Source: Lytechinus variegatus
Lineage: Eukaryota > Echinodermata > Echinoidea > Temnopleuroida > Toxopneustidae
DNA: 64,000 nucleotides
Assembly (NCBI RefSeq): GCF_018143015.1
Contig: NC_054743.1
Coordinates: 38,024,922-38,088,921 of the forward strand
Direction: 5' to 3'
The notes beneath the pieces were generated by a model. The model saw nothing but the letters and a program-made list of their open reading frames with translations, did no database searches and was not told the DNA's origin. This document shows, one piece after another, positions 1 to 64,000 of the stretch (positions within the stretch are counted from its first letter, which is position 1; every line of letters begins with the position of its first letter). The position numbers and the translations under genes are program-made.

Positions 1-229
1 AATAATTTATTCATCAAGCTTCAAATTGTACTCAAACTTAAATCCCAATCATACAGTAGTCATGGTAATACAGTCGAATTCTGTGCAACTTCACAGATAA
101 ATTACTCTTCAAGATCCCCCTTTGAAATTAGCTGCCCCCAAACTAAGGAATGGTCTGTCGATTGATATAAAAAGCTCTCCATCGCTAAATGTCTTCAAAG
201 CCATATTCAAATCCAAATTTGGTATATAA
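1..229 (+). mobile_element. LINE 3' end (RT C-terminal tail)
   Basis: A + strand frame from about 116 to the TAA at 227-229 reads KLAAPKLRNGLSID followed by IKSSPSLNVFKAIFKSKF. This matches the usual last ~30 residues of Jockey/CR1-type LINE reverse transcriptases (A-P-K-L-W-N-S-L-P then S-L-x-x-F-K-x-x-L-K). The frame is broken just upstream. The 5' part lies before the window or is lost. Confidence 0.6.
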
Positions 230-519
230 TATCTGTTTATGAAAATTTATTTTCTTCACCTTCTTAATTACCAAAATGCATCATTTTTTTTCCCAGCACA
301 TCTGAATAATTATTTTGAATAAAAGCTACGAACTTTAAATTTCCTTTGACAAGAATGATGACTCACAAGTCACTGTGGAAGCATCATTTTGAATACAATG
401 TGGATTATTTGTTTACCATCTGTCTCTTAACTTGTTTGATTTTAAGATAAGTGTCCTTACTAATATTTGTAAAGCATTGTACATTATCAAGTTCTTGACT
501 ATACGAGTACGATGCCTCT

Positions 520-1012
520 TTCAAATTAAAGGGATGCTCTGGGCTGAAAATATTTATATCTAAATAAATAGAGTAAAATTCACAGCTCAAAATGCAAAAA
601 TTTCATCAAAATCTGATAAAAATAGCGAATTTATTGAATTTTTATGTTTAGCAATATTTTGTGAAAACAGTTACATGCACGTAGTCATGAATATTCATTA
701 GATGGGCTGACGATGTCACATCCCCATGAAATTACATGAAATCATAATTGTTTCATTTTTTCATACATGTGTGAATGATTTAGAGTGAAATAACTTGCAG
801 TAAGGAATATTCAATGCACTTAATTAGTTGTTATTCCACTATTTTTTATCCTTGAAGGGAAAAAATGAATAAATTCTAATATTTTTGGTTCTTGAAGGAA
901 AAACAATGAACAAACCTTACTTCAATAAAATACAAAGAACAAGTGAGGAAATGACATCATCAGTTTGTTCATTGAATATTCATGAAGACATGCCGAGAAC
1001 CGTTTCACCGGA
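520..1012. mobile_element. non-autonomous palindromic element (family shared with 44.0-44.9 kb)
   Basis: The left side near 527-600 (GGGATGCTCTGGGCTG, then AATAAATAGAGTAAAA) matches, in inverted orientation, the right end of the element near 44840-44885. Internal motifs such as the conserved ATGAATATTCAT patch are also shared. It has no coding capacity. The exact right boundary is uncertain. Confidence 0.4.
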
Positions 1013-1039
1013 ATAATGCAAATATATAAAATGCCATGT

Positions 1040-1110
1040 ATAACTTTGCATAGGCGGATCCAGGGGGTGAGGGGCCTGCCCCCCCCCCCCTATTGGCGGA
1101 GCAAAAATAA
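1040..1110. repeat. G/C-run fragment of hAT-like repeat
   Basis: GGCGGATCCAGGGGG is followed by a C run at about 1080-1090. The same GGATCC-plus-homopolymer signature recurs at 11.28, 12.5, 14.6, 38.76 and 39.17 kb. It is a short remnant only. Confidence 0.4.
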
Positions 1111-1540
1111 AGGAAAAAAGGGGGAAGAAAAATAGAAAAGAATAGGTAATGAGAGGAGAAAAAAGAGGAGGAAGACGAGTGAATAAAATTAGGTAAGGGA
1201 AAGACTTGGAAAATAAAACGAAAATCTTTCATATCTTTATTAAAAAGTTTCGCTCGCGCTCGAATTGCTTGTTTGATGAGATACATGTCTTATCATTAGG
1301 CTGACATGGAGCTTAAAATATCAAGTTTTGAAGTCAATATAAAAAATCATATTTCAGCTCGGATAACTAGCTTTCATTATTTTGTTTGATTTTTAAAAGT
1401 GCTCTGTAAAATTTCCGTTTTATGGTCTGAATATCAACATTTTCATCTCGCGCTGCGCGCTCGCATTATTTGATTTGTCAACATGGTCAAGTACCTATTA
1501 TTTTCGTGTATTCAATAAAGTTTTCAAAATGTCCCTTCAC

Positions 1541-1684
1541 GGGTCCGTTGCAGAAAGAGTTGCGTTTAAACGCAAGTAAAAATGTCAATCGCAAGTCCCG
1601 AATGCGCGCTGTTGATTGGTTAAAAATCAAGTTGCGCATGATTTTTAGAGTTACGATTTATTGCAACTCTTTCTGCAAAGGGCT
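1541..1684. mobile_element. short palindromic MITE-like element
   Basis: The left end GTTGCAGAAAGAGTTGC is answered by GCAACTCTTTCTGCAAAG at the right end, giving an inverted repeat about 144 bp long overall. There is no coding capacity. The ends resemble the GGGCCCGTTGCATAAA family found at 39.84 and 45.77 kb, but the interior differs. Confidence 0.55.
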
Positions 1685-1699
1685 TGAGGTCTGATTGTC

Positions 1700-2430
1700 A
1701 AAACGTATCAGCTAGCGCTGCAAGACACAATTGTCTGATGGGTAGGGTTTGCGGTTCTCTTATCCTAACCCTAATCCCTCTCAATTTCCTTTTCTATTTC
1801 GTTTGCCTTTTCTTTGCCTGTCCCTTTTGCTGTTCCTCTTGGATCTATTATCTTTTTTTTTCCTTCTTCCCTTTTCTTCCTTTTCTTCTCCCCTCGCTTT
1901 CCTCTAATTCATTTCCTCCTCCTTCTTCCCCTTCTTTCTTTTTCTTCCCCTCCTCCTTCTTCATTAATATCTTCAAGAAAATGGAGTATTAGATTTGAAT
2001 TGAACTGCCCTCCGACGGTCTGACCTACCTTTCCAAAGATACCGTCTTAATTGTTACGTCCCCAAACATAAATGTGAGATTTGTTACTCTATTTCATCAT
2101 CAAAGAACTAACGTACCCTTTTAGCCGTCATGATTTTTCTCCTGGAAAATGCTTCAAAAAAATTGTTGACCCCTGTCACGCTTGTTTTTTTTCTCTCTCT
2201 CTCTCTTTGTAGTTGTCAGAAAATGTTTGCATCTATATATACTGGTTTTCCAGGTATTGGTTGCACTCTTAAAAAAAGGATTGGTTAAAATAAAAACTGC
2301 GTTGATGAAGGTTCGGTGTAAAAATGGCAGAGGTAAAAATAGTAATGGTAAAAGTAAACAAGTGGAATGCCTCTGGCCGTCTCACCTGCATCACGCGCTT
2401 CAATATAGCAGCAGTGCTGATTTTGAATAC
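1700..2430. other. pyrimidine-rich and low-complexity intergenic stretch
   Basis: Positions 1780-1980 are strongly C/T biased on the + strand, and a (TC)n tract lies at about 2190-2207. I see no protein homology or splice structure. Open frames here follow from base composition. Confidence 0.5.
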
Positions 2431-2433
2431 TAC

Positions 2434-3385
2434 TCTAACTCGCACAAGATGTTCAGTGATACATGGTTACTCTTATGTCCACTTTTTATGAACTAGACCA
2501 ATAAACTTACAGATATGATGGTTATTCAACAAAAAAACCCAACATGGCCAAAGTTCATTGACCTTACATGACCTTTGACCTTGATCATTTGAACTGAAAC
2601 TCGCACAGGATGTTCAGTGATACTTGATTACTCTTATGTACAAGTTTCATGAATCAGATCCATAAACTTTCAAAGTTATGATGGTAATTCAACAGATACA
2701 CCCAATTCGGCCAAAGTTCATTGACCTCTGACCTTGGTCATGTGACCTGAAACGTGCACAGGATGTTCAGTGATACTTGATTACTCTAATGTCCAAGTTT
2801 AATGAACTAGACCAATAAACTTTCAAAGTAATGATGGTAATTCAACAGATACCCCCGATTCGGCCAAAGTTCATTGACCCTAAATGACCTTTGACCTTAA
2901 TTATGAGACCTAAAATTGCACAAAATTTTCAGTGATGCTTGATTACTATTATGTCCAAGTTTCATGAATCAGATCCATAAACTTTCAAAGTTATGATGGG
3001 AATTCAACAGATATCCCCAATTCGGCCAAAGTTCATTGACCCTAAATGACCTTTGACCTTGGTCATGTGACGTGAAACTCATGCAGGATGTTCAGTGATA
3101 CTTGATTAACCTTATGTCCAAGTTTCATGAACTAGGTCCATATATTTTCTAAGTTATGATGACATTTCAAAAACTTAACCACAGGTTAAGATTTCGATGT
3201 TGATTCCTCCAACATGGTCTAAGTTCATTGACCCTAAATGACCTTTGACCTTGGTCATGTGACATGAAACTCTAATAGGATGTTTAGTAATACTTGATTA
3301 ACCTTATGGCCAAGTTTCATGAACTAGGTCCATATACTTTCTAAGTTATGATGTCATTTCAAAAACTTAACCTCGGGTTAAGATT
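2434..3385. repeat. tandem repeat array, ~160-bp unit, each with a DR1 nuclear-receptor motif
   Basis: About five to six diverged head-to-tail units share GATGTTCAGTGATACTTGAT, AAGTTTCATGAA, CAAAGTTATGATGG and AAAGTTCATTGACC. Each of five units carries TGACCT-N-TGACCT, the complement of a perfect DR1 element, at 2569-2581, 2722-2734, 2885-2897, 3047-3059 and 3239-3251. Unit spacing is 153, 163, 162 and 192 bp. I see no coding capacity. Whether the DR1 motif binds a receptor is unknown. Confidence 0.8.
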
Positions 3386-3475
3386 TGATGTTGACGCCGC
3401 CGCCGCCGTCGGAAAAGCGGCGCCTATAGTCTCACTTTGCTTCGCAGGTGAGAGAAAAATGGCAAATCTTAAACC
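3386..3475. repeat. GC-rich end module of the DR1 array
   Basis: The array ends in a sudden GC-rich stretch: a GCC repeat, then GGAAAAGCGGCGCCTATAG, then a gcaggtgag motif. GGCGCC is self-complementary, and the stretch looks like the terminus of a dispersed element that carries the array. The family is not recognised. Confidence 0.35.
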
Positions 3476-4655
3476 CCCATGCAAAAAAAATTTCAAAATG
3501 CCCCCGCATGCACATAGATTAAATAAGAAAGGTTCTGAGAAGAAAATTAAAATCATAATGTTTGACTAATGGAAAGGGTAACATTTTTAAATCATAGATA
3601 GATCGTCTGCACCAAATTTATAAACCTTTTGTTGGTTTATTTTGTTTTCCTGGATTTACATGCGTGGCCCTTCTCATGTCAAATCGCTCTACTAATATTC
3701 ACATTTTAAGCTCACTTTGGATCACTATACATAAAGTTTATTAGAAAAATAGTAGAAAAAATAAAAAATAATATTGGTGAGGGTTTTAGGAAATCTATCG
3801 AAGAATTCAAAAGCTATTAGAATATTATTTTAATGGTGACGTCATTTGCAAACAGCTTTCCCGTGAATGGTGTAATAAAAAACAATATCAGTAACGTAAT
3901 TTTCTTTTTAAAAAATGAAAATTGTTTTTATTGTATCTTCAGTATATCAAGAGACGATTTATCGCACTTCCGCTCTTGAATTATTTTTTTTCAGCAATCA
4001 CTAACCATCAAAAAATGGAAAAATATACATTTTGTAGTGCACAAATTATCATGGGGCAGCTGCTCGTATATATGACGTCATAGACTAAAAACTTAAAAGT
4101 TCTAATAACTTTCTCGATTTTTAATGGATTTTCCATCTTAACCTCTGCCATTTTCAATTTCGTCATTTTACCTCTGCCATTTTTCCCTCTGCCAATTTTA
4201 CCATTGCCATTTTTACCTCTGCCATTTTACCTGGCACCGTTGATGAATAAGTGTCCGACCGACGAATATGGTCAAAATCAGTCAATTTATTGGTCAGAAA
4301 ATATAATCTAGGAGAATATCGGTTGATATTGACCATTTTCTGGCACATATTTACTAACTGACCAAAAGATTGGTCACTTTTGACTAATCGATTTTTCAAG
4401 AGTCTAGGCGCTACTGAATAATCGTTTTCTATTATCCACTTCTATCAGTCCTATCATGCCTATATAGGGACGATTTCGAAAGCTCCAGAGGTCTTGCTTC
4501 TCACTGAATCCTATTTATTCATTATGATGCAACGAGGTTATGAAACATAATTATTATCATTCGTTTCAATACGAGCAGCAGTCACATGAACTCTTGTATA
4601 GAGATGACCTGGATTTTTCAAAACCATACCACATGGACAAGCAGCGTATAGATAA
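3476..4655. other. intergenic, no gene seen
   Basis: This is AT-rich sequence with a short run of repeated 'CTCTGCCATTTTTAC' words at about 4143-4230. No coding, tRNA-like or splice signal could be supported. The LINE that follows begins abruptly near 4660. Confidence 0.4.
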
Positions 4656-4659
4656 CCCA

Positions 4660-6955
4660 TTCATCCGATCGTCCATGAACTCGATTTTCTGTTATACAGA
4701 GAAAAAATATTATCCAGATTTTCATCAGCGTACAGTAGGGTTGTGTCGTCAGCAAACAAAACATATTGTAGTTTGGGAGAAACATGTGAGATATCATTTA
4801 CATAAACTAGGAATAAGAAAGGCCCGAGTATAGACCCTTGGGGGACGCCGCATTTCAGATTTAGGATATCGGATTTATGATTGTCAAATTCGGTATATTG
4901 TTGCCGGTTGGAAATATAATCACTAAACCATGCAAGTGGCGTTCCCCTTACATCACTTTGTTCGAGCTTATGGAGTAGAATTTTATGATTTAGGGTGTCG
5001 AATGCCTTGGACAGGTCTAACATGACACCTACGACAAATTGCTTTTTGGCGATGGCAGATGTTATTTTATCATATGTCCAATATTGCCAAATCTGTAGAG
5101 TAATTCTTACGAAAACCATATTATGTAGGGAGCAGTATATCATGTTTAAATAAGAAAGAATATAATTGATTCTAAACTATCCGTTTGAGAATCTTAGACA
5201 TACGAGGCAATATTGAAATTGGTCGATAATTGTTACATTGATTGCGGTCACCCTTTTTTGAATATTGGTATTACCTTTGCCAGTTTGAAGGATTGGGGGA
5301 AAGTTCCTGTCGTGAGCGACATGTTGAATATATGACATAAAGGATCAGCGATATTATGGATGATCTTTTTTAAAATAAAAGTATTCAATCCTTCGTGACC
5401 ACATGATTTACTGTTTTTCAGAGTTTTGGCAATGGATATCTCGCTAGGAGTTACGTGTTGGAAAAATATAGATTAATGCATCTTGGAAATAATGACTCCT
5501 TTGGAGACGGCTCATTACCACCTGTAGAATCTGATAAATTTACACCGATGTTGACAAAGTAACTATTAAGCATATTAACTATTTTTGTGGTTCACTAGTT
5601 TTTAAGTTATTCATATTAAGTTCAGAAGGAAAATCTTTTCCTTTTCTTTTCCCTAGTATGTCGTTTAAAATTGTCCATATTGCTGAGGTTTGACCGGATG
5701 CAGCATGCAATTTGTTAAAATAATTTGTCTTCGAGAATGCTTAATCAAGGCGTTCAATTTGTTACGATACCTTTTAAACTTATTGTGTAGTGATAAGTCA
5801 CTTGGATTACGTATGTAATTCTTGAATAAGACGTTTTTCCAGTTAATTGATTTAAGTAAACCTTTAGTGATCCACGGTTTACGATTTATATTCCATCTAT
5901 TGCCTTTTACAAGTCGACGTGGGACGTGTTATTGAATTTTTTTCAATAAAATATCAAGAAACAGATCATAGGCCTTATCGACATCATTTTGCACTTCAAA
6001 AACTACTGACCACTTCTCTTTGCAAAGAGCATTATTCAATTCTTTAATTTCTTCTGGCGTATTTTTTTCTTAAATAACTAAGCCCTTGTTTAGGATTATT
6101 GATTATAGTTGGGTGACTGTGTGTTTTGTGAAAAGCGAAGACTGGCATGTGGTCGGGGACGTCCGAATATAGTATTCCACTTTGAAGATTTTCAGATAAA
6201 GAACTTGTATTGTAAAAACATTATCAAGCAGGGTTTGCGAGGAGCCAACAATGCGTGTCGGCTTATCTATTAATAGATACAATGCATACGAATGAAGAAA
6301 ATTCGTAAATGTGCTACTAATTCGAGAATCTGAAGATGTTAAAATCTCCAAGGAGAAAGATTTCTTTACCCCCTCGAGAAAAAGAACTTAAAAGAGGATC
6401 AAGGTCAGCAGCGGACCGTAACCCGGAGGAGACAAAACATTGGAGGGGCACAGCATTGTTCACAAACAATGCAGTGCCCCTCCAACCGACTATGACGTTC
6501 TTTTTATTCCCGTTGTTCTTAATTTCAAGGAAAAGGGATTGGAAGTCGGGAGAAAGGGAGGCGTCGTTGAAAAAATGAAAAGAGATATCATCCTTTACGT
6601 ACACAACAACTCCACCTCCACGGCCAGTCTTTCTATCTGCACGAAGCATTTTGTAGCCCTCGGGGTCTAACAATTGGCATGGGGATCGATCATGAAGCCA
6701 TGATTCGCTTACACAGATAACAGAGAAACTATGTCTAAAAGAACACAAAAGACTTTGTATTTTATCTATATTACACGATAAGCTCCGGGCATTGAGATGA
6801 AGAAGGCTTAAGTCTGATGAACTAATTGGTACATCATTAAGTTTGCTCGGTAAGTAGTATCGGCATTCTTTGATATCGATTAAATCTGGAGGAGTATTAA
6901 GTAGTTCAGAATCGGTCATTAAACAATTGGGATGGATAAGTGAAGACTAAGGTCA
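4660..6955 (-). mobile_element. decayed Jockey/CR1-type LINE (endonuclease + reverse transcriptase)
   Basis: The element reads leftwards. At 6317-6919 the frame encodes an APE-type endonuclease (LHLNARSL, VICVSESWL, GYKMLRADR, GRGGGVVVYV, LLGDFN). Decayed RT motifs follow (PISILPRMSKIL near 5160-5230). At 4661-5143 the RT catalytic core reads MLDLSKAFDTLNHKILLHKL, GVPQGSILGPFLF and VLFADDTTLL. Several frame changes separate these blocks, and the RT stops short of its C-terminus near 4660, so the copy is dead and 3'-truncated. A 46-bp hairpin insertion sits in the endonuclease region at 6440-6485. Clade assignment is by motif style only. Confidence 0.85.
6440..6485. repeat. 46-bp near-perfect hairpin inside LINE endonuclease
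   Basis: The stem runs TTGGAGGGGCAC-(A)-GCATTGTT, then loop CACA, then its complement with one mismatch (21-bp arms). It lies where an endonuclease would normally read V-I-x-x-x-Y-R-P-P, so it looks inserted or substituted after the LINE formed. Confidence 0.8.
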
Positions 6956-7038
6956 AATTCTAACTTAAAGCTAACTTAAAATACAATGCTGTGGAAGAAA
7001 GGTTCCCTTGATAGGGGTACTAACTTTAGAAATATATA

Positions 7039-8010
7039 CAGTGCGTATCAAAAAAAAGTTAACACTTAGAAAAAATCATGTAAAATCATACATTTGTAAT
7101 ATCCTGAAGATTTTTCCGCATTTTACCATTGGTACGTATCCATTTAAGCAAGTGACGATACAACTGTCGAAAAATATTTCCGCTTGAGTGAGCACCACTT
7201 ACTTTTGAAAAGTTGGTGAAAAATGATTTGCGCAGAACTTTGAAATAGTTATGCAAATGAAAGTAGACCTTAATCATGAATAACACATGGAATTTAACTA
7301 GGAAACTTGATCAGAAGATATCTTTAACCCTTTTTAAACTTGTTTCCTTGCCTAAAACACTTCAAAGAGTGCATTGCGCCCCACCCCACTCCCCCACACA
7401 CCGAGGCCATCGTGACGATTACACTGAGCCTTGATTTACATGAAATGGCTTAGGCCTGATTTTCATTTTGTTAATCATTGTCAAGCTTGGAAAAAGTGTT
7501 GAGAATCAAGTATTACACGAAAAATGAAATGTAAACCCACTTTGAATGATAAAAACTTAGTGAAAAAAGATGTCTGATATAAACTTTTGTTCAGATTCGG
7601 TTATGTCCTCAGATCCAGCTGGCACAAAAAGGGTAAAGGTTGTGATTATTAAGTGTTGAAATTTCAATTTGGGTAGTAAAATTGTTATAAAATGCTTGAA
7701 TGTATCCGTTTTATTTCAATTGACTAAAAGTGCAAGGGAAATGTATGAGAAATGTTTCGCAGGGTAAGTTTGATTTCACCGTTTCCCCTTGACACAGCGT
7801 GAAAACGAGCATTTCTGCGCAAACAGATTTCTGTGAGCTTTACAAAAATGGACAGTGCTCACTCAAGTGCCACATTCTGTCAAAAATCTTACTTTCATTG
7901 GATAGATGAGACCCAAACCCATGATTATATGTGAAAAGAATACCCACATGTTGTATATTTTTTAATTCCCAGGGCTTTTTCAAAGTGTAAAATTTTTTTG
8001 ATACGCACTG
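7039..8010. mobile_element. TA-flanked DNA transposon remnant (Tc1/mariner-like MITE), 972 bp
   Basis: The terminal inverted repeats read CAGTGCGTATCAAAAAAA at the left and its complement at the right, both directly flanked by TA (7037-7038 and 8011-8012). A TA target duplication with CAGTGCG-type ends is typical of Tc1/mariner-like elements. I see no transposase; internal frames are short and without recognisable motifs. Similar CAGTGCGTCCC ends occur at 58946 and 56253. Confidence 0.8.
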
Positions 8011-8093
8011 TAGTACAATACAATACGTATGGGCTACTGAAGCTTGAAATGCCAAACTTAAAGGTTACAAATGAGTAAAAATATATATATATA

Positions 8094-8826
8094 TAAACCC
8101 CTCAAAAAAAGTTTTGCAACTCAGTTTTGGGATGATATCTTTTTGGTTAATGAAGTATAAAAGGTGAAACTGGTATCATTGGAAAGCTAAATTATTCTTC
8201 TTTACAATGACATGCCATTTGCTGTGATTATGTAATCATTGAATATGCAATCACCCTGAACATTGAGAAAAGTCAAAAGTGAAATGTTGCAAAATGCATT
8301 GATTTCTAACAAGAGTCTCCATTTCTATAGAATTTCCACCATGCAGGTGACAGTGAATGCACTCGGTCCATCCTCGAAACAATTGGAAATTCGCTATTGG
8401 AAACGACGCATTTTGCAACATTTCATTTCTATCATTGCTGCGTATTATCATGTCTGTGTATTTCATGATAACACTAGCATTACAAATGACACATGATTGT
8501 AAAGAAGAATCATCATGCTTTCTAAAGATATCAATTTTACACATGATGATGGCACATTAAGAAATTTATCGGCACTCAAACTTGCAGTTTGAGTTGCAGA
8601 ACTCAAACATGACATGGCAACGAATTTTGCAACATTTCATTTTTTACATTGCTGCATATTTATCATGTCTGTGTATTTCATGATAACACTAGCATTACAA
8701 ATGACACATGATTGTAAAGAGGAATAATCATGCTTTCCATTGATACCACTTTAACATATGATGATGGCACACTAAGAAATTTATTAGCACTCAAACTTGA
8801 GTTGCAGAACTTTTTTGAGGGGTTTA
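8094..8826. mobile_element. TA-flanked DNA element with AAACCCCTC ends, 733 bp
   Basis: The left end TAAACCCCTCAAAAAAAGTT is mirrored by AACTTTTTTGAGGGGTTTA at the right, with TA on both sides. Inside, a ~240-bp segment is duplicated: the block around 8400-8520 recurs at about 8625-8745 with near identity. There is no coding capacity. A second copy with the same ends lies at about 51960-53054. Confidence 0.8.
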
Positions 8827-8959
8827 TATAAGATGAAACAAGAATCGATTAAACAGATAGGTGAATCGATGGCATAAAAAGTATTACAATGGATATTGTA
8901 ATATTAAACCTATTACAAAACAAAAAAATCTGAATTCATATAACTGTGATATGAAGTGT

Positions 8960-9160
8960 CCAAGGCCCGGCGAGGGTTGATATATAACTTTTGATAAGTC
9001 AACTTGGCAAGATAAAATATCTCACCATGTTGACATATAACTTTTTACAAGTCGACTTAGCGAGATAACGTATCTCGCCATGTCGATATGATAAGGTAAT
9101 TATGTCGACATGGCAAGATAAAGTATCCCGCTAAGTCGTCAAGTCGATGGCACTCTAAAG
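8960..9160. repeat. short palindromic tandem repeat (GTCGAC / GCGAGATA words)
   Basis: Units combine 'agtcgact(t)', 'gcgagata' and 'tatctcgc' in alternating orientation (for example near 9050-9085 and 9105-9140), so each can fold on itself. It is probably a decayed palindromic element. No gene is present. Confidence 0.5.
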
Positions 9161-10948
9161 GTTCCGTATTTCCCACATGGAGATATGCACAATTTCAATC
9201 TGTAGGGAATGATTTTGAACAAAAGCATAGCTAATAATGCACAGAGGATCGTCACCTATCTTTGTCCTGAAGACGCAGTTTATTCTGCTCTGTTGTATTC
9301 TTTACTGTCAGTCATGCGAGTGGCTCTCGTTGTTAAACGATGTTACTGTAATCCGATTTAATTTGAATCTCAACAGGCATGACACGCATGATATTGATAT
9401 GTATAGTATAATGATTGACTTCTTTGAATAAAAACAATCTTTTTCACGATTAAGAATTAAAAGATTAAAAGTTGACCCACTTCGGATCGAAGCGGAATTT
9501 TAACCTTGATCAGAAGGGGTAAACTTTAACTTTTTTTTCTTGATTTGCCCTTTTTCTTTTTTTTCAGAAGTTTTCATATGGTGTTGATTCCCCTCCCAAT
9601 ACCACTTCAACACTCACACGTGCACCGATGTTTTTGCCAATCATTGGTATATTTTTAATTAACAAGAGAATGTCACACCTTATGACATCAATAGTGTAAT
9701 AGTTCATATCATTACTGAATCAATCAACACTTTTTGTGAAATCGAGCCTCTGACTTTTGAAGAGGTGCATAGATGTATCCCACTTCCGAGAACTGGTATG
9801 GCGGGCATGACAGGAGCGGCTTCCAGAGAAGAACAAACGCACTGGCAAAACTTGGTGTGTTGTTACGTCCAGGCATAAATAGGGCATATTTTGAGACCAC
9901 CCTTCTCCTTGGAAATTACCGTAAAAACATCACCCATTTTAACAAATTGATCGATAGATTTTTTTTGCATGTTGTTAAGCAGATTCTAAAAATGTATCGG
10001 AGATCTGTGAAGTATTACTGTTATGTTTGCCTTTATTCCTAGAAATCCGATCTGTCTAATTCATTTTCAACCACAAATTCCTTGTGAAAATAACGAAACT
10101 GTGCTGATGCGACGGGAAAATCATATTAGGCTATCTTATCATACCTAAATGATGATCACATGGATCCATCATAATCGATATATAAGCAGAACATTATTTA
10201 GAAACCCTAACATCACTTTGCCGTCAGTCACTACACGCCCATCATCACACTCAACAATCCCTATTTCCCGCGCGGGCACTGCATCCATGACAAAAGTTTG
10301 TCAGAGTCCGGTTATAGGGCTCGGCTGGCATATGATGCCCGCGACCACATGCCAAACAATATTAATGATCATGGATCAGTAGTAATGTTTGGAGCCAAAC
10401 AATCATGGATCAGTCATGTTTGGAGTGTAGGCCACAGAACACTCCAAAATCAATGAATGAGCTACTTACCTTTTAAGTTTAATTTCCCTCCAGCTCTATT
10501 CACTAAATCCACAGTGCAAAAATTCGAATAATGTTTAATACCGTTACTTTTCGGCAAATTTAAAATGAATTTGTTTCAGCTACCAACTGTATTTCGTACT
10601 AAGCAGCAAACAACGTGTCCATGTGGTGTTTATATAGTCGAGTTGTATTCCACTCTTTCGGTACACGCCCACATTTTATCCAGGGTGGCTTGTTCATATA
10701 AACGAATCTTTTACGACTTGGTACATTGTTCCCATGAAATATCCTTCCGACTTCACGCGGAAGTATTTTAGGTATCGATTTCCACGACATGGTCTCCTAA
10801 TCCGTTACAAACGAAAAAATCAGAGGCGGGTTCATGAATCCCGGTCATGATTCCAAGGTTCATCAATTATGTACAAAAAGGATTATTCTTCCTTTACGAA
10901 AGAGGACCGTGTTTATGATTTGTCACCGCACTATCCACCTCAGTGACC
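9161..10948. other. intergenic, no confident gene
   Basis: This stretch lacks recognisable repeats and genes. A + strand frame from about 10208 to 10453 stays open for about 80 codons (contains PIITLNNPYFPRGHC) and follows a possible acceptor at 10221, but I recognise no family and no start. A long C run closes the stretch at about 10951-10968. Confidence 0.4.
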
Positions 10949-11066
10949 TCACCCCCCCCCCCCCCCCCTATAATCTCTGGGACTAATTTTCATTTCCGAA
11001 ATTGTCAAAAGATTTGTATTCATTGAAAATTGAAAATATGAACCAAGATTTTGTAATATCATGAAA

Positions 11067-11283
11067 GCGTCTTGGTCTACTGGTTCTGACCCTCGGCTTG
11101 CAACCAGAATTGGTCGTGGGTTCGCATCACATTCACGTACGGCATCAACTCCATGAAGCAATATATTCATCCACTCGTACTGTAGGCCTACCTACCCAAC
11201 CAAGAGTAAATGGGTACCAGTTAGATTTAAGTCTTCAAACAGCTGTGAGCACCGGAATTGGTAGCCTAGCTACTAGCCGAGGC
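11067..11283 (+). mobile_element. tRNA-derived SINE
   Basis: The head resembles a tRNA: a decayed A box (GGTCTACTGGTTCTGACC), then a B box-like GGGTTCGCATC at 11117-11127. It is followed by the family body word AAATGGGTACC near 11210, shared with the SINEs at 32.0 and 51.1 kb. It is immediately followed by a hAT-like CAGGGGTGGATCC end. Confidence 0.65.
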
Positions 11284-11510
11284 AGGGGTGGATCCAGGAT
11301 TTTCCATGGGGGGCACATTTTTGCTTGATAATTTGACAAGCGCAAAAAAATATTAATAATGATAATAATAATAATAAAAAGTGTCATCACTTTCGGGGGG
11401 GTACACTTGGGTAAAAACGGCACATTTACATTACAGATTCTGATTATGGCTCTCAAGTGGGGGGGGGGGCACGGGCCGGCTGTGCCCCCCCCCCCTTTAT
11501 ACCCTAGATT
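11284..11510. mobile_element. hAT-like non-autonomous fragment with G/C runs
   Basis: It starts CAGGGGTGGATCCAGGATTT, a typical hAT-style end (CAGxGGCGGATC), and ends in a C run followed by tataccctag. There is no coding capacity. The right end is poorly conserved, so the boundary is approximate. Confidence 0.45.
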
Positions 11511-11990
11511 GACATAGATTTTCACCGAAAGTATATTTTGACGAATTTCATACCTGAAGGAATTAAGGTTAAGAATAGCATAATTAGGTAAGACCTAATG
11601 GGAGAACACTTTTTGAGAGAGTAGATTATTATTATATTTTTTTCTTCTCTGTATAATGCTTAAAATTTACCAATGGAACGTGATTTTACCCATTGTTGGT
11701 GAAAGTTTAAGTGAACCCCCTTTTCAGGGTGCACGGCGTATTGTAAACAACAATAAATCCAAACAAGTTAGATTTCTTTATCTGTGTATATGATTGTATA
11801 TGATTTAAAAGGAAAGTAATATACCCAAATTTCTATATGCCATCATATATACTAGAAAGGACATTGTCCCACGGTGTGTGTAAGTTCACTATGTTGGAAA
11901 AACACTGGAAATAACGCACTAGAAAATCAAGGGGAAATCCCTGACAATTCAAAACACAATTTATATTTCCCAACCGTATTAAATACTCAC

Positions 11991-12128
11991 AGAAATCACG
12001 GCATTTCTGTGCTTTTGTTTGGAATGCAACCCGTATTATTCGTTCCAAGTCGCTGATCTTTTGAAGGACGTGCGCATAACACTCGATTGCCTTCAGGCCA
12101 AATTTCATTGTCTGGAATAATTCTGCTT
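11991..12128 (-). CDS. orphan internal coding exon, unknown gene
   Basis: On the - strand a good acceptor (TTGTATTCACAG) precedes 12128, and a strong donor (T|GTGAGT) follows 11991. The 138-bp exon is open in one frame, phase 1 on both sides, and encodes AELFQTMKFGLKAIECYAHV and LQKISDLERIIRVAFQTKAQ, then KCRDF. The composition is protein-like and amphipathic helical. I do not recognise the family, and no partner exon was found nearby. It could be a fragment of a larger gene with long introns or a dead gene piece. Confidence 0.45.
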
Positions 12129-12489
12129 CTGTGAATACAACACCATAACGAAGCGATGATATTAACCATAGACACCTGATATTGAATGATTTTTCCGTTA
12201 TTCTTTATTATTTTTTTGTTTGTTATTTTTTGTCCTTACGCATGACTGGGGTAGGACCAGGACAAAGATTAAATGGAATTTTATGATGTTTACAATTATT
12301 TCCCCCAGCCGGCAAGCAAAGCAATGCAATCAGAGAGAAACAATGGACGTATTATTAATTTTCCGCATGGCCAAAAGATAAGAAAAAAATAGACCGAAGG
12401 GGGGGGAAAGAACAGGCCGAAAGCTAAGAAAAACAATTTGCATGAATCAAAATGAGCTTGTATTTTCGGGTTAATGGAATGTACTTGGG
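12129..12489. other. non-coding spacer
   Basis: This is AT-rich sequence upstream of the orphan exon, with a purine-rich run at about 12360-12420. No gene or repeat family was recognised. Confidence 0.35.
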
Positions 12490-13692
12490 CAGTGGCGTAC
12501 CGTGGGTCACGGCATTGGGGGGGGGGGGGGCACCATCAAAAATTTTGAGTCACCTTGAGAGCGCGCAAAGCGCGCTCAGTTGCCAGGTATACTGACCTAA
12601 CAGAGACGTTTTAAGGACAGTGCCATTAAACGGATATGTATCTCACTGATCAAATAATCCGAGCGCGAAGCGCGAGCTGAAAATTTTTGACATTCAGACC
12701 TAGAAAGGGACATTATAAGCAATTTTTTTAATCACGAGACATACCTGTCTCGCTAAACAAACAATACGAGCGCGAAGCACAAGCTATTTTTTTTGTATAT
12801 ATTGACCCCAAGCAGGGACATTTTAAGGACTATATTTTAGGAAATAAATTTAGAGTAAACATATCTCACCATATTCATCTAATGCGAGTGCCAAGCGCTT
12901 GCTGATTTTGTTAGAATTATATCTAAACACAGGAAGCACTTGTAGTCATTGTAATCATTATAAACATATACGCATCTCACTAATCAAATATTGCGAGTGC
13001 GAAGCGCGAGCTGAAATTTAGGAAATTCAGACCTGAAGAGAGGCATTCTAAGGCTTTTTGTAGGAATTCACTAAGACCATACCTATTTCACTAACCGAAT
13101 GATGCGAGTGCGAAGCGCGAGCTGAAAACTTTTGATATTCAGATTAAAATAAGGGATATTTTGAGGACTATTCTTTAAGGAATCCATTAAGAGTATACAT
13201 GTACATATCTCACCATAGTCATCTAATGCGAGTGCCAAGCGCTTGCTTATTTGGTTAGAATTACATCTTAACACATGAAGCACTTTTTGTAGTCATTGTA
13301 ATCATGATTATCATACGCATCTCACTAATGATATATTGCAAGCGCGAAGCGCGAGCTGAAAATATAGGAAATTCAGACCTGAAGAGGTAAAAAAAAATAA
13401 AAAATGTTTGATCTATTATATCTAGTTAAACAGACAATGCGAGCACCAAGAACAATGAAGACATTTTCCCTGAGCAAATTATGTTTCATAAAGTTATGAC
13501 CAAAAAGTGTTTATTTATCTAATATACAGCAACATATCATAATTATAATGTAATATAAAATTGATAATTTCTTCTTTCCCACTACCATTCTCTTCCTTTT
13601 TCCCTCTTTTTCTCCTTTTCCTCGGTTTTTTTTGCCAACCGATTGGGGGGGGGACACGTGCCCCCATGCCCCCCGTAGTTACGCCATCACTG
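12490..13692. mobile_element. hAT-like non-autonomous element with internal GCGAAGCGCGAGC repeats
   Basis: The ends CAGTGGCGTAC at the left and GTTACGCCATCACTG at the right are inverted, and both lead into G/C homopolymer runs. The flanks tacttggg (12482-12489) and tgcttggg (13693-13700) look like an 8-bp target duplication with one mismatch, the size hAT elements make. The interior has seven or so irregular units (~130-150 bp), each with a GAGCGCGAAGCGCGAGCT-type hairpin followed by attcagacctgaa. No transposase was seen. A 3' fragment of the same family lies at 49800-50046. Confidence 0.65.
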
Positions 13693-13699
13693 TGCTTGG

Positions 13700-16165
13700 G
13701 TGATTTAAAAACATCGGAGCGTTTACGCACCCCCCCCCCCCAGTGTTGTATCTCCAAGGCTGGCATCGATGATAACTCTGTGGCCTAGCTATCGTCGTCA
13801 GTCTAGGCCTTGGTCTAGACCTCGGAAGTCTAGTCCTTTATCATGATTTCGGTTGTCCAGTTTGTCACGGTTGTCTTTGGGCTTGTCCTCGGACATCAGG
13901 GTAGGCCTTCGATTGAACAAAGCTTTGTAAAAGCCAGTCAAACCTAGTCTGCTCGGCAAACTCTTCACTCGAGTTAAGGGTCTGAATGTGCAGCCTACTC
14001 ATGCCTTGTATACTGATGAAGGTACAGCAAGTTTTGTATGTGCTAGTATTTGCGCGGAGGCACACTTGTTGATCTAAGTTCCAATCAGGGTCTGTGCCTG
14101 CAGACTAAGTCATACCTGTGTTGTGGCCACCTGTGTGTGTGTGTGTATTTGAGTTTTGTCAGACGTGTATCAATCAGATATGGTTATTTACGTCTGGGAC
14201 AGACCTTAATTAACGTCACCATCCGAAAGACGTGACCAGGGCTCGAACCTCTGCATCAATTTGTAACTTCCCCACAGCTTGGATTACACTTGCACGCCAC
14301 AACGCCACCTCTCTATAACAGCCACCTACCACGGATAATTCCACACAATGGAAGCAAATCGTGTGTATATAAATTCCCTACTGGAAAGAACGCATTGTCT
14401 CGCAGTGTGTGCTGCAGTCTGTGTTTAAGGCACTGGCACTGTAATGTAAAAATGCCATTAAAACAGAGGTGTGCCCCTCTTTTGAAAGAGAAGACTTATT
14501 TTCTTTTTGCTTGTCAAGTTTTATCGGTACAAAATATCCTTATTTTTGGTTAAAAACATTTTTTGGCTTGTCAAATTTTCCCTCCGAAAAAATGTGCACC
14601 CCTTTTGGAAAACCTTGGATCCGCCCGTGGTTTAAGGTGTGGAAGATGAGCATGATATCCCCTTTTACACTGTTTAATTTGAACATTTCGGTGAATCCCA
14701 TTATTGCTTGTCAAATTTATTACTTTTGCTTGACAAATTTTCCCTCCGAAAAAATGTGCACCTCTTTTGGAAAACACTGGATCCGCCCGTGGTTTAAGGT
14801 GCGCGGAACACGATGTGCATGAGATCCCCCTTTACACTGTTAAATTTGAACATTTCGGCGAATCACATGATCCACACAGTCCATACATACTGTGAACACA
14901 CTGTGATCAAATGGTGTGGGTGTGACACTGTATTCTTCCCTGTCTGTAGCAGCCAACCTGTCTAAAGTCCACATTTTGTACTTCCCTTGGGTGGCCACGG
15001 GTTCCACTGTAGCTTCCTTCAATCAACGGCTAAACTGGACGGGTAAGGTTCCAGTCCCCTCCCCCCCCCAAAAAAAATAGCTCATTCACTCTCTCCCTCC
15101 GCATACCTTTATACGAGAATGTGTGATATAAATATATTACCTTGGCGATAGTAACCTTACTATTGTAAATCACTTCATTTTTTTTTATTATAAAGGGTTA
15201 ATAGTGACCACATTTTCATATTCATCATGGGTTTCGAAACGTCATTTTCATAATGCATCGAAAATAACTGTCATGTCCCCGATCACTCGCGAGTTCATGG
15301 CCAATAAAACTTAAAGGTTTCATGACGTCTTTCGCTTTTGTTAACTGTAAAACTGTCATGTAAAAAATTGACGATCTTTTTCGGCTACATTGTAAAAAAA
15401 ACAATGTGCTACTTTATAATAAGTCATTCCTTCATTTTTGTAATGTAGATCGAATTAAAAAAAACGCTTGATTATTCCCGTAACACATTCCAGTGAAGTC
15501 TTTCTACTCAAAATTGAAGCGTCTTTGAATTTACTAGATTTTTGTAGGTACAATGTACATAAAAGAAAATCAAAATAACTATGTTGCTTCCATTCATCAA
15601 ATGAAATTCCAATTACGTAGATATATTTCATTTCCTGATGTAAAAAGAAATGTTTAATTTACTTATATTTTTTAATTAAGGTCCCATTTGCTTAATACCT
15701 GAATTTTCATTAACAACAAGTAAATCTTATCGCTGATGTGGTTTACACTACACACTACACACTATGTGGAGTGTTATAGGAACAGAGGATAGAAGGAGAG
15801 AAGAAATGGATAGGCGAGAAAGTGGAGATTTGAGAGTCGTGCATTCTTTCTTGAAAGTAGTCCTAAAAGGACTGTAAACCAGAAGAGATTGTCGAGTTGA
15901 GAACAACTTGAGTAGTAGAGCTGATGAGGAGATGCTGGCTTGAGTCAGCGAGTAGAGATGATGCGTAGTAGAGAGACTCGATGTTTCGGACAGGTTGACT
16001 GTCTGTCTTCAGGAGTGCAGATCTTAAGATTCCCAAGTAAATCTTAAGTATCTGTCATGGTTCATATTGTGTTTTGAAATGTATTTGATTATGTGTAAAA
16101 TATGTCGAAACATGAAAACAAACATTTCCTCTATTGCAAATTCTGGTGGTGGTAGGTACGTGAAG
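13700..16165. other. intergenic, repeats only
   Basis: No gene was seen. It contains a ~162-bp duplication (14566-14810), a hairpin-rich patch at 14850-14920, a C run at 15059-15068, and a GTGTGT patch near 14133. The stretch 15080-16160 has no recognised feature. Confidence 0.4.
14566..14870. repeat. two-copy direct duplication, ~162-bp unit
   Basis: The words CTCCGAAAAAATGTGCACC, TGGATCCGCCCGTGGTTTAAG and TTGAACATTTCGG occur twice, 162 bp apart (about 14580 and 14742). The GGATCCGCC core is the complement of the hAT-like repeat end found elsewhere in the window. Confidence 0.7.
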
Positions 16166-16168
16166 CAG

Positions 16169-16579
16169 GGTTACACTTCGTAATTCCGAAGGTTCGAAAT
16201 TCCGAAGCACGTAAATTGCCTATACCTCGATGTTCGTTAATCCGTAAACGTAAAAGGGTTCGTTAATCCGAACATTTGTGGCGTTATTCCGATAATCCGA
16301 AAACGAAATAAGGTTCGATGGTCCGAAGGTTCGTTAATCCGGAAACGAAATAAGATTCGTTGTTCCGAAGGTTCGTTAATCCGCAAACGAAATAAGGTTC
16401 GTTAAGCATTTAGTTTTCGGACTAACGAACCTTCGGAATTACGGACCTCATTTCGTTTTCGGATTAACGAACCGTCGGAATTACGAACCTCACTTCGTTT
16501 TCGGACTAACGAATCTTCGGAATTACGAACCTCATTTCGTTTTCGGACTTACGAACCTTCGGAACTTCGAATGTATGTG
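16169..16579. mobile_element. small TU-like foldback element with 9-bp direct flanks
   Basis: The left arm is built from GGTTCGTTAATCCGAA/AACGAAATAA units and the right arm from their reverse complements, meeting near 16400. Both ends carry TTCGNAATTCCGAAG-type termini. GTGAAGCAG occurs directly at both sides (16160-16168 and 16580-16588), as expected for a target duplication. There is no coding capacity. Foldback elements with tandem-repeat arms and 8-bp duplications (TU) are known from sea urchins; identity with TU is inferred, not tested. Confidence 0.75.
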
Positions 16580-16589
16580 GTGAAGCAGT

Positions 16590-17700
16590 CTCCTGCTTTC
16601 AAATCATTTCAAGATGATTTTATTCCATTCTATATAAAACAGTTACATCAACAATTAAAAATATAGTTATCAAAATGCAATGATAAAATGATAGAGATAA
16701 TATTATATGATCAACCTGAGAGGGTTTGTTTTGACAGCCACCACAACATTAAATAAATCAGTTTTGGAAAACAATTATTGAGAAGGGACTAAACATCGGG
16801 ATAGTTTAACGGCATAACAAATAAAAAACAGCATAACGACAAAATAATCTAAAATATGCAAAGAATATAAGAAAATAAAAAAACCCGCACAATCCTAGAA
16901 AACACTGTGAATTTGTGAAATATAAATTTGCATCATTTTTAACACTTTGGCGTCACTGGAAATAAGATATTGTTTAAGCTTTTGTTGAAAGAAATTCATA
17001 TTTGTATATGTTAAGTTATATGTGATGGGTGGGAGTTCCATGCTGACGGAGCTTTGTATCTAAAATTATTTATGTCATTATTTAATGATAGCATATGAAT
17101 GGTAATTCATGTTATTTCTGGCATTACAACTATGTACAGAGCACTTTAATTTTAACATGTGGCTTACGTTATAAGGAAGTATTCCTACCCTATATGTTTC
17201 AAAAGAAATATATTATATTTGTTAGGATACACCGATCAAGTATAGATGTAAATATACCTTATGAAGTACACATAATGAATTGGTTTTAACATTATCTAAG
17301 TTCAAGTTTCAGTGACTTTCGTGCGTATAGAATGTCCCCTCGTCACCCTTGGGTTAGTACTTACAAGCGATTATGTCATTAAATTATCTTACAATTAATA
17401 TAGACTTAAGACTGGTGTATAATAAAAAGAAAGTATGTACATGTATATTGTATTCTGATTGATTATACATCGAAACCAAGAACAATGAAGTCTAAACCTG
17501 ACACGAAGACAATGACAAAACACTCTTTAATTTGATATCACCCTTATAAAATAATTAGAAACTGAAATATCATTTGCTCAAACGTCGGCCAGTATTATCT
17601 GCATGCGTTTGGCAGTTGGACTCTATTGAATGAATCGGGATAAGCATTAGTTTATTCGGATAGATACTGAATTGTTTGTGATTGTTTTTATTGCATTTTT
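16590..17700. other. AT-rich upstream region of GPCR-A
   Basis: This is non-coding AT-rich sequence. It probably holds the GPCR-A promoter and 5' UTR, but no TATA box or start site could be fixed with confidence. Confidence 0.35.
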
Positions 17701-17715
17701 GTCGGAAAAAATAAC

Positions 17716-17774
17716 ATGAATATGGAAGGCAATTCAACAAATTCAACGACTAGCATAATCGTGTACTCTTCCAG
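17716..17774 (+). CDS. GPCR-A exon 1 (N-terminus)
   Basis: The 59-bp exon starts at ATG and encodes MNMEGNSTNSTTSIIVYSS, ending AG|GTATGT. Two NST sequons fit an extracellular N-terminus. Its phase 2 end matches the single-base phase of exon 2 exactly. It lies 4.5 kb from exon 2; the link is inferred from phase, sequons and the equivalent exon in GPCR-B. Confidence 0.65.
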
Positions 17775-20700
17775 GTATGTATCTTTAACACTTAATACAA
17801 CTTGGAATTTTATCTTTGGTGATGAGTAATTTGAAGGTGAAAAAGTGAATAGACTCACTCCAGTGATTACATGTATGAAGAGAAGAGTCGAAATCAATTT
17901 TAAAAAGTGTTATTTAAATGTAATAAGGCAGCTTTAACTCTTCGGGTGCATGAAGTTTTGTGGAGGAGGGCTGAGGACTATTCTAAATAACTTTGAAATA
18001 CTAGCCTATATCTAATTTATTAATTGAAATATTATTTTTCACAGACGCGCTGTGAGATGATCCTGCAGACAATATAAAATCTTGTTCTACTCTATACTCT
18101 TTAAAAAGTCGCTCTTAAAAGAAATATCACTCAATCGTATTCATACCATACTCTAAATTAGCGTAGCCTCACAAATATCCACACTCGCCAGTTAAATTTT
18201 TACTCTAAACTGCTATCTACAGCACCCGCACCTGCACCTCCATTCGGTAACGAACCGTTTTATGAGGCCGCCATCAATTTCAAGCTTAACCGCTCACGAT
18301 GGCGGTCTCCATCGTTCATTAAGTATTATTGTTATCAAAAAGTTATTTGAAATTTTTGCTCACATCGTTATTTTGTATTCATTATGCATTATGATTATCA
18401 TGTTTATGTTATGGACTATTTTGTATATTGCATATAATTATGACGTTTAATTGAATGAAGTACATTCATTTCCAACTATAAAAGCATCAATACATTTCAA
18501 GAACTTGAACAAAACATGGGAGGTAGCAACTCAGAAAGTACAGCTTGTGAGGAGTTCACACTGTAAAAACTGTGGTGTTAAAACTGACACCAAATTGGTG
18601 TTAATAGAGGACCACACCCTGAGGTGTTAAGATAACACCCTAGAGATTGAACATAACACCAAAGAGTGTAAATGTAACAACCAAAGGTGTTGTAATAACA
18701 CCTATAGGTGTAAAACTAACACCACCAATTTAACACCGGTGTAAAAAAAAACTGGTGTGGTCCTCTATGTACACCGGTTAACACCACAGTTTTTGCTGTT
18801 CACCGTGACAAAAATAATAAATACATAGTACATGAAAGAAAATATCCAAACGGAGTACAATACAAAACAAGGGGGAAATGGGGGGACAGGGCAACTTTAC
18901 ATACAAATACTAGTATATAATTTGAAACAGAAAATAAATTGTCAAACCAATCATCCTTCAACTAAAGCTATGAAGCAAATTCCAAAATTCAGGCACCAGA
19001 CGTAAGTTTCTTCTTAAGTTTTGTCTTAAAATTATTCAAAGTTGGTGCATTTCTGATGTCTGTAGGTGAATTGTTCCACTTTCTCGGACCCGAATGAGAC
19101 GAATATTATGTCGATAAGAATTACAGGTCCTGTGTCTTGGCAAATGAATTAATGAAGAGGAGCGTGTATTGTATTTATATAAATTCAGATTTGTATCAAA
19201 CAACTGAGAAAAATTAACAGGCATAAGCCGATTGTTACACTGTTAAATAGAAATACATTGCTGGTAGGTTGTAATATTTTCTAAAGTAAGCAGTTTAAAC
19301 TCATAGTAGAATGTGCTAACTTTAGATCTAGGGCTTACTCCAGCTATGATTCTAACTATTTTATTTTGTTTTGTAACAAGTTTCTTTTGGTTAGACGAAA
19401 ATGTACTACCCCAAACTAAGTTACAATGAGAAAAATATGGCAATATACGTGTGGAATACAAAATTCGCAATATATGAGCTGGTGAAAAGTAATTATATCT
19501 GGATGTTATACGAATAATAATTATTCTTTAATATTTTCTTTCTATGTTTTGTATGTGAAATTTCCAAGTTAATTTTGAATCAATGGTTACAACATGAAAA
19601 ATTGTTTTTCAACCTTAGGAATCTCAATGCTATTCAATTGTAATTTAGAACAATGAGTGTCGTATTGCTTGTTACGATTGCTAAAAACAATGAAGTAACA
19701 TTTACGAGGGCTGACAGATAGCCTATTTGCCTGGAACCACATGCACAGTTTAAAGAGATCTTTAGTTACTTGTTCTTGCAAGGAAGTTAGATCTTTACCA
19801 CTAAACAGCATATTTTTATCATCAGCATATAGTATGAATGATGGGATATTTGAGACATTTGCAATATCATTTATGTACCATATAAATAACAAAGGCCCTT
19901 ACAAGGACCCATGCGGAACACCACACAATATTTTCTTAGGTTCTGACAAACAGGTATTATATTTAGTACATTGCAATCGAATGGAAAGGTAGTTACTAAC
20001 CAACTAAATGCTATTCCTCGAATCCCGTATAGTGCTTTAAATGAGCTAACATGATATCATGATTATAGAGTATCAACAAATTCATTTAAATTATTATCAA
20101 TATTACATTTCAATTAATCAAGATTGAAATCACCCATGATGTATATCATTTTGTTATCTTTCAACAGGGGTAAAATCATAGTAGTCAAATGCTGCATTAA
20201 AGTTATTCAAATTTGCACTGGGAGGCTTACATACCACACCAATAACAATCTTTTTACCTGCTTGCTGACTAATTTCAATAAAAACAGACTCATAAAAAGC
20301 TCCATCACTTACAGGATCACGTCTCTCAAAATAGGAATACGTGTTTCTTACATAAAGGCCAACTCCACCGCCTATTTCTCTACAATTATTTGAACATACA
20401 GAGTTAAAACCTGTCACAATTGAAATTGAATGATTTGAACGCAGAAATAAAAACAAACAATCAAACTTCATAAACTGACCACAGCTTTATTGTTACACCA
20501 ACATCGACTGTGGTAGTAAGAATAGTCCGAGAAAAATATATTTTAGATATTAAAAAAAAAAGTTTTAAAATGATTGGTAATTTTTTTTTATAAATTGTAT
20601 ATGAAAAAAAAGAAAACATTGTACAATCGGGCAACATTATAGACCTGCGGATGTATAGATGATAGTAATTTCCTATTATTGTAGAATTCTAACTTGGGTT

Positions 20701-23700
20701 TTTTAATTATTATTTCCGTAATATATAGAGGTGATATCCTAGTTTCCCCCGGTCTACGGGCATTTCAATTTCAATTTCAATTCTTTTTTATTTCATTTCC
20801 ATTCAAAACATAATACAAAGTAATATAAAACAATACAAATCAAATACAATTTTACAGAAGGGCATTCTTACTTCGTAAAAAAAAAAAAAACAGTATAATA
20901 TAGAGCATAAATGGATATGGAAATGCACTTTTCTTGAAGGTTATCCTGGCTATCATCGATATTGTGTATGACAATTCTTTGAAAAGACTTAGTGAATAGA
21001 TTTGTTTCACTCTTATAAATTACAAATGCGGTTCGAAACATGTACACATTATGAGGACCAGTGTGTGATAACATGTTATATTGCGTCCATCGTTGAGGGA
21101 CAAATTTGAAAAGAATCACTGTCGCAATGACGGTTTATTAGGTCATAAAATGTTTTGAGTGCACTTTCGGCCAGCGGTGAAGGAACAAGTGCAAATTACA
21201 AATTCGCACTTGTTATTATTTACGAAGTATAATCACTGATCTAAGAAGAAAACAAACCTTACATACATATCGATCCTTTCATTTATTTTATAATGATAAT
21301 GACAATAATAATGAAATTAAATGTTGTAATTTTGTGAATTATGTTACATGGTCCTATGTATTCAGGATTAACCAACAACTGATGGGTTTTATAACTATAT
21401 CTCTTATTCATTGTGCAATATATATATTCTAAAGCTTAATCTTACTGTTTTCAAAGAGTGCAGATAGGGTTCATAATTAATTTTGGACAAATAATGCAAT
21501 ATATTCGTTTATAATCAATGTTAAAGGAAGCTTTTGTGGATCATCTTTTGATCTTTGTTTAATAGAATTTTGATAGTTTTAATAGTTATTGAATGGATGC
21601 TACAGTTTTTATTACATGCAGTATTGTATTATTATGATTTAATATAATGTATATTTTGAGTCATTTTTATGGTGCATTCTGGATGAATATATTAAGGTTC
21701 AGATACCCTCTCTTGGGTGCCTGGATATTCGAATGCACCACGGAAATGACGTTCTGATTTATGATATTACTTGTTTATTTAATAATATAATATATGATGT
21801 TTATTTTTATTTGTAATTCATGTTCGATTCGGTTTAGTCTTTCTATTTATCTATCTTTATCTCGTTAATATCATCATCATCATTATTATTATGATAATAA
21901 TTATCACCATCATCGGCATCGGGGTTTTTTTCTCCTCGGATATGTAACTCATTTTGATAAGTGCTCCTTGTCGTAGAATTTCACATGCTTGCTCTAATGA
22001 AATACATGTATCATCATTCAAATTTTACCACGTCACCACTAGCGTACCTACGTCATACCTTCTGGTACGACCGAATAATTTTTTTTTATGGCATGATTGA
22101 AGACCTTTCTTTTTCTTTTTTTTTTTTGCTTTTCAATTTTTTTTTATGGTACGATTGAAGACCTTTGTGATTGAAGACTTTTTTTTGCTAGTCAAATTTT
22201 TCGACCGGTTTTGCCCCCCCCCCCCCCGTGGAAAATCCTAGGTACGCCACTGCAAATCACAATGCCTTCAAGAACAATTCATATTTCTGTGGTATTTTTC
22301 TTCCTCTGCAGTTTGGTGTTGATCATGCTGGTGGCCCTACTAACGAACCTAACAGCACTGATCACAATCCTGCGGGTTCGAAGCCTCAGACAGACTCCCC
22401 ATAACCTACTCATCTTAAACCTGATTGTAGCTGATCTTGGAAGGGTTTTTCTGGTCATGCCCTTTTCTCTCAAATCAGTCTTTGATCATGGCGAAGGTTT
22501 GGAGGATACCTGCTGTAAGGTATATTCAATGAGCTGAGAGAAGGAGATGCATTGTAAATGCCAAAAGCAGTGGTGTCAAAATTACACCGGTCGTTGTTGT
22601 AATGGGACCGGCTCAAAACACTACACCGTGCTAGTACAACAATGATTGGTGTTATTTTCTTTGTTATATCGTAATCATTTGGTGTTATATTCAAACTGTG
22701 TTGTGTATTTTGACACTTGGCGTGCGGTTTCTTCATAACACCGACCAGTGGAGATTTTAACGCCATATATTTATAGTATAGACATTACATAAAAGCAATC
22801 ATACTTCCAATGTAATTATTAGTAATAGATGGAAAGTCGCTAGAATTCAAATCAATGGATAGTATCATGATCAAGTAAGGTATGAGATTTAAAAAGAAAG
22901 GTATTACAATAAAAATGTGTACACTGTTAAAAAAACCCTGATTTTACAGAAAAATAAAAGAAGATTTTGCAGAAAGCAATACCAGAATCATTCTTTAAAT
23001 TCATGAAACAGGAATTTTTCTGCAATTTAACAGAACAGGTCTGTTAGAAAAAGGGGAAAAGAGTGTTTTATTTAAGGAAATTTGTAAGATTACACACACC
23101 AAATACCAATTTCCTGTAAGATTACGAAATCTGGTAAGATTACAGGTGTTCTCGAGACTCTGCTGCAGGAACTTCTTTTAGTTTAAGGATAAATTTTCTA
23201 ACAGTGTAGGTCTTTTATAAATCTTGACCAGATAATAATGATTCGAAATTGTTGTTTTCGCAAAGGTTAAGCCCATGATCATGATGCAATACATTCCCTC
23301 AGTCCTTTATACGACATTATTTTAGCTATCATCAGCTGCAAGCACGTACAAGTAATTATTTTTTTAAGTGCTAAAAAATTACAAAAGGGTGATAGAAAGG
23401 GAGAAACAAAAAGAAAGAACAGCATCGAATATAGGTGACTGCATCATGTATGTATGATACCCCTAGTTAAATGGGAAAAAAAGAAAATATGTGACATTAT
23501 ATACACTAATACCCCACCCCCCTGCCCTCCCCACCCTCTCTCACACACACTCAATTGTTGAATTACCTGATGACGCTATGCACCTGACGCTATGCACTGA
23601 TCATGGTTGTGCTTAAAATCCGAGGAATCGTAGGAAAGTACTCGTAAGACGTAACAATTCACGTTTCAATCCGGGGATGGGGACATTTTCTCCATGCCCT

Positions 23701-25899
23701 GCTACGCTCGATATTGATGATTGTTTATTCTATATGATCACAGAGAAACGAGATTCCTGAGGAATTGAAATAAATGGTAGCATCTTCTTTTCAATCTTTT
23801 CATAACAGATTTTTGGTTTCTTTGCCCTCTCCTTTGGCTACACCCACTTCTTGACGATTGCATTCATCGCCGTAGATCGGGTTATTGTCGTCACGTCTTG
23901 CAACAAGTGTGGAATTTCCGATTGGGCAAGAGTTCGTGTCATGCTGACATTGACCTGGCTTATAGCTTCAACGATTTCTCTGCCTCCTGTCTTTGGAGCA
24001 TTAAATTCCGAATTTGGGTACACAGATGCTTTGAAGATGTGCCTGCCGCTTAATGGGACGAGGCTTTCCCTGAACATCCTGACAATGGTCACCATTCTTG
24101 GGATTGTACTTCCAACAATGATTGTTTCCTACACCGTCATAGCGGTTTTACTCTGGAAAAGGGATCGCAAGCTTACGCGAAGACGGCGACGTGGACTTAA
24201 ATCAACAGTGCGAGCTCGACCGGCAAGACCGATTCCCTCAAGTCCTGTTGGTCTACGAAAGGTGAAGTTTGATATCACATTTGCAGATACACAATCGGTT
24301 GATTTCGAGCAAAACACACCACAATGTCCTGGACAGCAGGTTTATAGCCCAGTGGCTACCACAGGACACATATCGCATGAAACTGAAAGATCAGTAGTAC
24401 AACCAATGGGTGAAGTAGAGGATTGTGAAGTTTCACTCGCTTGGAAAGACAAGGAAGTAGTGAAACGCAGAAGGAAAGGTGTAGTACTCGATGATGGATC
24501 AACTCTTACACGTGAGGGCGCTTCACGAGGAAGGTACGGCCTCGGGTCTCGGCTGAGTGCATTGCTGAATATCAAGCGAGAATCTAGCGCCAAAGAAGAC
24601 GCAGTAAATGATGGTGATGTCAACTGTGTCATCAAAGGATTTAAATCTGCACATGGAACTGGTTTCACTCCTGGTACCAGTCTATATACTGCGGCAACAG
24701 GAGAAGATGATATTGGTACGACTTACAGAACTGTCATTGAAACGCGAACAAGACGTTTGTCCAACCTCTTCGGCAGCCTCAAGGGTGTAGTCGGGCTTGG
24801 AAACCATGGCCGGGATTACAACGATGATGATGATGTCACTGAAAACTACAGCGAAGATGATGATCAGACCTGTGATTTCGATTCTGAACCATCTCAAACA
24901 ATTACCACTTACTCCATGTCACCATCTGGGGTAGATTTCACCACCGGCAAGGATGACGAAAGCGGGGAGGACGTCAAACGACCGAAGCGAGTCCGTCGGA
25001 GAACTCGAAAGACGAAGCTTGAAAAGTTGCGAATAGTGAGGCAAAGGAGAGTCGCATGGACAGGTAAAAGTGACGTCTAGGAGAAGATAGGATTATCTCA
25101 TATGATGGCAAAAAAGTAAAGGAAAGCACTTTCTTTCCGTAGGCTATACCACTGACCTTTTTTGTGTTTAAAGCATTCTTCTTTTTCAAAAATGAGAGTA
25201 TTCATTTTTTTATGATTTATTTCATCATGATTTGCACAAATACTGTGAACTTAAAGCCTCGTATACAATTTTCGTAATCACTACTACCATATAAAATATT
25301 AATGCTTAATACGTGTGTGGTGTTACGAATACTCTTTGCGCATGTTAAGAAAGACTTCCTTTCAGAGCAACTATGTCTAATACACCTCCCCCCACTTGTA
25401 AAGACTTTTTGAAAGCATGGTAGAATATTCCTAGGCCCTCTATTAGTAAGAACCGCTGCTCTGCACAGAAGAACATCAATTTAGTAACACATTTTTGAAT
25501 GGCCTGCAACAGATAATAGCCCCTGAGAATAGCTATTTTATTTCAGGTTCGGGTGGATACTCTTCCACAGCAAGGTAGTTTTAACCCTGGTCATAACATA
25601 TTGATGTTTTAAATAATAATTCTTTCAGAATTCAAACACTATTCAATCTTATTTTCCCTAAAGGTGTGCTACTGGTCTGTTGTAGTATCTTCTTCACTAT
25701 TCCACTTTTCATCTGGTACTGGTATTCATCCGATTCAACTTCGGAGCTGTTCGGGGTCCTGGCTGTCTGGTCGACGTACTGCATGACCATAGCGGATCCT
25801 ATGGTATACGCCTTTATGAACAGACGTGTTAAGAAAGAACTGCGAATGTATAGGAAAACGATGGCCAATTGCTTATCATGCACATGCAAAGGAGAATAG
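17716..25899 (+). CDS. GPCR-A: class A rhodopsin-like receptor, four exons
   Basis: Joining 17716-17774, 22312-22519, 23809-25063 and 25664-25899 gives a 585-residue receptor with intron phases 2, 0, 1 and GT/AG borders throughout. Residues 1-20 carry two N-glycosylation sequons (N6, N9). TM1-TM2 contain N1.50 (TNLTALI) and LxxxAD. The TM3 Cys pairs with the ECL2 Cys (LKMC). The DRY box reads D112-R113-V. TM4 has its Trp. TM6 lacks the usual CWxP (reads FFTIPLF), and TM7 ends DPMVY in place of NPxxY. ICL3 is very long (about 300 residues), basic at both ends with an acidic patch (YNDDDDVTENYSEDDD). Ligand and coupling are unknown. The layout (phase, GF..F...A.DR, YDP-type ECL2 in relatives) distantly recalls melatonin-like/orphan class A receptors; this is a weak guess. 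Confidence 0.85.
18556..18805. mobile_element. palindromic MITE-like element (AAAAACTGTGGTGTTAA arms)
   Basis: The left AAAAACTGTGGTGTTAA and right TTAACACCACAGTTTTT are inverted. A second inner pair (AGAGGACCACACC / GGTGTGGTCCTCT) is also inverted. The interior is full of GGTGTTA/TAACACC words. There is no coding capacity. A diverged relative may lie at 22569-22760. Confidence 0.7.
18830..20480 (-). mobile_element. decayed Jockey/CR1-type LINE inside GPCR-A intron 1
   Basis: It is antisense to GPCR-A. From 5' to 3' (right to left): an endonuclease remnant at 20154-20471 (CREIGGGVGLYVRN, GKKIVIGVVCKPP); an RT core at 19587-19892 (YADDKNMLFSG, WFQANRLSVSPRKC); then PYFSHCNLVWGS at 19243-19470, the usual RT tail; and the C-terminal NTRSSSLIHLPRHRT at 19036-19224. 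The RT N-terminal half is missing between endonuclease and YADD, so it is internally deleted and frame-broken. It lies wholly within an intron. Confidence 0.85.
22312..22519 (+). CDS. GPCR-A exon 2 (TM1-TM2)
   Basis: The acceptor is CTTCCTCTGCAG; the donor is AAG|GTATAT. It encodes TM1 (LVLIMLVALLTNLTALITIL), ICL1 and TM2 with the VADL motif, ending at the extracellular Cys before TM3. The acceptor context is the same as in GPCR-B and GPCR-C, which fixes the exon start even though an upstream ATG keeps the frame open. Confidence 0.85.
22520..23808 (+). other. GPCR-A intron 2
   Basis: GT...AG intron (TTTTCATAACAG at its end). It contains a possible GTGTTA-rich palindromic remnant (22569-22760) and a TA-flanked element (22922-23206). 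The remainder has no visible feature. Confidence 0.6.
22922..23206. mobile_element. TA-flanked MITE-like element (CACTGTTA ends), 285 bp
   Basis: CACTGTTAAAAAAA at the left is mirrored by TTTTCTAACAGTG at the right, each next to TA (22920-22921 and 23207-23208). The interior has repeated tttacag/ctgtaagattac words. There is no coding capacity. A related copy lies at 34838-35268. Confidence 0.7.
23809..25063 (+). CDS. GPCR-A exon 3 (TM3-TM5 and ICL3)
   Basis: One 1255-bp exon covers TM3 (IFGFFALSFGYTHFLTIAFI), DRV, TM4, ECL2 with Cys and an NGT sequon, TM5, and the whole long ICL3. The donor G|GTAAAA near 25063 is phase 1, as at the equivalent point in B and C. GPCR-B and C split this region with one more phase 0 intron just after TM5. 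Confidence 0.85.
25664..25899 (+). CDS. GPCR-A exon 4 (TM6-TM7, C-tail)
   Basis: The acceptor is TTCCCTAAAG. It encodes TM6 (VLLVCCSIFFTIPLFIWYW), TM7 with ADPMVYAF, a basic helix 8 (NRRVKKELRMYRK) and a Cys-rich tail (CLSCTC) that could be palmitoylated, then TAG. The Trp of CWxP is absent. Confidence 0.85.
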
Positions 25900-28185
25900 A
25901 CAAATTAGATCTGACATTACATTTTAGAGAGGTGATTTATTCATGATCACCTCGAGTCCGCCAAGTAGATGTATTTTAATATGGAATTTGCTCGACAAAC
26001 GGCAATTTGGCAAAACAGTGACTTTGTATTGCTCTATGCTTTCCTACATTACACTGATTTTGATGTTGTTATAATTAACATCCATTGAATTGTATTGTAC
26101 TAAAGGCAAAAAAGGTAGACCTTTGTAAATAACACGGACTGTTGCGTATTAGTATCAAGTTCCACAATTTCCTTCGGTCTGAACTTCCAAAATCCTTAAA
26201 TCCCAATTTCCAAAGGAGGTCTTTTTCATGTATTGTATACATGTTATACATATATACATATTGGAAATTGCTCGTGATCTTAAGCATGCAAAGCTTTTTT
26301 TCTTCTTTTCTTTTGGCTGTGTAACAGATGCTTGATAACACTTTCACTGTTTGGTAGGGAAGTGAGAGAGATGAAATGAATTTAACCAGTCCCCAAACCG
26401 CCGAAGGGTAATTTATCTCTCTGCGATAGTTTTGAGTCAATTGGTCAATAGAGTGTGTATAATCAAAGTATCAACTCAACATCACAAAATGATGTGCTGC
26501 CATCTCTATCGAACGTTCATGGCTGTAGGAATTTGTGCTGCCGCTTCTAATGTTTGATATTCATGAGGTTGAGCTGGTGACCCGATTTCATACTTCTACA
26601 TTGTTCTTACTGGGCCAAGTCCCAGAAACCCGATGGTTGAGGTAGGTCCAATACACCCCCCCCCACACACACTTTTTTTTGTTGATATTTTTGTGGTACA
26701 CAAAGTATGTAAGTTTGAGTTTCAAAATTAAGAGATTGTTTAATGTATTAAACATTTTTCCACCACAGAACCAAATAGATGTTTTGCATTTTAGTTTAAT
26801 TAAATGTAAAATTTCGCCCCCCCCCCCCACTCGAAAAAACTTTAGTTTTTCTTTTTTTTAAGAGTGGCTGAGAAAAAGGAAATTCAAACAGGTGTAATTT
26901 CATGAATCCATTGTGTTATGATGGTTTACAACTCACACTTTAATTTGCATGAATTTTCAGTCGGAATATTTCTTACTTTCTCGTCGACTCTGTCAAATCA
27001 TTTGATTGGTAGCCCACGTTCAGATGGCTTATGATTTCTCTCCATGAATTACCCGGATACTTGTTTTCTGCTGGAGTTGTCGAATTTGTACATGATGTGA
27101 AGATGAGTTTTAATAAATACCTGCAACTAAAAGGTAATACTCCCACTAACCCTTCTTTCAAATCTCCATTGCTGAGAATTTAAGACAATATTTAGAGAGA
27201 AAGAAAGGCAGCGAGAAAGGAAGAGAAGAAGTGTAAGAGAACATGGGAAATCGAAGAGAAGTCTAAGGGGTTGATGCAAGAGAAATATTTTCACTCAATT
27301 CCAAATTTCAGTTGCAAATTCACAAGTGATATATAAACATATATTAACTAATGCAAATCAATACTTACTTGTTGATTTAAGAAACAGATCAATGACAAAT
27401 TCTGGAATCAATTACAAGACTTAAGTTTGATTTAGGGACCCAAAATCAGCTAGCAATGATAGCAAGTTTCTTGCAACACTCCATAAGGGACTTTTTTTAT
27501 TAAGTATACTTATAACAGACTGTTTACTGTTGTCGATTATGAACATAGTTGTTTAATGGTTTGAACAACCATTTATTGAAGATGAAAATAAAAACCAATC
27601 TGTTCATAAAACAGTGTTTTTACGGTGAAAACTGAAATGGATATGAGAACAAGAAATGGATCAAAGGTAAAGAGAGAGACAACGGCTAAGAAAAACAGAA
27701 ACGGATATCAGAAAAGAAAAGGATTGATAGGAGAAAAGATAAAACTTAACAGGAGAAAAAAGAAAAACGGATAAGAGAAAATGACACGGACTAAATGGGA
27801 ATTCACGTGTGTGGAGGCCAGGGGGGTTAACTTCCTGAATCATCTTCCTCACGCACTCTTGCTCAACCCACAACCGCGCAACCCAGACTCCAGTTTAACC
27901 AGCTCATGACACGTATTTAAGTACCATGCCCATATCGAAACTTTAAAATAACACAAATATGATAAAAGTATCAGTCTTAAAAATATCATGATAAATATCA
28001 TGCCTATTTTTAAGAGTGAACAAAATATTTGACAGTCTTAACGTTCTTATCATCTTCAAGCACAGGGGACGCGGAGCCGGGGGCCGGGGAGGGTTCAGCC
28101 TATTCCCCCTTCTTTCCAAAAACCATATACAAATACGTAAAGATGCCCATCTGGTTATGACTTAATGGTCAGCCCCCATCCCCCC
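25900..28185. other. 3' flank of GPCR-A, non-coding
   Basis: No gene was seen. C runs occur at about 26657-26666 and 26817-26828, and a purine-rich stretch lies at 27190-27260 and 27640-27790. A clear poly(A) signal for GPCR-A could not be chosen. Confidence 0.4.
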
Positions 28186-28189
28186 CCAT

Positions 28190-28585
28190 TCGAAACCGTT
28201 CCGCCCGAGTCCCAGGCCTGAAATATGTCACGTTTACCAGAATACTGCGGACATTGGCACGAAATCAATACCTCGTTATAGGTTAATAAACATACCCCCC
28301 CCCCCCCCCACATCGGAAAACGTTCCGCCCGAGTCCCAGGCCTGAAATATGTAATGTTTACGAGAGTACTGCGGACACTAGCACGAAATCTTTACGGGTC
28401 GTTAACATAGATACCTCGTTATAGGTTAATAAACATACCCCCCCCCCCCACGGAAAACGTTCCGCCCGAGTCCCAGGCCTGAAATATGTTATGTTTACCA
28501 GGGTACTGCAGACATTGCACGAAACCATTACGCGTCGTTATTAACATCAATACCTCGTTACAAGTTAATAAACATACTTTCGACT
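28190..28585. repeat. three-copy minisatellite, ~125-136-bp unit
   Basis: TTCCGCCCGAGTCCCAGGCC starts copies at about 28199, 28324 and 28460. Each continues with TGAAATATGT, a GTTTAC..ACTGC core and GTTAATAAACATAC, the first two followed by a C run of 10 or more. It probably comes from the hAT-like G/C-run repeat family by local duplication. Confidence 0.8.
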
Positions 28586-29475
28586 CTGAACCTATTAATA
28601 TTAACTTGAACTTTTGACGTGGGAATTCCCAACGTTCTCTGAGTGCAAGATAACATCATTCAGTAGGGTATGTATTGCAATCCAGGAAAGGGGGACCAAT
28701 CAGAATTACTCCCCCTTTATTATTCAAACCTAATAATTATGACGATACATGTTTTTATAAAGAGTTTGGCATAAGGCGGATAATATATGTAATTTCTTCT
28801 ACGTTTCTGGAAACGAACCAGGAAAATTGAGGAGCTAAGATCGAAAGATGGGTTCGTTTGCTCCACCCCCCCCCCCCCCCTCCCCACTGCACGTTGTCTT
28901 GCCCTAAACGACGCCTGGGATTTTCCAGGAACTCCATTCCATATCGCCTATATGTCTGTGTCAATTATATATATATTTCCAGTCCATCTTGTACTGCGAC
29001 TAAATTGGTTTGCACCTCTTATCGTTTGATGTCACATCAGGTATTATTTGGTCGCATCCTTTATACAGCTGCACAGATCAGACAGGTGAGATTGTATATC
29101 AATCAGTTACTTATTCACTCTATAAAAACATGGCAATTTATGGAATTTAACTTACACGACTATGATGGCTTTGAATTACGGTCGATCACGCTTAATGACA
29201 CACGACTTCCGTCGTGATGTTCACGATTCTCGTTCCAAACTTTGCAATTTCAGTCGGAATTTAAAATCGCAAGATTTGCAACGACAGTCGCGAACTTCGC
29301 GAAGGAAGTCGTGTGTGATCATGGACCTATTGTGATCGACTGTACTTCAGAGCCACCATGCATATGGGAGCTGCCAGTATGTGATCTCACATTATATCAT
29401 TTTTGGGGGTCTATACTTTTTACAATGTTCCCTCATGTTTCTCTAAAGTTTTTGTCATATTTATGAAATTATGAT
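28586..29475. other. non-coding, palindromic patch
   Basis: A C run lies at about 28865-28880. At 29180-29330 CACACGACTTCC..GTCGT and GGAAGTCGTGTGTGATC form an inverted pair, suggesting a small palindromic element. No gene was seen. Confidence 0.4.
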
Positions 29476-29479
29476 GCCA

Positions 29480-29740
29480 GGGTTCCACAGTGTCCAAAAA
29501 TGTTGAACACAATGTAAAAACACCTACCATGCCTACACACAACTGTCAGTTTTGAGCATTTCAACCGTTTGAATCAGTCACGCTTACATAGTGGTCCATG
29601 TGAACACGCTGTGAACATTGAAACTGTCGAGTTCTCCACAGTGTGAAAATATTTTCACACTGTAAAATTTTAGCATTTTAACAGTGTGAATAATATTTCA
29701 CATAGTCCACTGTGTGACATGGCATTCTTTCTAGCACGGA
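29480..29740. repeat. CACAGTGTG-rich palindromic repeat upstream of the LRAT-like gene
   Basis: Words such as cacagtgtgaaaat and ttcacactgt, caacagtgtg and cactgtgtgaca occur in alternating orientation. A similar patch lies at about 14860-14930. It is probably a decayed palindromic element just upstream of the gene. Confidence 0.45.
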
Positions 29741-29867
29741 ATAAAAAAAGTAATCAATTGAAAACTAGCATAAGTCTCGCTTATTCGAAGTAATCTGTTC
29801 CATTTTCTGTACCCTTCAGTGACAACAACTGACGCACTCTAGCTAGCTTGGACTGTCTCAAACCAAA

Positions 29868-30530
29868 ATGGGAAGCAGTTCATCCAAAAGTAGTCGTAGC
29901 AGTGGACCCTCCTATTCCACTGATGTTGTGCTGTACGATCAAGCTGCTGCAAGGCAAGCGAGGTACCACAGCAAGTCAGATTTCACCTCTGCTACAGCCC
30001 TGAAGGATCACCTGAATCCAGGAGATCTGATTCAACAAAAAGGCGACACCATCAAAGAATGGTTTTACAGTCACTGGGCTGTTTACATAGGAAATGGTGA
30101 GATCGTGCACGTGACGGGGGTTGATGGAAGCTCTTCCAAAGCTGATATAATACGAGAAAACATGATTCTTGCTTTTTGGGATAAGAATGTGAGAAAGAAC
30201 AATCACATGGATGACTCCTTTCTTCCTAGAGGTACGAGAGAAATCGTACAAACAGCGAGGAGAAAGGTCGGCACCCCTTGGCGATACAACCTAATTTTCA
30301 AGAATTGTGAGCATTTCGCCTCTCTCTGCCGGTACGGTAGAGAAATCAGCCTCCAGTCTTTCGGACTTTCCGATGTCAAATCGGGGAATATCACATTTAA
30401 GGAATATCTTTGGTACCATGGGAAGGCCTTGAAAGAAAAGTGTTCAACGTTCTGTAGTTGGATCAAAAGAAAAGTTTCCAGGTTCTTGCCGGCTATTGGT
30501 ATTGGCTCCTATGATGCAATTGCCTATTAA
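29868..30530 (+). CDS. LRAT/PLAAT-like lipid acyltransferase-phospholipase
   Basis: The uninterrupted 220-residue frame carries an LRAT (NlpC/P60-like) domain at about 45-160. The catalytic triad is visible: H69 in SHWAVYIGNG, H81 in EIVHVTG and C147 in the NCEHFASLCRYG block, preceded by PGDLIQ. Family members are thiol enzymes that move acyl groups on phospholipids, retinol or N-acyl ethanolamines. The start MGSSSSKSS fits N-myristoylation (Gly2), hinting at membrane attachment at the N-end; vertebrate PLAATs instead use a C-terminal membrane helix, and here the C-end is basic with only a short hydrophobic patch (FLPAIGIG). A ttctgtacccttcag acceptor-like site 50 bp upstream suggests a 5' UTR intron. 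AATAAA lies at 30613-30618. It could instead be an LRAT-domain protein of unknown substrate. Confidence 0.88.
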   Translation: MGSSSSKSSRSSGPSYSTDVVLYDQAAARQARYHSKSDFTSATALKDHLNPGDLIQQKGDTIKEWFYSHWAVYIGNGEIVHVTGVDGSSSKADIIRENMILAFWDKNVRKNNHMDDSFLPRGTREIVQTARRKVGTPWRYNLIFKNCEHFASLCRYGREISLQSFGLSDVKSGNITFKEYLWYHGKALKEKCSTFCSWIKRKVSRFLPAIGIGSYDAIAY

Positions 30531-30612
30531 GTGTAGTTTCAGTTGAATGTTCCCATGACGCATGCTAAACATGCTGAGGTAAAATATCTGCTACTTCAAA
30601 TGTGTATGCAAA

Positions 30613-30618
30613 AATAAA
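30613..30618 (+). terminator. poly(A) signal AATAAA of the LRAT-like gene
   Basis: A canonical AATAAA lies 83 bp after the stop codon, followed by GT-rich sequence (gagtgtgttgc). Confidence 0.5.
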
Positions 30619-30639
30619 ACGAGTGTGTTGCACAGTTCC

Positions 30640-31190
30640 TGGAAAGCAAAAAAAAATTCCATAAAATTAAAAGGTTTTCTTAGCTGTTAGACATTACTAT
30701 AATTACACTCTATATCAATATATTTATGTTAAATTAATTCGCACAAAGAAAGCGGAAGATGGATGAAAAATACTAAAACCAGACTCAAATATTTACATGA
30801 AAGGTTTTCAAGTTCCTACGTATAACGTTAAGCTTCAGTTGACTATTCCTATTATTTCAATCTTTAAAAAAGGTGACTGCTAAATCCCTTTCGCTTGATG
30901 TATCTTTGTTTGAATCAGTCTGATTTTAGGTTCATCTGTACTTGTTTCTTTTTTCTTTTAAAAATGTACGTGTCCTTTACTAATGTAGTGAATGCATTAT
31001 AAAAGCTACAAGCATATGTTAGATTATAACCTGTTATTTTTAGTGTTAAATCCCTTTTCACTTGATGAATCTTTGTTAGAATCAGTCTGATGTTAGAGTC
31101 CTCTGTCTGCATTTGTTTCGCTTTCTTTAAAAATGTGAATGTACTTTACAAATATAGTGAAAACATTATAAAAGCTACAAGCATATGACA
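30640..31190. repeat. diverged direct duplication, ~180-bp unit
   Basis: TCCCTTTCGCTTGATG..CTTTGTT..GAATCAGTCTGAT..TTAG near 30885-30925 recurs near 31050-31095, with ATTATAAAAGCTACAAGCATATG following both (30995 and 31160). The unit is about 165 bp. No gene was seen. Confidence 0.65.
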
Positions 31191-31195
31191 TGTAT

Positions 31196-31330
31196 GATGG
31201 AGCGGTTTAGTGACTCTTGCCTTGTAATCAGATGTTCGAGTGTCCGAATCCGACCATGACCAAGCGTCCTTTGGCAAGGCGTCAATCCACGATTTACCAC
31301 TCTCACCCAGGCGCTAACAACGGTCAATGT
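31196..31330 (+). mobile_element. tRNA-like SINE fragment
   Basis: GGAGCGGTTTAGTGACTCTTGCC resembles a tRNA 5' half, and GTCCGAATCCGACCATG resembles a decayed B box. The following tail (tttggcaaggcgtcaatccac) is SINE-like. It is truncated at the 3' end. Confidence 0.4.
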
Positions 31331-31718
31331 ATTTGTTAATTCTTAGTTTCCTTCATAATTTTTTTATTTGTACTTACTTTGCCAATGATACCATGCATCT
31401 TAATTTATATTTCACAATTATTGTATTGTCTACTGGATAGTTTTCCCATTTCATCAATTAAAAAGTGAATACAGTACTAGTCACCATTCTTGGGAATCAC
31501 TATTGCCTTTTTCGGCCGGATTCTATTGTTCTCTGGCTGAGGCAGGTATAGTGGTGAGTCTAGGAATTGTGACTGGTAGTGCATGTTATCTTTGAACAAT
31601 TTTGTATTAGTAATAATTCTGATTTTAAATGTTATTGAACTCACTCATTACAGAACCAAATGTTACTTTTTTATCTATTATGTATATATTGTTATTTTTA
31701 TAATGATAAAAGATATTT

Positions 31719-31742
31719 TAATAAATAAATAAATAAATAAAA
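31719..31742. repeat. (AATA)n microsatellite
   Basis: There are about five AAATA/AATA units. It directly precedes a fragment (31745-31870) that matches 44195-44340, part of the large palindromic element family. Confidence 0.7.
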
Positions 31743-32018
31743 TCATTCTAAGCATGTCTTCATGAATTTCCAATGAGCAAACTGAAGATGTCATATTCCC
31801 GTTTGTTCTTTTTTTATTTCATTAAATTGAAGTTTTGTCCGCCTAGAATTAAAAAAATATGAATTTTGAAATTAATGATTTAATGCATAAGATATTTATT
31901 GCTACAACTTATTTTATTACAAGGGAGACATACATGTAAGAGAATATAGAATAATTATGATTTTATGTAAAAACATCAACCCACCGATTATATTCATGAC
32001 CAACCGATTGGGTAGATA

Positions 32019-32293
32019 TGCGTTGTGGCCCAGTGGATTAGACTTCGGACTTTGAAACAGAGGATCGTGGGTTCGAATCTCAGCCATGGCGTAATTTCCT
32101 TCAGCAAGAAACTGATCCACAGTGTGCTGCATTCAACCCAGATGAGGTAAATGGGTACCGGTAGGAAGTAATTCCTTAAAAAGCTGTGTGCGCTATGAAC
32201 GCCTACCTTAGTCGGGTAATATAAGAGCGCCTTGAGCACCTAACAAGGTGGATATGTGCGCAATATAAATACCCTATATTATCATTATTATAT
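32019..32293 (+). mobile_element. tRNA-derived SINE, near full length
   Basis: The A box-like TGGCCCAGTGGATTAGAC and the B box GGGTTCGAATCTC are about 45 bp apart. The body words AGCCATGGCGTAATTTCC and GGTAAATGGGTACCGGTAG follow, and the tail is ATTATCATTATTATA. The copy at 51110-51375 has the same order. It would be transcribed by RNA polymerase III if active. Confidence 0.8.
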
Positions 32294-32299
32294 ACCGAA

Positions 32300-34835
32300 A
32301 CTTGAAAGAGGCTCAAAAATGATAATTTGTTTGAATTAATGAAAAAAACCATTTCGTTTGGGGTTTTTGATGGTGAAGACAAACCAACTCAAAATATATG
32401 CAATTTAAATGGCAGCATCAATTCAGGAAGTAAGAAATAATTGAGGTGATACTAGAATCGCAATTCGTACAAATACAATTGCGTGACTATACGTACACCG
32501 TATTTATCTTATCAGTCATTAATATTTATTTTACTGTTCACTGCTTAAATGTGGACCAAGGTACAGTCATAGGCACAAACAGTAGGTTGCTTGTATCATG
32601 TTTATCTTCTTCTTTTTTCAAAAATGCGGTTTGAATCATTATTACGTTGACGAACTTTCTATAATATTATCTAAGAGATGGTGTAGTTCTTCTGTGGTCA
32701 ACTATCCATTCTACATACATGTAAATGAACATAGCATTGTTTTAAACCTATCATCCACTGTTTCTAGTCTAATTGCTTAATATTTCATTGTGTTCAATCT
32801 TGTGCATACATAAAATGTGATGCATCTTTGGAAAGTTGTCTCTTCAAATGAATAAATGCAAGTAAATTTACATATTAGTTGATTGTGTCTCCCGTTCGTA
32901 TGCACAAAATAATTTCTAATGTGTGGAAGACAGGTTTTTGGTGTGCATATGTGTGTGAGAGGTTTGTTTGTGAGGACGTTTGAGGTATATGTGTGTGTGT
33001 GGATGTGTTGGACGTGAGGGTGTGTTTGTGTATGCGTGCATGTGTATGTGCTGGATGTTTTAGGCTAAGGGTGTGGGTGATATGATGCGTGTGTGAAGGT
33101 GCGGCTGTCTATATGGGGTGAGAGAAGGGGTGAATAGGTATTTATGAGGGGGTGGGTGAGGGTGTGTATGTGTTAACAATTTTACCTCTTTTCCCTCCAT
33201 GAAATGTCGTACACAGTCGTTAAAATAAGGGTCTTGGGATCGAACAACGAAATGACTCTTCTGCTCATCTCAACTGTTTTTATCGATAGAATAGTTTTGA
33301 AATATTTAATTTCTGATTGTTAAAGATAAATGACAGTTGTGATAACGATTTAATGACAAATGAGTTTGTTTATAGAATCCAATAAAATGGCCACCAAGGT
33401 GTGTGTTTGGATGAAAAAAAAAGTATGTGCCCAAAGGATTCTGGAAGTAATTGTGTAATTGCTAGGAAATTATGACATTTCACGCAATGGTCGGGTCTTT
33501 TTCCCCAGCAATAATATAACGCTGTCTCACGTGTCCTTGTTTGGACTTATGTTTTGGCGATCTTCAGTGTGATTGTTTTTCAGCTTAGATTTCATAATTT
33601 TACAAAGTTCAGTTAATGTAACTACCAGAATGATATAGCCTAGGATGGCCTGGTAACACTGACAAACGACCTTGGTTTTACACACTTTCTCAAGAAATCA
33701 GCCTGTACTGCAATTCCCGGACTGCAACTATTTTCATTAAAGTGATTGGTTAACATTGGTATGACTTTTAAAAAATCTGAGCTGGAAGGTCACACTTGTC
33801 ACCTGTGTCTGTGATATATTACAAAAATGAAGCCCAGAAAAAATTGCGTTCGAAAATAATTATTTAGTGCTTCAAAAATTGAAATATAAAGTGACCGGAA
33901 ACACCATCTTAATTTCATCCCATACACTTATGTGTACTATTTAGGTGTCTATAAGACGCCTATTTACAAAATGGGGGTTTGCCTTGTAGTTTTAGCTTTT
34001 CATTCTCAATAATGGTTGTTTTCAGGGTTTATTAGTTCTAATACATGCACTTGTACACATGTTTCATCTTGGTTTGAGAATTTTTTAAATCAGCTGCTCA
34101 CAAAGTTAAACGATACCTTTAATCTTTAATAAACTATAAACTTTTAGAAGCCTTAAACTTCAGTTATTTACATTCCACATTCATTGTGATGAGATTTTGA
34201 ATTAATCCTCGATGGTTTTAATAATTACACGTTAAAAAGAAATAGATGCTGCATTCAGGAGATGCCAGTGGTGTTATTTAATGTTCGAAAGTCGACAAAG
34301 CTTCCATTTCTTATTCCGTTCCTAAAAATTTTTTTTTTCAAGGGTTTTTCAGCTGTTTGAACCGATTGATACAACTTACATAGTAGCAGCTATTTTTGTT
34401 TTATTTTACAACATGTAGTTCTTGTTTAGCTCATAGACACCTTTCGCGTCAACATATAAAAAACACTTGTAAGCATTAGTAACATGAATAAAGTAACACT
34501 GTATATTTAGATTAAATGCATATGAGAATGCACACCACTCTATTAGAAACTTCTGTCGTAATTGTTACATTCTGAAAATACGCAAATCATCACAGATAAA
34601 GGAAAGGGCCCTGACACAAGTACCCTAAGTGAAAACTGTAATTCTGCTCATATTCTCTCTCCCCGTTTCTCTTCTTTTAAATCAATAGTAAAAACATATA
34701 TAACAACTATCTCAAACCTAAAAATTCAAATGTATTCTAATTACATGACAATAATAAATTCCGATAATTGAGAAATCATGGGGTCAAAGTAAGTGCAATC
34801 GATGAGTTTCATAATTATTCTATATACAGTATATA
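32300..34835. other. intergenic, no gene; GT-rich segment
   Basis: Positions 32931-33180 are GT-rich (imperfect TGTG tracts). The rest is AT-rich and lacks repeats or frames I can support. Confidence 0.45.
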
Positions 34836-34837
34836 TA

Positions 34838-35268
34838 CACTGTTAAAAATAAGTTGTAAAAAACAGTAATTATTACTGGCAACTAGGACCCACAAACAGT
34901 ATGAATTATTAGATAACGATGGGCTGTAAAAAATGGAGGGGGTGGATAACTGTAAAAAAAATAAAAGAAAAAGAAAACAACACAATTATAACATTCCTTT
35001 AACTTGAAAATCGCCATTAATTTACCCAAACTATTTATAAGATAAATGCACTGTAATCAACGAAAAAAACTCGATAGTTCGTTGGTATTTTTACAAAGAT
35101 TATTGTATTTATTTTGTTTTACAGTTACCTTGTAATTAGACATTATATATCACTGCACAAATACGTTTGGTTTATTAAATCACTGTGTCGTCTGTTTTTT
35201 AAACAGTAAACATCCTGTAAATTTACGATTTTTCTTTGTAAGCTTACTAGTATTTTTAACAGGGAAGT
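34838..35268. mobile_element. TA-flanked MITE-like element (CACTGTTAAAA ends)
   Basis: The left end CACTGTTAAAAATA next to TA matches the right end tatttttaacaggga in inverted orientation. The interior repeats ctgtaaaaa/tttttacag words. It is related to the 22922-23206 element in GPCR-A intron 2. Confidence 0.55.
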
Positions 35269-36220
35269 AAAATGTGTGAACACTGCTCCCAATTCACAAT
35301 GCGTGTATCGACATAAGGCTAAGATTTCATAATATGTCTGTCATATCCAGACAAACTTTAATTTCAGTCAGATATCAAAGTTCATTATTATTACTGATAC
35401 CCACATACAATGCGTCGTGGATGAGACGGTTTGAAACCATACGCCGAGACATTACAAAATATACATTTATTATACCAGTTATCATATTCATAAGTATTGA
35501 GCGTGTTGAAAGTATATTGTCCCAGTGATTACGGTGTTCATTGTTTATATCCATAGTTTGTAATTTCCCCCTACTTTTGTATGAATCTGGAGCGGAGTGG
35601 CAGAGTTTCATTATGGTGTATAGATATCTAAATGACATTTATTTAAAAAGGGGGAGTCAAGCCTTGGTCATAAAACGTTGTATTGGAAAGGGGAAAAATA
35701 CAACAGAATGGTGAAAGTTTGAAAGAAATCGGACAAGCAATACGAAGCTTGTGGCTCCTTTTAAATTGAAATGCCTAAGAGTATGTAGATTTCAAATTGG
35801 CAACTGGGTAGTTAAGTCACTATGACATCACATATGCAGCCAATTTGAAGTCTCCATAGGTATAGTGATTACCAATATTTACAACTTTAAAAAAATCATA
35901 ACTTTCTTATTGTTTGTCCGATATTGTTCAAGTTTTCACCTATCAATTTGTCTGATTTTCCATTTTAGTCTAAAAGCAATTTTTTTTAATTTGGGTTGGA
36001 TTCCCCTGAACGTGCTAAATTCCATCCATTCATATTTTCTTTTCTTTTTTCTTGTTTCATTATTAAACGAGGTCAATGAAATCTCTGAACATTTTCTACA
36101 TTATTCCAAAATTTAATACTGTCTTAAACAGCGAACAAAGAGTACAAAAGCTTAATGATTTTATCAAGACAGCGGTAAGCAAATCATGAACATATTTGCC
36201 TGAGTGAATGCATGAGCAAA
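35269..36220. other. intergenic with decayed palindromic element
   Basis: Positions 35650-36005 share phrases with the 55.4-56.0 kb element (ATAACTTTCTTATT-TGT and AAGTTTGA/TTTTCA motifs), suggesting an old relative. No gene was seen. Confidence 0.3.
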
Positions 36221-36224
36221 AAAA

Positions 36225-37100
36225 TCAAAGTTTAAACTGAATTTCGAAAAGTTTCAGTCCAATGTTAAACGCCAAAAGATACCCTTCTATGTCCTCACTT
36301 ATGACTATTTGGTTCGAGTTCAACCATAGAAATGTTGGGTAAGTCAAAGATCTCTTCCGAAAACTCAGTATTCTCTGTGCGACTAGCTCCCCAGAACACG
36401 AAAACACATCCACCGTAAAGTCATCTTGATACCGATCCCTGTACAAAACGAATATAGAGTCATCGAACCAATTGACCGATGTTCCATACACATCCTTGTC
36501 ATGGAGATGTACCCTACGAACGAGTGACCCTGATGCATCTAGGATGCACATATCTTTGTCCCCTGGACTGCACTTTGTTCGGACCAGGATGTTTCCGTTC
36601 TTCATGGCATGTATGTCGTAAACTACAACATCCCCTGTGTTCAGCTCGCCATCAAGTGTCCATACCTCATTGTTTATTAGGTAAATTGCAGAAGAACCAT
36701 AAACGGCTGCCATAAGCCTTCCATCTGCGGCGATGGTCAACAAGACACTAGCCGCTGAGGGTGTTCCTATTGAAATTATCTTGATTATTCGCCAGTGTGA
36801 CGTGACATCTTCCCAGTTGTTGGTGATTACCACCGTTCCATTTCGGGTTCCACAAGCTATGTGTCCTTGTTTCCCAGTAGATTCAAGTAACACACAGCGG
36901 TACAGATCCACATTGTCTGTTTTGTTAAATACTTGCCGTGTGTGACCATTTTCTAAGTTCGTAACGAAAATATGACCGCGGAACGTATCCTTAAGAACCA
37001 CATATTGTCCTCTTATCGAACCTATTAAATAAGATGGGAAAATTCGAGGTTCTATGACAGTTACAAGTTTCCAGTAGTTTTCACCATCAGATGGCATCAT
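36225..37100 (-). CDS. beta-propeller-like protein or terminal exon, unknown function
   Basis: There is an unbroken 291-residue frame. Repeating strands (HIFVTNLENG, GHIACGTRNGTVVIT, LMAAVYGSSAIYLIN, NILVRTKCSPGD, SIFVLYRDRYQD, QIVISEDIEGYLLAFN) suggest six or seven beta-propeller blades of the NHL/WD-like kind. No signal peptide or membrane segment is seen. A TAG stands directly before the first ATG, and the preceding bases (gtagattag) could also act as a splice acceptor, so this may be the last exon of a larger gene, for example a TRIM-type protein with a C-terminal propeller. No RING or B-box exon was found in the window. The next gene-like unit upstream is a foldback element only 340 bp away. 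Confidence 0.65.
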   Translation of the reverse strand: MMPSDGENYWKLVTVIEPRIFPSYLIGSIRGQYVVLKDTFRGHIFVTNLENGHTRQVFNKTDNVDLYRCVLLESTGKQGHIACGTRNGTVVITNNWEDVTSHWRIIKIISIGTPSAASVLLTIAADGRLMAAVYGSSAIYLINNEVWTLDGELNTGDVVVYDIHAMKNGNILVRTKCSPGDKDMCILDASGSLVRRVHLHDKDVYGTSVNWFDDSIFVLYRDRYQDDFTVDVFSCSGELVAQRILSFRKRSLTYPTFLWLNSNQIVISEDIEGYLLAFNIGLKLFEIQFKL

Positions 37101-37434
37101 CTAATCTACATGACCACGTTGTGCAACATTAAATTGATCAACTTGATCAAGCCACAAATATATGTTTACATTTAAAATTTCTGATATGAAATATCGTACG
37201 TTCATATAACAAACAGACCTTTGTCATGTTTGTACACGCACTTGCCTGTTGACATTGTTTTTCACCTATCGATTTACCGTAACATTGGACCTTTGCCAAG
37301 ACTGTCTATTTCATTGAAGAATACTAATATAAATCATGATAGGACTGTCTGCTCCTTAATATACAAAGTTTCGATCAGGAAAGTTTGTGTTACTCGTTTA
37401 TAATTAGTAATTATTTAGATAAAACTTTAATGGC

Positions 37435-37940
37435 ATGGCTTCGTAATTCCGAAGGTTCTTTATTCCGAAGGTTCGTAATTCCGAAACACGTAAATTGCCT
37501 ATACCTCGATGTTCGTTAATCCGAAAACGAAAAAAGGTTCGTTAATCCGAACATTTGTGGCGTAATTCCGACGATTCGTTATTCCGAAGGTTCGATAATC
37601 CGAAAACGAAATAAGGTTCGTTGTTCCGAAGGTTCGTTAATCCGAAAACGAAATAAGGTTCGTTGTTCCGAAGGTTTGTTAATCCGAAAACGAAATAAGG
37701 TTCGTTGTTCCGAAGGTTCGTTAATCCGAAAACGAAAAAAGGTTCGTTGTTCCGAAGGTTCGTTGATCCGAAAACGAAATAAGGTTCGTTTTTCCGAAGG
37801 TTCGTTAATCCGAAAACGAAATAAGGTTCGTTTTTCCGAAGGTTCGTTAATCCGAAAACAAAATAAGGTTCGTTAATCCGAAAACAAAATAAGGTTCGTT
37901 AATCCGAAAACAAAATAAGGTTCGTTAATCCGAAAAATGA
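37435..37940. repeat. left outer arm of large foldback: 42-bp tandem repeats
   Basis: Units of GGTTCGTTAATCCGAA + AACGAAATAA + GGTTCGTTGTTCCGAA (42 bp) repeat about six times, with shorter 26-bp units at the right. Its outer end (TTCGTAATTCCGAAG) is the same as in the 16.17 kb element. The 42-bp period keeps one frame open (SLIRKRNKVRFSEG repeated), which is not a gene. Confidence 0.85.
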
Positions 37941-39839
37941 AAACCGGGAAAGCAGAGGCAGAGGCAAGGGGAGGGGGGCGGGGGACACTGTTGCCGTTCA
38001 ATTATTATGAGGATGGGAAGGCAAGGGCGGCCGAACGAACGAATTTTCGTTTGGGGTAAGGCCAAAAAATGAAACTCATACGTCAAAATGGGCACTTTGG
38101 TGATATTTTCACCTTAATATTATCATCTGCTTGAAGTCATTGTGTGTTTGATAGTGATTAAGTAGAGAAAAACTTTTTTGAAGTGACTTCTTATTATGGC
38201 AAAATGTATATTTAGGCTTTATTTTTCGGGAGATAGTATAATTAGCGAGCGGCTTGGTAAAACAAATTCAAAGGTGAAGTTGTATAACGTTTTTTGTGGT
38301 CAATTATTCTTAAAATGGCATTATTGCGAGGTGTTGCGAGCGTGAATCACAAGCTAAAACTTTAGGTTATTTCAATAAAAAATGAAAATTAGTTTTTAAA
38401 AATCCGAGCAGATTTCTGCTGTCATTAAAAAGATGTGCATCGAAATAAAGAATTAACTCGAGCGCAAAAGGCGAGCTTAAACATACTGACCAGAAAAGGA
38501 ACCTGTTAAAGAAACCATTTAGTGACTTCTTTATAGGATGCATATTTCACCAATCGAATGAGAGTGCGAAGCGCAAGCTGAAAATTTTAAATATTCCAGC
38601 CTGAAAACTTAACTTAACTTGTATACTTTAAAAAGAGTTTTATTTCGAAAAAAAACATGAAAAACGGCATATTTATTTTTGAAAAAGGAACTTTCCCATT
38701 TTGGAAAATATTAATTCCCCTGTTTTTTATTTCATTTTTGATGCCCCCTGCCTCCCTCCCGGCGGATCCAACTTTCGTCAAATAGAAGGGGGGGGGGGCA
38801 ATTTTTTTAAGCCATATTTTCCTTGATCGGCAGTTTAAAGTTGATTTTTGTTTGTTTCTTTGAAAGAGTAGTCCTAACAGTCAATAATTAGCTTTATCCT
38901 TATAAAATAAAGTAAATATGTAATAACATGATAAACCCTTTTTCAATAATGCGAGCGCAAGCTATATATTTTTTTTAATATGATGGGCAATGTGTTTGTG
39001 ATCTTCAAAGCGAGATGCCTATGTAACTAAAATTATATAATAACTGCTAGCAAGAAGCGCGAACAGAATTTTTAAATATATAAGCTCTGACCTGATCTAA
39101 GGGGACATTTTAAGAACTTTTTGCAGTTAGCCATGAAGACGATGCGTGTTTTAACCAATGGCGGCGGAACTTTTTTTTTGGGGGGGGGGGCAAAGCAAAA
39201 AAAGGGGCCAATAGGGGCAATTTGGTGCAAACGGATATTTTCACCATTAGATTATCATCTGTGTGAAGAGGTTGTCTTGTAGTAACTAAATTGAGCACAA
39301 TTTTTAAGTGATCACTAAAGTTATATATTTACGTTTCATTTCTGCGAGCGTAGAGAGCAAGCGGTTTGGGGGAAAAAGTCAAATCTGAAGATGTAAAATT
39401 CACCTTTTTGGTCAATTACTGTTAAAAGGGCATCCTTGTGAGATGTTGCGAGCGAATCACGTGCTCAAACTTTTGGAAATTTCATGTGGGCCCAGAATGA
39501 TAATATTGATATAGATATTATTTGCCCAGGGAAGCCACTTCAGTTCTGAAAACTATTCTCCCAGCTATTATTATTTTTTTTTACAAGAACGCTTAGAATG
39601 TCCAGTTTTGAGGTTGGAAAATCGGAAAAATTTGGCTCACGTTTCTCGCTCGCATCAAGTATTGTTTATTGAGGAACTCATTCTATTCCTGGTTACAAAA
39701 AGAAGTATGAAATGTCCAGTTTTCAGGTTTGAATATCACAAATTTTAAGCCTGCGGTTCGCGCTCTCATTATTTAGTTCGTGAGACATATATTCTATTCA
39801 TGAGTCACTAAATGCAGTCCTTAAAAGATTACTTTCTGA

Positions 39840-39992
39840 AGCCTGTTGCATAAAACTTTTTACCTGAGAAAACTCTGGTAAAAACTGAAAACTAAGGTTA
39901 GTCTGATTTCCGCCATTGACTTTAGCACAGGGCAAAAACTCCTGTAAAACAACCTGAGTTTTTCAGGTAAAAAGTTTCATGCAGCGGGCCCC
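39840..39992. mobile_element. palindromic MITE (GTTGCATAAAACTTTTTACC family), copy 1
   Basis: GTTGCATAAAACTTTTTACC at the left and GGTAAAAAGTTTCATGCAGC at the right are inverted, joined by GTAAAAACTGAAAACTAAGG and its partner. The second copy, in opposite orientation, lies at 45769-45924 in GPCR-B intron 3. Confidence 0.8.
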
Positions 39993-40496
39993 AGGTCAGT
40001 ATATAAACAAATTACAGCTCGCCCTCGCATTAATTCTTTTAGAAAGATACACATCTTTCTCACGATTACAAAAAAAAAATGCTCCGAATGCTCACTTCGC
40101 ATCTTGTTTCATGAAATGTCTACTAGTTTGAGCTTGCGATTCGCGCTTTCAACATCTCACAAGGATCATTTCTCGTATTATTTTTATTTTTATTACCAGC
40201 AGAAGCTGTTATTAAAAATGACATCCCCTCCAATACAAATCCTATTATCTAGAGGTTGCTCGCACGCTTCCAACACACTTGATCCCCTGCATCTTTAATT
40301 AAACCATTTGCCTAGGCAGCAATTGCTCAGATAAAATCGAAATTAGCCTATGCTTGATCAGGGCGCCTATATTCTTAATGAAATACATGCTTTGGCCCCA
40401 ACACACGCATGTATCATCGATCGTTATTACTATCATTGCATAATATCGTTTAATCTTGTAATGACAACATCGTTTTTGTTACCAAAATGAATTATT

Positions 40497-40918
40497 TTCA
40501 TTTTCGGAAATACGAACCTTATTTAATTTTCGGATTAACGAACCTTATTTCGTTTTCGGATTAACGAACCTTATTTCGTTTTCGGATTAACGAACCTTAT
40601 TTCGTTTTCGGATTAACGAACCTTATTTCGTTTTCGGATTAATGAACCTTCGGAATTACGAACCTTATTTCGTTTTCGGATTAACGAACCTTCGGAATTA
40701 CGAACCTTATTTTGTTTTCGGATTAACGAACCTTCGGAATTACGAACCTTATTTCGTTTTCGGATAAACGAACCTTCGGAATTACGAACCTTATTTCGTT
40801 TTCGGATGTACGAACCTTCGGAATTACGAACCTTCGGAATTACGAACCTTCGGAAATACGAACCTTCGGAATAACCGAACCTTCGGAATTAAGAAGCTTC
40901 GGAATTACGAATGTATGC
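40497..40918. repeat. right outer arm of large foldback
   Basis: CGGATTAACGAACCTTATTT-type units are the reverse complement of the left arm. The outermost part degenerates into 15-16-bp units (GAACCTTCGGAATTAC), ending CGAATGTATGCGG, close to the right end of the 16.17 kb element. Confidence 0.85.
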
Positions 40919-43156
40919 GGACATAATCATTAATGAAACATGTTTTACATTGAATACTTACATGACAGATATAAATGGTGAATATCCTTGAAAATTATCT
41001 TTTTTATTTCCTCTTTTTTTCTGGGGGGCTTACATTAAATATGCAAACGTTTGTAAATTTTTACATTTCCAAATGAAAATGGTTTTTGCGAAAAAAAAAT
41101 TTTGAGGGCTGTTTTACAGCACTTTACAAGCTACACGTATGAAGAATTTGAAAAGCGCGTATCCACTACAAAATATCTGAATAACATCTCCATACACATA
41201 TGATCCCTATCCCATGCTGTTTTATGCACAGATACCTTGCAGGGGGGCAATTGGACGACACCCATAAGATCTTCTAACGTCATCTGCCATGTCTGTTATC
41301 TGCGCAGTCTTGGTTCCGTACCGACATCGTAAGGAACACGCAGATAATCTGAATAAATAGTCATAGCATTGACAGCAGCAATATTCGACGCTCCCAAAAT
41401 CAAGACCAAAAATAGTAAAGTTCCCGTACAACCAAAGCACAAGAAACGATTCCAAGGTTTTCATATTTATTTTACTCATTCTCCTTTTATTAAAACAAAA
41501 TAATCGAAAAGAACATAATTGGACATAATATAGATTATAGAGATATACGATTACAACCAATTATAATTGAAAAATTGAAAATGAAAGACCGGTCAGTGAA
41601 TGAGTAAGAATTGATATCCTATTAAAATAATTAGCATGATCGTACAGAACAATTCAGGTGTATAATTATATAATATTGACTGGCCTTGAGGGGAACATCA
41701 AATATATTGCCAGCAAAAGAATCATATTGGCCCGAGTCTTTAGACGAGGGCAATATGGGTCTTTTAAGGGCAATATATTTGATGTTCCCCGAAAGAAGAG
41801 CCAGTCAATATTTTTATTATCATCCAAATCAGATATCTAGAGCAAAAATCGTGATAATGGTGATATTTCTTTTTAAAATAGTTATATTGTGTCTTGTTAA
41901 TATAAGGGTCTAGGCTCTGCACTTTACCATTATGACGTACTTGCAAGCGCTTGGATCCAGTGATGTCTAACATTATGACGTATATTGTTGGCGCGCAGAT
42001 CCTTATGAAGCGTATCTCTTTATACGCATCCTCAAATGCCCGGATGTGAAACCAGGGAAAATACAAAGGTATATTTTGCGTCGTCTCTGCATGCAAAGTA
42101 ATATGCGCATTGAGACCGAGGAAAATACAAATAATATACCTATCCCTTCCCGATATTTATCAATCTAGGGCAATATGGTTTTGTAAATGACCAGCTCAGA
42201 TGTCTGATACGGGTGATAATAGAACTTATCTGCCAATTAATCAAATAAAAAACATCGAAGTCATACTCTCATTTTAAATGGTCTTATTCTTGCTGAATGA
42301 ATAATAGTAATAATCAATAGAAAATTGTTATAGAGCGCTTAAAAAAAATATACATTTCTCTATGCACTTTGAAAAATCATGAGGCAAAATATGGATATAA
42401 TTCTTAGTAAGCAGAAAAAATCCATGTAGTAATTTACGGGAATTCTTGAACATATTTCCTTTCATTTCGTTAATTTCCATTTCCAACCTATACAATATAT
42501 TTTTTTCATACATCATGATATATACACTATATAAATGAACAATAAGACAAAGAAAATTTCTATGTACAGTGTATCATAATCAAGATAATAATGCAAGCAA
42601 GTTGGAAATGGAGGAGACTACTAAAAAGCGAAGCTCGTAGAGTGCAGCCTCCGGGCTAGAATATTCATATAAATAGTGTAAACAAACAAAAAACAACACA
42701 AGTACAACAGGAGGACATCTTCATCATAAATCCAGTTGAATGCATATTTCTAATAAAATAATAATATTAGTTACAAATGAAAAGAGAAATAACAAAGATC
42801 GACATGAAAAGTTTCTACATTCCTGCCAGCGGATCTCATGATCAGCTGGAAATCGAAAATCGTACGCATGTGTTCTATCCATATATATATAAGTTTTCAA
42901 CATTTATCTCAATGAAAGCGAGCTATAATTACAACATGATAAATGAATGAAGTTTAAAAAAAAGGAAGAAGCATTTTTGTATGCCTCATGCATTGACACC
43001 GTCGTGCCCTTATCTTAGAACCTGAAGCCATTTCATTTCATGTTTAGTGATCTGCAGCTGGCGCATCTCCGACAACTCCGTTTGCGCGTATTCTTATATC
43101 CTCTGAGGGAGGGCGCTACGGGGTTATGACGTGATATGCATCATGTCTGTATACAA
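40919..43156. other. intergenic between foldback and GPCR-B 3' end
   Basis: It contains one palindromic element (41672-41812). No gene is seen otherwise; the stretch just left of 43157 should hold the GPCR-B 3' UTR, but no clear poly(A) signal was chosen. Confidence 0.4.
41672..41812. mobile_element. palindromic MITE (AATATTGACTGGC ends), 141 bp
   Basis: The ends AATATTGACTGGC and GCCAGTCAATATT are perfect complements. The inner pair GGGGAACATCAAATATATTG and its complement are also perfect. Together they make a long hairpin with a short centre. Confidence 0.85.
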
Positions 43157-43401
43157 TTACAAAGGCTGTCTTGTTCCAAGTGACGTCACAGTACGCCACA
43201 AACTCCTGAAAGCTCGCTGCATCTCCGCCCTGAAGCTCCTGTTCACGAAGGCGTAGATGAGAGGGTCGATGAGGGAGTTACAATATCCCATCCACATGGT
43301 AAACACTCCCAGGCGAATGCTGTCGTGAGCAGCGATGAGTCTTGAGTGGTAGAGGAGGTATGGAGTCCAGCAAATCACCACCGCCATGACCAACAAAATG
43401 G
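43157..43401 (-). CDS. GPCR-B exon 5 (TM6-TM7, C-tail)
   Basis: It follows AG at 43403-43402 and completes the split codon from exon 4. It encodes AILLVMAVVICWTPYLLYHS, then GVFTMWMGYCNSLIDPLIYA, a basic helix 8 and a short tail ending RQPL before TAA. Confidence 0.85.
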
Positions 43402-43803
43402 CTTTCGATATAACAAAGAAAGAAAATATTTTTATTTAAAGTTTATGCTTTTTTTGTGGATTTGTTGTTTACTTTAGTCAGCCTACCTGTGCGCTTAACA
43501 CCCGAATAAAGCGCCTTATAAATGTTTGGATTATTATTATTATTTTAATTCATAGAATATAAATCATTTTTAAACCTTCCTCTCCCATTCTTACTTTTAT
43601 TGTTCTACCTTGTGTTTGCGAGGGTGTGTGTGTGTGTGTGTGCGTAAGGGTGAATGTGCGCGTGTGTGGAAGTGTAATTGTATTGTCGGTTTCTTTATTC
43701 CTCTCTCTCTTTCTCTCCACTCCGCTTCTCTCTCTGTTTTCGCCTCTGTACAAAGATATCATTTTTTTTTCTTTTAATCCGTATTTCTCCCCTTTCTCCC
43801 ACT

Positions 43804-43837
<34 letters not shown>

Positions 43838-46800
43838 TCCTCACCCGGACCATCCCTTTAAGGTATCCTAAATTGGCAAATATTGCGTATTGTTAAGAAT
43901 AAATCTTGTCACGGCATCGTACGAATATAATGTAAGGGACCATTTTAACGAGGAAGAATTTAGTCATTTATTGCTAATTTAAATGTGTCAACTTTTGTAT
44001 TATTATCAGAATAACAGTCACATTTGAGTCTTTTATTCATGGAGTACTCCAGGCTCGAAATAATGTGATTTGAATAAATAAAGTAAAATCAGACAAACTA
44101 AACACTGCAAATGTCACCAAATTTCGGACAAGGAATAGCAAAGTTACGACATTCTAAATTTTTGCATTATTTCTGTGGTTCTGTTCTACGCATGTCTTCA
44201 TGAGTATGCAATCAGCAAACTAATAGTGTCATAACCCCACTTCTCTTTTTGTTATTTATCATGTGAAATTACGTTTATTCAAATTTTGTCTTCCAAAACT
44301 AAAAAACATGGATTGACAACTGATTTAATGCGCACGACAATCATTGCCGCATTTTTTTTACAAGTGAGTTAATGACTCGATATGGCGCAATAGCTCAGAG
44401 GAGGCGCGATAGCTCAGCGGTAGAGCGGGGATGTTTATTCCCGTGACCCGGGATCGATTCCCACTTGGTGCGCTAGTGCCCTTCGGTAAGGCATTCATCC
44501 TCAGTACCAGGTCCTTCGGAGAGGACCTTAAGCCGTCGGTCCTCTGGTTGCTTGCTTACAAGCATTCATGCTTTCTTAGCAATCAGGTAAAAAATCACAA
44601 TCAATCAATCAATTCACATGTATGAAAATATGAAATATATATTCATGATTCATGTAATATAAACAACAGAGAAAGAGAGGACATGGCATCATCACCCTAT
44701 TGTAATATTCATGATGTCATTGCATATAAATGTTTTATACAAAATAATGCTTTAACTTTAACATTCAATAACTATGTTATTTATTCTAAAATTTTGGTAA
44801 AATTTTCAGCATTTTTGCTGGTTGAAATCAAATAACTCTATTTATTTAGATTTAATTATTTTCATCCCGGGTTACCCCATTTAAATCAAGAAAATGTAAT
44901 TACTTTCTCACCCAATATTGCAACTCTCTTGTGTGCGATATGCTTACGCTTCTCAATCTTCAGTCTATTCTTCCTTGCTGACGTCATGTTATTTGTCACG
45001 CTAGTATTGTCGCTAACTGGTTCGCTCATTACTTGATGATTTACATGGGGGTCAATGACCTCCACAACTCTCTCTTGGTTCGATGCGGCATGGTGTCTGA
45101 ATATCCAGTCCTAGGAGAAGAGAAAAAAATTCACTTTACTTGCAAAAGCTTCTTTACTATTTCCTGTCCACGCAACCATATTCCCTTTTTTTTTTTTTAA
45201 AGTGTCAAAGTTAACATGATGAACAGTGTTCCTCATAGAACATCACTTGGCGCCGGAAAATATTACACTAAAGTCTTTCTCGGGCCAATCAATGATCCAA
45301 TGCATCATCGAGAAAGAAATGAGACTTTAGTGTTTGGATGGGGAATTATAACTTCTACCATATTTACCCAAATCTGACCAAGTTTTGTCTAATTTGGCAA
45401 ATATTTTCAAGTAGTGATAATTCATGTGGTAATATGAGCGTATTTTAGAGAAAATTTCACATCCAAGCATAATTATGTATGCCCATTTGGAAAACGGATT
45501 TTCAAGTAAGTGGTTACTTCAACGCCTTATTCGCATCCCTTTTGTTCCAATTACTCACTATTTGAATAGTTTTATCGCCGTCTATAGAATGCATTCGACA
45601 ACACCTTTAAGCTAGACATTGTCAGATGGCGAAATTCAGATTTTGTCAATACCTGTCGTTTAGATTTACAAGCGCTCGTCTAGATCCTCGTTTACAATAT
45701 CAACCGAACACAGGCGTTTATGGCAAACGGTCTACCGTATCTCAAACGGTAGACCGTTGGTTAGACCAGGGGCCCGTTGCATAAAACTTTTTACCTGAAA
45801 AAACTCGGGTTGTTTTTACCGGAGTTTTTGCCATGTGTTAAAGTCAATGGCAGAAATCAGAATAACCTTAGTTTTCAGTTTTTACCGGAGTTTTCTCAGG
45901 TAAAAGTTTTATGCAACAGGCTCCAGGGAGCTGAGAGGAAGACCGTGTGGCAGGACCATAGACCCGTGTCCTGGGAACGATTCTTTTATTCGAGGAAAAT
46001 TTTGACAAGCAAAAAAAAATTTGGTTATTTAACATACCTATCAGATTTCCAGGGGGTGCTGCCTATGGTAAATAATAGACGCAGCCCCAGTAGCCCCGCT
46101 TCCCAGGGCCATGTCATATACCCGGATGTTAGCAAGACGAAATTGTAATGAATTTCATATTTCTAACCTCATTGCTTTCTTGTCGAGCGTTTCGTAATCC
46201 ATCTTCTGTTGGTTTAGATGCAACGCCCTCTGTTGGACCCGATGACACCGTCACAGTAGATGGTCCAGTCCATTTGGACGCTGCGTTCGACCTCGACAGG
46301 CAATGACGACTTAGTCGTTTTTCTTCCTTCCATAAGCGGTAAGTGATGACGACATAGCAACCAAGCAGGGATGGTACGAAAAATCCATAGTTCACTATAA
46401 TCGCGTTGATGCGGAATGACGCATCATCCCACCACTTGATCGAGCAATGGAGAGTTCCCGGATGGTAGCCGATGTACGATTCGTTCCCTCGTTTTGCCGC
46501 AACGGACGCGACGGTTGTTCCGACTAGCCAAGACGTGACGATCATGACGAGAACACGCACCCGGCTTGGTTGGAAATGGCGGGAAAAGACAAGGATAAGC
46601 AGACGATCCACTGCGATCGACAAGATGATGGGGAGATTAGTGAAGCTTAACATGATTGCCAAAAATCCTTGAACCTGTTTTATTAGAAAGATGGTAAAGG
46701 AGAATTGCTGCATATCTATTTCGCTCCGGTTTGTGTTTGTTTGAACCCCCCCCCCCTACTACAAATAGATCACAATAACAATGACTGCCATATTGCCATG

Positions 46801-49202
46801 ATTTAAGCATATGTCCTTGATATTATGATATTTGTGCTATTGAAATATTAATTTTTAACACTCCTGACCTACACCTTTTATCAGGTTAATGATAAAAAAG
46901 ATTAAGGAACGTTTCTCACTTCCATCTTTGAGCGAATAAAAGCTGTTTTAATAACTGAAGGGGCTTTCACAATTGCTTGTGCGATTGTTTGCGATCATTT
47001 GGTCACAATATATGTTGCACAGAATCGTAATTGGTGTTAGCAGTAGCACCACCAATTGTGAAAGGGGCTTCACCTAAACGACCTTAGGCTTAAATAATTC
47101 ATAAAGTTCACCTGAAATTCAGAACCAAAATTATCGATGTAAAGTGTATAAGAAATTTTAATTTCCCGTATCGTGAGCAATGGACACGAGGAAAAAGTAA
47201 ATTTACGTCACAGCATCTCTCAATGACAGCCAGACTAATAACCTTTCCCATTGTTTTCGTATTTTCAAGCATTGGGTGATTTCGCGTTTCAAATATTCAT
47301 AACTTTTTAGTACTTGTCCATTTTCGATCAAACTTTTAATGCATGATACGAAGATTTCCCTTCGTAGGGAAGACTATCAACGTTTCCAATGGTCTTCTCT
47401 TTTAAACGATTATATATGGCAAATACACAAACCCCTGTTGACTCTTACCATGCAAACACTTCGGTGAGAGCTCAGAAAGAACCCTTTATCAAAGACAGAG
47501 ACGAGGGAAAATACCATACTGCAGAGGACCACTCCCAGGTCTGCAATTGCCAGGCTTACGATGAGAAGGTTGTGAGGAATGATCCTCAGAGACCTCACTC
47601 GAAGAATTATGACGATAGTGAAGGTATTGAAGAGTAAGGATCCCGTCATGATCAACATTAGACTGTGTAAAAAAAAGGAAATAATAACACGCAACTTCGA
47701 TCTATACTCTTAAAACAAATCAGTCAAACTGACTAGACCAGTAGTCAGCTGGGAGCAACTGATATGGCAATCACTGATATTCACATTTCTGACATATATT
47801 CTAGTCAGAAATAACTCTGTTCTAGTAAAATATGACTAGAAAATAGTCAAATATGACTAGAATAACAGTTGCACCCAGCTGACCCCATTAACTAGTCGTT
47901 TTTGACTGATTTGTTTTTAGAGTGTATATAGTGCAAATTACAATTGAGTCCCATAGCGCTCTGAACTGGTACAGTAAGGAGTTTTGTCTCTAGACGCATG
48001 ACGGAATTTAAGAAATAACGAATATATTTCTAAATGCCTTCATGAGAAAGAGCAACCAAATAGTGTTTTTTTCGGAAATTGGTGAATCAAAACAGGAGTT
48101 TCGCCCTGGACTCTTGACGTATTTGCAAAACGTAGGACGACACTACTGCTCCGGTTCACCGTTTTTCGACAAAGCCTTCCAGCTGTTATTTGACGGAAGG
48201 TCCTTTTCAATACATTTGCTGCGTGCTTGAATCCATTTCTGCGTCGGGGTGCAAACACTCATTGGTTAGAACGAGAAAAAATACTAATTAAAGCCATACC
48301 CTTATAAAAATCTGAGACATAGAACTTCCTACACTGCATCATGGATGGGGGTTGTTGTTTTTGGGAAAGGTAAGACTTTGACTAGGATACGTAAAGGGCA
48401 GAATATATTTTGATATTATCAATTTAATTCATTAATGAAATCCACCCCGGATCTGCCCTTGCAATACCAATCGAAATCAGAAGGGGAGAGGGTATTTACC
48501 TGAGACTGGGAACTTCCTGTATTGCATCATGGATCGGGGGGGGGGTTGTTTTCTTTGGAAAAGGTAAGACTTTGACTAGGATTAATATATACGTAAAGAA
48601 CAGAATATTCTTTGCAAAGGCGGAAATCTCTTCCCAAAGGTAGGGTGACCAGGGGCCGGAAAAAAACCCAAAACAAAACAAATGTAAGGTCATTTCAACC
48701 AAAATAAATTTGACAAGCAAAACAAAAGAAAAAAAGTTATCACCGAAAAAGTTAGCTCATTTCGTCTGAAATGACATGTTTTATTTCGATTTTGAATGAT
48801 GTATTTCTTTCCATCATAAATACCAAAAATAGTAGGGGACATTTGGTATTGTGTCCCCCCTGTGATTTCTTCTCATGATTCTTTGAAATCCACCCCGGAT
48901 CTGCCCTGGCTATACCCATTGAAATCAGGGGAGCGTTTCATCAACATTTCTGTCCGACAAGTTGTCAGATCTGACAACTTTCCTTGATTTTGATTGGCTG
49001 ACAAGCACTGTTACTATGGTAACTGTCGGATAAAACGTCCGACAAGTGCTCTCATGAAACGAGGGAGGTGTATTTACCTGATGGACTGGAGAACCTCATC
49101 TGCTATCCCCAAATCTTCACTCGATTTGTAACCATGGTAACTGTCCTCATCTGTTGGATCGGTCTCCAATGTCATGGTAGTAAGATAAATTGTCGATTCC
49201 AT
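43157..49202 (-). CDS. GPCR-B: class A rhodopsin-like receptor, five exons
   Basis: Joining exons 49202-49078, 47662-47449, 46674-46168, 45110-44912 and 43401-43157 gives 429 residues with phases 2, 0, 0, 1 and GT/AG borders. The N-terminus (1-42) is acidic and has no sequon. TM1-TM2 lie at about 43-110 (SLAIADLG), the TM3 Cys at C112 with an ECL2 Cys near 190 (TLHCSIKW), and the DRY box as D136-R137-L. ICL3 runs about 233-345 and is basic near TM6 (KIEKRKHIAHKRVA). TM6 has CWTPYLL, and TM7 reads SLIDPLIYAF. Ligand and coupling are unknown. It is closest to GPCR-C (FSFTNLPIILSIA.DR and GVFTMW.GYCN.L.DPLIYA are shared). Confidence 0.85.
43619..43840. repeat. microsatellites (TG)n and (AC)n with pyrimidine-rich spacer
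   Basis: (TG)n lies at about 43623-43642 and (CA)n at about 43819-43837, with TC-rich sequence between. They sit in GPCR-B intron 4. Confidence 0.8.
44037..44884. mobile_element. large palindromic element with nested SINE, GPCR-B intron 4
   Basis: The left half (GAATAAATAAAGTAAAATC near 44075) and the right half (GATTTAATTATTT..CCCGGG near 44845-44875) are imperfect complements. It belongs to the same family as 520-1012, and 31745-31870 is a fragment. A tRNA-type SINE (44384-44617) sits inside. The right end lies just 28 bp from the exon 4 donor side. Confidence 0.45.
44384..44617 (+). mobile_element. tRNA-derived SINE with duplicated tRNA 5' end
   Basis: GGCGCGATAGCTCAGCGGTA (A box) and GGGATCGATTCCCACTTGG (B box) form a near-complete tRNA-like head at 44403-44473. 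A second partial copy of the 5' end (GGCGCAATAGCTCAG) precedes it. The body has CCTTCGGAGAGGACCTTAAG, and the tail is (AATC)n at about 44598-44615. It is a different family from the 32.0 and 51.1 kb SINEs. Confidence 0.8.
44912..45110 (-). CDS. GPCR-B exon 4 (ICL3)
   Basis: The acceptor TTCTCTTCTCCTAG precedes 45110; the donor is G|GTGAGA. It encodes DWIFRHHAASNQERVVEVID and ends KIEKRKHIAHKRVAIL, the charged segment leading into TM6. The frame and the HKRV motif match GPCR-C exon 4. It is too short for simple frame scans. Confidence 0.85.
45769..45924. mobile_element. palindromic MITE (GTTGCATAAAACTTTTTACC family), copy 2
   Basis: GGGGCCCGTTGCATAAAAC and its complement near 45905-45924 enclose the same core as the 39.84 kb copy, in inverted order. 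It lies in GPCR-B intron 3. A separate small hairpin (GGTCTACCGT..ACGGTAGACC) lies at 45729-45755. Confidence 0.85.
46168..46674 (-). CDS. GPCR-B exon 3 (TM3-TM5)
   Basis: It follows AG after AATAAAACAG and ends GAG|GTTAGA, phase 0 at both ends. It encodes VQGFLAIMLSFTNLPIILSI, A-V-D-R-L, TM4 with Trp, ECL2 with Cys and an NES sequon (RGNESY), then TM5 (YGFFVPSLLGCYVVI). Confidence 0.85.
47449..47662 (-). CDS. GPCR-B exon 2 (TM1-TM2)
   Basis: It follows TTTTTTTTACACAG and ends ATG|GTAAGA. It starts with the last base of a split Ser codon, as in A and C. It encodes TM1 (LMLIMTGSLLFNTFTIVIIL) and TM2 (SLAIADLGVVLCSMVFSLVS) up to the Cys before TM3. Confidence 0.85.
47707..47924. mobile_element. 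TA-flanked palindromic MITE (CTCTTAAAACAAATCAGTC)
   Basis: The left CTCTTAAAACAAATCAGTCA and right TGACTGATTTGTTTTTAGAG are inverted, with TA at both sides. The interior alternates GACTAG/CTAGTC words. It lies in GPCR-B intron 1, only 45 bp from exon 2. Confidence 0.8.
48290..48625. repeat. two-copy direct duplication in GPCR-B intron 1
   Basis: CTGCATCATGGATGGGGGTT..GGAAAGGTAAGACTTTGACT near 48333-48380 recurs near 48520-48580 with small changes (unit about 195 bp). The phrase AATCCACCCCGGATCTGCCC also occurs at 48439 and again near 48888. Confidence 0.65.
48928..49065. mobile_element. palindromic MITE next to the GPCR-B exon 1 donor
   Basis: The ends CGTTTCATCAAC.. and ..CTCATGAAACG, together with inner CCGACAAG/CTTGTC words, form a 138-bp foldable element. 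The flanks agggg/aggga may be a short duplication. It lies only 12 bp downstream of the exon 1 splice donor at 49077-49076. Confidence 0.65.
49078..49202 (-). CDS. GPCR-B exon 1 (N-terminus)
   Basis: The ATG has a strong context (GCCATGG). It encodes MESTIYLTTMTLETDPTDED, then SYHGYKSSEDLGIADEVLQS, and ends AG|GTAAAT in phase 2, which completes the split Ser codon of exon 2. The position, phase and open frame make it the likely first coding exon; there is no sequon or clear signal peptide. Confidence 0.75.
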
Positions 49203-49299
49203 GGCGGATGAAGAAATCACTCCTATATATATTTTCCAGTATATCTTTTAACATGAATACATATTTAATTACGTTTGCTGATGCGAAACAAGGCTGGGT

Positions 49300-49790
49300 C
49301 TATTAAGCGCAAGCTGTTTATATCAATATCTGTCCAATGCCATTCAGCTAAAAACTTATCGTGCCAAATCTCTCTCTTGATTAAATACTCATGACATGTG
49401 ACGTACAGTATCGCTTCTTGTTTCGGTGTATAATAATGTCACCTTAAAGTCAGTTTCTTTGCGATCATCTAATCAGTCTTGGTGATTATGATATGGTATT
49501 TAGAAAGTCATTTCTTTAAATAGGCTGATAGTTCAATTTAATAAATGAGAGAATTTATAAATTATGCCTACCCTGGGTAAAGTCATGATAATTATTATTT
49601 TTGCTAGAACCAGGGTTAGATATGACATTAGTGTCAGTGTTTTATTGGTGTTTATATTCAAACCTTAAAATAGGCAATCATTTTAAGTAGTTATGAAAAG
49701 GAAGCATTATGTCACTACTTAAAATAATAAAAACTTGAAGTGTGAGGAAATATATTTTGGTGTATATTGACTTGAAAACGGGATGGTTTA
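49300..49790. other. upstream region of GPCR-B, non-coding
   Basis: This is AT-rich sequence. An ATATATA patch just upstream of exon 1 (about 49226-49233) could be a core promoter or chance. No gene was seen. Confidence 0.3.
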
Positions 49791-49799
49791 GTACCATTC

Positions 49800-50046
49800 A
49801 AACCCCTCGAGCAAGATTATTTATCTTATTTAACAGACAAATGCGAGCACCAGGAGTGATGACCCCACAGGCCCTACACAAATTCTGTTCCATAAAAAAA
49901 TATTTCTTATGTACATTTATAATCTATTTACAATAGTTTCTTCTTCCCTTACTACTTTTTCTCATTCCCTCTTTTTCTCCCTTCGACCTTTTTTGCAAGC
50001 TGATGGGGGACACGTGTCCCCCCCCCCCAGTAGTTACGCCACTGAA
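49800..50046. mobile_element. 3' fragment of hAT-like element
   Basis: AACAGACAAATGCGAGCACC..CATAAA and the TCTCCCTTCGACC..TTTTTTGC block match the right part of the 12490-13692 element, ending in a C run and AGTAGTTACGCCACTG. The 5' end is missing. Confidence 0.6.
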
Positions 50047-50501
50047 CACTTCTATTGATATTATCTTCATCATCATTATCATAATTTCCTTTTTTTCAAC
50101 ATTATTATCACTACAATCGTTATTGTTAGTATTCAATCAAATATAACCGGCAAGTATTCATCACAAGCAACTGTGTATCATAGTAAGACCCATTACTTAC
50201 TTATTACTAGTTTTTCACGCAACCTTCGCATAATTCGAAAGCACAAGTTTTGTTCTAGTGCAGTTTTGCGTACATTAGAAGACAAATTTGGGGAAACTGT
50301 TTTTAATGTTTTTTTATAAGAGATTACTATGACCATATTTATGATTATGGAATGTGTTGTTTAATGCTTGTTGATTTTTGCTGATACATTTCAAAGAAAT
50401 GCTTCTGAAACTGAAAGAATGTACTATGTAGTGAAAAGTAGGAATTGAAGATTCATCATTGCGTCCCATTTCACTCTTACTGGTTGGGAGCTACATAATG
50501 T

Positions 50502-50691
50502 CTGTTTGTTTGTTTTTAGTCCACACCTATTTTCCAAGAATGCAATAGCATTTCCATTTATTTCAATACAGGATAAAAGAGCACTGTCGATTAAACGCCT
50601 TTCTCGCGGGCAAAGGTGCCGTGGCCGGGGATCGAACCACGGACCTTCAGATGTCTAATCGTCGCCTTAGACCACTCGGCCACGGCACCTC
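50502..50691 (-). mobile_element. tRNA-derived SINE with 11-bp target duplication
   Basis: The head at the right reads, on the - strand, GGTGCCGTGGCCGAGTGGTC (A box) and GTGGTTCGATCCCCGGCCAC (B box), with acceptor-like arms GGTGCCG/CGGCACC still paired. The tail at the left has AAACAAACA. CTACATAATGT stands at both sides (50491-50501 and 50692-50702). The anticodon arm does not fold well, so it is not a working tRNA. The perfect duplication suggests a fairly recent insertion. Confidence 0.85.
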
Positions 50692-51109
50692 CTACATAAT
50701 GTTGCCAACGATATACACTGTTCATTCACACATCAGAGAAACAGAAGACATAATGTGAGGATATATACAAACTTTTGTTCAAATAAAAACATGTATATGA
50801 ACAAGATATTAAAAAAACTTATGTGCAACGCACGAAGTACAAATATATCGTTACAAAGGTAACTATGATAAAGTGAAGGAATGGGGGGTGAAGAGCGAGG
50901 GTGCATTTAAGGGGGGAATATAGACTGAATGACAAACGAGGGAGTATAAGGGGGTGGGAAGGGGATAGTCAGAAGGACCGACAATTGAAAGTTGAAATCA
51001 GTTGTGAAATAAGAAATTTGTGATCTCTTAAAATTTCCCTTAATTCACAAAACAGTGATATAAGCAAAAGCACAACACAGACGATGTGTAAATGAGAGAA
51101 CCTATGTGG

Positions 51110-51375
51110 AGCGTTGTGGATTAGTCTTCTAACTTTGAAACAGAGGGTCGTGTGGGTTCGAATCCCAGCCATGGCGTAATTTCCTTCAGCAAGAAATTTT
51201 TCCACATTGTGCTGCACTCCACCCTGGTGAGGTGAATGGGTACCCGGCAGGACTAATTCCTTGAATGCATGAGCGCTGAAAGGCAGCTCGAGTTCAGGCC
51301 GGGGTAATAACGATAATAACAACGCGCCTCGGAATAGATGGCGCTATATAAATGCCTATCATTATTATTATATCA
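51110..51375 (+). mobile_element. tRNA-derived SINE, same family as 32.0 kb
   Basis: A decayed A box (AGCGTTGTGGATTAGTC), B box GGGTTCGAATCCC, body AGCCATGGCGTAATTTCC and GTGAATGGGTACCCGGCAG, and tail ATCATTATTATTATA. The 3' part has GCGCTATATAAATGCC, shared with the family. Confidence 0.8.
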
Positions 51376-51439
51376 AGGTGTGAATTATACATGTAGAAGA
51401 GTTAAATTTGTGTGTATTTTTACGTCTAGGTTAATCAGT

Positions 51440-51580
51440 CATAGTGGCTGACGTTATAGATGACAGATATCACTCTCGGGCTTTTTTATCAAAGTGGAGA
51501 CAATGGCAGAGTTGGGATTCAAACTCACAACCTTACGATTATGAGTCCAATGCTCTAACCACTGGACCACACGACCCGTG
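51440..51580 (-). mobile_element. tRNA-like SINE fragment
   Basis: On the - strand CGTGTGGTCCAGTGGTTAGA (A box) and GTGAGTTTGAATCCCAAC (decayed B box) enclose GGACTCATAATCG, a Met-like anticodon region. The following body has no match in the window. It is not a standard tRNA because the acceptor arm does not pair. Confidence 0.55.
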
Positions 51581-51958
51581 TATTCTTGAAATTGGGGAAT
51601 ATTTTTTAGTTAATCACAATATTTTACAGAAAATACCAATTCATCATTCAACAAAACATTAATCTGAGTCTTCAAAGTACGCTGTTGAAGATAATTACAC
51701 GAAGTACATTTTTAATAGGCGGCAGGCCTATCAGTATTCTTTGGAGATGATTCTCTTGCGTATATAAACGAGATAAATGAAATTAAACAATTCAAACATA
51801 GCAACATTAAAAAAGGATAAAGCTTAAGAAGGTAACACGTTGTAAGAAAGCATTATTAATACATTGACAATTTTCTAAATTACAATGATTATAAAGAATG
51901 GAACAACAAATTTACCATCATGATAACAATCCCCTTATCATATGATAAGTGGAATATA

Positions 51959-53054
51959 TACAAACCCCTCAAAAAAAGTTTGGAAATCTGTGTTTGGCCA
52001 TTATTTTCTCCCAACTCCCAACTTTATACAATGCATATTTGATATCGTTCAGAAGATAATTTAATTCTCTTTGAAATGATACCATGTTTGATATAATCAT
52101 GCCATCACGAAAATAGCAGGATTCAAAAGTGTTGGATTAGGTCTGAATTGAAAAGCTGCAAAACGAGCAAAAAAGATTTGGAAATCTGAGTTTGACCATT
52201 AATTTCCCCTAACTCCCAATTTTATACAATGCACATTTGATATCATTCAGAAGATCATTTCATTTTCTTTAAAATGATACCATGTTTGTTATGATCATGC
52301 CATTACGAAAAGAGCAGGATTCAAAAGAGTTGGATGAGATCTGGATTGAAAAGCTGCAAAACGAGCAGAGATAGTCATGAAGGGTTAATACAGAACATGA
52401 TTCTTTTGTCTGTGTCAATAGAGTAAAAATCCATTCAAATCAAGCCACTGCTTCTGTAGTGATGATACTGTGAGATAACATGATATGAGTCGTGGTTTGA
52501 AATACCCATGCATGTTTGTTATGTTTTTGCTTGTGAAGAGGTGTGTTTGATTCCATGTTAATGTTGATGTTAAAAAAAAAAGAACAGTGACTTTCAATAT
52601 TGTGTCCTTTTGAATTTTGACATGCCCCACATTTCAAGGCACTGCACCTCCACGTGAGCCATAATCATATCCTGTACAGTGTAGGATATCATTTTAAAGA
52701 AAATGAAATGATCTATTCATTTACATTGATTACACATTGATTTTCACTAAAAACTGATGAGGAATAATCGATCAAAGTAAAAAAAAAAAAAACGCTTAGG
52801 AACTCACTCATCACCACGGGAAAAGGAACAGTGACTTTCAATATTGTGTCATTTTGCAACTTTTGAATTTTGACCTTGCCCTACATTTCAAAGCACTGCA
52901 CCTCCATGTGAACCATAATCATATCTTGTCGAGTATCATTTTATAAAAAAATAAATGCTCTATTCATAGATATTAATTATATATCTATTTTTACTAAAAT
53001 CAAGGAGGGATTTCGATCAAAATCAGATTTCCAAAAAAATTTTGAGGAGTTTAT
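51959..53054. mobile_element. DNA element with AAACCCCTC ends, second copy (~1.1 kb)
   Basis: The left end AAACCCCTCAAAAAAAGTTT and right end AATTTTGAGGAGTTTA are inverted and sit in TATA-rich flanks. Blocks inside are duplicated: about 51985-52165 recurs at 52170-52355, and about 52580-52700 recurs at 52830-52960. It shares ends with 8094-8826. It has no transposase and ends 120 bp from the GPCR-C stop. Confidence 0.75.
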
Positions 53055-53175
53055 ATATTGTCAGACATCAAAATTTCATTGTAGTGACGGCTTCTCTGTT
53101 GGCACGTCAAGTTTAATATAATAATGTAGTATGTTCCTAATTAAAGAGCTAACATATTAAAATCGACAAAAATAT

Positions 53176-53405
53176 TCAGGATTGCCAACGTGCAAATGTC
53201 TTTCTTTTTAGCTTCCACAGTTCATTCCTGACTCGTCTGTTGAGGAGGGCATAGATGAGAGGATCCAAAAGGGCGTTGCAGTAGCCTAACCACATAGTGA
53301 AAACACCAAACCAATATCCCTCTGCCTCTCTGACCCGGATGAAATTTGAATGATACAACAAATATGGAGTCCAGCAGATGACAGTCGTGAAAACAAGCAG
53401 CGCTC
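53176..53405 (-). CDS. GPCR-C exon 5-equivalent (TM6-TM7, C-tail)
   Basis: The acceptor CCCCTCTTCTCCAG precedes 53405. It encodes ALLVFTTVICWTPYLLYHS, then GVFTMWLGYCNALLDPLIYA and a basic tail (RRVRNELWKLKRK) ending ARWQS before TGA. Confidence 0.85.
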
Positions 53406-56400
53406 CTGGAGAAGAGGGGTGGGAGAATAAGCACATAGAGAAAATATCAGTAAAAAATATTTCAAAAAATACAATGAAGGAAAGCGCAAAAACATGCTAA
53501 CCTCAAACATTTTGAATATACAGAAGTAGTATCTGTCATTTTTATTTTGAAATCTGACAGAAATTTGTGATTTAATGTCCACCGTTCTTGCGTCACCCGT
53601 TGGCATAGCTTGGCATAGCCACGAGTCACTGAAAATAAACAAATAATGAATCAAACATGTTTAACATGGAGTACGGGTCAAAATTTCACGTGGGAATGAA
53701 GCGATATTTAGGGCGAGGAAACTGTTCTTCTGATTTAAATCTAGATTTGTGATATAATTTGACATTATAATAAGATTTGTGGGTCTTTGAACTATTGGGA
53801 GTCCAGGCCCTCGGCTAAAGGACAGTGGTAGAACTTATGAACCTACATACTTTAGGTGTAACGAGTCGAAAAGGCAATTACATACCCCGGAGGCCACTTC
53901 CATTCAAGAGTGGATACCATGCGCGACCATGGGGCCTCGAAAAGCACCCTAAACACGTAATTTCCATATTCTGAAAATGCACCCCTTAACAAATATTGGC
54001 GTGTGAAACCCTACCCTTAACAAGTATTGGAAACAAAACGATACTCTTGGCAAATATTCCCTGAAATGAACCCCTAAACAAGTACAGGAATGTTTTATTG
54101 TTACGGGTCCTTTGGTTGTCGGCTTTACTTTATTTGGTTTAGTACGACCCCACCTTCTACACCTCGCGCAAATAGGACTCTAAACACGTAGTGTTGGGGC
54201 AAAAAGGACATCCTTTATAAAACATTTTAATTTTGTTTTATCATCCCCGCAAATTCGACCCTAAACGCGTAATTTTACTTTTTTTTTTATTTTTGTGTTT
54301 TTGACACCCTTTTCACGTTACGTACGTAACGTGCCCTATCGTGAAAAGGACATCCTTTTTACGTGTTTTTTGGTAGCGCATGGTATCCATTCGTCAATGT
54401 AAGTGGCCCCCCGGGCTACATACCCATAAGAATGACCCGTTTGTGGGCCTCATGGCGCTGCCGTCGACTCTTCATCTTTGCCTTTTTCTCCCTCCTCGTC
54501 GTCGAGTTGATGTTCCCGATACTGTACGACTCCCTACCGGAGCTGATATCGTCTTCATCATCGGCTGAATCAGGATGGCGTCTCCTCATGGCTGTCCGGG
54601 GAAGGGTCACCCCTGATTCCTACGAACGGGAATTGACAACATGCAGGCAGCAGGCTATAGAGTACCGAAGCGATGACGTCAGTTGCCATGGTGTCATGGC
54701 GGCCTGGTTCTAAACAAATGAACCCGGAATGAAAGCGTGTGTTTCTCATAGGAGAAAATGGATGCTATCGGGATGATTGCTTGCAACCTATTTTTCAGAC
54801 GAGCCAAAATGTGTACAGACGATCGTCAGGTGCGACTCTGTTTAGAACCAGCCCGCCATGACACCATGGCAACTGACGTCACACTTCAATACTTTATTCA
54901 TAAAACCTGCCCTTAAATTGATACAATAAGTAGAAATCAGTAAACAATTAAATGCCTGTAAGTCTACCAATCCGACTTCCAAAAATGAAATTAAAAAAGA
55001 AGAACCGCATCTATAGTTGTATTGTCTCTTTAATGGGGAATCGAACTGATATGAAAAGTTTTGTTTTTGGTTAAAAAAAAAGAGGCAGAGCAGAGAACCA
55101 ATTGGAAGGCTATTGGAATCTTAAAAGTTGCAAAATTATCTTGCTAGCTGATAACCATGGCAATTTTCAATTCACTGGCAGATGCCGGTGTATCGTGTGA
55201 TATTATCGTGCTGTAGGGGCAGGTTAAAGAGAAATAAAAGGAAACAAGGCAGAAAGAAGATATGAGTAAGAACAGAAGGGTCAGGGTCGTGTAACTATAT
55301 AATTCACCCTGCTATTCAAATGAGAACAAAAATGACGCCCCACCCCGTTATATGGCGCCTCCTATGTTAGCCATCTGAAAAAAGCTAAGTTTAAACAAAA
55401 TACGGTTGTATAGGCCTTAAGCTCTGATTGATTTAAAGGAGAATGAAACCTTTGGAACAAGATAGCATGTGTGAAAACAGACAAAAAAGAAACAGATCAA
55501 CGAAAGTTTGAGAATAAACAGACAAATAATAAGAAAGATCACTAATGGTATGGCAATGCGACAAAGTTGTGTGACGTCACTTGTGAACAACTGTCCCCAT
55601 TACTTTAGTATATATTTCACATAAACTGCCTCTTTTATCATATATATCAGTAGATCATGTGTTCTTTCTCTAGGAGGGCATGTAATACAAATTTTTAAAG
55701 AATACATCATGGATAAAGAGTTTGTATCGCCATAAGAAAAAGCAAAAAGAGACATTTTGAGGGTATTTTATAGTCCATCAAAGGGAAAGTTGTTCACATG
55801 TGACATCACACATCCTTGTCGCATTGCCAATGAGAGGATCTCCATGGCATTAATGATTGCAATATTAAAATGCTCATAACTTTCGTATTATTTGTTCCTT
55901 TTGTCTCAAACTTTCTTTGTACTTATTCTTAGATTTTTCTGTTTCGACACAAGCCTACTTGTTCCAAAGGTTTCATTCCCATTTAAAATTCAGAAATTAA
56001 AATAACCACGATGAGGATGATGTTGAAAAACGTTAATTGAATAAATTATTGTTTTTTGTTTTCATGCCACATAGAAACAAGATTTTGGTTAATTATTTTT
56101 AACGTGCTGCTTCAATTCAAATTAGTTCTCTTAATGGGAGGAAATCGATTTATGTTATATCCGGTAGTCAAACATTTATGATAAATGAATGCCTTAACAT
56201 GATTTAAACAGAATATGTTTTTGAACCCTAAGTTGATCATTCTTTCTGTATAAAGTGCGTCCCACACAACAAACGAAACCGAGATTTTTCGATGATTTAT
56301 CATAACTTAATGGACAAATCACTATCATTACAAAGCATAGAGTCTCCTCTTTCAGCTGGTATACTAAAGAAGATTCCTCATTCACGCATGAGTGAGTAAA

Positions 56401-58293
56401 AACAGTTCAAGGAAAGGATACCAAAACGTACGTCCCTGGCGAGGGGTAGCTCGGTTTCAAGAAAAAGTTAACATGCCTACAAAATTCATTATCTGCTCGT
56501 TCATTTTCTTTCATTTGAAACCTCAATCACAGAAATTTTTTAAGAAATAAACTTCTGTTTCTTCGAAGTGATGCCTGAATTTCCACAATTTCTTTAAAAA
56601 CAAATATTTTTCAACCTGTTTCCGACCAAAGCAATCGCATGGTTAACAAAAGACTTCATGCATGACGGAGTGTCAATAAAACAGAGTGTCGAGTAAGTCT
56701 GACCGCTAACCTGGTAAATCTCGTCAGTTTTCTAAATTATTTCAAGCCTTATTTCAAATGAACGGAACTCTGGTATTTCTCAAGCGCTATCTTTCTCCCT
56801 GGACCCCCATGACAAACGATATCATATACGGAATGCATGACAATGGGAAAGACAGAGGAGTGACGGAAGAAAAACATAAGCATTCGGGAATCAGAACACT
56901 CACTTCACACAAGTCCATCGACTGGCTCAGGCTCTTATTTGGCATATTCGACAACGACTTCAAAGTGGACATGGAGGACGAAAGCTGGTGGCTTCGAAGA
57001 CTCAGGCCCTCCTTCCTAATGAAGTGCGCGATGACGACGTAGACAGCGACCAGACACGGGAGCGTCACTCCCAGATAAAGAATGCTACAACCGAGTCGAA
57101 GGACGTCATTCTCCCAGATCCGAGTGCAGTGCTTCGTGCTGGGGTCGTACTCGTACCCGATCACCAAACCGATGGATGCTATGAATATCCCGACGAGCCA
57201 GGACAAGGAGACCATGACCAAGACACGGCTACGGTTTGGAGGGTACCGGCGGGACAAAACGACGATAAGGAGACGGTCGGCGGCGATGGAGAGAATGATG
57301 GGAAGATTGGTGAATGAGAACATGATGGAGAGGAATCCATTCATCTGAAGGTGAGAATAAACAGAAAAGGTTCTACTTGTTACTCCTTATCAAAACCATT
57401 TAAAACCAAAATCGTTACTTAATATGTTAAAAATGCGGTATGGCGTTATTATTTCCTCTTTAAAACAAAATCCCCAAAGGTTTCGTACAGAACACACATT
57501 TTTTCAAGTCAAAACCCAATAGATTGGTCCTCTTTTCTACCAAAATTTGCCCATGAAATTGTCATGTTTCTGTAACTTTCACAACTGTTATTTAGGCCTA
57601 CAAGCCACAGAAAATACATACAGAACTAAAATCGACTGCAGAAATGTGGTTTTGTTGAAAAAGCGCCCTATGTTTAATCATGAACTACTTAGAATTGCCC
57701 AAATAGTAAATGTAAGACAGACAGACATCAATGACCTTTGGTTTGCAACTTTGCATTTCCTTCATTTTTAGCCTGACTTTTATAACTTTTTGCGAAAATA
57801 AAGCAAACATTAACCAAAATCCAAAGATTCCATAACTTTCATATTTATATCCAGTTTTAATCAAAGTTATCTCTGCTGTGCTTGATACTTTTCTATGTTT
57901 CAAATGACATTTGAAAAAACTTCCTCTCAGATGTGTGGACTTTGCAGTGAAAGCACTGCGCGATATATCATCAAACTCCGTAAGTCAAATGTTTACAAAA
58001 GTGCACCTGACTTCAAAATGCCCCTATTACCCAAAAGTCTAACTTAGTATACATTCTAAAAGCGGAAGCCTTAACTTACTTTGCACACATCATCGTGATT
58101 TCTCAAAAAACTTCCACCATCGAAGACAGAAGCCAGTGAGAAGGTCATACTGGCCAGCGCCACACCCAGATCCGCAACGGACAGGTTGAAGACCAAGATA
58201 TTATGGGGACTCTTTCTCAGGTTGCGTACACGTACGATGATGGTGATTGTAAGGATGTTGAAGAGAATCGCTCCAAGCATAATGATAATCAAG
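53176..58293 (-). CDS. GPCR-C: class A rhodopsin-like receptor, exon 1 not found
   Basis: Exons 58293-58080, 57344-56904, 54619-54424 and 53405-53176 join with phases 0, 0, 1 to give about 360 residues covering all seven helices. TM2 has SVADLG, the TM3 Cys is in DVCK, and the DRY box is A-D-R-L. ECL2 has YDPSTKHC, TM6 has CWTPYLLYHS and TM7 reads ALLDPLIYAL. ICL3 is basic near TM6 (RRQRHEAHKRV). The first exon begins with the third base of a split codon, so an N-terminal exon must lie further right; none could be chosen, partly because that DNA is repeat-filled from 58946. All visible frames are open, so the gene looks functional. Closest to GPCR-B. Confidence 0.82.
54424..54619 (-). CDS. 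GPCR-C exon 4-equivalent (ICL3)
   Basis: The acceptor is CCCGTTCGTAG and the donor G|GTATGT. It encodes ESGVTLPRTAMRRRHPDSAD, an acidic stretch DEDD, and then RREKKAKMKSRRQRHEAHKR. A stop in frame just upstream limits the exon start to the AG at 54621-54620. Confidence 0.8.
54674..54881. mobile_element. palindromic MITE with TGACGTCA arms, GPCR-C intron
   Basis: TGACGTCAGTTGCCATGGTG at the left and its complement at 54862-54881 are the ends of about 43-bp inverted arms (continuing TCATGGCGG.CTGGTTCTAAA). Each arm carries a CRE-type TGACGTCA. It lies 54 bp upstream of exon 4. Confidence 0.85.
55432..55987. mobile_element. palindromic element (AATGAAACCTTTGGAACAAG ends), 556 bp
   Basis: TTTAAAGGAGAATGAAACC..GGAACAAG at the left is answered by CTTGTTCC..GGTTTCATTCCCATTTAAA. 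The interior carries inverted GTGACGTCAC/GTGACATCAC and GACAAAGTTGT/CTTGTCGCATTGCC pairs. There is no coding. It lies in the GPCR-C ICL3 intron. Confidence 0.8.
56253..56775. mobile_element. truncated CAGTGCGTCCC-family element
   Basis: It starts AAGTGCGTCCC after TA and shares ACGAAACCGAGATTT, ATTCACGCATGAGTGAG and AAAGGATACCAAAA with the element beginning at 58946, then shares GTGTCGAGTAAGT.. and TCAAGCCTTATTTCAAATGA with 63690-63890. The right terminal repeat is lacking. It ends about 130 bp from GPCR-C exon 3. Confidence 0.7.
56904..57344 (-). CDS. GPCR-C exon 3-equivalent (TM3-TM5)
   Basis: The acceptor TTCTCACCTTCAG precedes 57344; the donor is GAA|GTGAGT. It encodes MNGFLSIMFSFTNLPIILSI, A-A-D-R-L, TM4 (SLSWLVGIFIASIGLVIGY), YDPSTKHC and TM5 (GVTLPCLVAVYVVIAHFI), ending with a Ser-rich start of ICL3. 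Confidence 0.85.
58080..58293 (-). CDS. GPCR-C exon 2-equivalent (TM1-TM2)
   Basis: The acceptor GTTATCACATCAG precedes 58293; the donor is AAA|GTAAGT. The single leading base completes a Ser codon as in A and B. It encodes LIIIMLGAILFNILTITIIV, ICL1 and NLSVADLGVALASMTFSLAS, ending at VCK. Confidence 0.85.
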
Positions 58294-58945
58294 CTGATGT
58301 GATAACACGAAATGGTTAAAAGATAAAAATATCATGATATACATGATATAGCTTCCCAGGGCGTGTTTTGTCGCAGTGAGGTATTGTATTGAGCTATCCA
58401 AGGAGCTACCTCGCGGCGCGTCCTCAATTCTAGAAGATGCCGCTGAAGAATCTCTTCATGATTGTCATGGTCATACTGGACATACCGATGACGGAATGAA
58501 CCTGTTTATGGTCTCGGCGGTAATTTTTTTTTTCATAAACTTGGTTATCCGTCATTCGCCACCCCTCCCCCCCCCCCCTCCCCCATTTCTGCATCATTGA
58601 TCCCAATTTCCACGATTATCGTATTGAAAATTTATAGTTTCGGATAATGACAAAGCCTGAGTGGCAAAGATGACTATTTCGATCAGAAATGCAAGGCTGC
58701 ATGTCGAATTTATTTAATGGTTTCGCGGGTTTGATCATGATGAATGTATATTTAAAGAAGCAACAGACACTTTTTAAACTTTTCATTTCGTACAAGAGAT
58801 GCAAGATCTCAAAATTTAGTATTCAACAATTGATGATATTCCAACAAAGACTTTGTTAAATCAAAAGGGAGAAAAGGGCCATCACTTTCTCTGCCTCCAT
58901 ATTGAACGAAATTTAGAATTATGAAACAGACAAGGACTTATTATA
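58294..58945. other. GPCR-C intron 1 side, no exon found
   Basis: A C run lies at about 58567-58583. Open stretches at 58376-58500 were examined for an N-terminal exon, but none ended at a phase 2 donor. Confidence 0.35.
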
Positions 58946-59899
58946 CAGTGCGTCCCAGAATAAACGAAACCGAGATTTAGCGATCATTTATCATAACTTA
59001 ATCATAAATAGAACAGACAAATGACCTACCGATTTAAAGCTTAGAATCTCCTCTTTCATCTGATATTACTTAGGTTATTTCTTATTCACGCATGAGTGAG
59101 CAAAAACAATTTTAAGAAAGGATACCAAAAACTCATTTGGCGGGGGGTATCTGGGTTTCAAAAAGAAAACTACATTTCTGAAAAGTTCAATTTCTGCTCT
59201 TTAATTTGGTACCTCAATTATAGACTGGAAACATTCTGGAAAAAGAGGCCTATATAAACTTTAAGAAGCATTTTGGGGTAAAAGTTGGGAACCGGACTTT
59301 TTAACACAATTCAAATATGCTGAACCTGATAAGATCGGTTCCCAAGCTGATTCCTCATGTTTTGACCACCTAATTTGCATAAACAAAATGGCTGCCAATC
59401 TGGCCATTCAAAATATTATTTTTGCAATGTTCTGTTATTATATTCGCTTTCACAGACATGGATACTGCAAAATCTTGCATACATAACATGTACCATTCGG
59501 GAAAATTGGCTATTTCGGTTTGCAGCTAATTATTTATGCAAATTTATGTAATATAGACTAGAGCCATTCTGGAAAAAGAGGCCTATATATAAACTTAAAG
59601 AAGAATTTTGGGGTAAAAGTTTGGAACCGGACTATTTCACACAATTCAAATATGCTGAACCTGATAAGATCGGCCCAAAGCTAATTTCTCATGTTTAGAC
59701 CACCTAATTTTCATAAACAAAATGGCTGCCAAATTGACAGTTCAGAATGTTATTTCGACAATGTTCTCTAATTATATTCGCGTTCACAGACATGAATACT
59801 GCAAAATCCTGCATTCATAAGTGTACCTTTCGGGAAAATTTGTTATTTTTGTTTGCGGCTGATTAATTATGCAAATTTTATGCATATTCTTTATCATTG

Positions 59900-60830
59900 T
59901 GCTATAAATTGATAATTTCAGCTCAAATGTTTATATTTTGGTACAAATAGCATCTGCATCATTATAAATAATTGTACGGCCCTTAGAATATAATATCACA
60001 GTGAATAATAATTTATTATTTTTTTATTTCTTATGTATTTCTTTCTATTTTGTACCTTTTGTTTTGTACATGTTTTGTTGTGGGATCTGTCAAAGCACTG
60101 ATTTTCAATGGCAGAAAATAATTAGCCTCAATGATTTAATCATGTATAACTTTTTTACATTTTTTATTCGTATATATCCATGGGCATAAACAGATGCACC
60201 AACTCCCAGACCCACATCTCTGCTCACATAGGTAAAGTCCTGCAGGGAGGGCGTTCCCATTTATAAGCACACTGGTGCTGATCCAACGAATTTCATGAAC
60301 CTATCTGCATTCAAGCAAATGTCACTATTATTTGCTTATAACTTTATATAAAAATGGTTTCTTGAATTATAATATCAATCAATTAATTCATATACAATTT
60401 TAGATGATGATTTATTAAATTTGAATCATGACAGTACCTTAATTCTCAACTCCTAGTAGTCAATCAGTTGCATTTAATATCCTTTGGAGTATGCTCTCCG
60501 ACCAACATAATCTGATCACACATACATGTATATTATCATGTATATATTTAGTGTGTTTTTCGTTAGCAAAATGAAGTGAAAACATTCTGCTGAAAGTGAG
60601 ATGTCGTGTATATTTTCCATCATGCTGGTCAAATTGTCTCAATTTGGAGAAAAATTCTCAGAACTGAACCCACATATAAACTATCTAATTTCTTATTTAG
60701 CCTATCAATTAGACCGTTTTCCAGGTTTTAAAAGCCAGACTGTGATGTTCTAATGTTCCACCGTGGCAACAAATAAATCACTGCATGTCCTTTTAATAAC
60801 AAATTTGATCATTGGACTTCATTAACGGAT
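59900..60830. other. AT-rich interior of the composite, no gene
   Basis: No frame, repeat or tRNA-like signal was recognised between the left arm and the LINE. Confidence 0.35.
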
Positions 60831-61539
60831 TACATGTGCATCTCCATAATACATCTTTTCCAATGCAGTACTGCAACTGTCCTATCAAGGATTGCCGCTT
60901 CATCAAACTTAGCGGCATCCAGCTTCCCCCAGCTTGATATACACCCTTTCCTTTGGAGTGTTGAATTATCAATGTCAGTTATCATAGATGTGGTGTTCCA
61001 TTGGATGGCTTGATTGATATTGCAGCCACATATTATAACAGTATCTAACCTCATATTATAACAGTCTCTAGCATCTCTAATCATTGAAATCAAACAAATT
61101 TAGTGCAAGTATTCTGTGGAGGCAGTTCGTATATCAAAGTCATCGTGTTTGTGTTCTTGAGATATGCCCGATTCTCATGTCACAGATCCATAGAGAAAAC
61201 CTAAACTTTTGTCTTGAGAGAGAATCTGCTGTCTGACTAGATCTTGTTTCAGGTGTTACAATGCTTGTAGTGAACCTTTTCAATATTGCAGTGAATTTTA
61301 TGATGTCCCCTTGGCCATTCATCGAAGTTCTAATATTCATATATGTTCATATCTTCATAAGACTATTTCTACTTGATAACAAAGATACCTTCCAGAGGAT
61401 GGTGGGTTCCTGACATGTTTGTTGTTCCTGTAGATTATTATTCATCCACTTCTTTTGATCGGTATTAAACCCAACAGCATCCAATAGCTTACCCAGCTCT
61501 GATAGGCTGCATGCGAGTCTGAGATATCACTATCAAAGT

Positions 61540-62420
61540 CTAGGTCGAGAATTTCTTCGATTGTAGAGCCAGTAGATCTCTTTCTGTGAGGAAAGCAGTT
61601 GCCTTAGTTAATACGTTTGACTTGTCAATCGGTTATGATACAACTAAACATGGCATTCTTCTTGGGAGACTGACAGTCTGTTTTGGAATTGATGATTCTG
61701 AACTCCAATAGCTTTCCTCTTACATGTACTGTACCTTGCCAACAGAGAACAAGCTGTCTTCATCACTGGCATGCAGTCTCCTGTGACTACCTTTTGCCAT
61801 GTTTGCTATGGAGTTCCTTGGGAGCTTGTCCTTGGTCCCTTGTTCTTCAAACTGTACATCACTTCTCTTGGCTCTATAATGTGGCAACATGGTCTTGGTA
61901 TACACTTCTATGCTGATGGCATCCAGCTGTATACCTAACTTTTGATCCAAAAGTTGGAGATAGAGGGGTTCGTGCAGCTGCTGTTGTTGGTGCTGCCATT
62001 GAGGATTGAATGAAGATCAACTTCCTGGAGCTTAACGATAAAAAGCGAAGTATGTCGTGTCCTGTCATCTCCATATGCGTAATTTTTATCGGTGAGGAAG
62101 CTATATGTCTCCAGTATGCAAGGCTGGATATCTTTGCGTAGTCTTTGATAGAACAATGAGCATGAAGAAACACACATCACATGTCTTCCAATCTGCATAT
62201 TACCAGCTCCAAAGAATTGCTGAGATCAGACATTGTCTTACATGAGGTGATGCGGAAAATATCATCCATCCTGTCCATGACCGGATAACCTCAAGATTGG
62301 ACTTCTGCAACTGTCTCAAAGCTGGTTTGCCTTCATCAGGCACCCCTAGCTCTTTTCAACCATAGGACGCAGTGTGAAAGTTTATTCTGCATTGTGCACT
62401 GACTGGGCTAGAAACCTTCT
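61540..62420 (+). mobile_element. decayed CR1-type LINE reverse transcriptase
   Basis: Reading across several broken frames on the + strand: LVNTFDLSIGYDTTKHGILL near 61600-61660 (RT motif A region); YGVPWELVLGPLFFKLYITS near 61805-61865; IHFYADGIQLYT near 61900-61938, where the catalytic YADD has become YADG; and LQRIAEIRHCL..ITSRLDFCNCL near 62205-62320, the usual RT tail. The copy is dead and heavily diverged. Confidence 0.7.
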
Positions 62421-63320
62421 TGTTTTGCCCATGTTATTACCGTGGGGCTAATCTGTGTTTAGCCCATGTTTTTATAATTTCCTCTTCTGTATTCCTTATC
62501 GTTCGTAAAAGAATCTTCCAAGGCAAGGATTGGACAGAAGCTGTGGTTTTCCGTTATCACTTTGATGGTTGACTTGGGGGAAAATGTATCGTTGCCAAAA
62601 AAATAAATCGGTAATGACCCCCCAAATTAGTACATGTAAATGATCCAGTAATACAGACCCTTTGCATTTATAACAAATTGTTCTTTGGTAAACTGCCACG
62701 ATTACAGTTCTGATGGAGCTGAATCAAAGGATATAATTTTGCTACATGGATGTTAACAATGTACTGATACTTATATCCGATTGATAAACTACATGCACAC
62801 TGCATAAATCATACGTTTAATTGATTATTAGATCTAATTGTAAAGGATATTTAAAACATGTTCATATATCTATTAAAAAAATAATTTCAGCATGATTACA
62901 GCTCTTCCAACTTCTGCACTATTCTTTTGTTACGGGTTCATTGAATTTGGTAACTGTCATGATTATAGGATCAGCAATCAATGTGTTTTATATTGGGCAC
63001 GTGTAATATACGTTGCAAGTATATTGCTTTCTATATACAGGTGTGGGAACATGTGTGTGTGTTTGTTTCTAAGTACAATTAGCAGTTGTGGCAAAAGAAG
63101 TTTATCAAATGATTAAATAATTGAAGCTTAGTCTTTGTTTGCCATTGATATATACAAAGTAAATGGCAGAAAATCAAAGAACAGTAAAATACATACAAAT
63201 ATTGACTTAAATACTACATTTAAGGGCCAAACAATTATCATGATAATGATACAAATGCTATTAGTACCCAAAATGATAAACATTTTAGGTGTAATTATCA
63301 AATTATTGCCTAATATTCAA
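62421..63320. other. AT-rich spacer, no gene
   Basis: Between the LINE tail and the right arm I see no coding, repeat or regulatory feature that can be supported. Confidence 0.35.
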
Positions 63321-64000
63321 AATATGCATAAATTTGCATAATTAATTAGCCGCAACAGAAATTTTAAAAAATCCCGAATGGTACATGTTATGTATGCAGG
63401 ATTTTGCAACATCCATATCGTTGAAAGCCAATATTATAAAATAATATTGCAGAAATAAGATTATAAATGGTCAATTTGGCAGCCATTTTGTTTATGCAAA
63501 TTAGTTGGTCAAAACATGAAAAATTGGCTTGGGAACCGGTCTTATCAGATTCAGCACATTCAAATTAGGTGAAATAGACCGGTTTCCAACTTTTACCCCA
63601 AAATGCTCTTTGAACTCAAACTCTCCCAATATTGGTCTTGTCTATTACAGAAAATGGTCAAGAAAAAAAAAGTTCTGGTCATTTGAAATAAGGCTTGTAT
63701 TTCCAAAATTTCATGAGATAAACTTGTTTTCACCGGTTTCCCACAGAAGCTTTCGCATGGTGAACAAAAGATTTCATGCATGGCTGATCGTCAACAAAAC
63801 GGAGTGTCGAGTGAGTTTGAAAGCCAGCCTGGAGAACCTCTTCATTTTATGAAATTATTGAAATTCAAGCCTTATTTCAAATGACCAGAACTTTGTTATT
63901 TTTTGACCATTTTCTGTAATTTAGGTATCAAATTAAAGAGGAGATATTGAACTTTTCAAGAATGTGGTTTTCTTTTAGAAACCCAGATACCCTTCGCCAA

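Follow-up and report, generated by a model that had tools for sequence, protein, structure and literature searches.

Three receptor genes in the window

The stretch of Lytechinus variegatus DNA analysed here (the window, 64,000 nucleotides) carries three class A G-protein-coupled receptor genes at 17716–58293, as an earlier note on this DNA had proposed: receptor A on the plus strand and receptors B and C on the minus strand, all with open frames and canonical splice sites. The joined exons matched the Pfam profile 7tm_1 with E-values of 9.6e-34 (A, 117.5 bits), 3.5e-27 (B, 95.9 bits) and 2.9e-26 (C, 93.0 bits), B and C being joined without their ICL3 exon for this match, and all three exceeded the curated cut-off of 30.5 bits. 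The exon junctions described below are predicted splice sites. An echinoderm origin agrees with the mitochondrial code of this genome, COX1 on contig C33 having AAA for Asn, AGA and AGG for Ser and ATA for Ile, a code that flatworms also use.

Receptor A begins with a predicted N-terminal exon of 59 bases (17716–17774), whose first position is the ATG; it encodes two N-glycosylation sequons, ends in a phase-2 donor and has an open frame in a second genomic copy of the gene. The scan that located it covered 10,312 bases and returned five candidates, which share two donor sites and all lie on the gene strand, the opposite strand giving none. The same scan gave no N-terminal candidate on the gene strand for either B or C; since the control strand of B yielded four, false candidates do arise from it. 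The exon with TM1, TM2 and ECL1 (22312–22519; phase-2 acceptor, phase-0 donor) is followed by one holding TM3–TM5 and the entire long ICL3, about 296 codons beyond TM5 (23809–25063; phase-0 acceptor, phase-1 donor), and by a last exon with TM6, ECL3, TM7 (DPMVY) and the C-tail (25664–25899; phase-1 acceptor). Joined, these give 586 codons from the ATG, stop included, with a single final stop and zero frame remainder, and the splice sites are consistent in both genomic copies. Position 6.48 is T, and A thus lacks W6.48.

Receptors B and C each have an ICL3 exon that the earlier note had left out, and with this exon included the reading frames of both close. In order of transcription and from TM1 on, B consists of 47662–47449 (TM1, TM2 and ECL1; phase-2 acceptor, phase-0 donor), 46674–46168 (TM3–TM5 and the start of ICL3; both ends phase 0), 45110–44912 (the ICL3 exon; phase-0 acceptor, phase-1 donor) and 43401–43157 (TM6, TM7 with DPLIY and the C-tail; phase-1 acceptor). 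The corresponding exons of C, with the same contents, phases and DPLIY motif, lie at 58293–58080, 57344–56904, 54619–54424 and 53405–53176. Joined from TM1 on and with the stop included, B has 388 codons and C has 360, each with one final stop and no remainder.

A dispersed family with its own exon plan

The identical intron phases claimed for A, B and C were confirmed: all three share a phase-2 acceptor ahead of TM1, a phase-0 intron just past the TM3 cysteine (C3.25) and a phase-1 acceptor ahead of TM6 (2/0/1). Across the genome we recognised 20 split-exon loci on six contigs (C1, C4, C10, C11, C15 and C17). The acceptor of exon 3 is in phase 1 at 20/20 loci, that of exon 2 in phase 0 in 19/19 found, and the donor of exon 1 in phase 0 at 19/20. 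Set against 27 intronless receptors sampled from the genome, the split-exon family formed one group (100/100) in a tree of 20 rows, namely 19 loci and the second copy of A, with locus M left out.

Within this group, B and C are sisters (95/91 in the tree with intronless receptors, 93/89 in a second tree), in keeping with their reported closeness. Receptor A, which is divergent and inverted relative to them as the note says, groups instead with I (C1:22.18M), D (C4:34.63M) and E (C4:42.42M) with support of 100/99. A belongs to the same family as B and C, but a single clade of A, B and C was rejected (p-AU 0.011), and the local expansion suggested earlier is not supported as a purely local one, the loci being spread over six contigs. 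B and C are a tandem pair, and A is a separate, fast-evolving member that is their neighbour by chance. The phase-2 intron ahead of TM1 coincides with one clade (99/99).

Purifying selection is also indicated by four pairs of recent paralogues, in which pN was lower than pS in every region compared. At least one locus looks broken: M has a stop where residue 3.49 belongs. The first exon of locus N has an odd start, and stray exons lie near loci K and S. Together with the missing W6.48 of A, such signs would suit the idea that some or all of these genes are decaying relics whose frames are open by chance. We regard this as very improbable for A, B and C, given their long open frames, the consistent splice sites in both genomic copies and the purifying selection on A outside ECL2 (see below); they are apparently working genes.

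Searches for relatives, each with six short patterns taken from exon 2 of one member, returned none in viral_contigs and a single 21-residue match in genome_contigs, which was rejected, the contig being judged bacterial and the match due to chance.

Motifs, relatives and probable function

Nine class A residues (N1.50, D2.50, C3.25, R3.50, W4.50, P5.50, P6.50, P7.50 and Y7.53) are kept in A, B and C, and across the family each occurs in 19/20 or 20/20 loci or in every readable row (D2.50 in 19/20, R3.50 in 19/19 readable). The motif pairs are those noted before: DRV with DPMVY in A, and DRL with DPLIY in both B and C. Whether they are specific to the family differs between the two motifs. D7.49 is present at 18/20 split-exon loci versus 0/27 for the intronless receptors sampled from this genome, and DPxxY marks the family among the sampled receptors. 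Elsewhere in class A it has precedents, however, D7.49 being put at almost 20% of the non-olfactory receptors (PMC7460885; here and below, papers are cited from the available portions of their text). DR[V/L] was found in only 6/19 readable members, and three others (G, L and R) have DRF in place of DRY.

Among known receptors, D7.49 is shared with GPR17, the melanocortin receptors and GPR4/65/68 (PMC9464062, PMC7460885, PMC12187918), and GPR17 also has DRF for DRY, like G, L and R. None of these receptors was among the best 60 of 628 profile matches, and the DPxxY likeness, which concerns one position, may be of independent origin.

The best profile matches among the solved structures of the PDB were aminergic or alpha-group receptors (including alpha-2A and TAARs), led by 5-HT1B, 5-HT5A, octopamine beta2 and 5-HT7 at about 1e-26, followed by rhodopsin, melatonin, QRFP and galanin receptors. 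Aminergic receptors bind amines through Asp 3.32. Unlike them, the split-exon family has A, S, T, V, N or G at this position in 19/19 readable members and D for N at 7.49 in 18/20, and aminergic membership was rejected on the absence of Asp 3.32. Opsin membership was likewise rejected, position 7.43 being Y, F, C or S in 20/20 and never Lys.

These matches would suit receptors for an internal signal and count against chemosensing. An expanded set of receptors for a neuropeptide, amine or metabolite, aminergic-derived or from a neighbouring part of class A, is accordingly a possible if rather less probable explanation. It draws further on TM7 of B and C, which reads W-x-G-Y-x-N as in aminergic receptors, and is weakened by the missing Asp 3.32 and by the closeness of the profile scores of different groups. 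Some 20 loci with recent duplicates are also more than is usual for one hormone system.

We lean, by a modest degree, towards A, B and C being members of a dispersed, lineage-expanded and probably chemosensory class A family with its own exon plan, defined by the phase-0 intron at the TM3 cysteine and the phase-1 intron just ahead of TM6. As cell-membrane receptors they would recognise an external ligand through the extracellular loops and the TM bundle. Signalling to G proteins would run through the kept 3.49–3.50 pair, Y5.58 and DPxxY, and D2.50 and D7.49 would put two aspartates at the position of the sodium/proton site. While the gene structures, family, tree and motifs are established at the level of sequence, the weakest step is the proposal that the family senses environmental or conspecific chemical cues. 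It is argued by analogy, in that the expanded rhodopsin-type receptors of echinoderms occur mostly in tissues that touch the environment (PMC7042368, PMC10855541).

The family resembles the surreal-GPCRs of sea urchins, the ApORs of crown-of-thorns and the OR-like receptors of holothurians in being class A, lineage-specific, echinoderm and rich in recent paralogues (PMC7042368, PMC5442662, PMC10855541). Unlike echinoderm OR-like genes and surreal-GPCRs, which are described as mostly single-exon and arranged in tandem arrays (PMC7042368), it has a TM core interrupted by two conserved introns and is scattered over six contigs. As far as these descriptions go, this sets it apart and counts against the chemosensory analogy. 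The OR-like TM2 motif LxxPxYxxxxxLxxxDxxxxxxxxP (PMC7042368) was found in 0/21 family rows (20 loci and the second copy of A) and also in 0/27 other receptors, in a test run without a positive control. The literature searched, mainly open-access papers, contained no account of an echinoderm family that combines the split-exon plan with DPxxY.

Divergence between the two copies of receptor A

The two genomic copies of A, in the regions C4:33.04–33.09M and C4:38.04–38.09M, are strongly unlike in ECL2 (23992–24075, plus strand), where they differ by 14 nonsynonymous changes, one synonymous change and in-frame indels. The remainder of exon 2 shows 6 nonsynonymous and 10 synonymous changes (p 0.0014) and is, by this count, under purifying selection. 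Nonsynonymous changes are strongly enriched in ECL2 relative to the remaining exon (14:1 vs 6:10, p 0.002), and the outward parts of the receptor also exceed the inward ones (19:3 vs 9:10, p 0.017), both comparisons being of regions picked after the data had been seen and of one pair of copies. In ECL2, in ECL3 and at the N-terminus the indels leave the reading frame intact, and codons 62–84 include four gap codons between the copies, with one more beside them.

Frameshift pairs were rejected as the source of the ECL2 difference because the DNA alignment has scattered substitutions with 9-base and 6-base in-frame indels. A DNA-level search of this assembly for a conversion donor, using 366 bases of A, matched only its two copies; a donor outside the assembly, or too diverged, would escape it.

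The copies probably differ in an ordinary way, as parts of a divergent haplotype block or as old inverted duplicates with poorly constrained loops. Taken alone, the 14:1 of ECL2 lies within neutral expectation (p 0.16 and 0.22), 75-base windows of intron 2 have 12 and 10 mismatches, compared with 13 in ECL2, and an excess in ECL2 is absent from the four pairs of paralogues. Against this explanation stand the contrast with the rest of the exon, the frame-keeping indels in the outward regions and, with its post hoc choice of regions, the outward-to-inward difference. We treat the ECL2 divergence as a lead towards selection, short of proof. On an improbable reading, A would be a recognition receptor of high polymorphism in which diversifying or balancing selection keeps the N-terminus, ECL2 and ECL3 different between haplotypes. 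The membrane core and the ICL3 of about 296 residues would then be constant, an arrangement that would suit conspecific, gamete or pathogen cues. Within an echinoderm family that has its own exon plan and a two-aspartate core, A would then represent the allelic extreme.

A split-exon receptor family has thus been expanding in an echinoderm, a group in which most of the OR-like genes described have a single exon. Introns of the family mark subclades, as the phase-2 intron ahead of TM1 does. Should the variability of A not be confirmed, this would be a receptor family of the ordinary kind whose gene models are well resolved; if its variable outward face is confirmed in the population, A would become a candidate allelic recognition receptor.

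Gene structures of the three receptors in the window

The three receptor genes described in the earlier note, A on the forward strand and B and C on the reverse strand, were recovered, with AG/GT at the exon ends, agreeing phases and Pfam 7tm_1 matches of the joined exons that were each far above the cut-off. The phases in common are 2 ahead of TM1, 0 immediately past the TM3 cysteine and 1 ahead of TM6. In A, exon 2 is a single exon of 1,255 bases that includes ICL3 and ends in phase 1. Exon 2 of B and C ends in phase 0, which is incompatible with exon 3, and a missing exon was therefore sought. Both genes contain an extra ICL3 exon, at 45110–44912 (−) in B and 54619–54424 (−) in C, with phase 0 at its start and phase 1 at its end. 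Its terminal HKRVAIL (B) or HKRVILM (C) is the counterpart of RQRRVAWT in A and of the KRVALT-like ends of other members; with it included, both frames close, with one final stop each. Position 17716, the start given previously, is the ATG of a short predicted N-terminal exon of A, which encodes two sequons, has a phase-2 donor and is likewise uninterrupted in the other genomic copy of A. The exon joins of all three genes are predictions from sequence.

Between A and B, an open frame at 29865–30527 (+) encodes an LRAT (lecithin retinol acyltransferase) domain (E 5.6e-22). Pfam yielded nothing at E 0.01 for a 291-codon open frame of repeat-like composition (36225–37100, −) or for the open frames upstream of the TM1 exon of A (19243–19898, −), which contain a YADD-like stretch and look like reverse-transcriptase remnants. 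Three repeat arrays, at 16293–16571, 37575–37936 and 40496–40911, are built from a related unit of 42 bases (and 26 bases) of the TTCGTTTTCGGATTAACGAACC type and occur in both orientations.

A dispersed family with a common exon plan

The assembly searched comprises 869,567,369 bases in 33 contigs, with the window at C4:38,024,922–38,088,921; the mitochondrial code read from COX1 on C33 is of the echinoderm type. Protein searches of the genome using B, C, A and S as queries identified at least 20 split loci, the counts being lower bounds. Besides A, B and C, contig C4 carries D (34.63M), E (42.42M) and F (44.52M). C1 carries G (96.48M), H (96.51M), I (22.18M), J (86.146M), K (86.135M), L (79.54M) and M (77.66M), and C10 carries N (6.72M), O (24.288M) and P (24.295M). 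The others are Q on C11 (18.30M), R and S on C15 (31.462M and 31.448M) and U on C17 (29.19M). Near second copies of A, B, C, E, F, G and H were kept outside the 20, as were weak short-frame matches (e.g. C5:44.30M, C5:45.79M, C9:9.66M and C13:27.63M), a lone exon 1 about 4.4 kb from S and almost identical to that of S, and a second exon-3 copy adjoining K. Together with the stop that M has in place of residue 3.49, these stray exons are signs of decay or copying.

The exon-3 acceptor is in phase 1 at all 20 loci, the exon-2 acceptor in phase 0 at all 19 where it was located (that of M was not) and the exon-1 donor in phase 0 at 19 of 20, the donor of P lying beyond the stretch read. Locus L has an additional intron within exon 2. 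A phase-2 acceptor immediately precedes TM1 in A, B, C, D, E, G, H and I, which, with the second copy of A, form one clade in two trees (100/99 and 99/99); M has this acceptor too, plus an upstream in-frame Met. Such a Met is found in the TM1 exon of F, J, K, L, O, P, Q, R, S and U, the start of N being ambiguous.

The outgroup consisted of 27 intronless receptors from the same genome, namely 7 of 8 loci from a genome search (one near-copy was dropped) and 20 chosen from its list. Because exon 2 of M is incomplete, this locus was omitted from tree building. In the tree with the outgroup, the split receptors fell on one side of a branch with 100/100 support. B and C were sisters (95/91 and 93/89), and A grouped with I, D and E (100/99 in both trees). 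A constrained A+B+C grouping was rejected (p-AU 0.011), although A has a long branch, and the test is subject to the same long-branch pull as the model. The window thus holds one tandem pair (B and C) and a more distant relative (A) of a dispersed family; a purely local expansion of the three, as proposed earlier, is not supported.

Motifs and position within class A

D7.49 is present in 18 of 20 members (N in I and M), while the TM7 motif has N in all 27 sampled intronless receptors, four of which carry a DPxx[YF] string outside TM7; Fisher's test on this difference gives 4e-11, with the caveat that the members are related and that the sample favours high 7tm_1 scorers. The motif marks the family against these receptors, which partly bears out the family-specific change proposed in the earlier note, but is not exclusive to it within class A: D7.49 is reported in almost 20% of class A receptors other than olfactory ones (PMC7460885). 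DPxxY is described together with DRF in GPR17 (PMC9464062) and as common to the pH sensors GPR4, GPR65 and GPR68 (PMC12187918). D2.50 is conserved in 19 of 20 members (S in M), and W6.48 is missing from A alone, in both copies. Residue 3.51 (n=19) is Y in nine, F in four, V in four and L in two; the DR[V/L] members form a clade with (96/86) and without (81/78) the outgroup.

Among the best 60 of 628 matches, a nine-member profile was closest to 5-HT1B, 5-HT5A, octopamine beta2 and 5-HT7 receptors (~1e-26), followed by rhodopsin, melatonin, QRFP and galanin receptors. Single queries first matched alpha-2A (B), octopamine beta2 (C) and TAAR7f (A). The alignment showed no Asp at 3.32 in any of the 19 members readable there and no Lys at 7.43 in any of the 20. 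We file the family as class A, without assignment to a group.

Second copies and the outward face of receptor A

Many receptor loci are present twice, on C4 (~26.6–44.5M) and parts of C1 and C5. Paired loci on C4, and several on C1, lie on opposite strands in mirrored order, the C4 positions summing to ~71.1–71.3M; in several C5 pairs, both copies are on the same strand. The doubled loci look like two haplotypes placed in a single scaffold, or else like an inverted duplication of very large size. Besides that of A, we compared the second copies of B, C, E and H (three exons) and G (exon 2), leaving out F. These five were near-identical to the first copies, with 0–6 synonymous differences per gene in frames that overrun some donors.

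The copies of A do differ. ECL2 (exon 2 codons 62–84, window 23992–24075) has 14 nonsynonymous differences, a single synonymous one and 4 gap codons, against 6, 10 and 1 in the remainder of exon 2 (14:1 vs 6:10, p 0.002); wider limits give 15, 1 and 5. In the DNA alignment, the substitutions in ECL2 are scattered and two indels keep the frame. In exon 3 there are 3 nonsynonymous differences and none that are synonymous, plus an in-frame indel of 6 bases at ECL3; the N-terminal exon, read by eye, has 3 nonsynonymous and 2 synonymous differences and a 3-base indel. Outward parts compare with inward parts as 19:3 vs 9:10 (p 0.017), or 16:1 vs 9:10 (p 0.003) without the N-terminal exon. Selection on the outward face is a lead for explaining this difference. 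However, ECL2 by itself is within neutral expectation (p 0.16 and 0.22), the 13 mismatches in ECL2 compare with 12 and 10 in windows of intron 2 of A, the ECL2 excess is absent in four paralogue pairs, and the comparison involves a single pair of copies, with regions picked after the data were seen.

By analogy, the family may serve chemosensing, because expanded echinoderm receptors are reported from environment-contacting tissues (PMC7042368, PMC10855541). Particular to this expansion of a class A receptor family are the split-exon plan together with DPxxY and, possibly, the variable outward face of receptor A.
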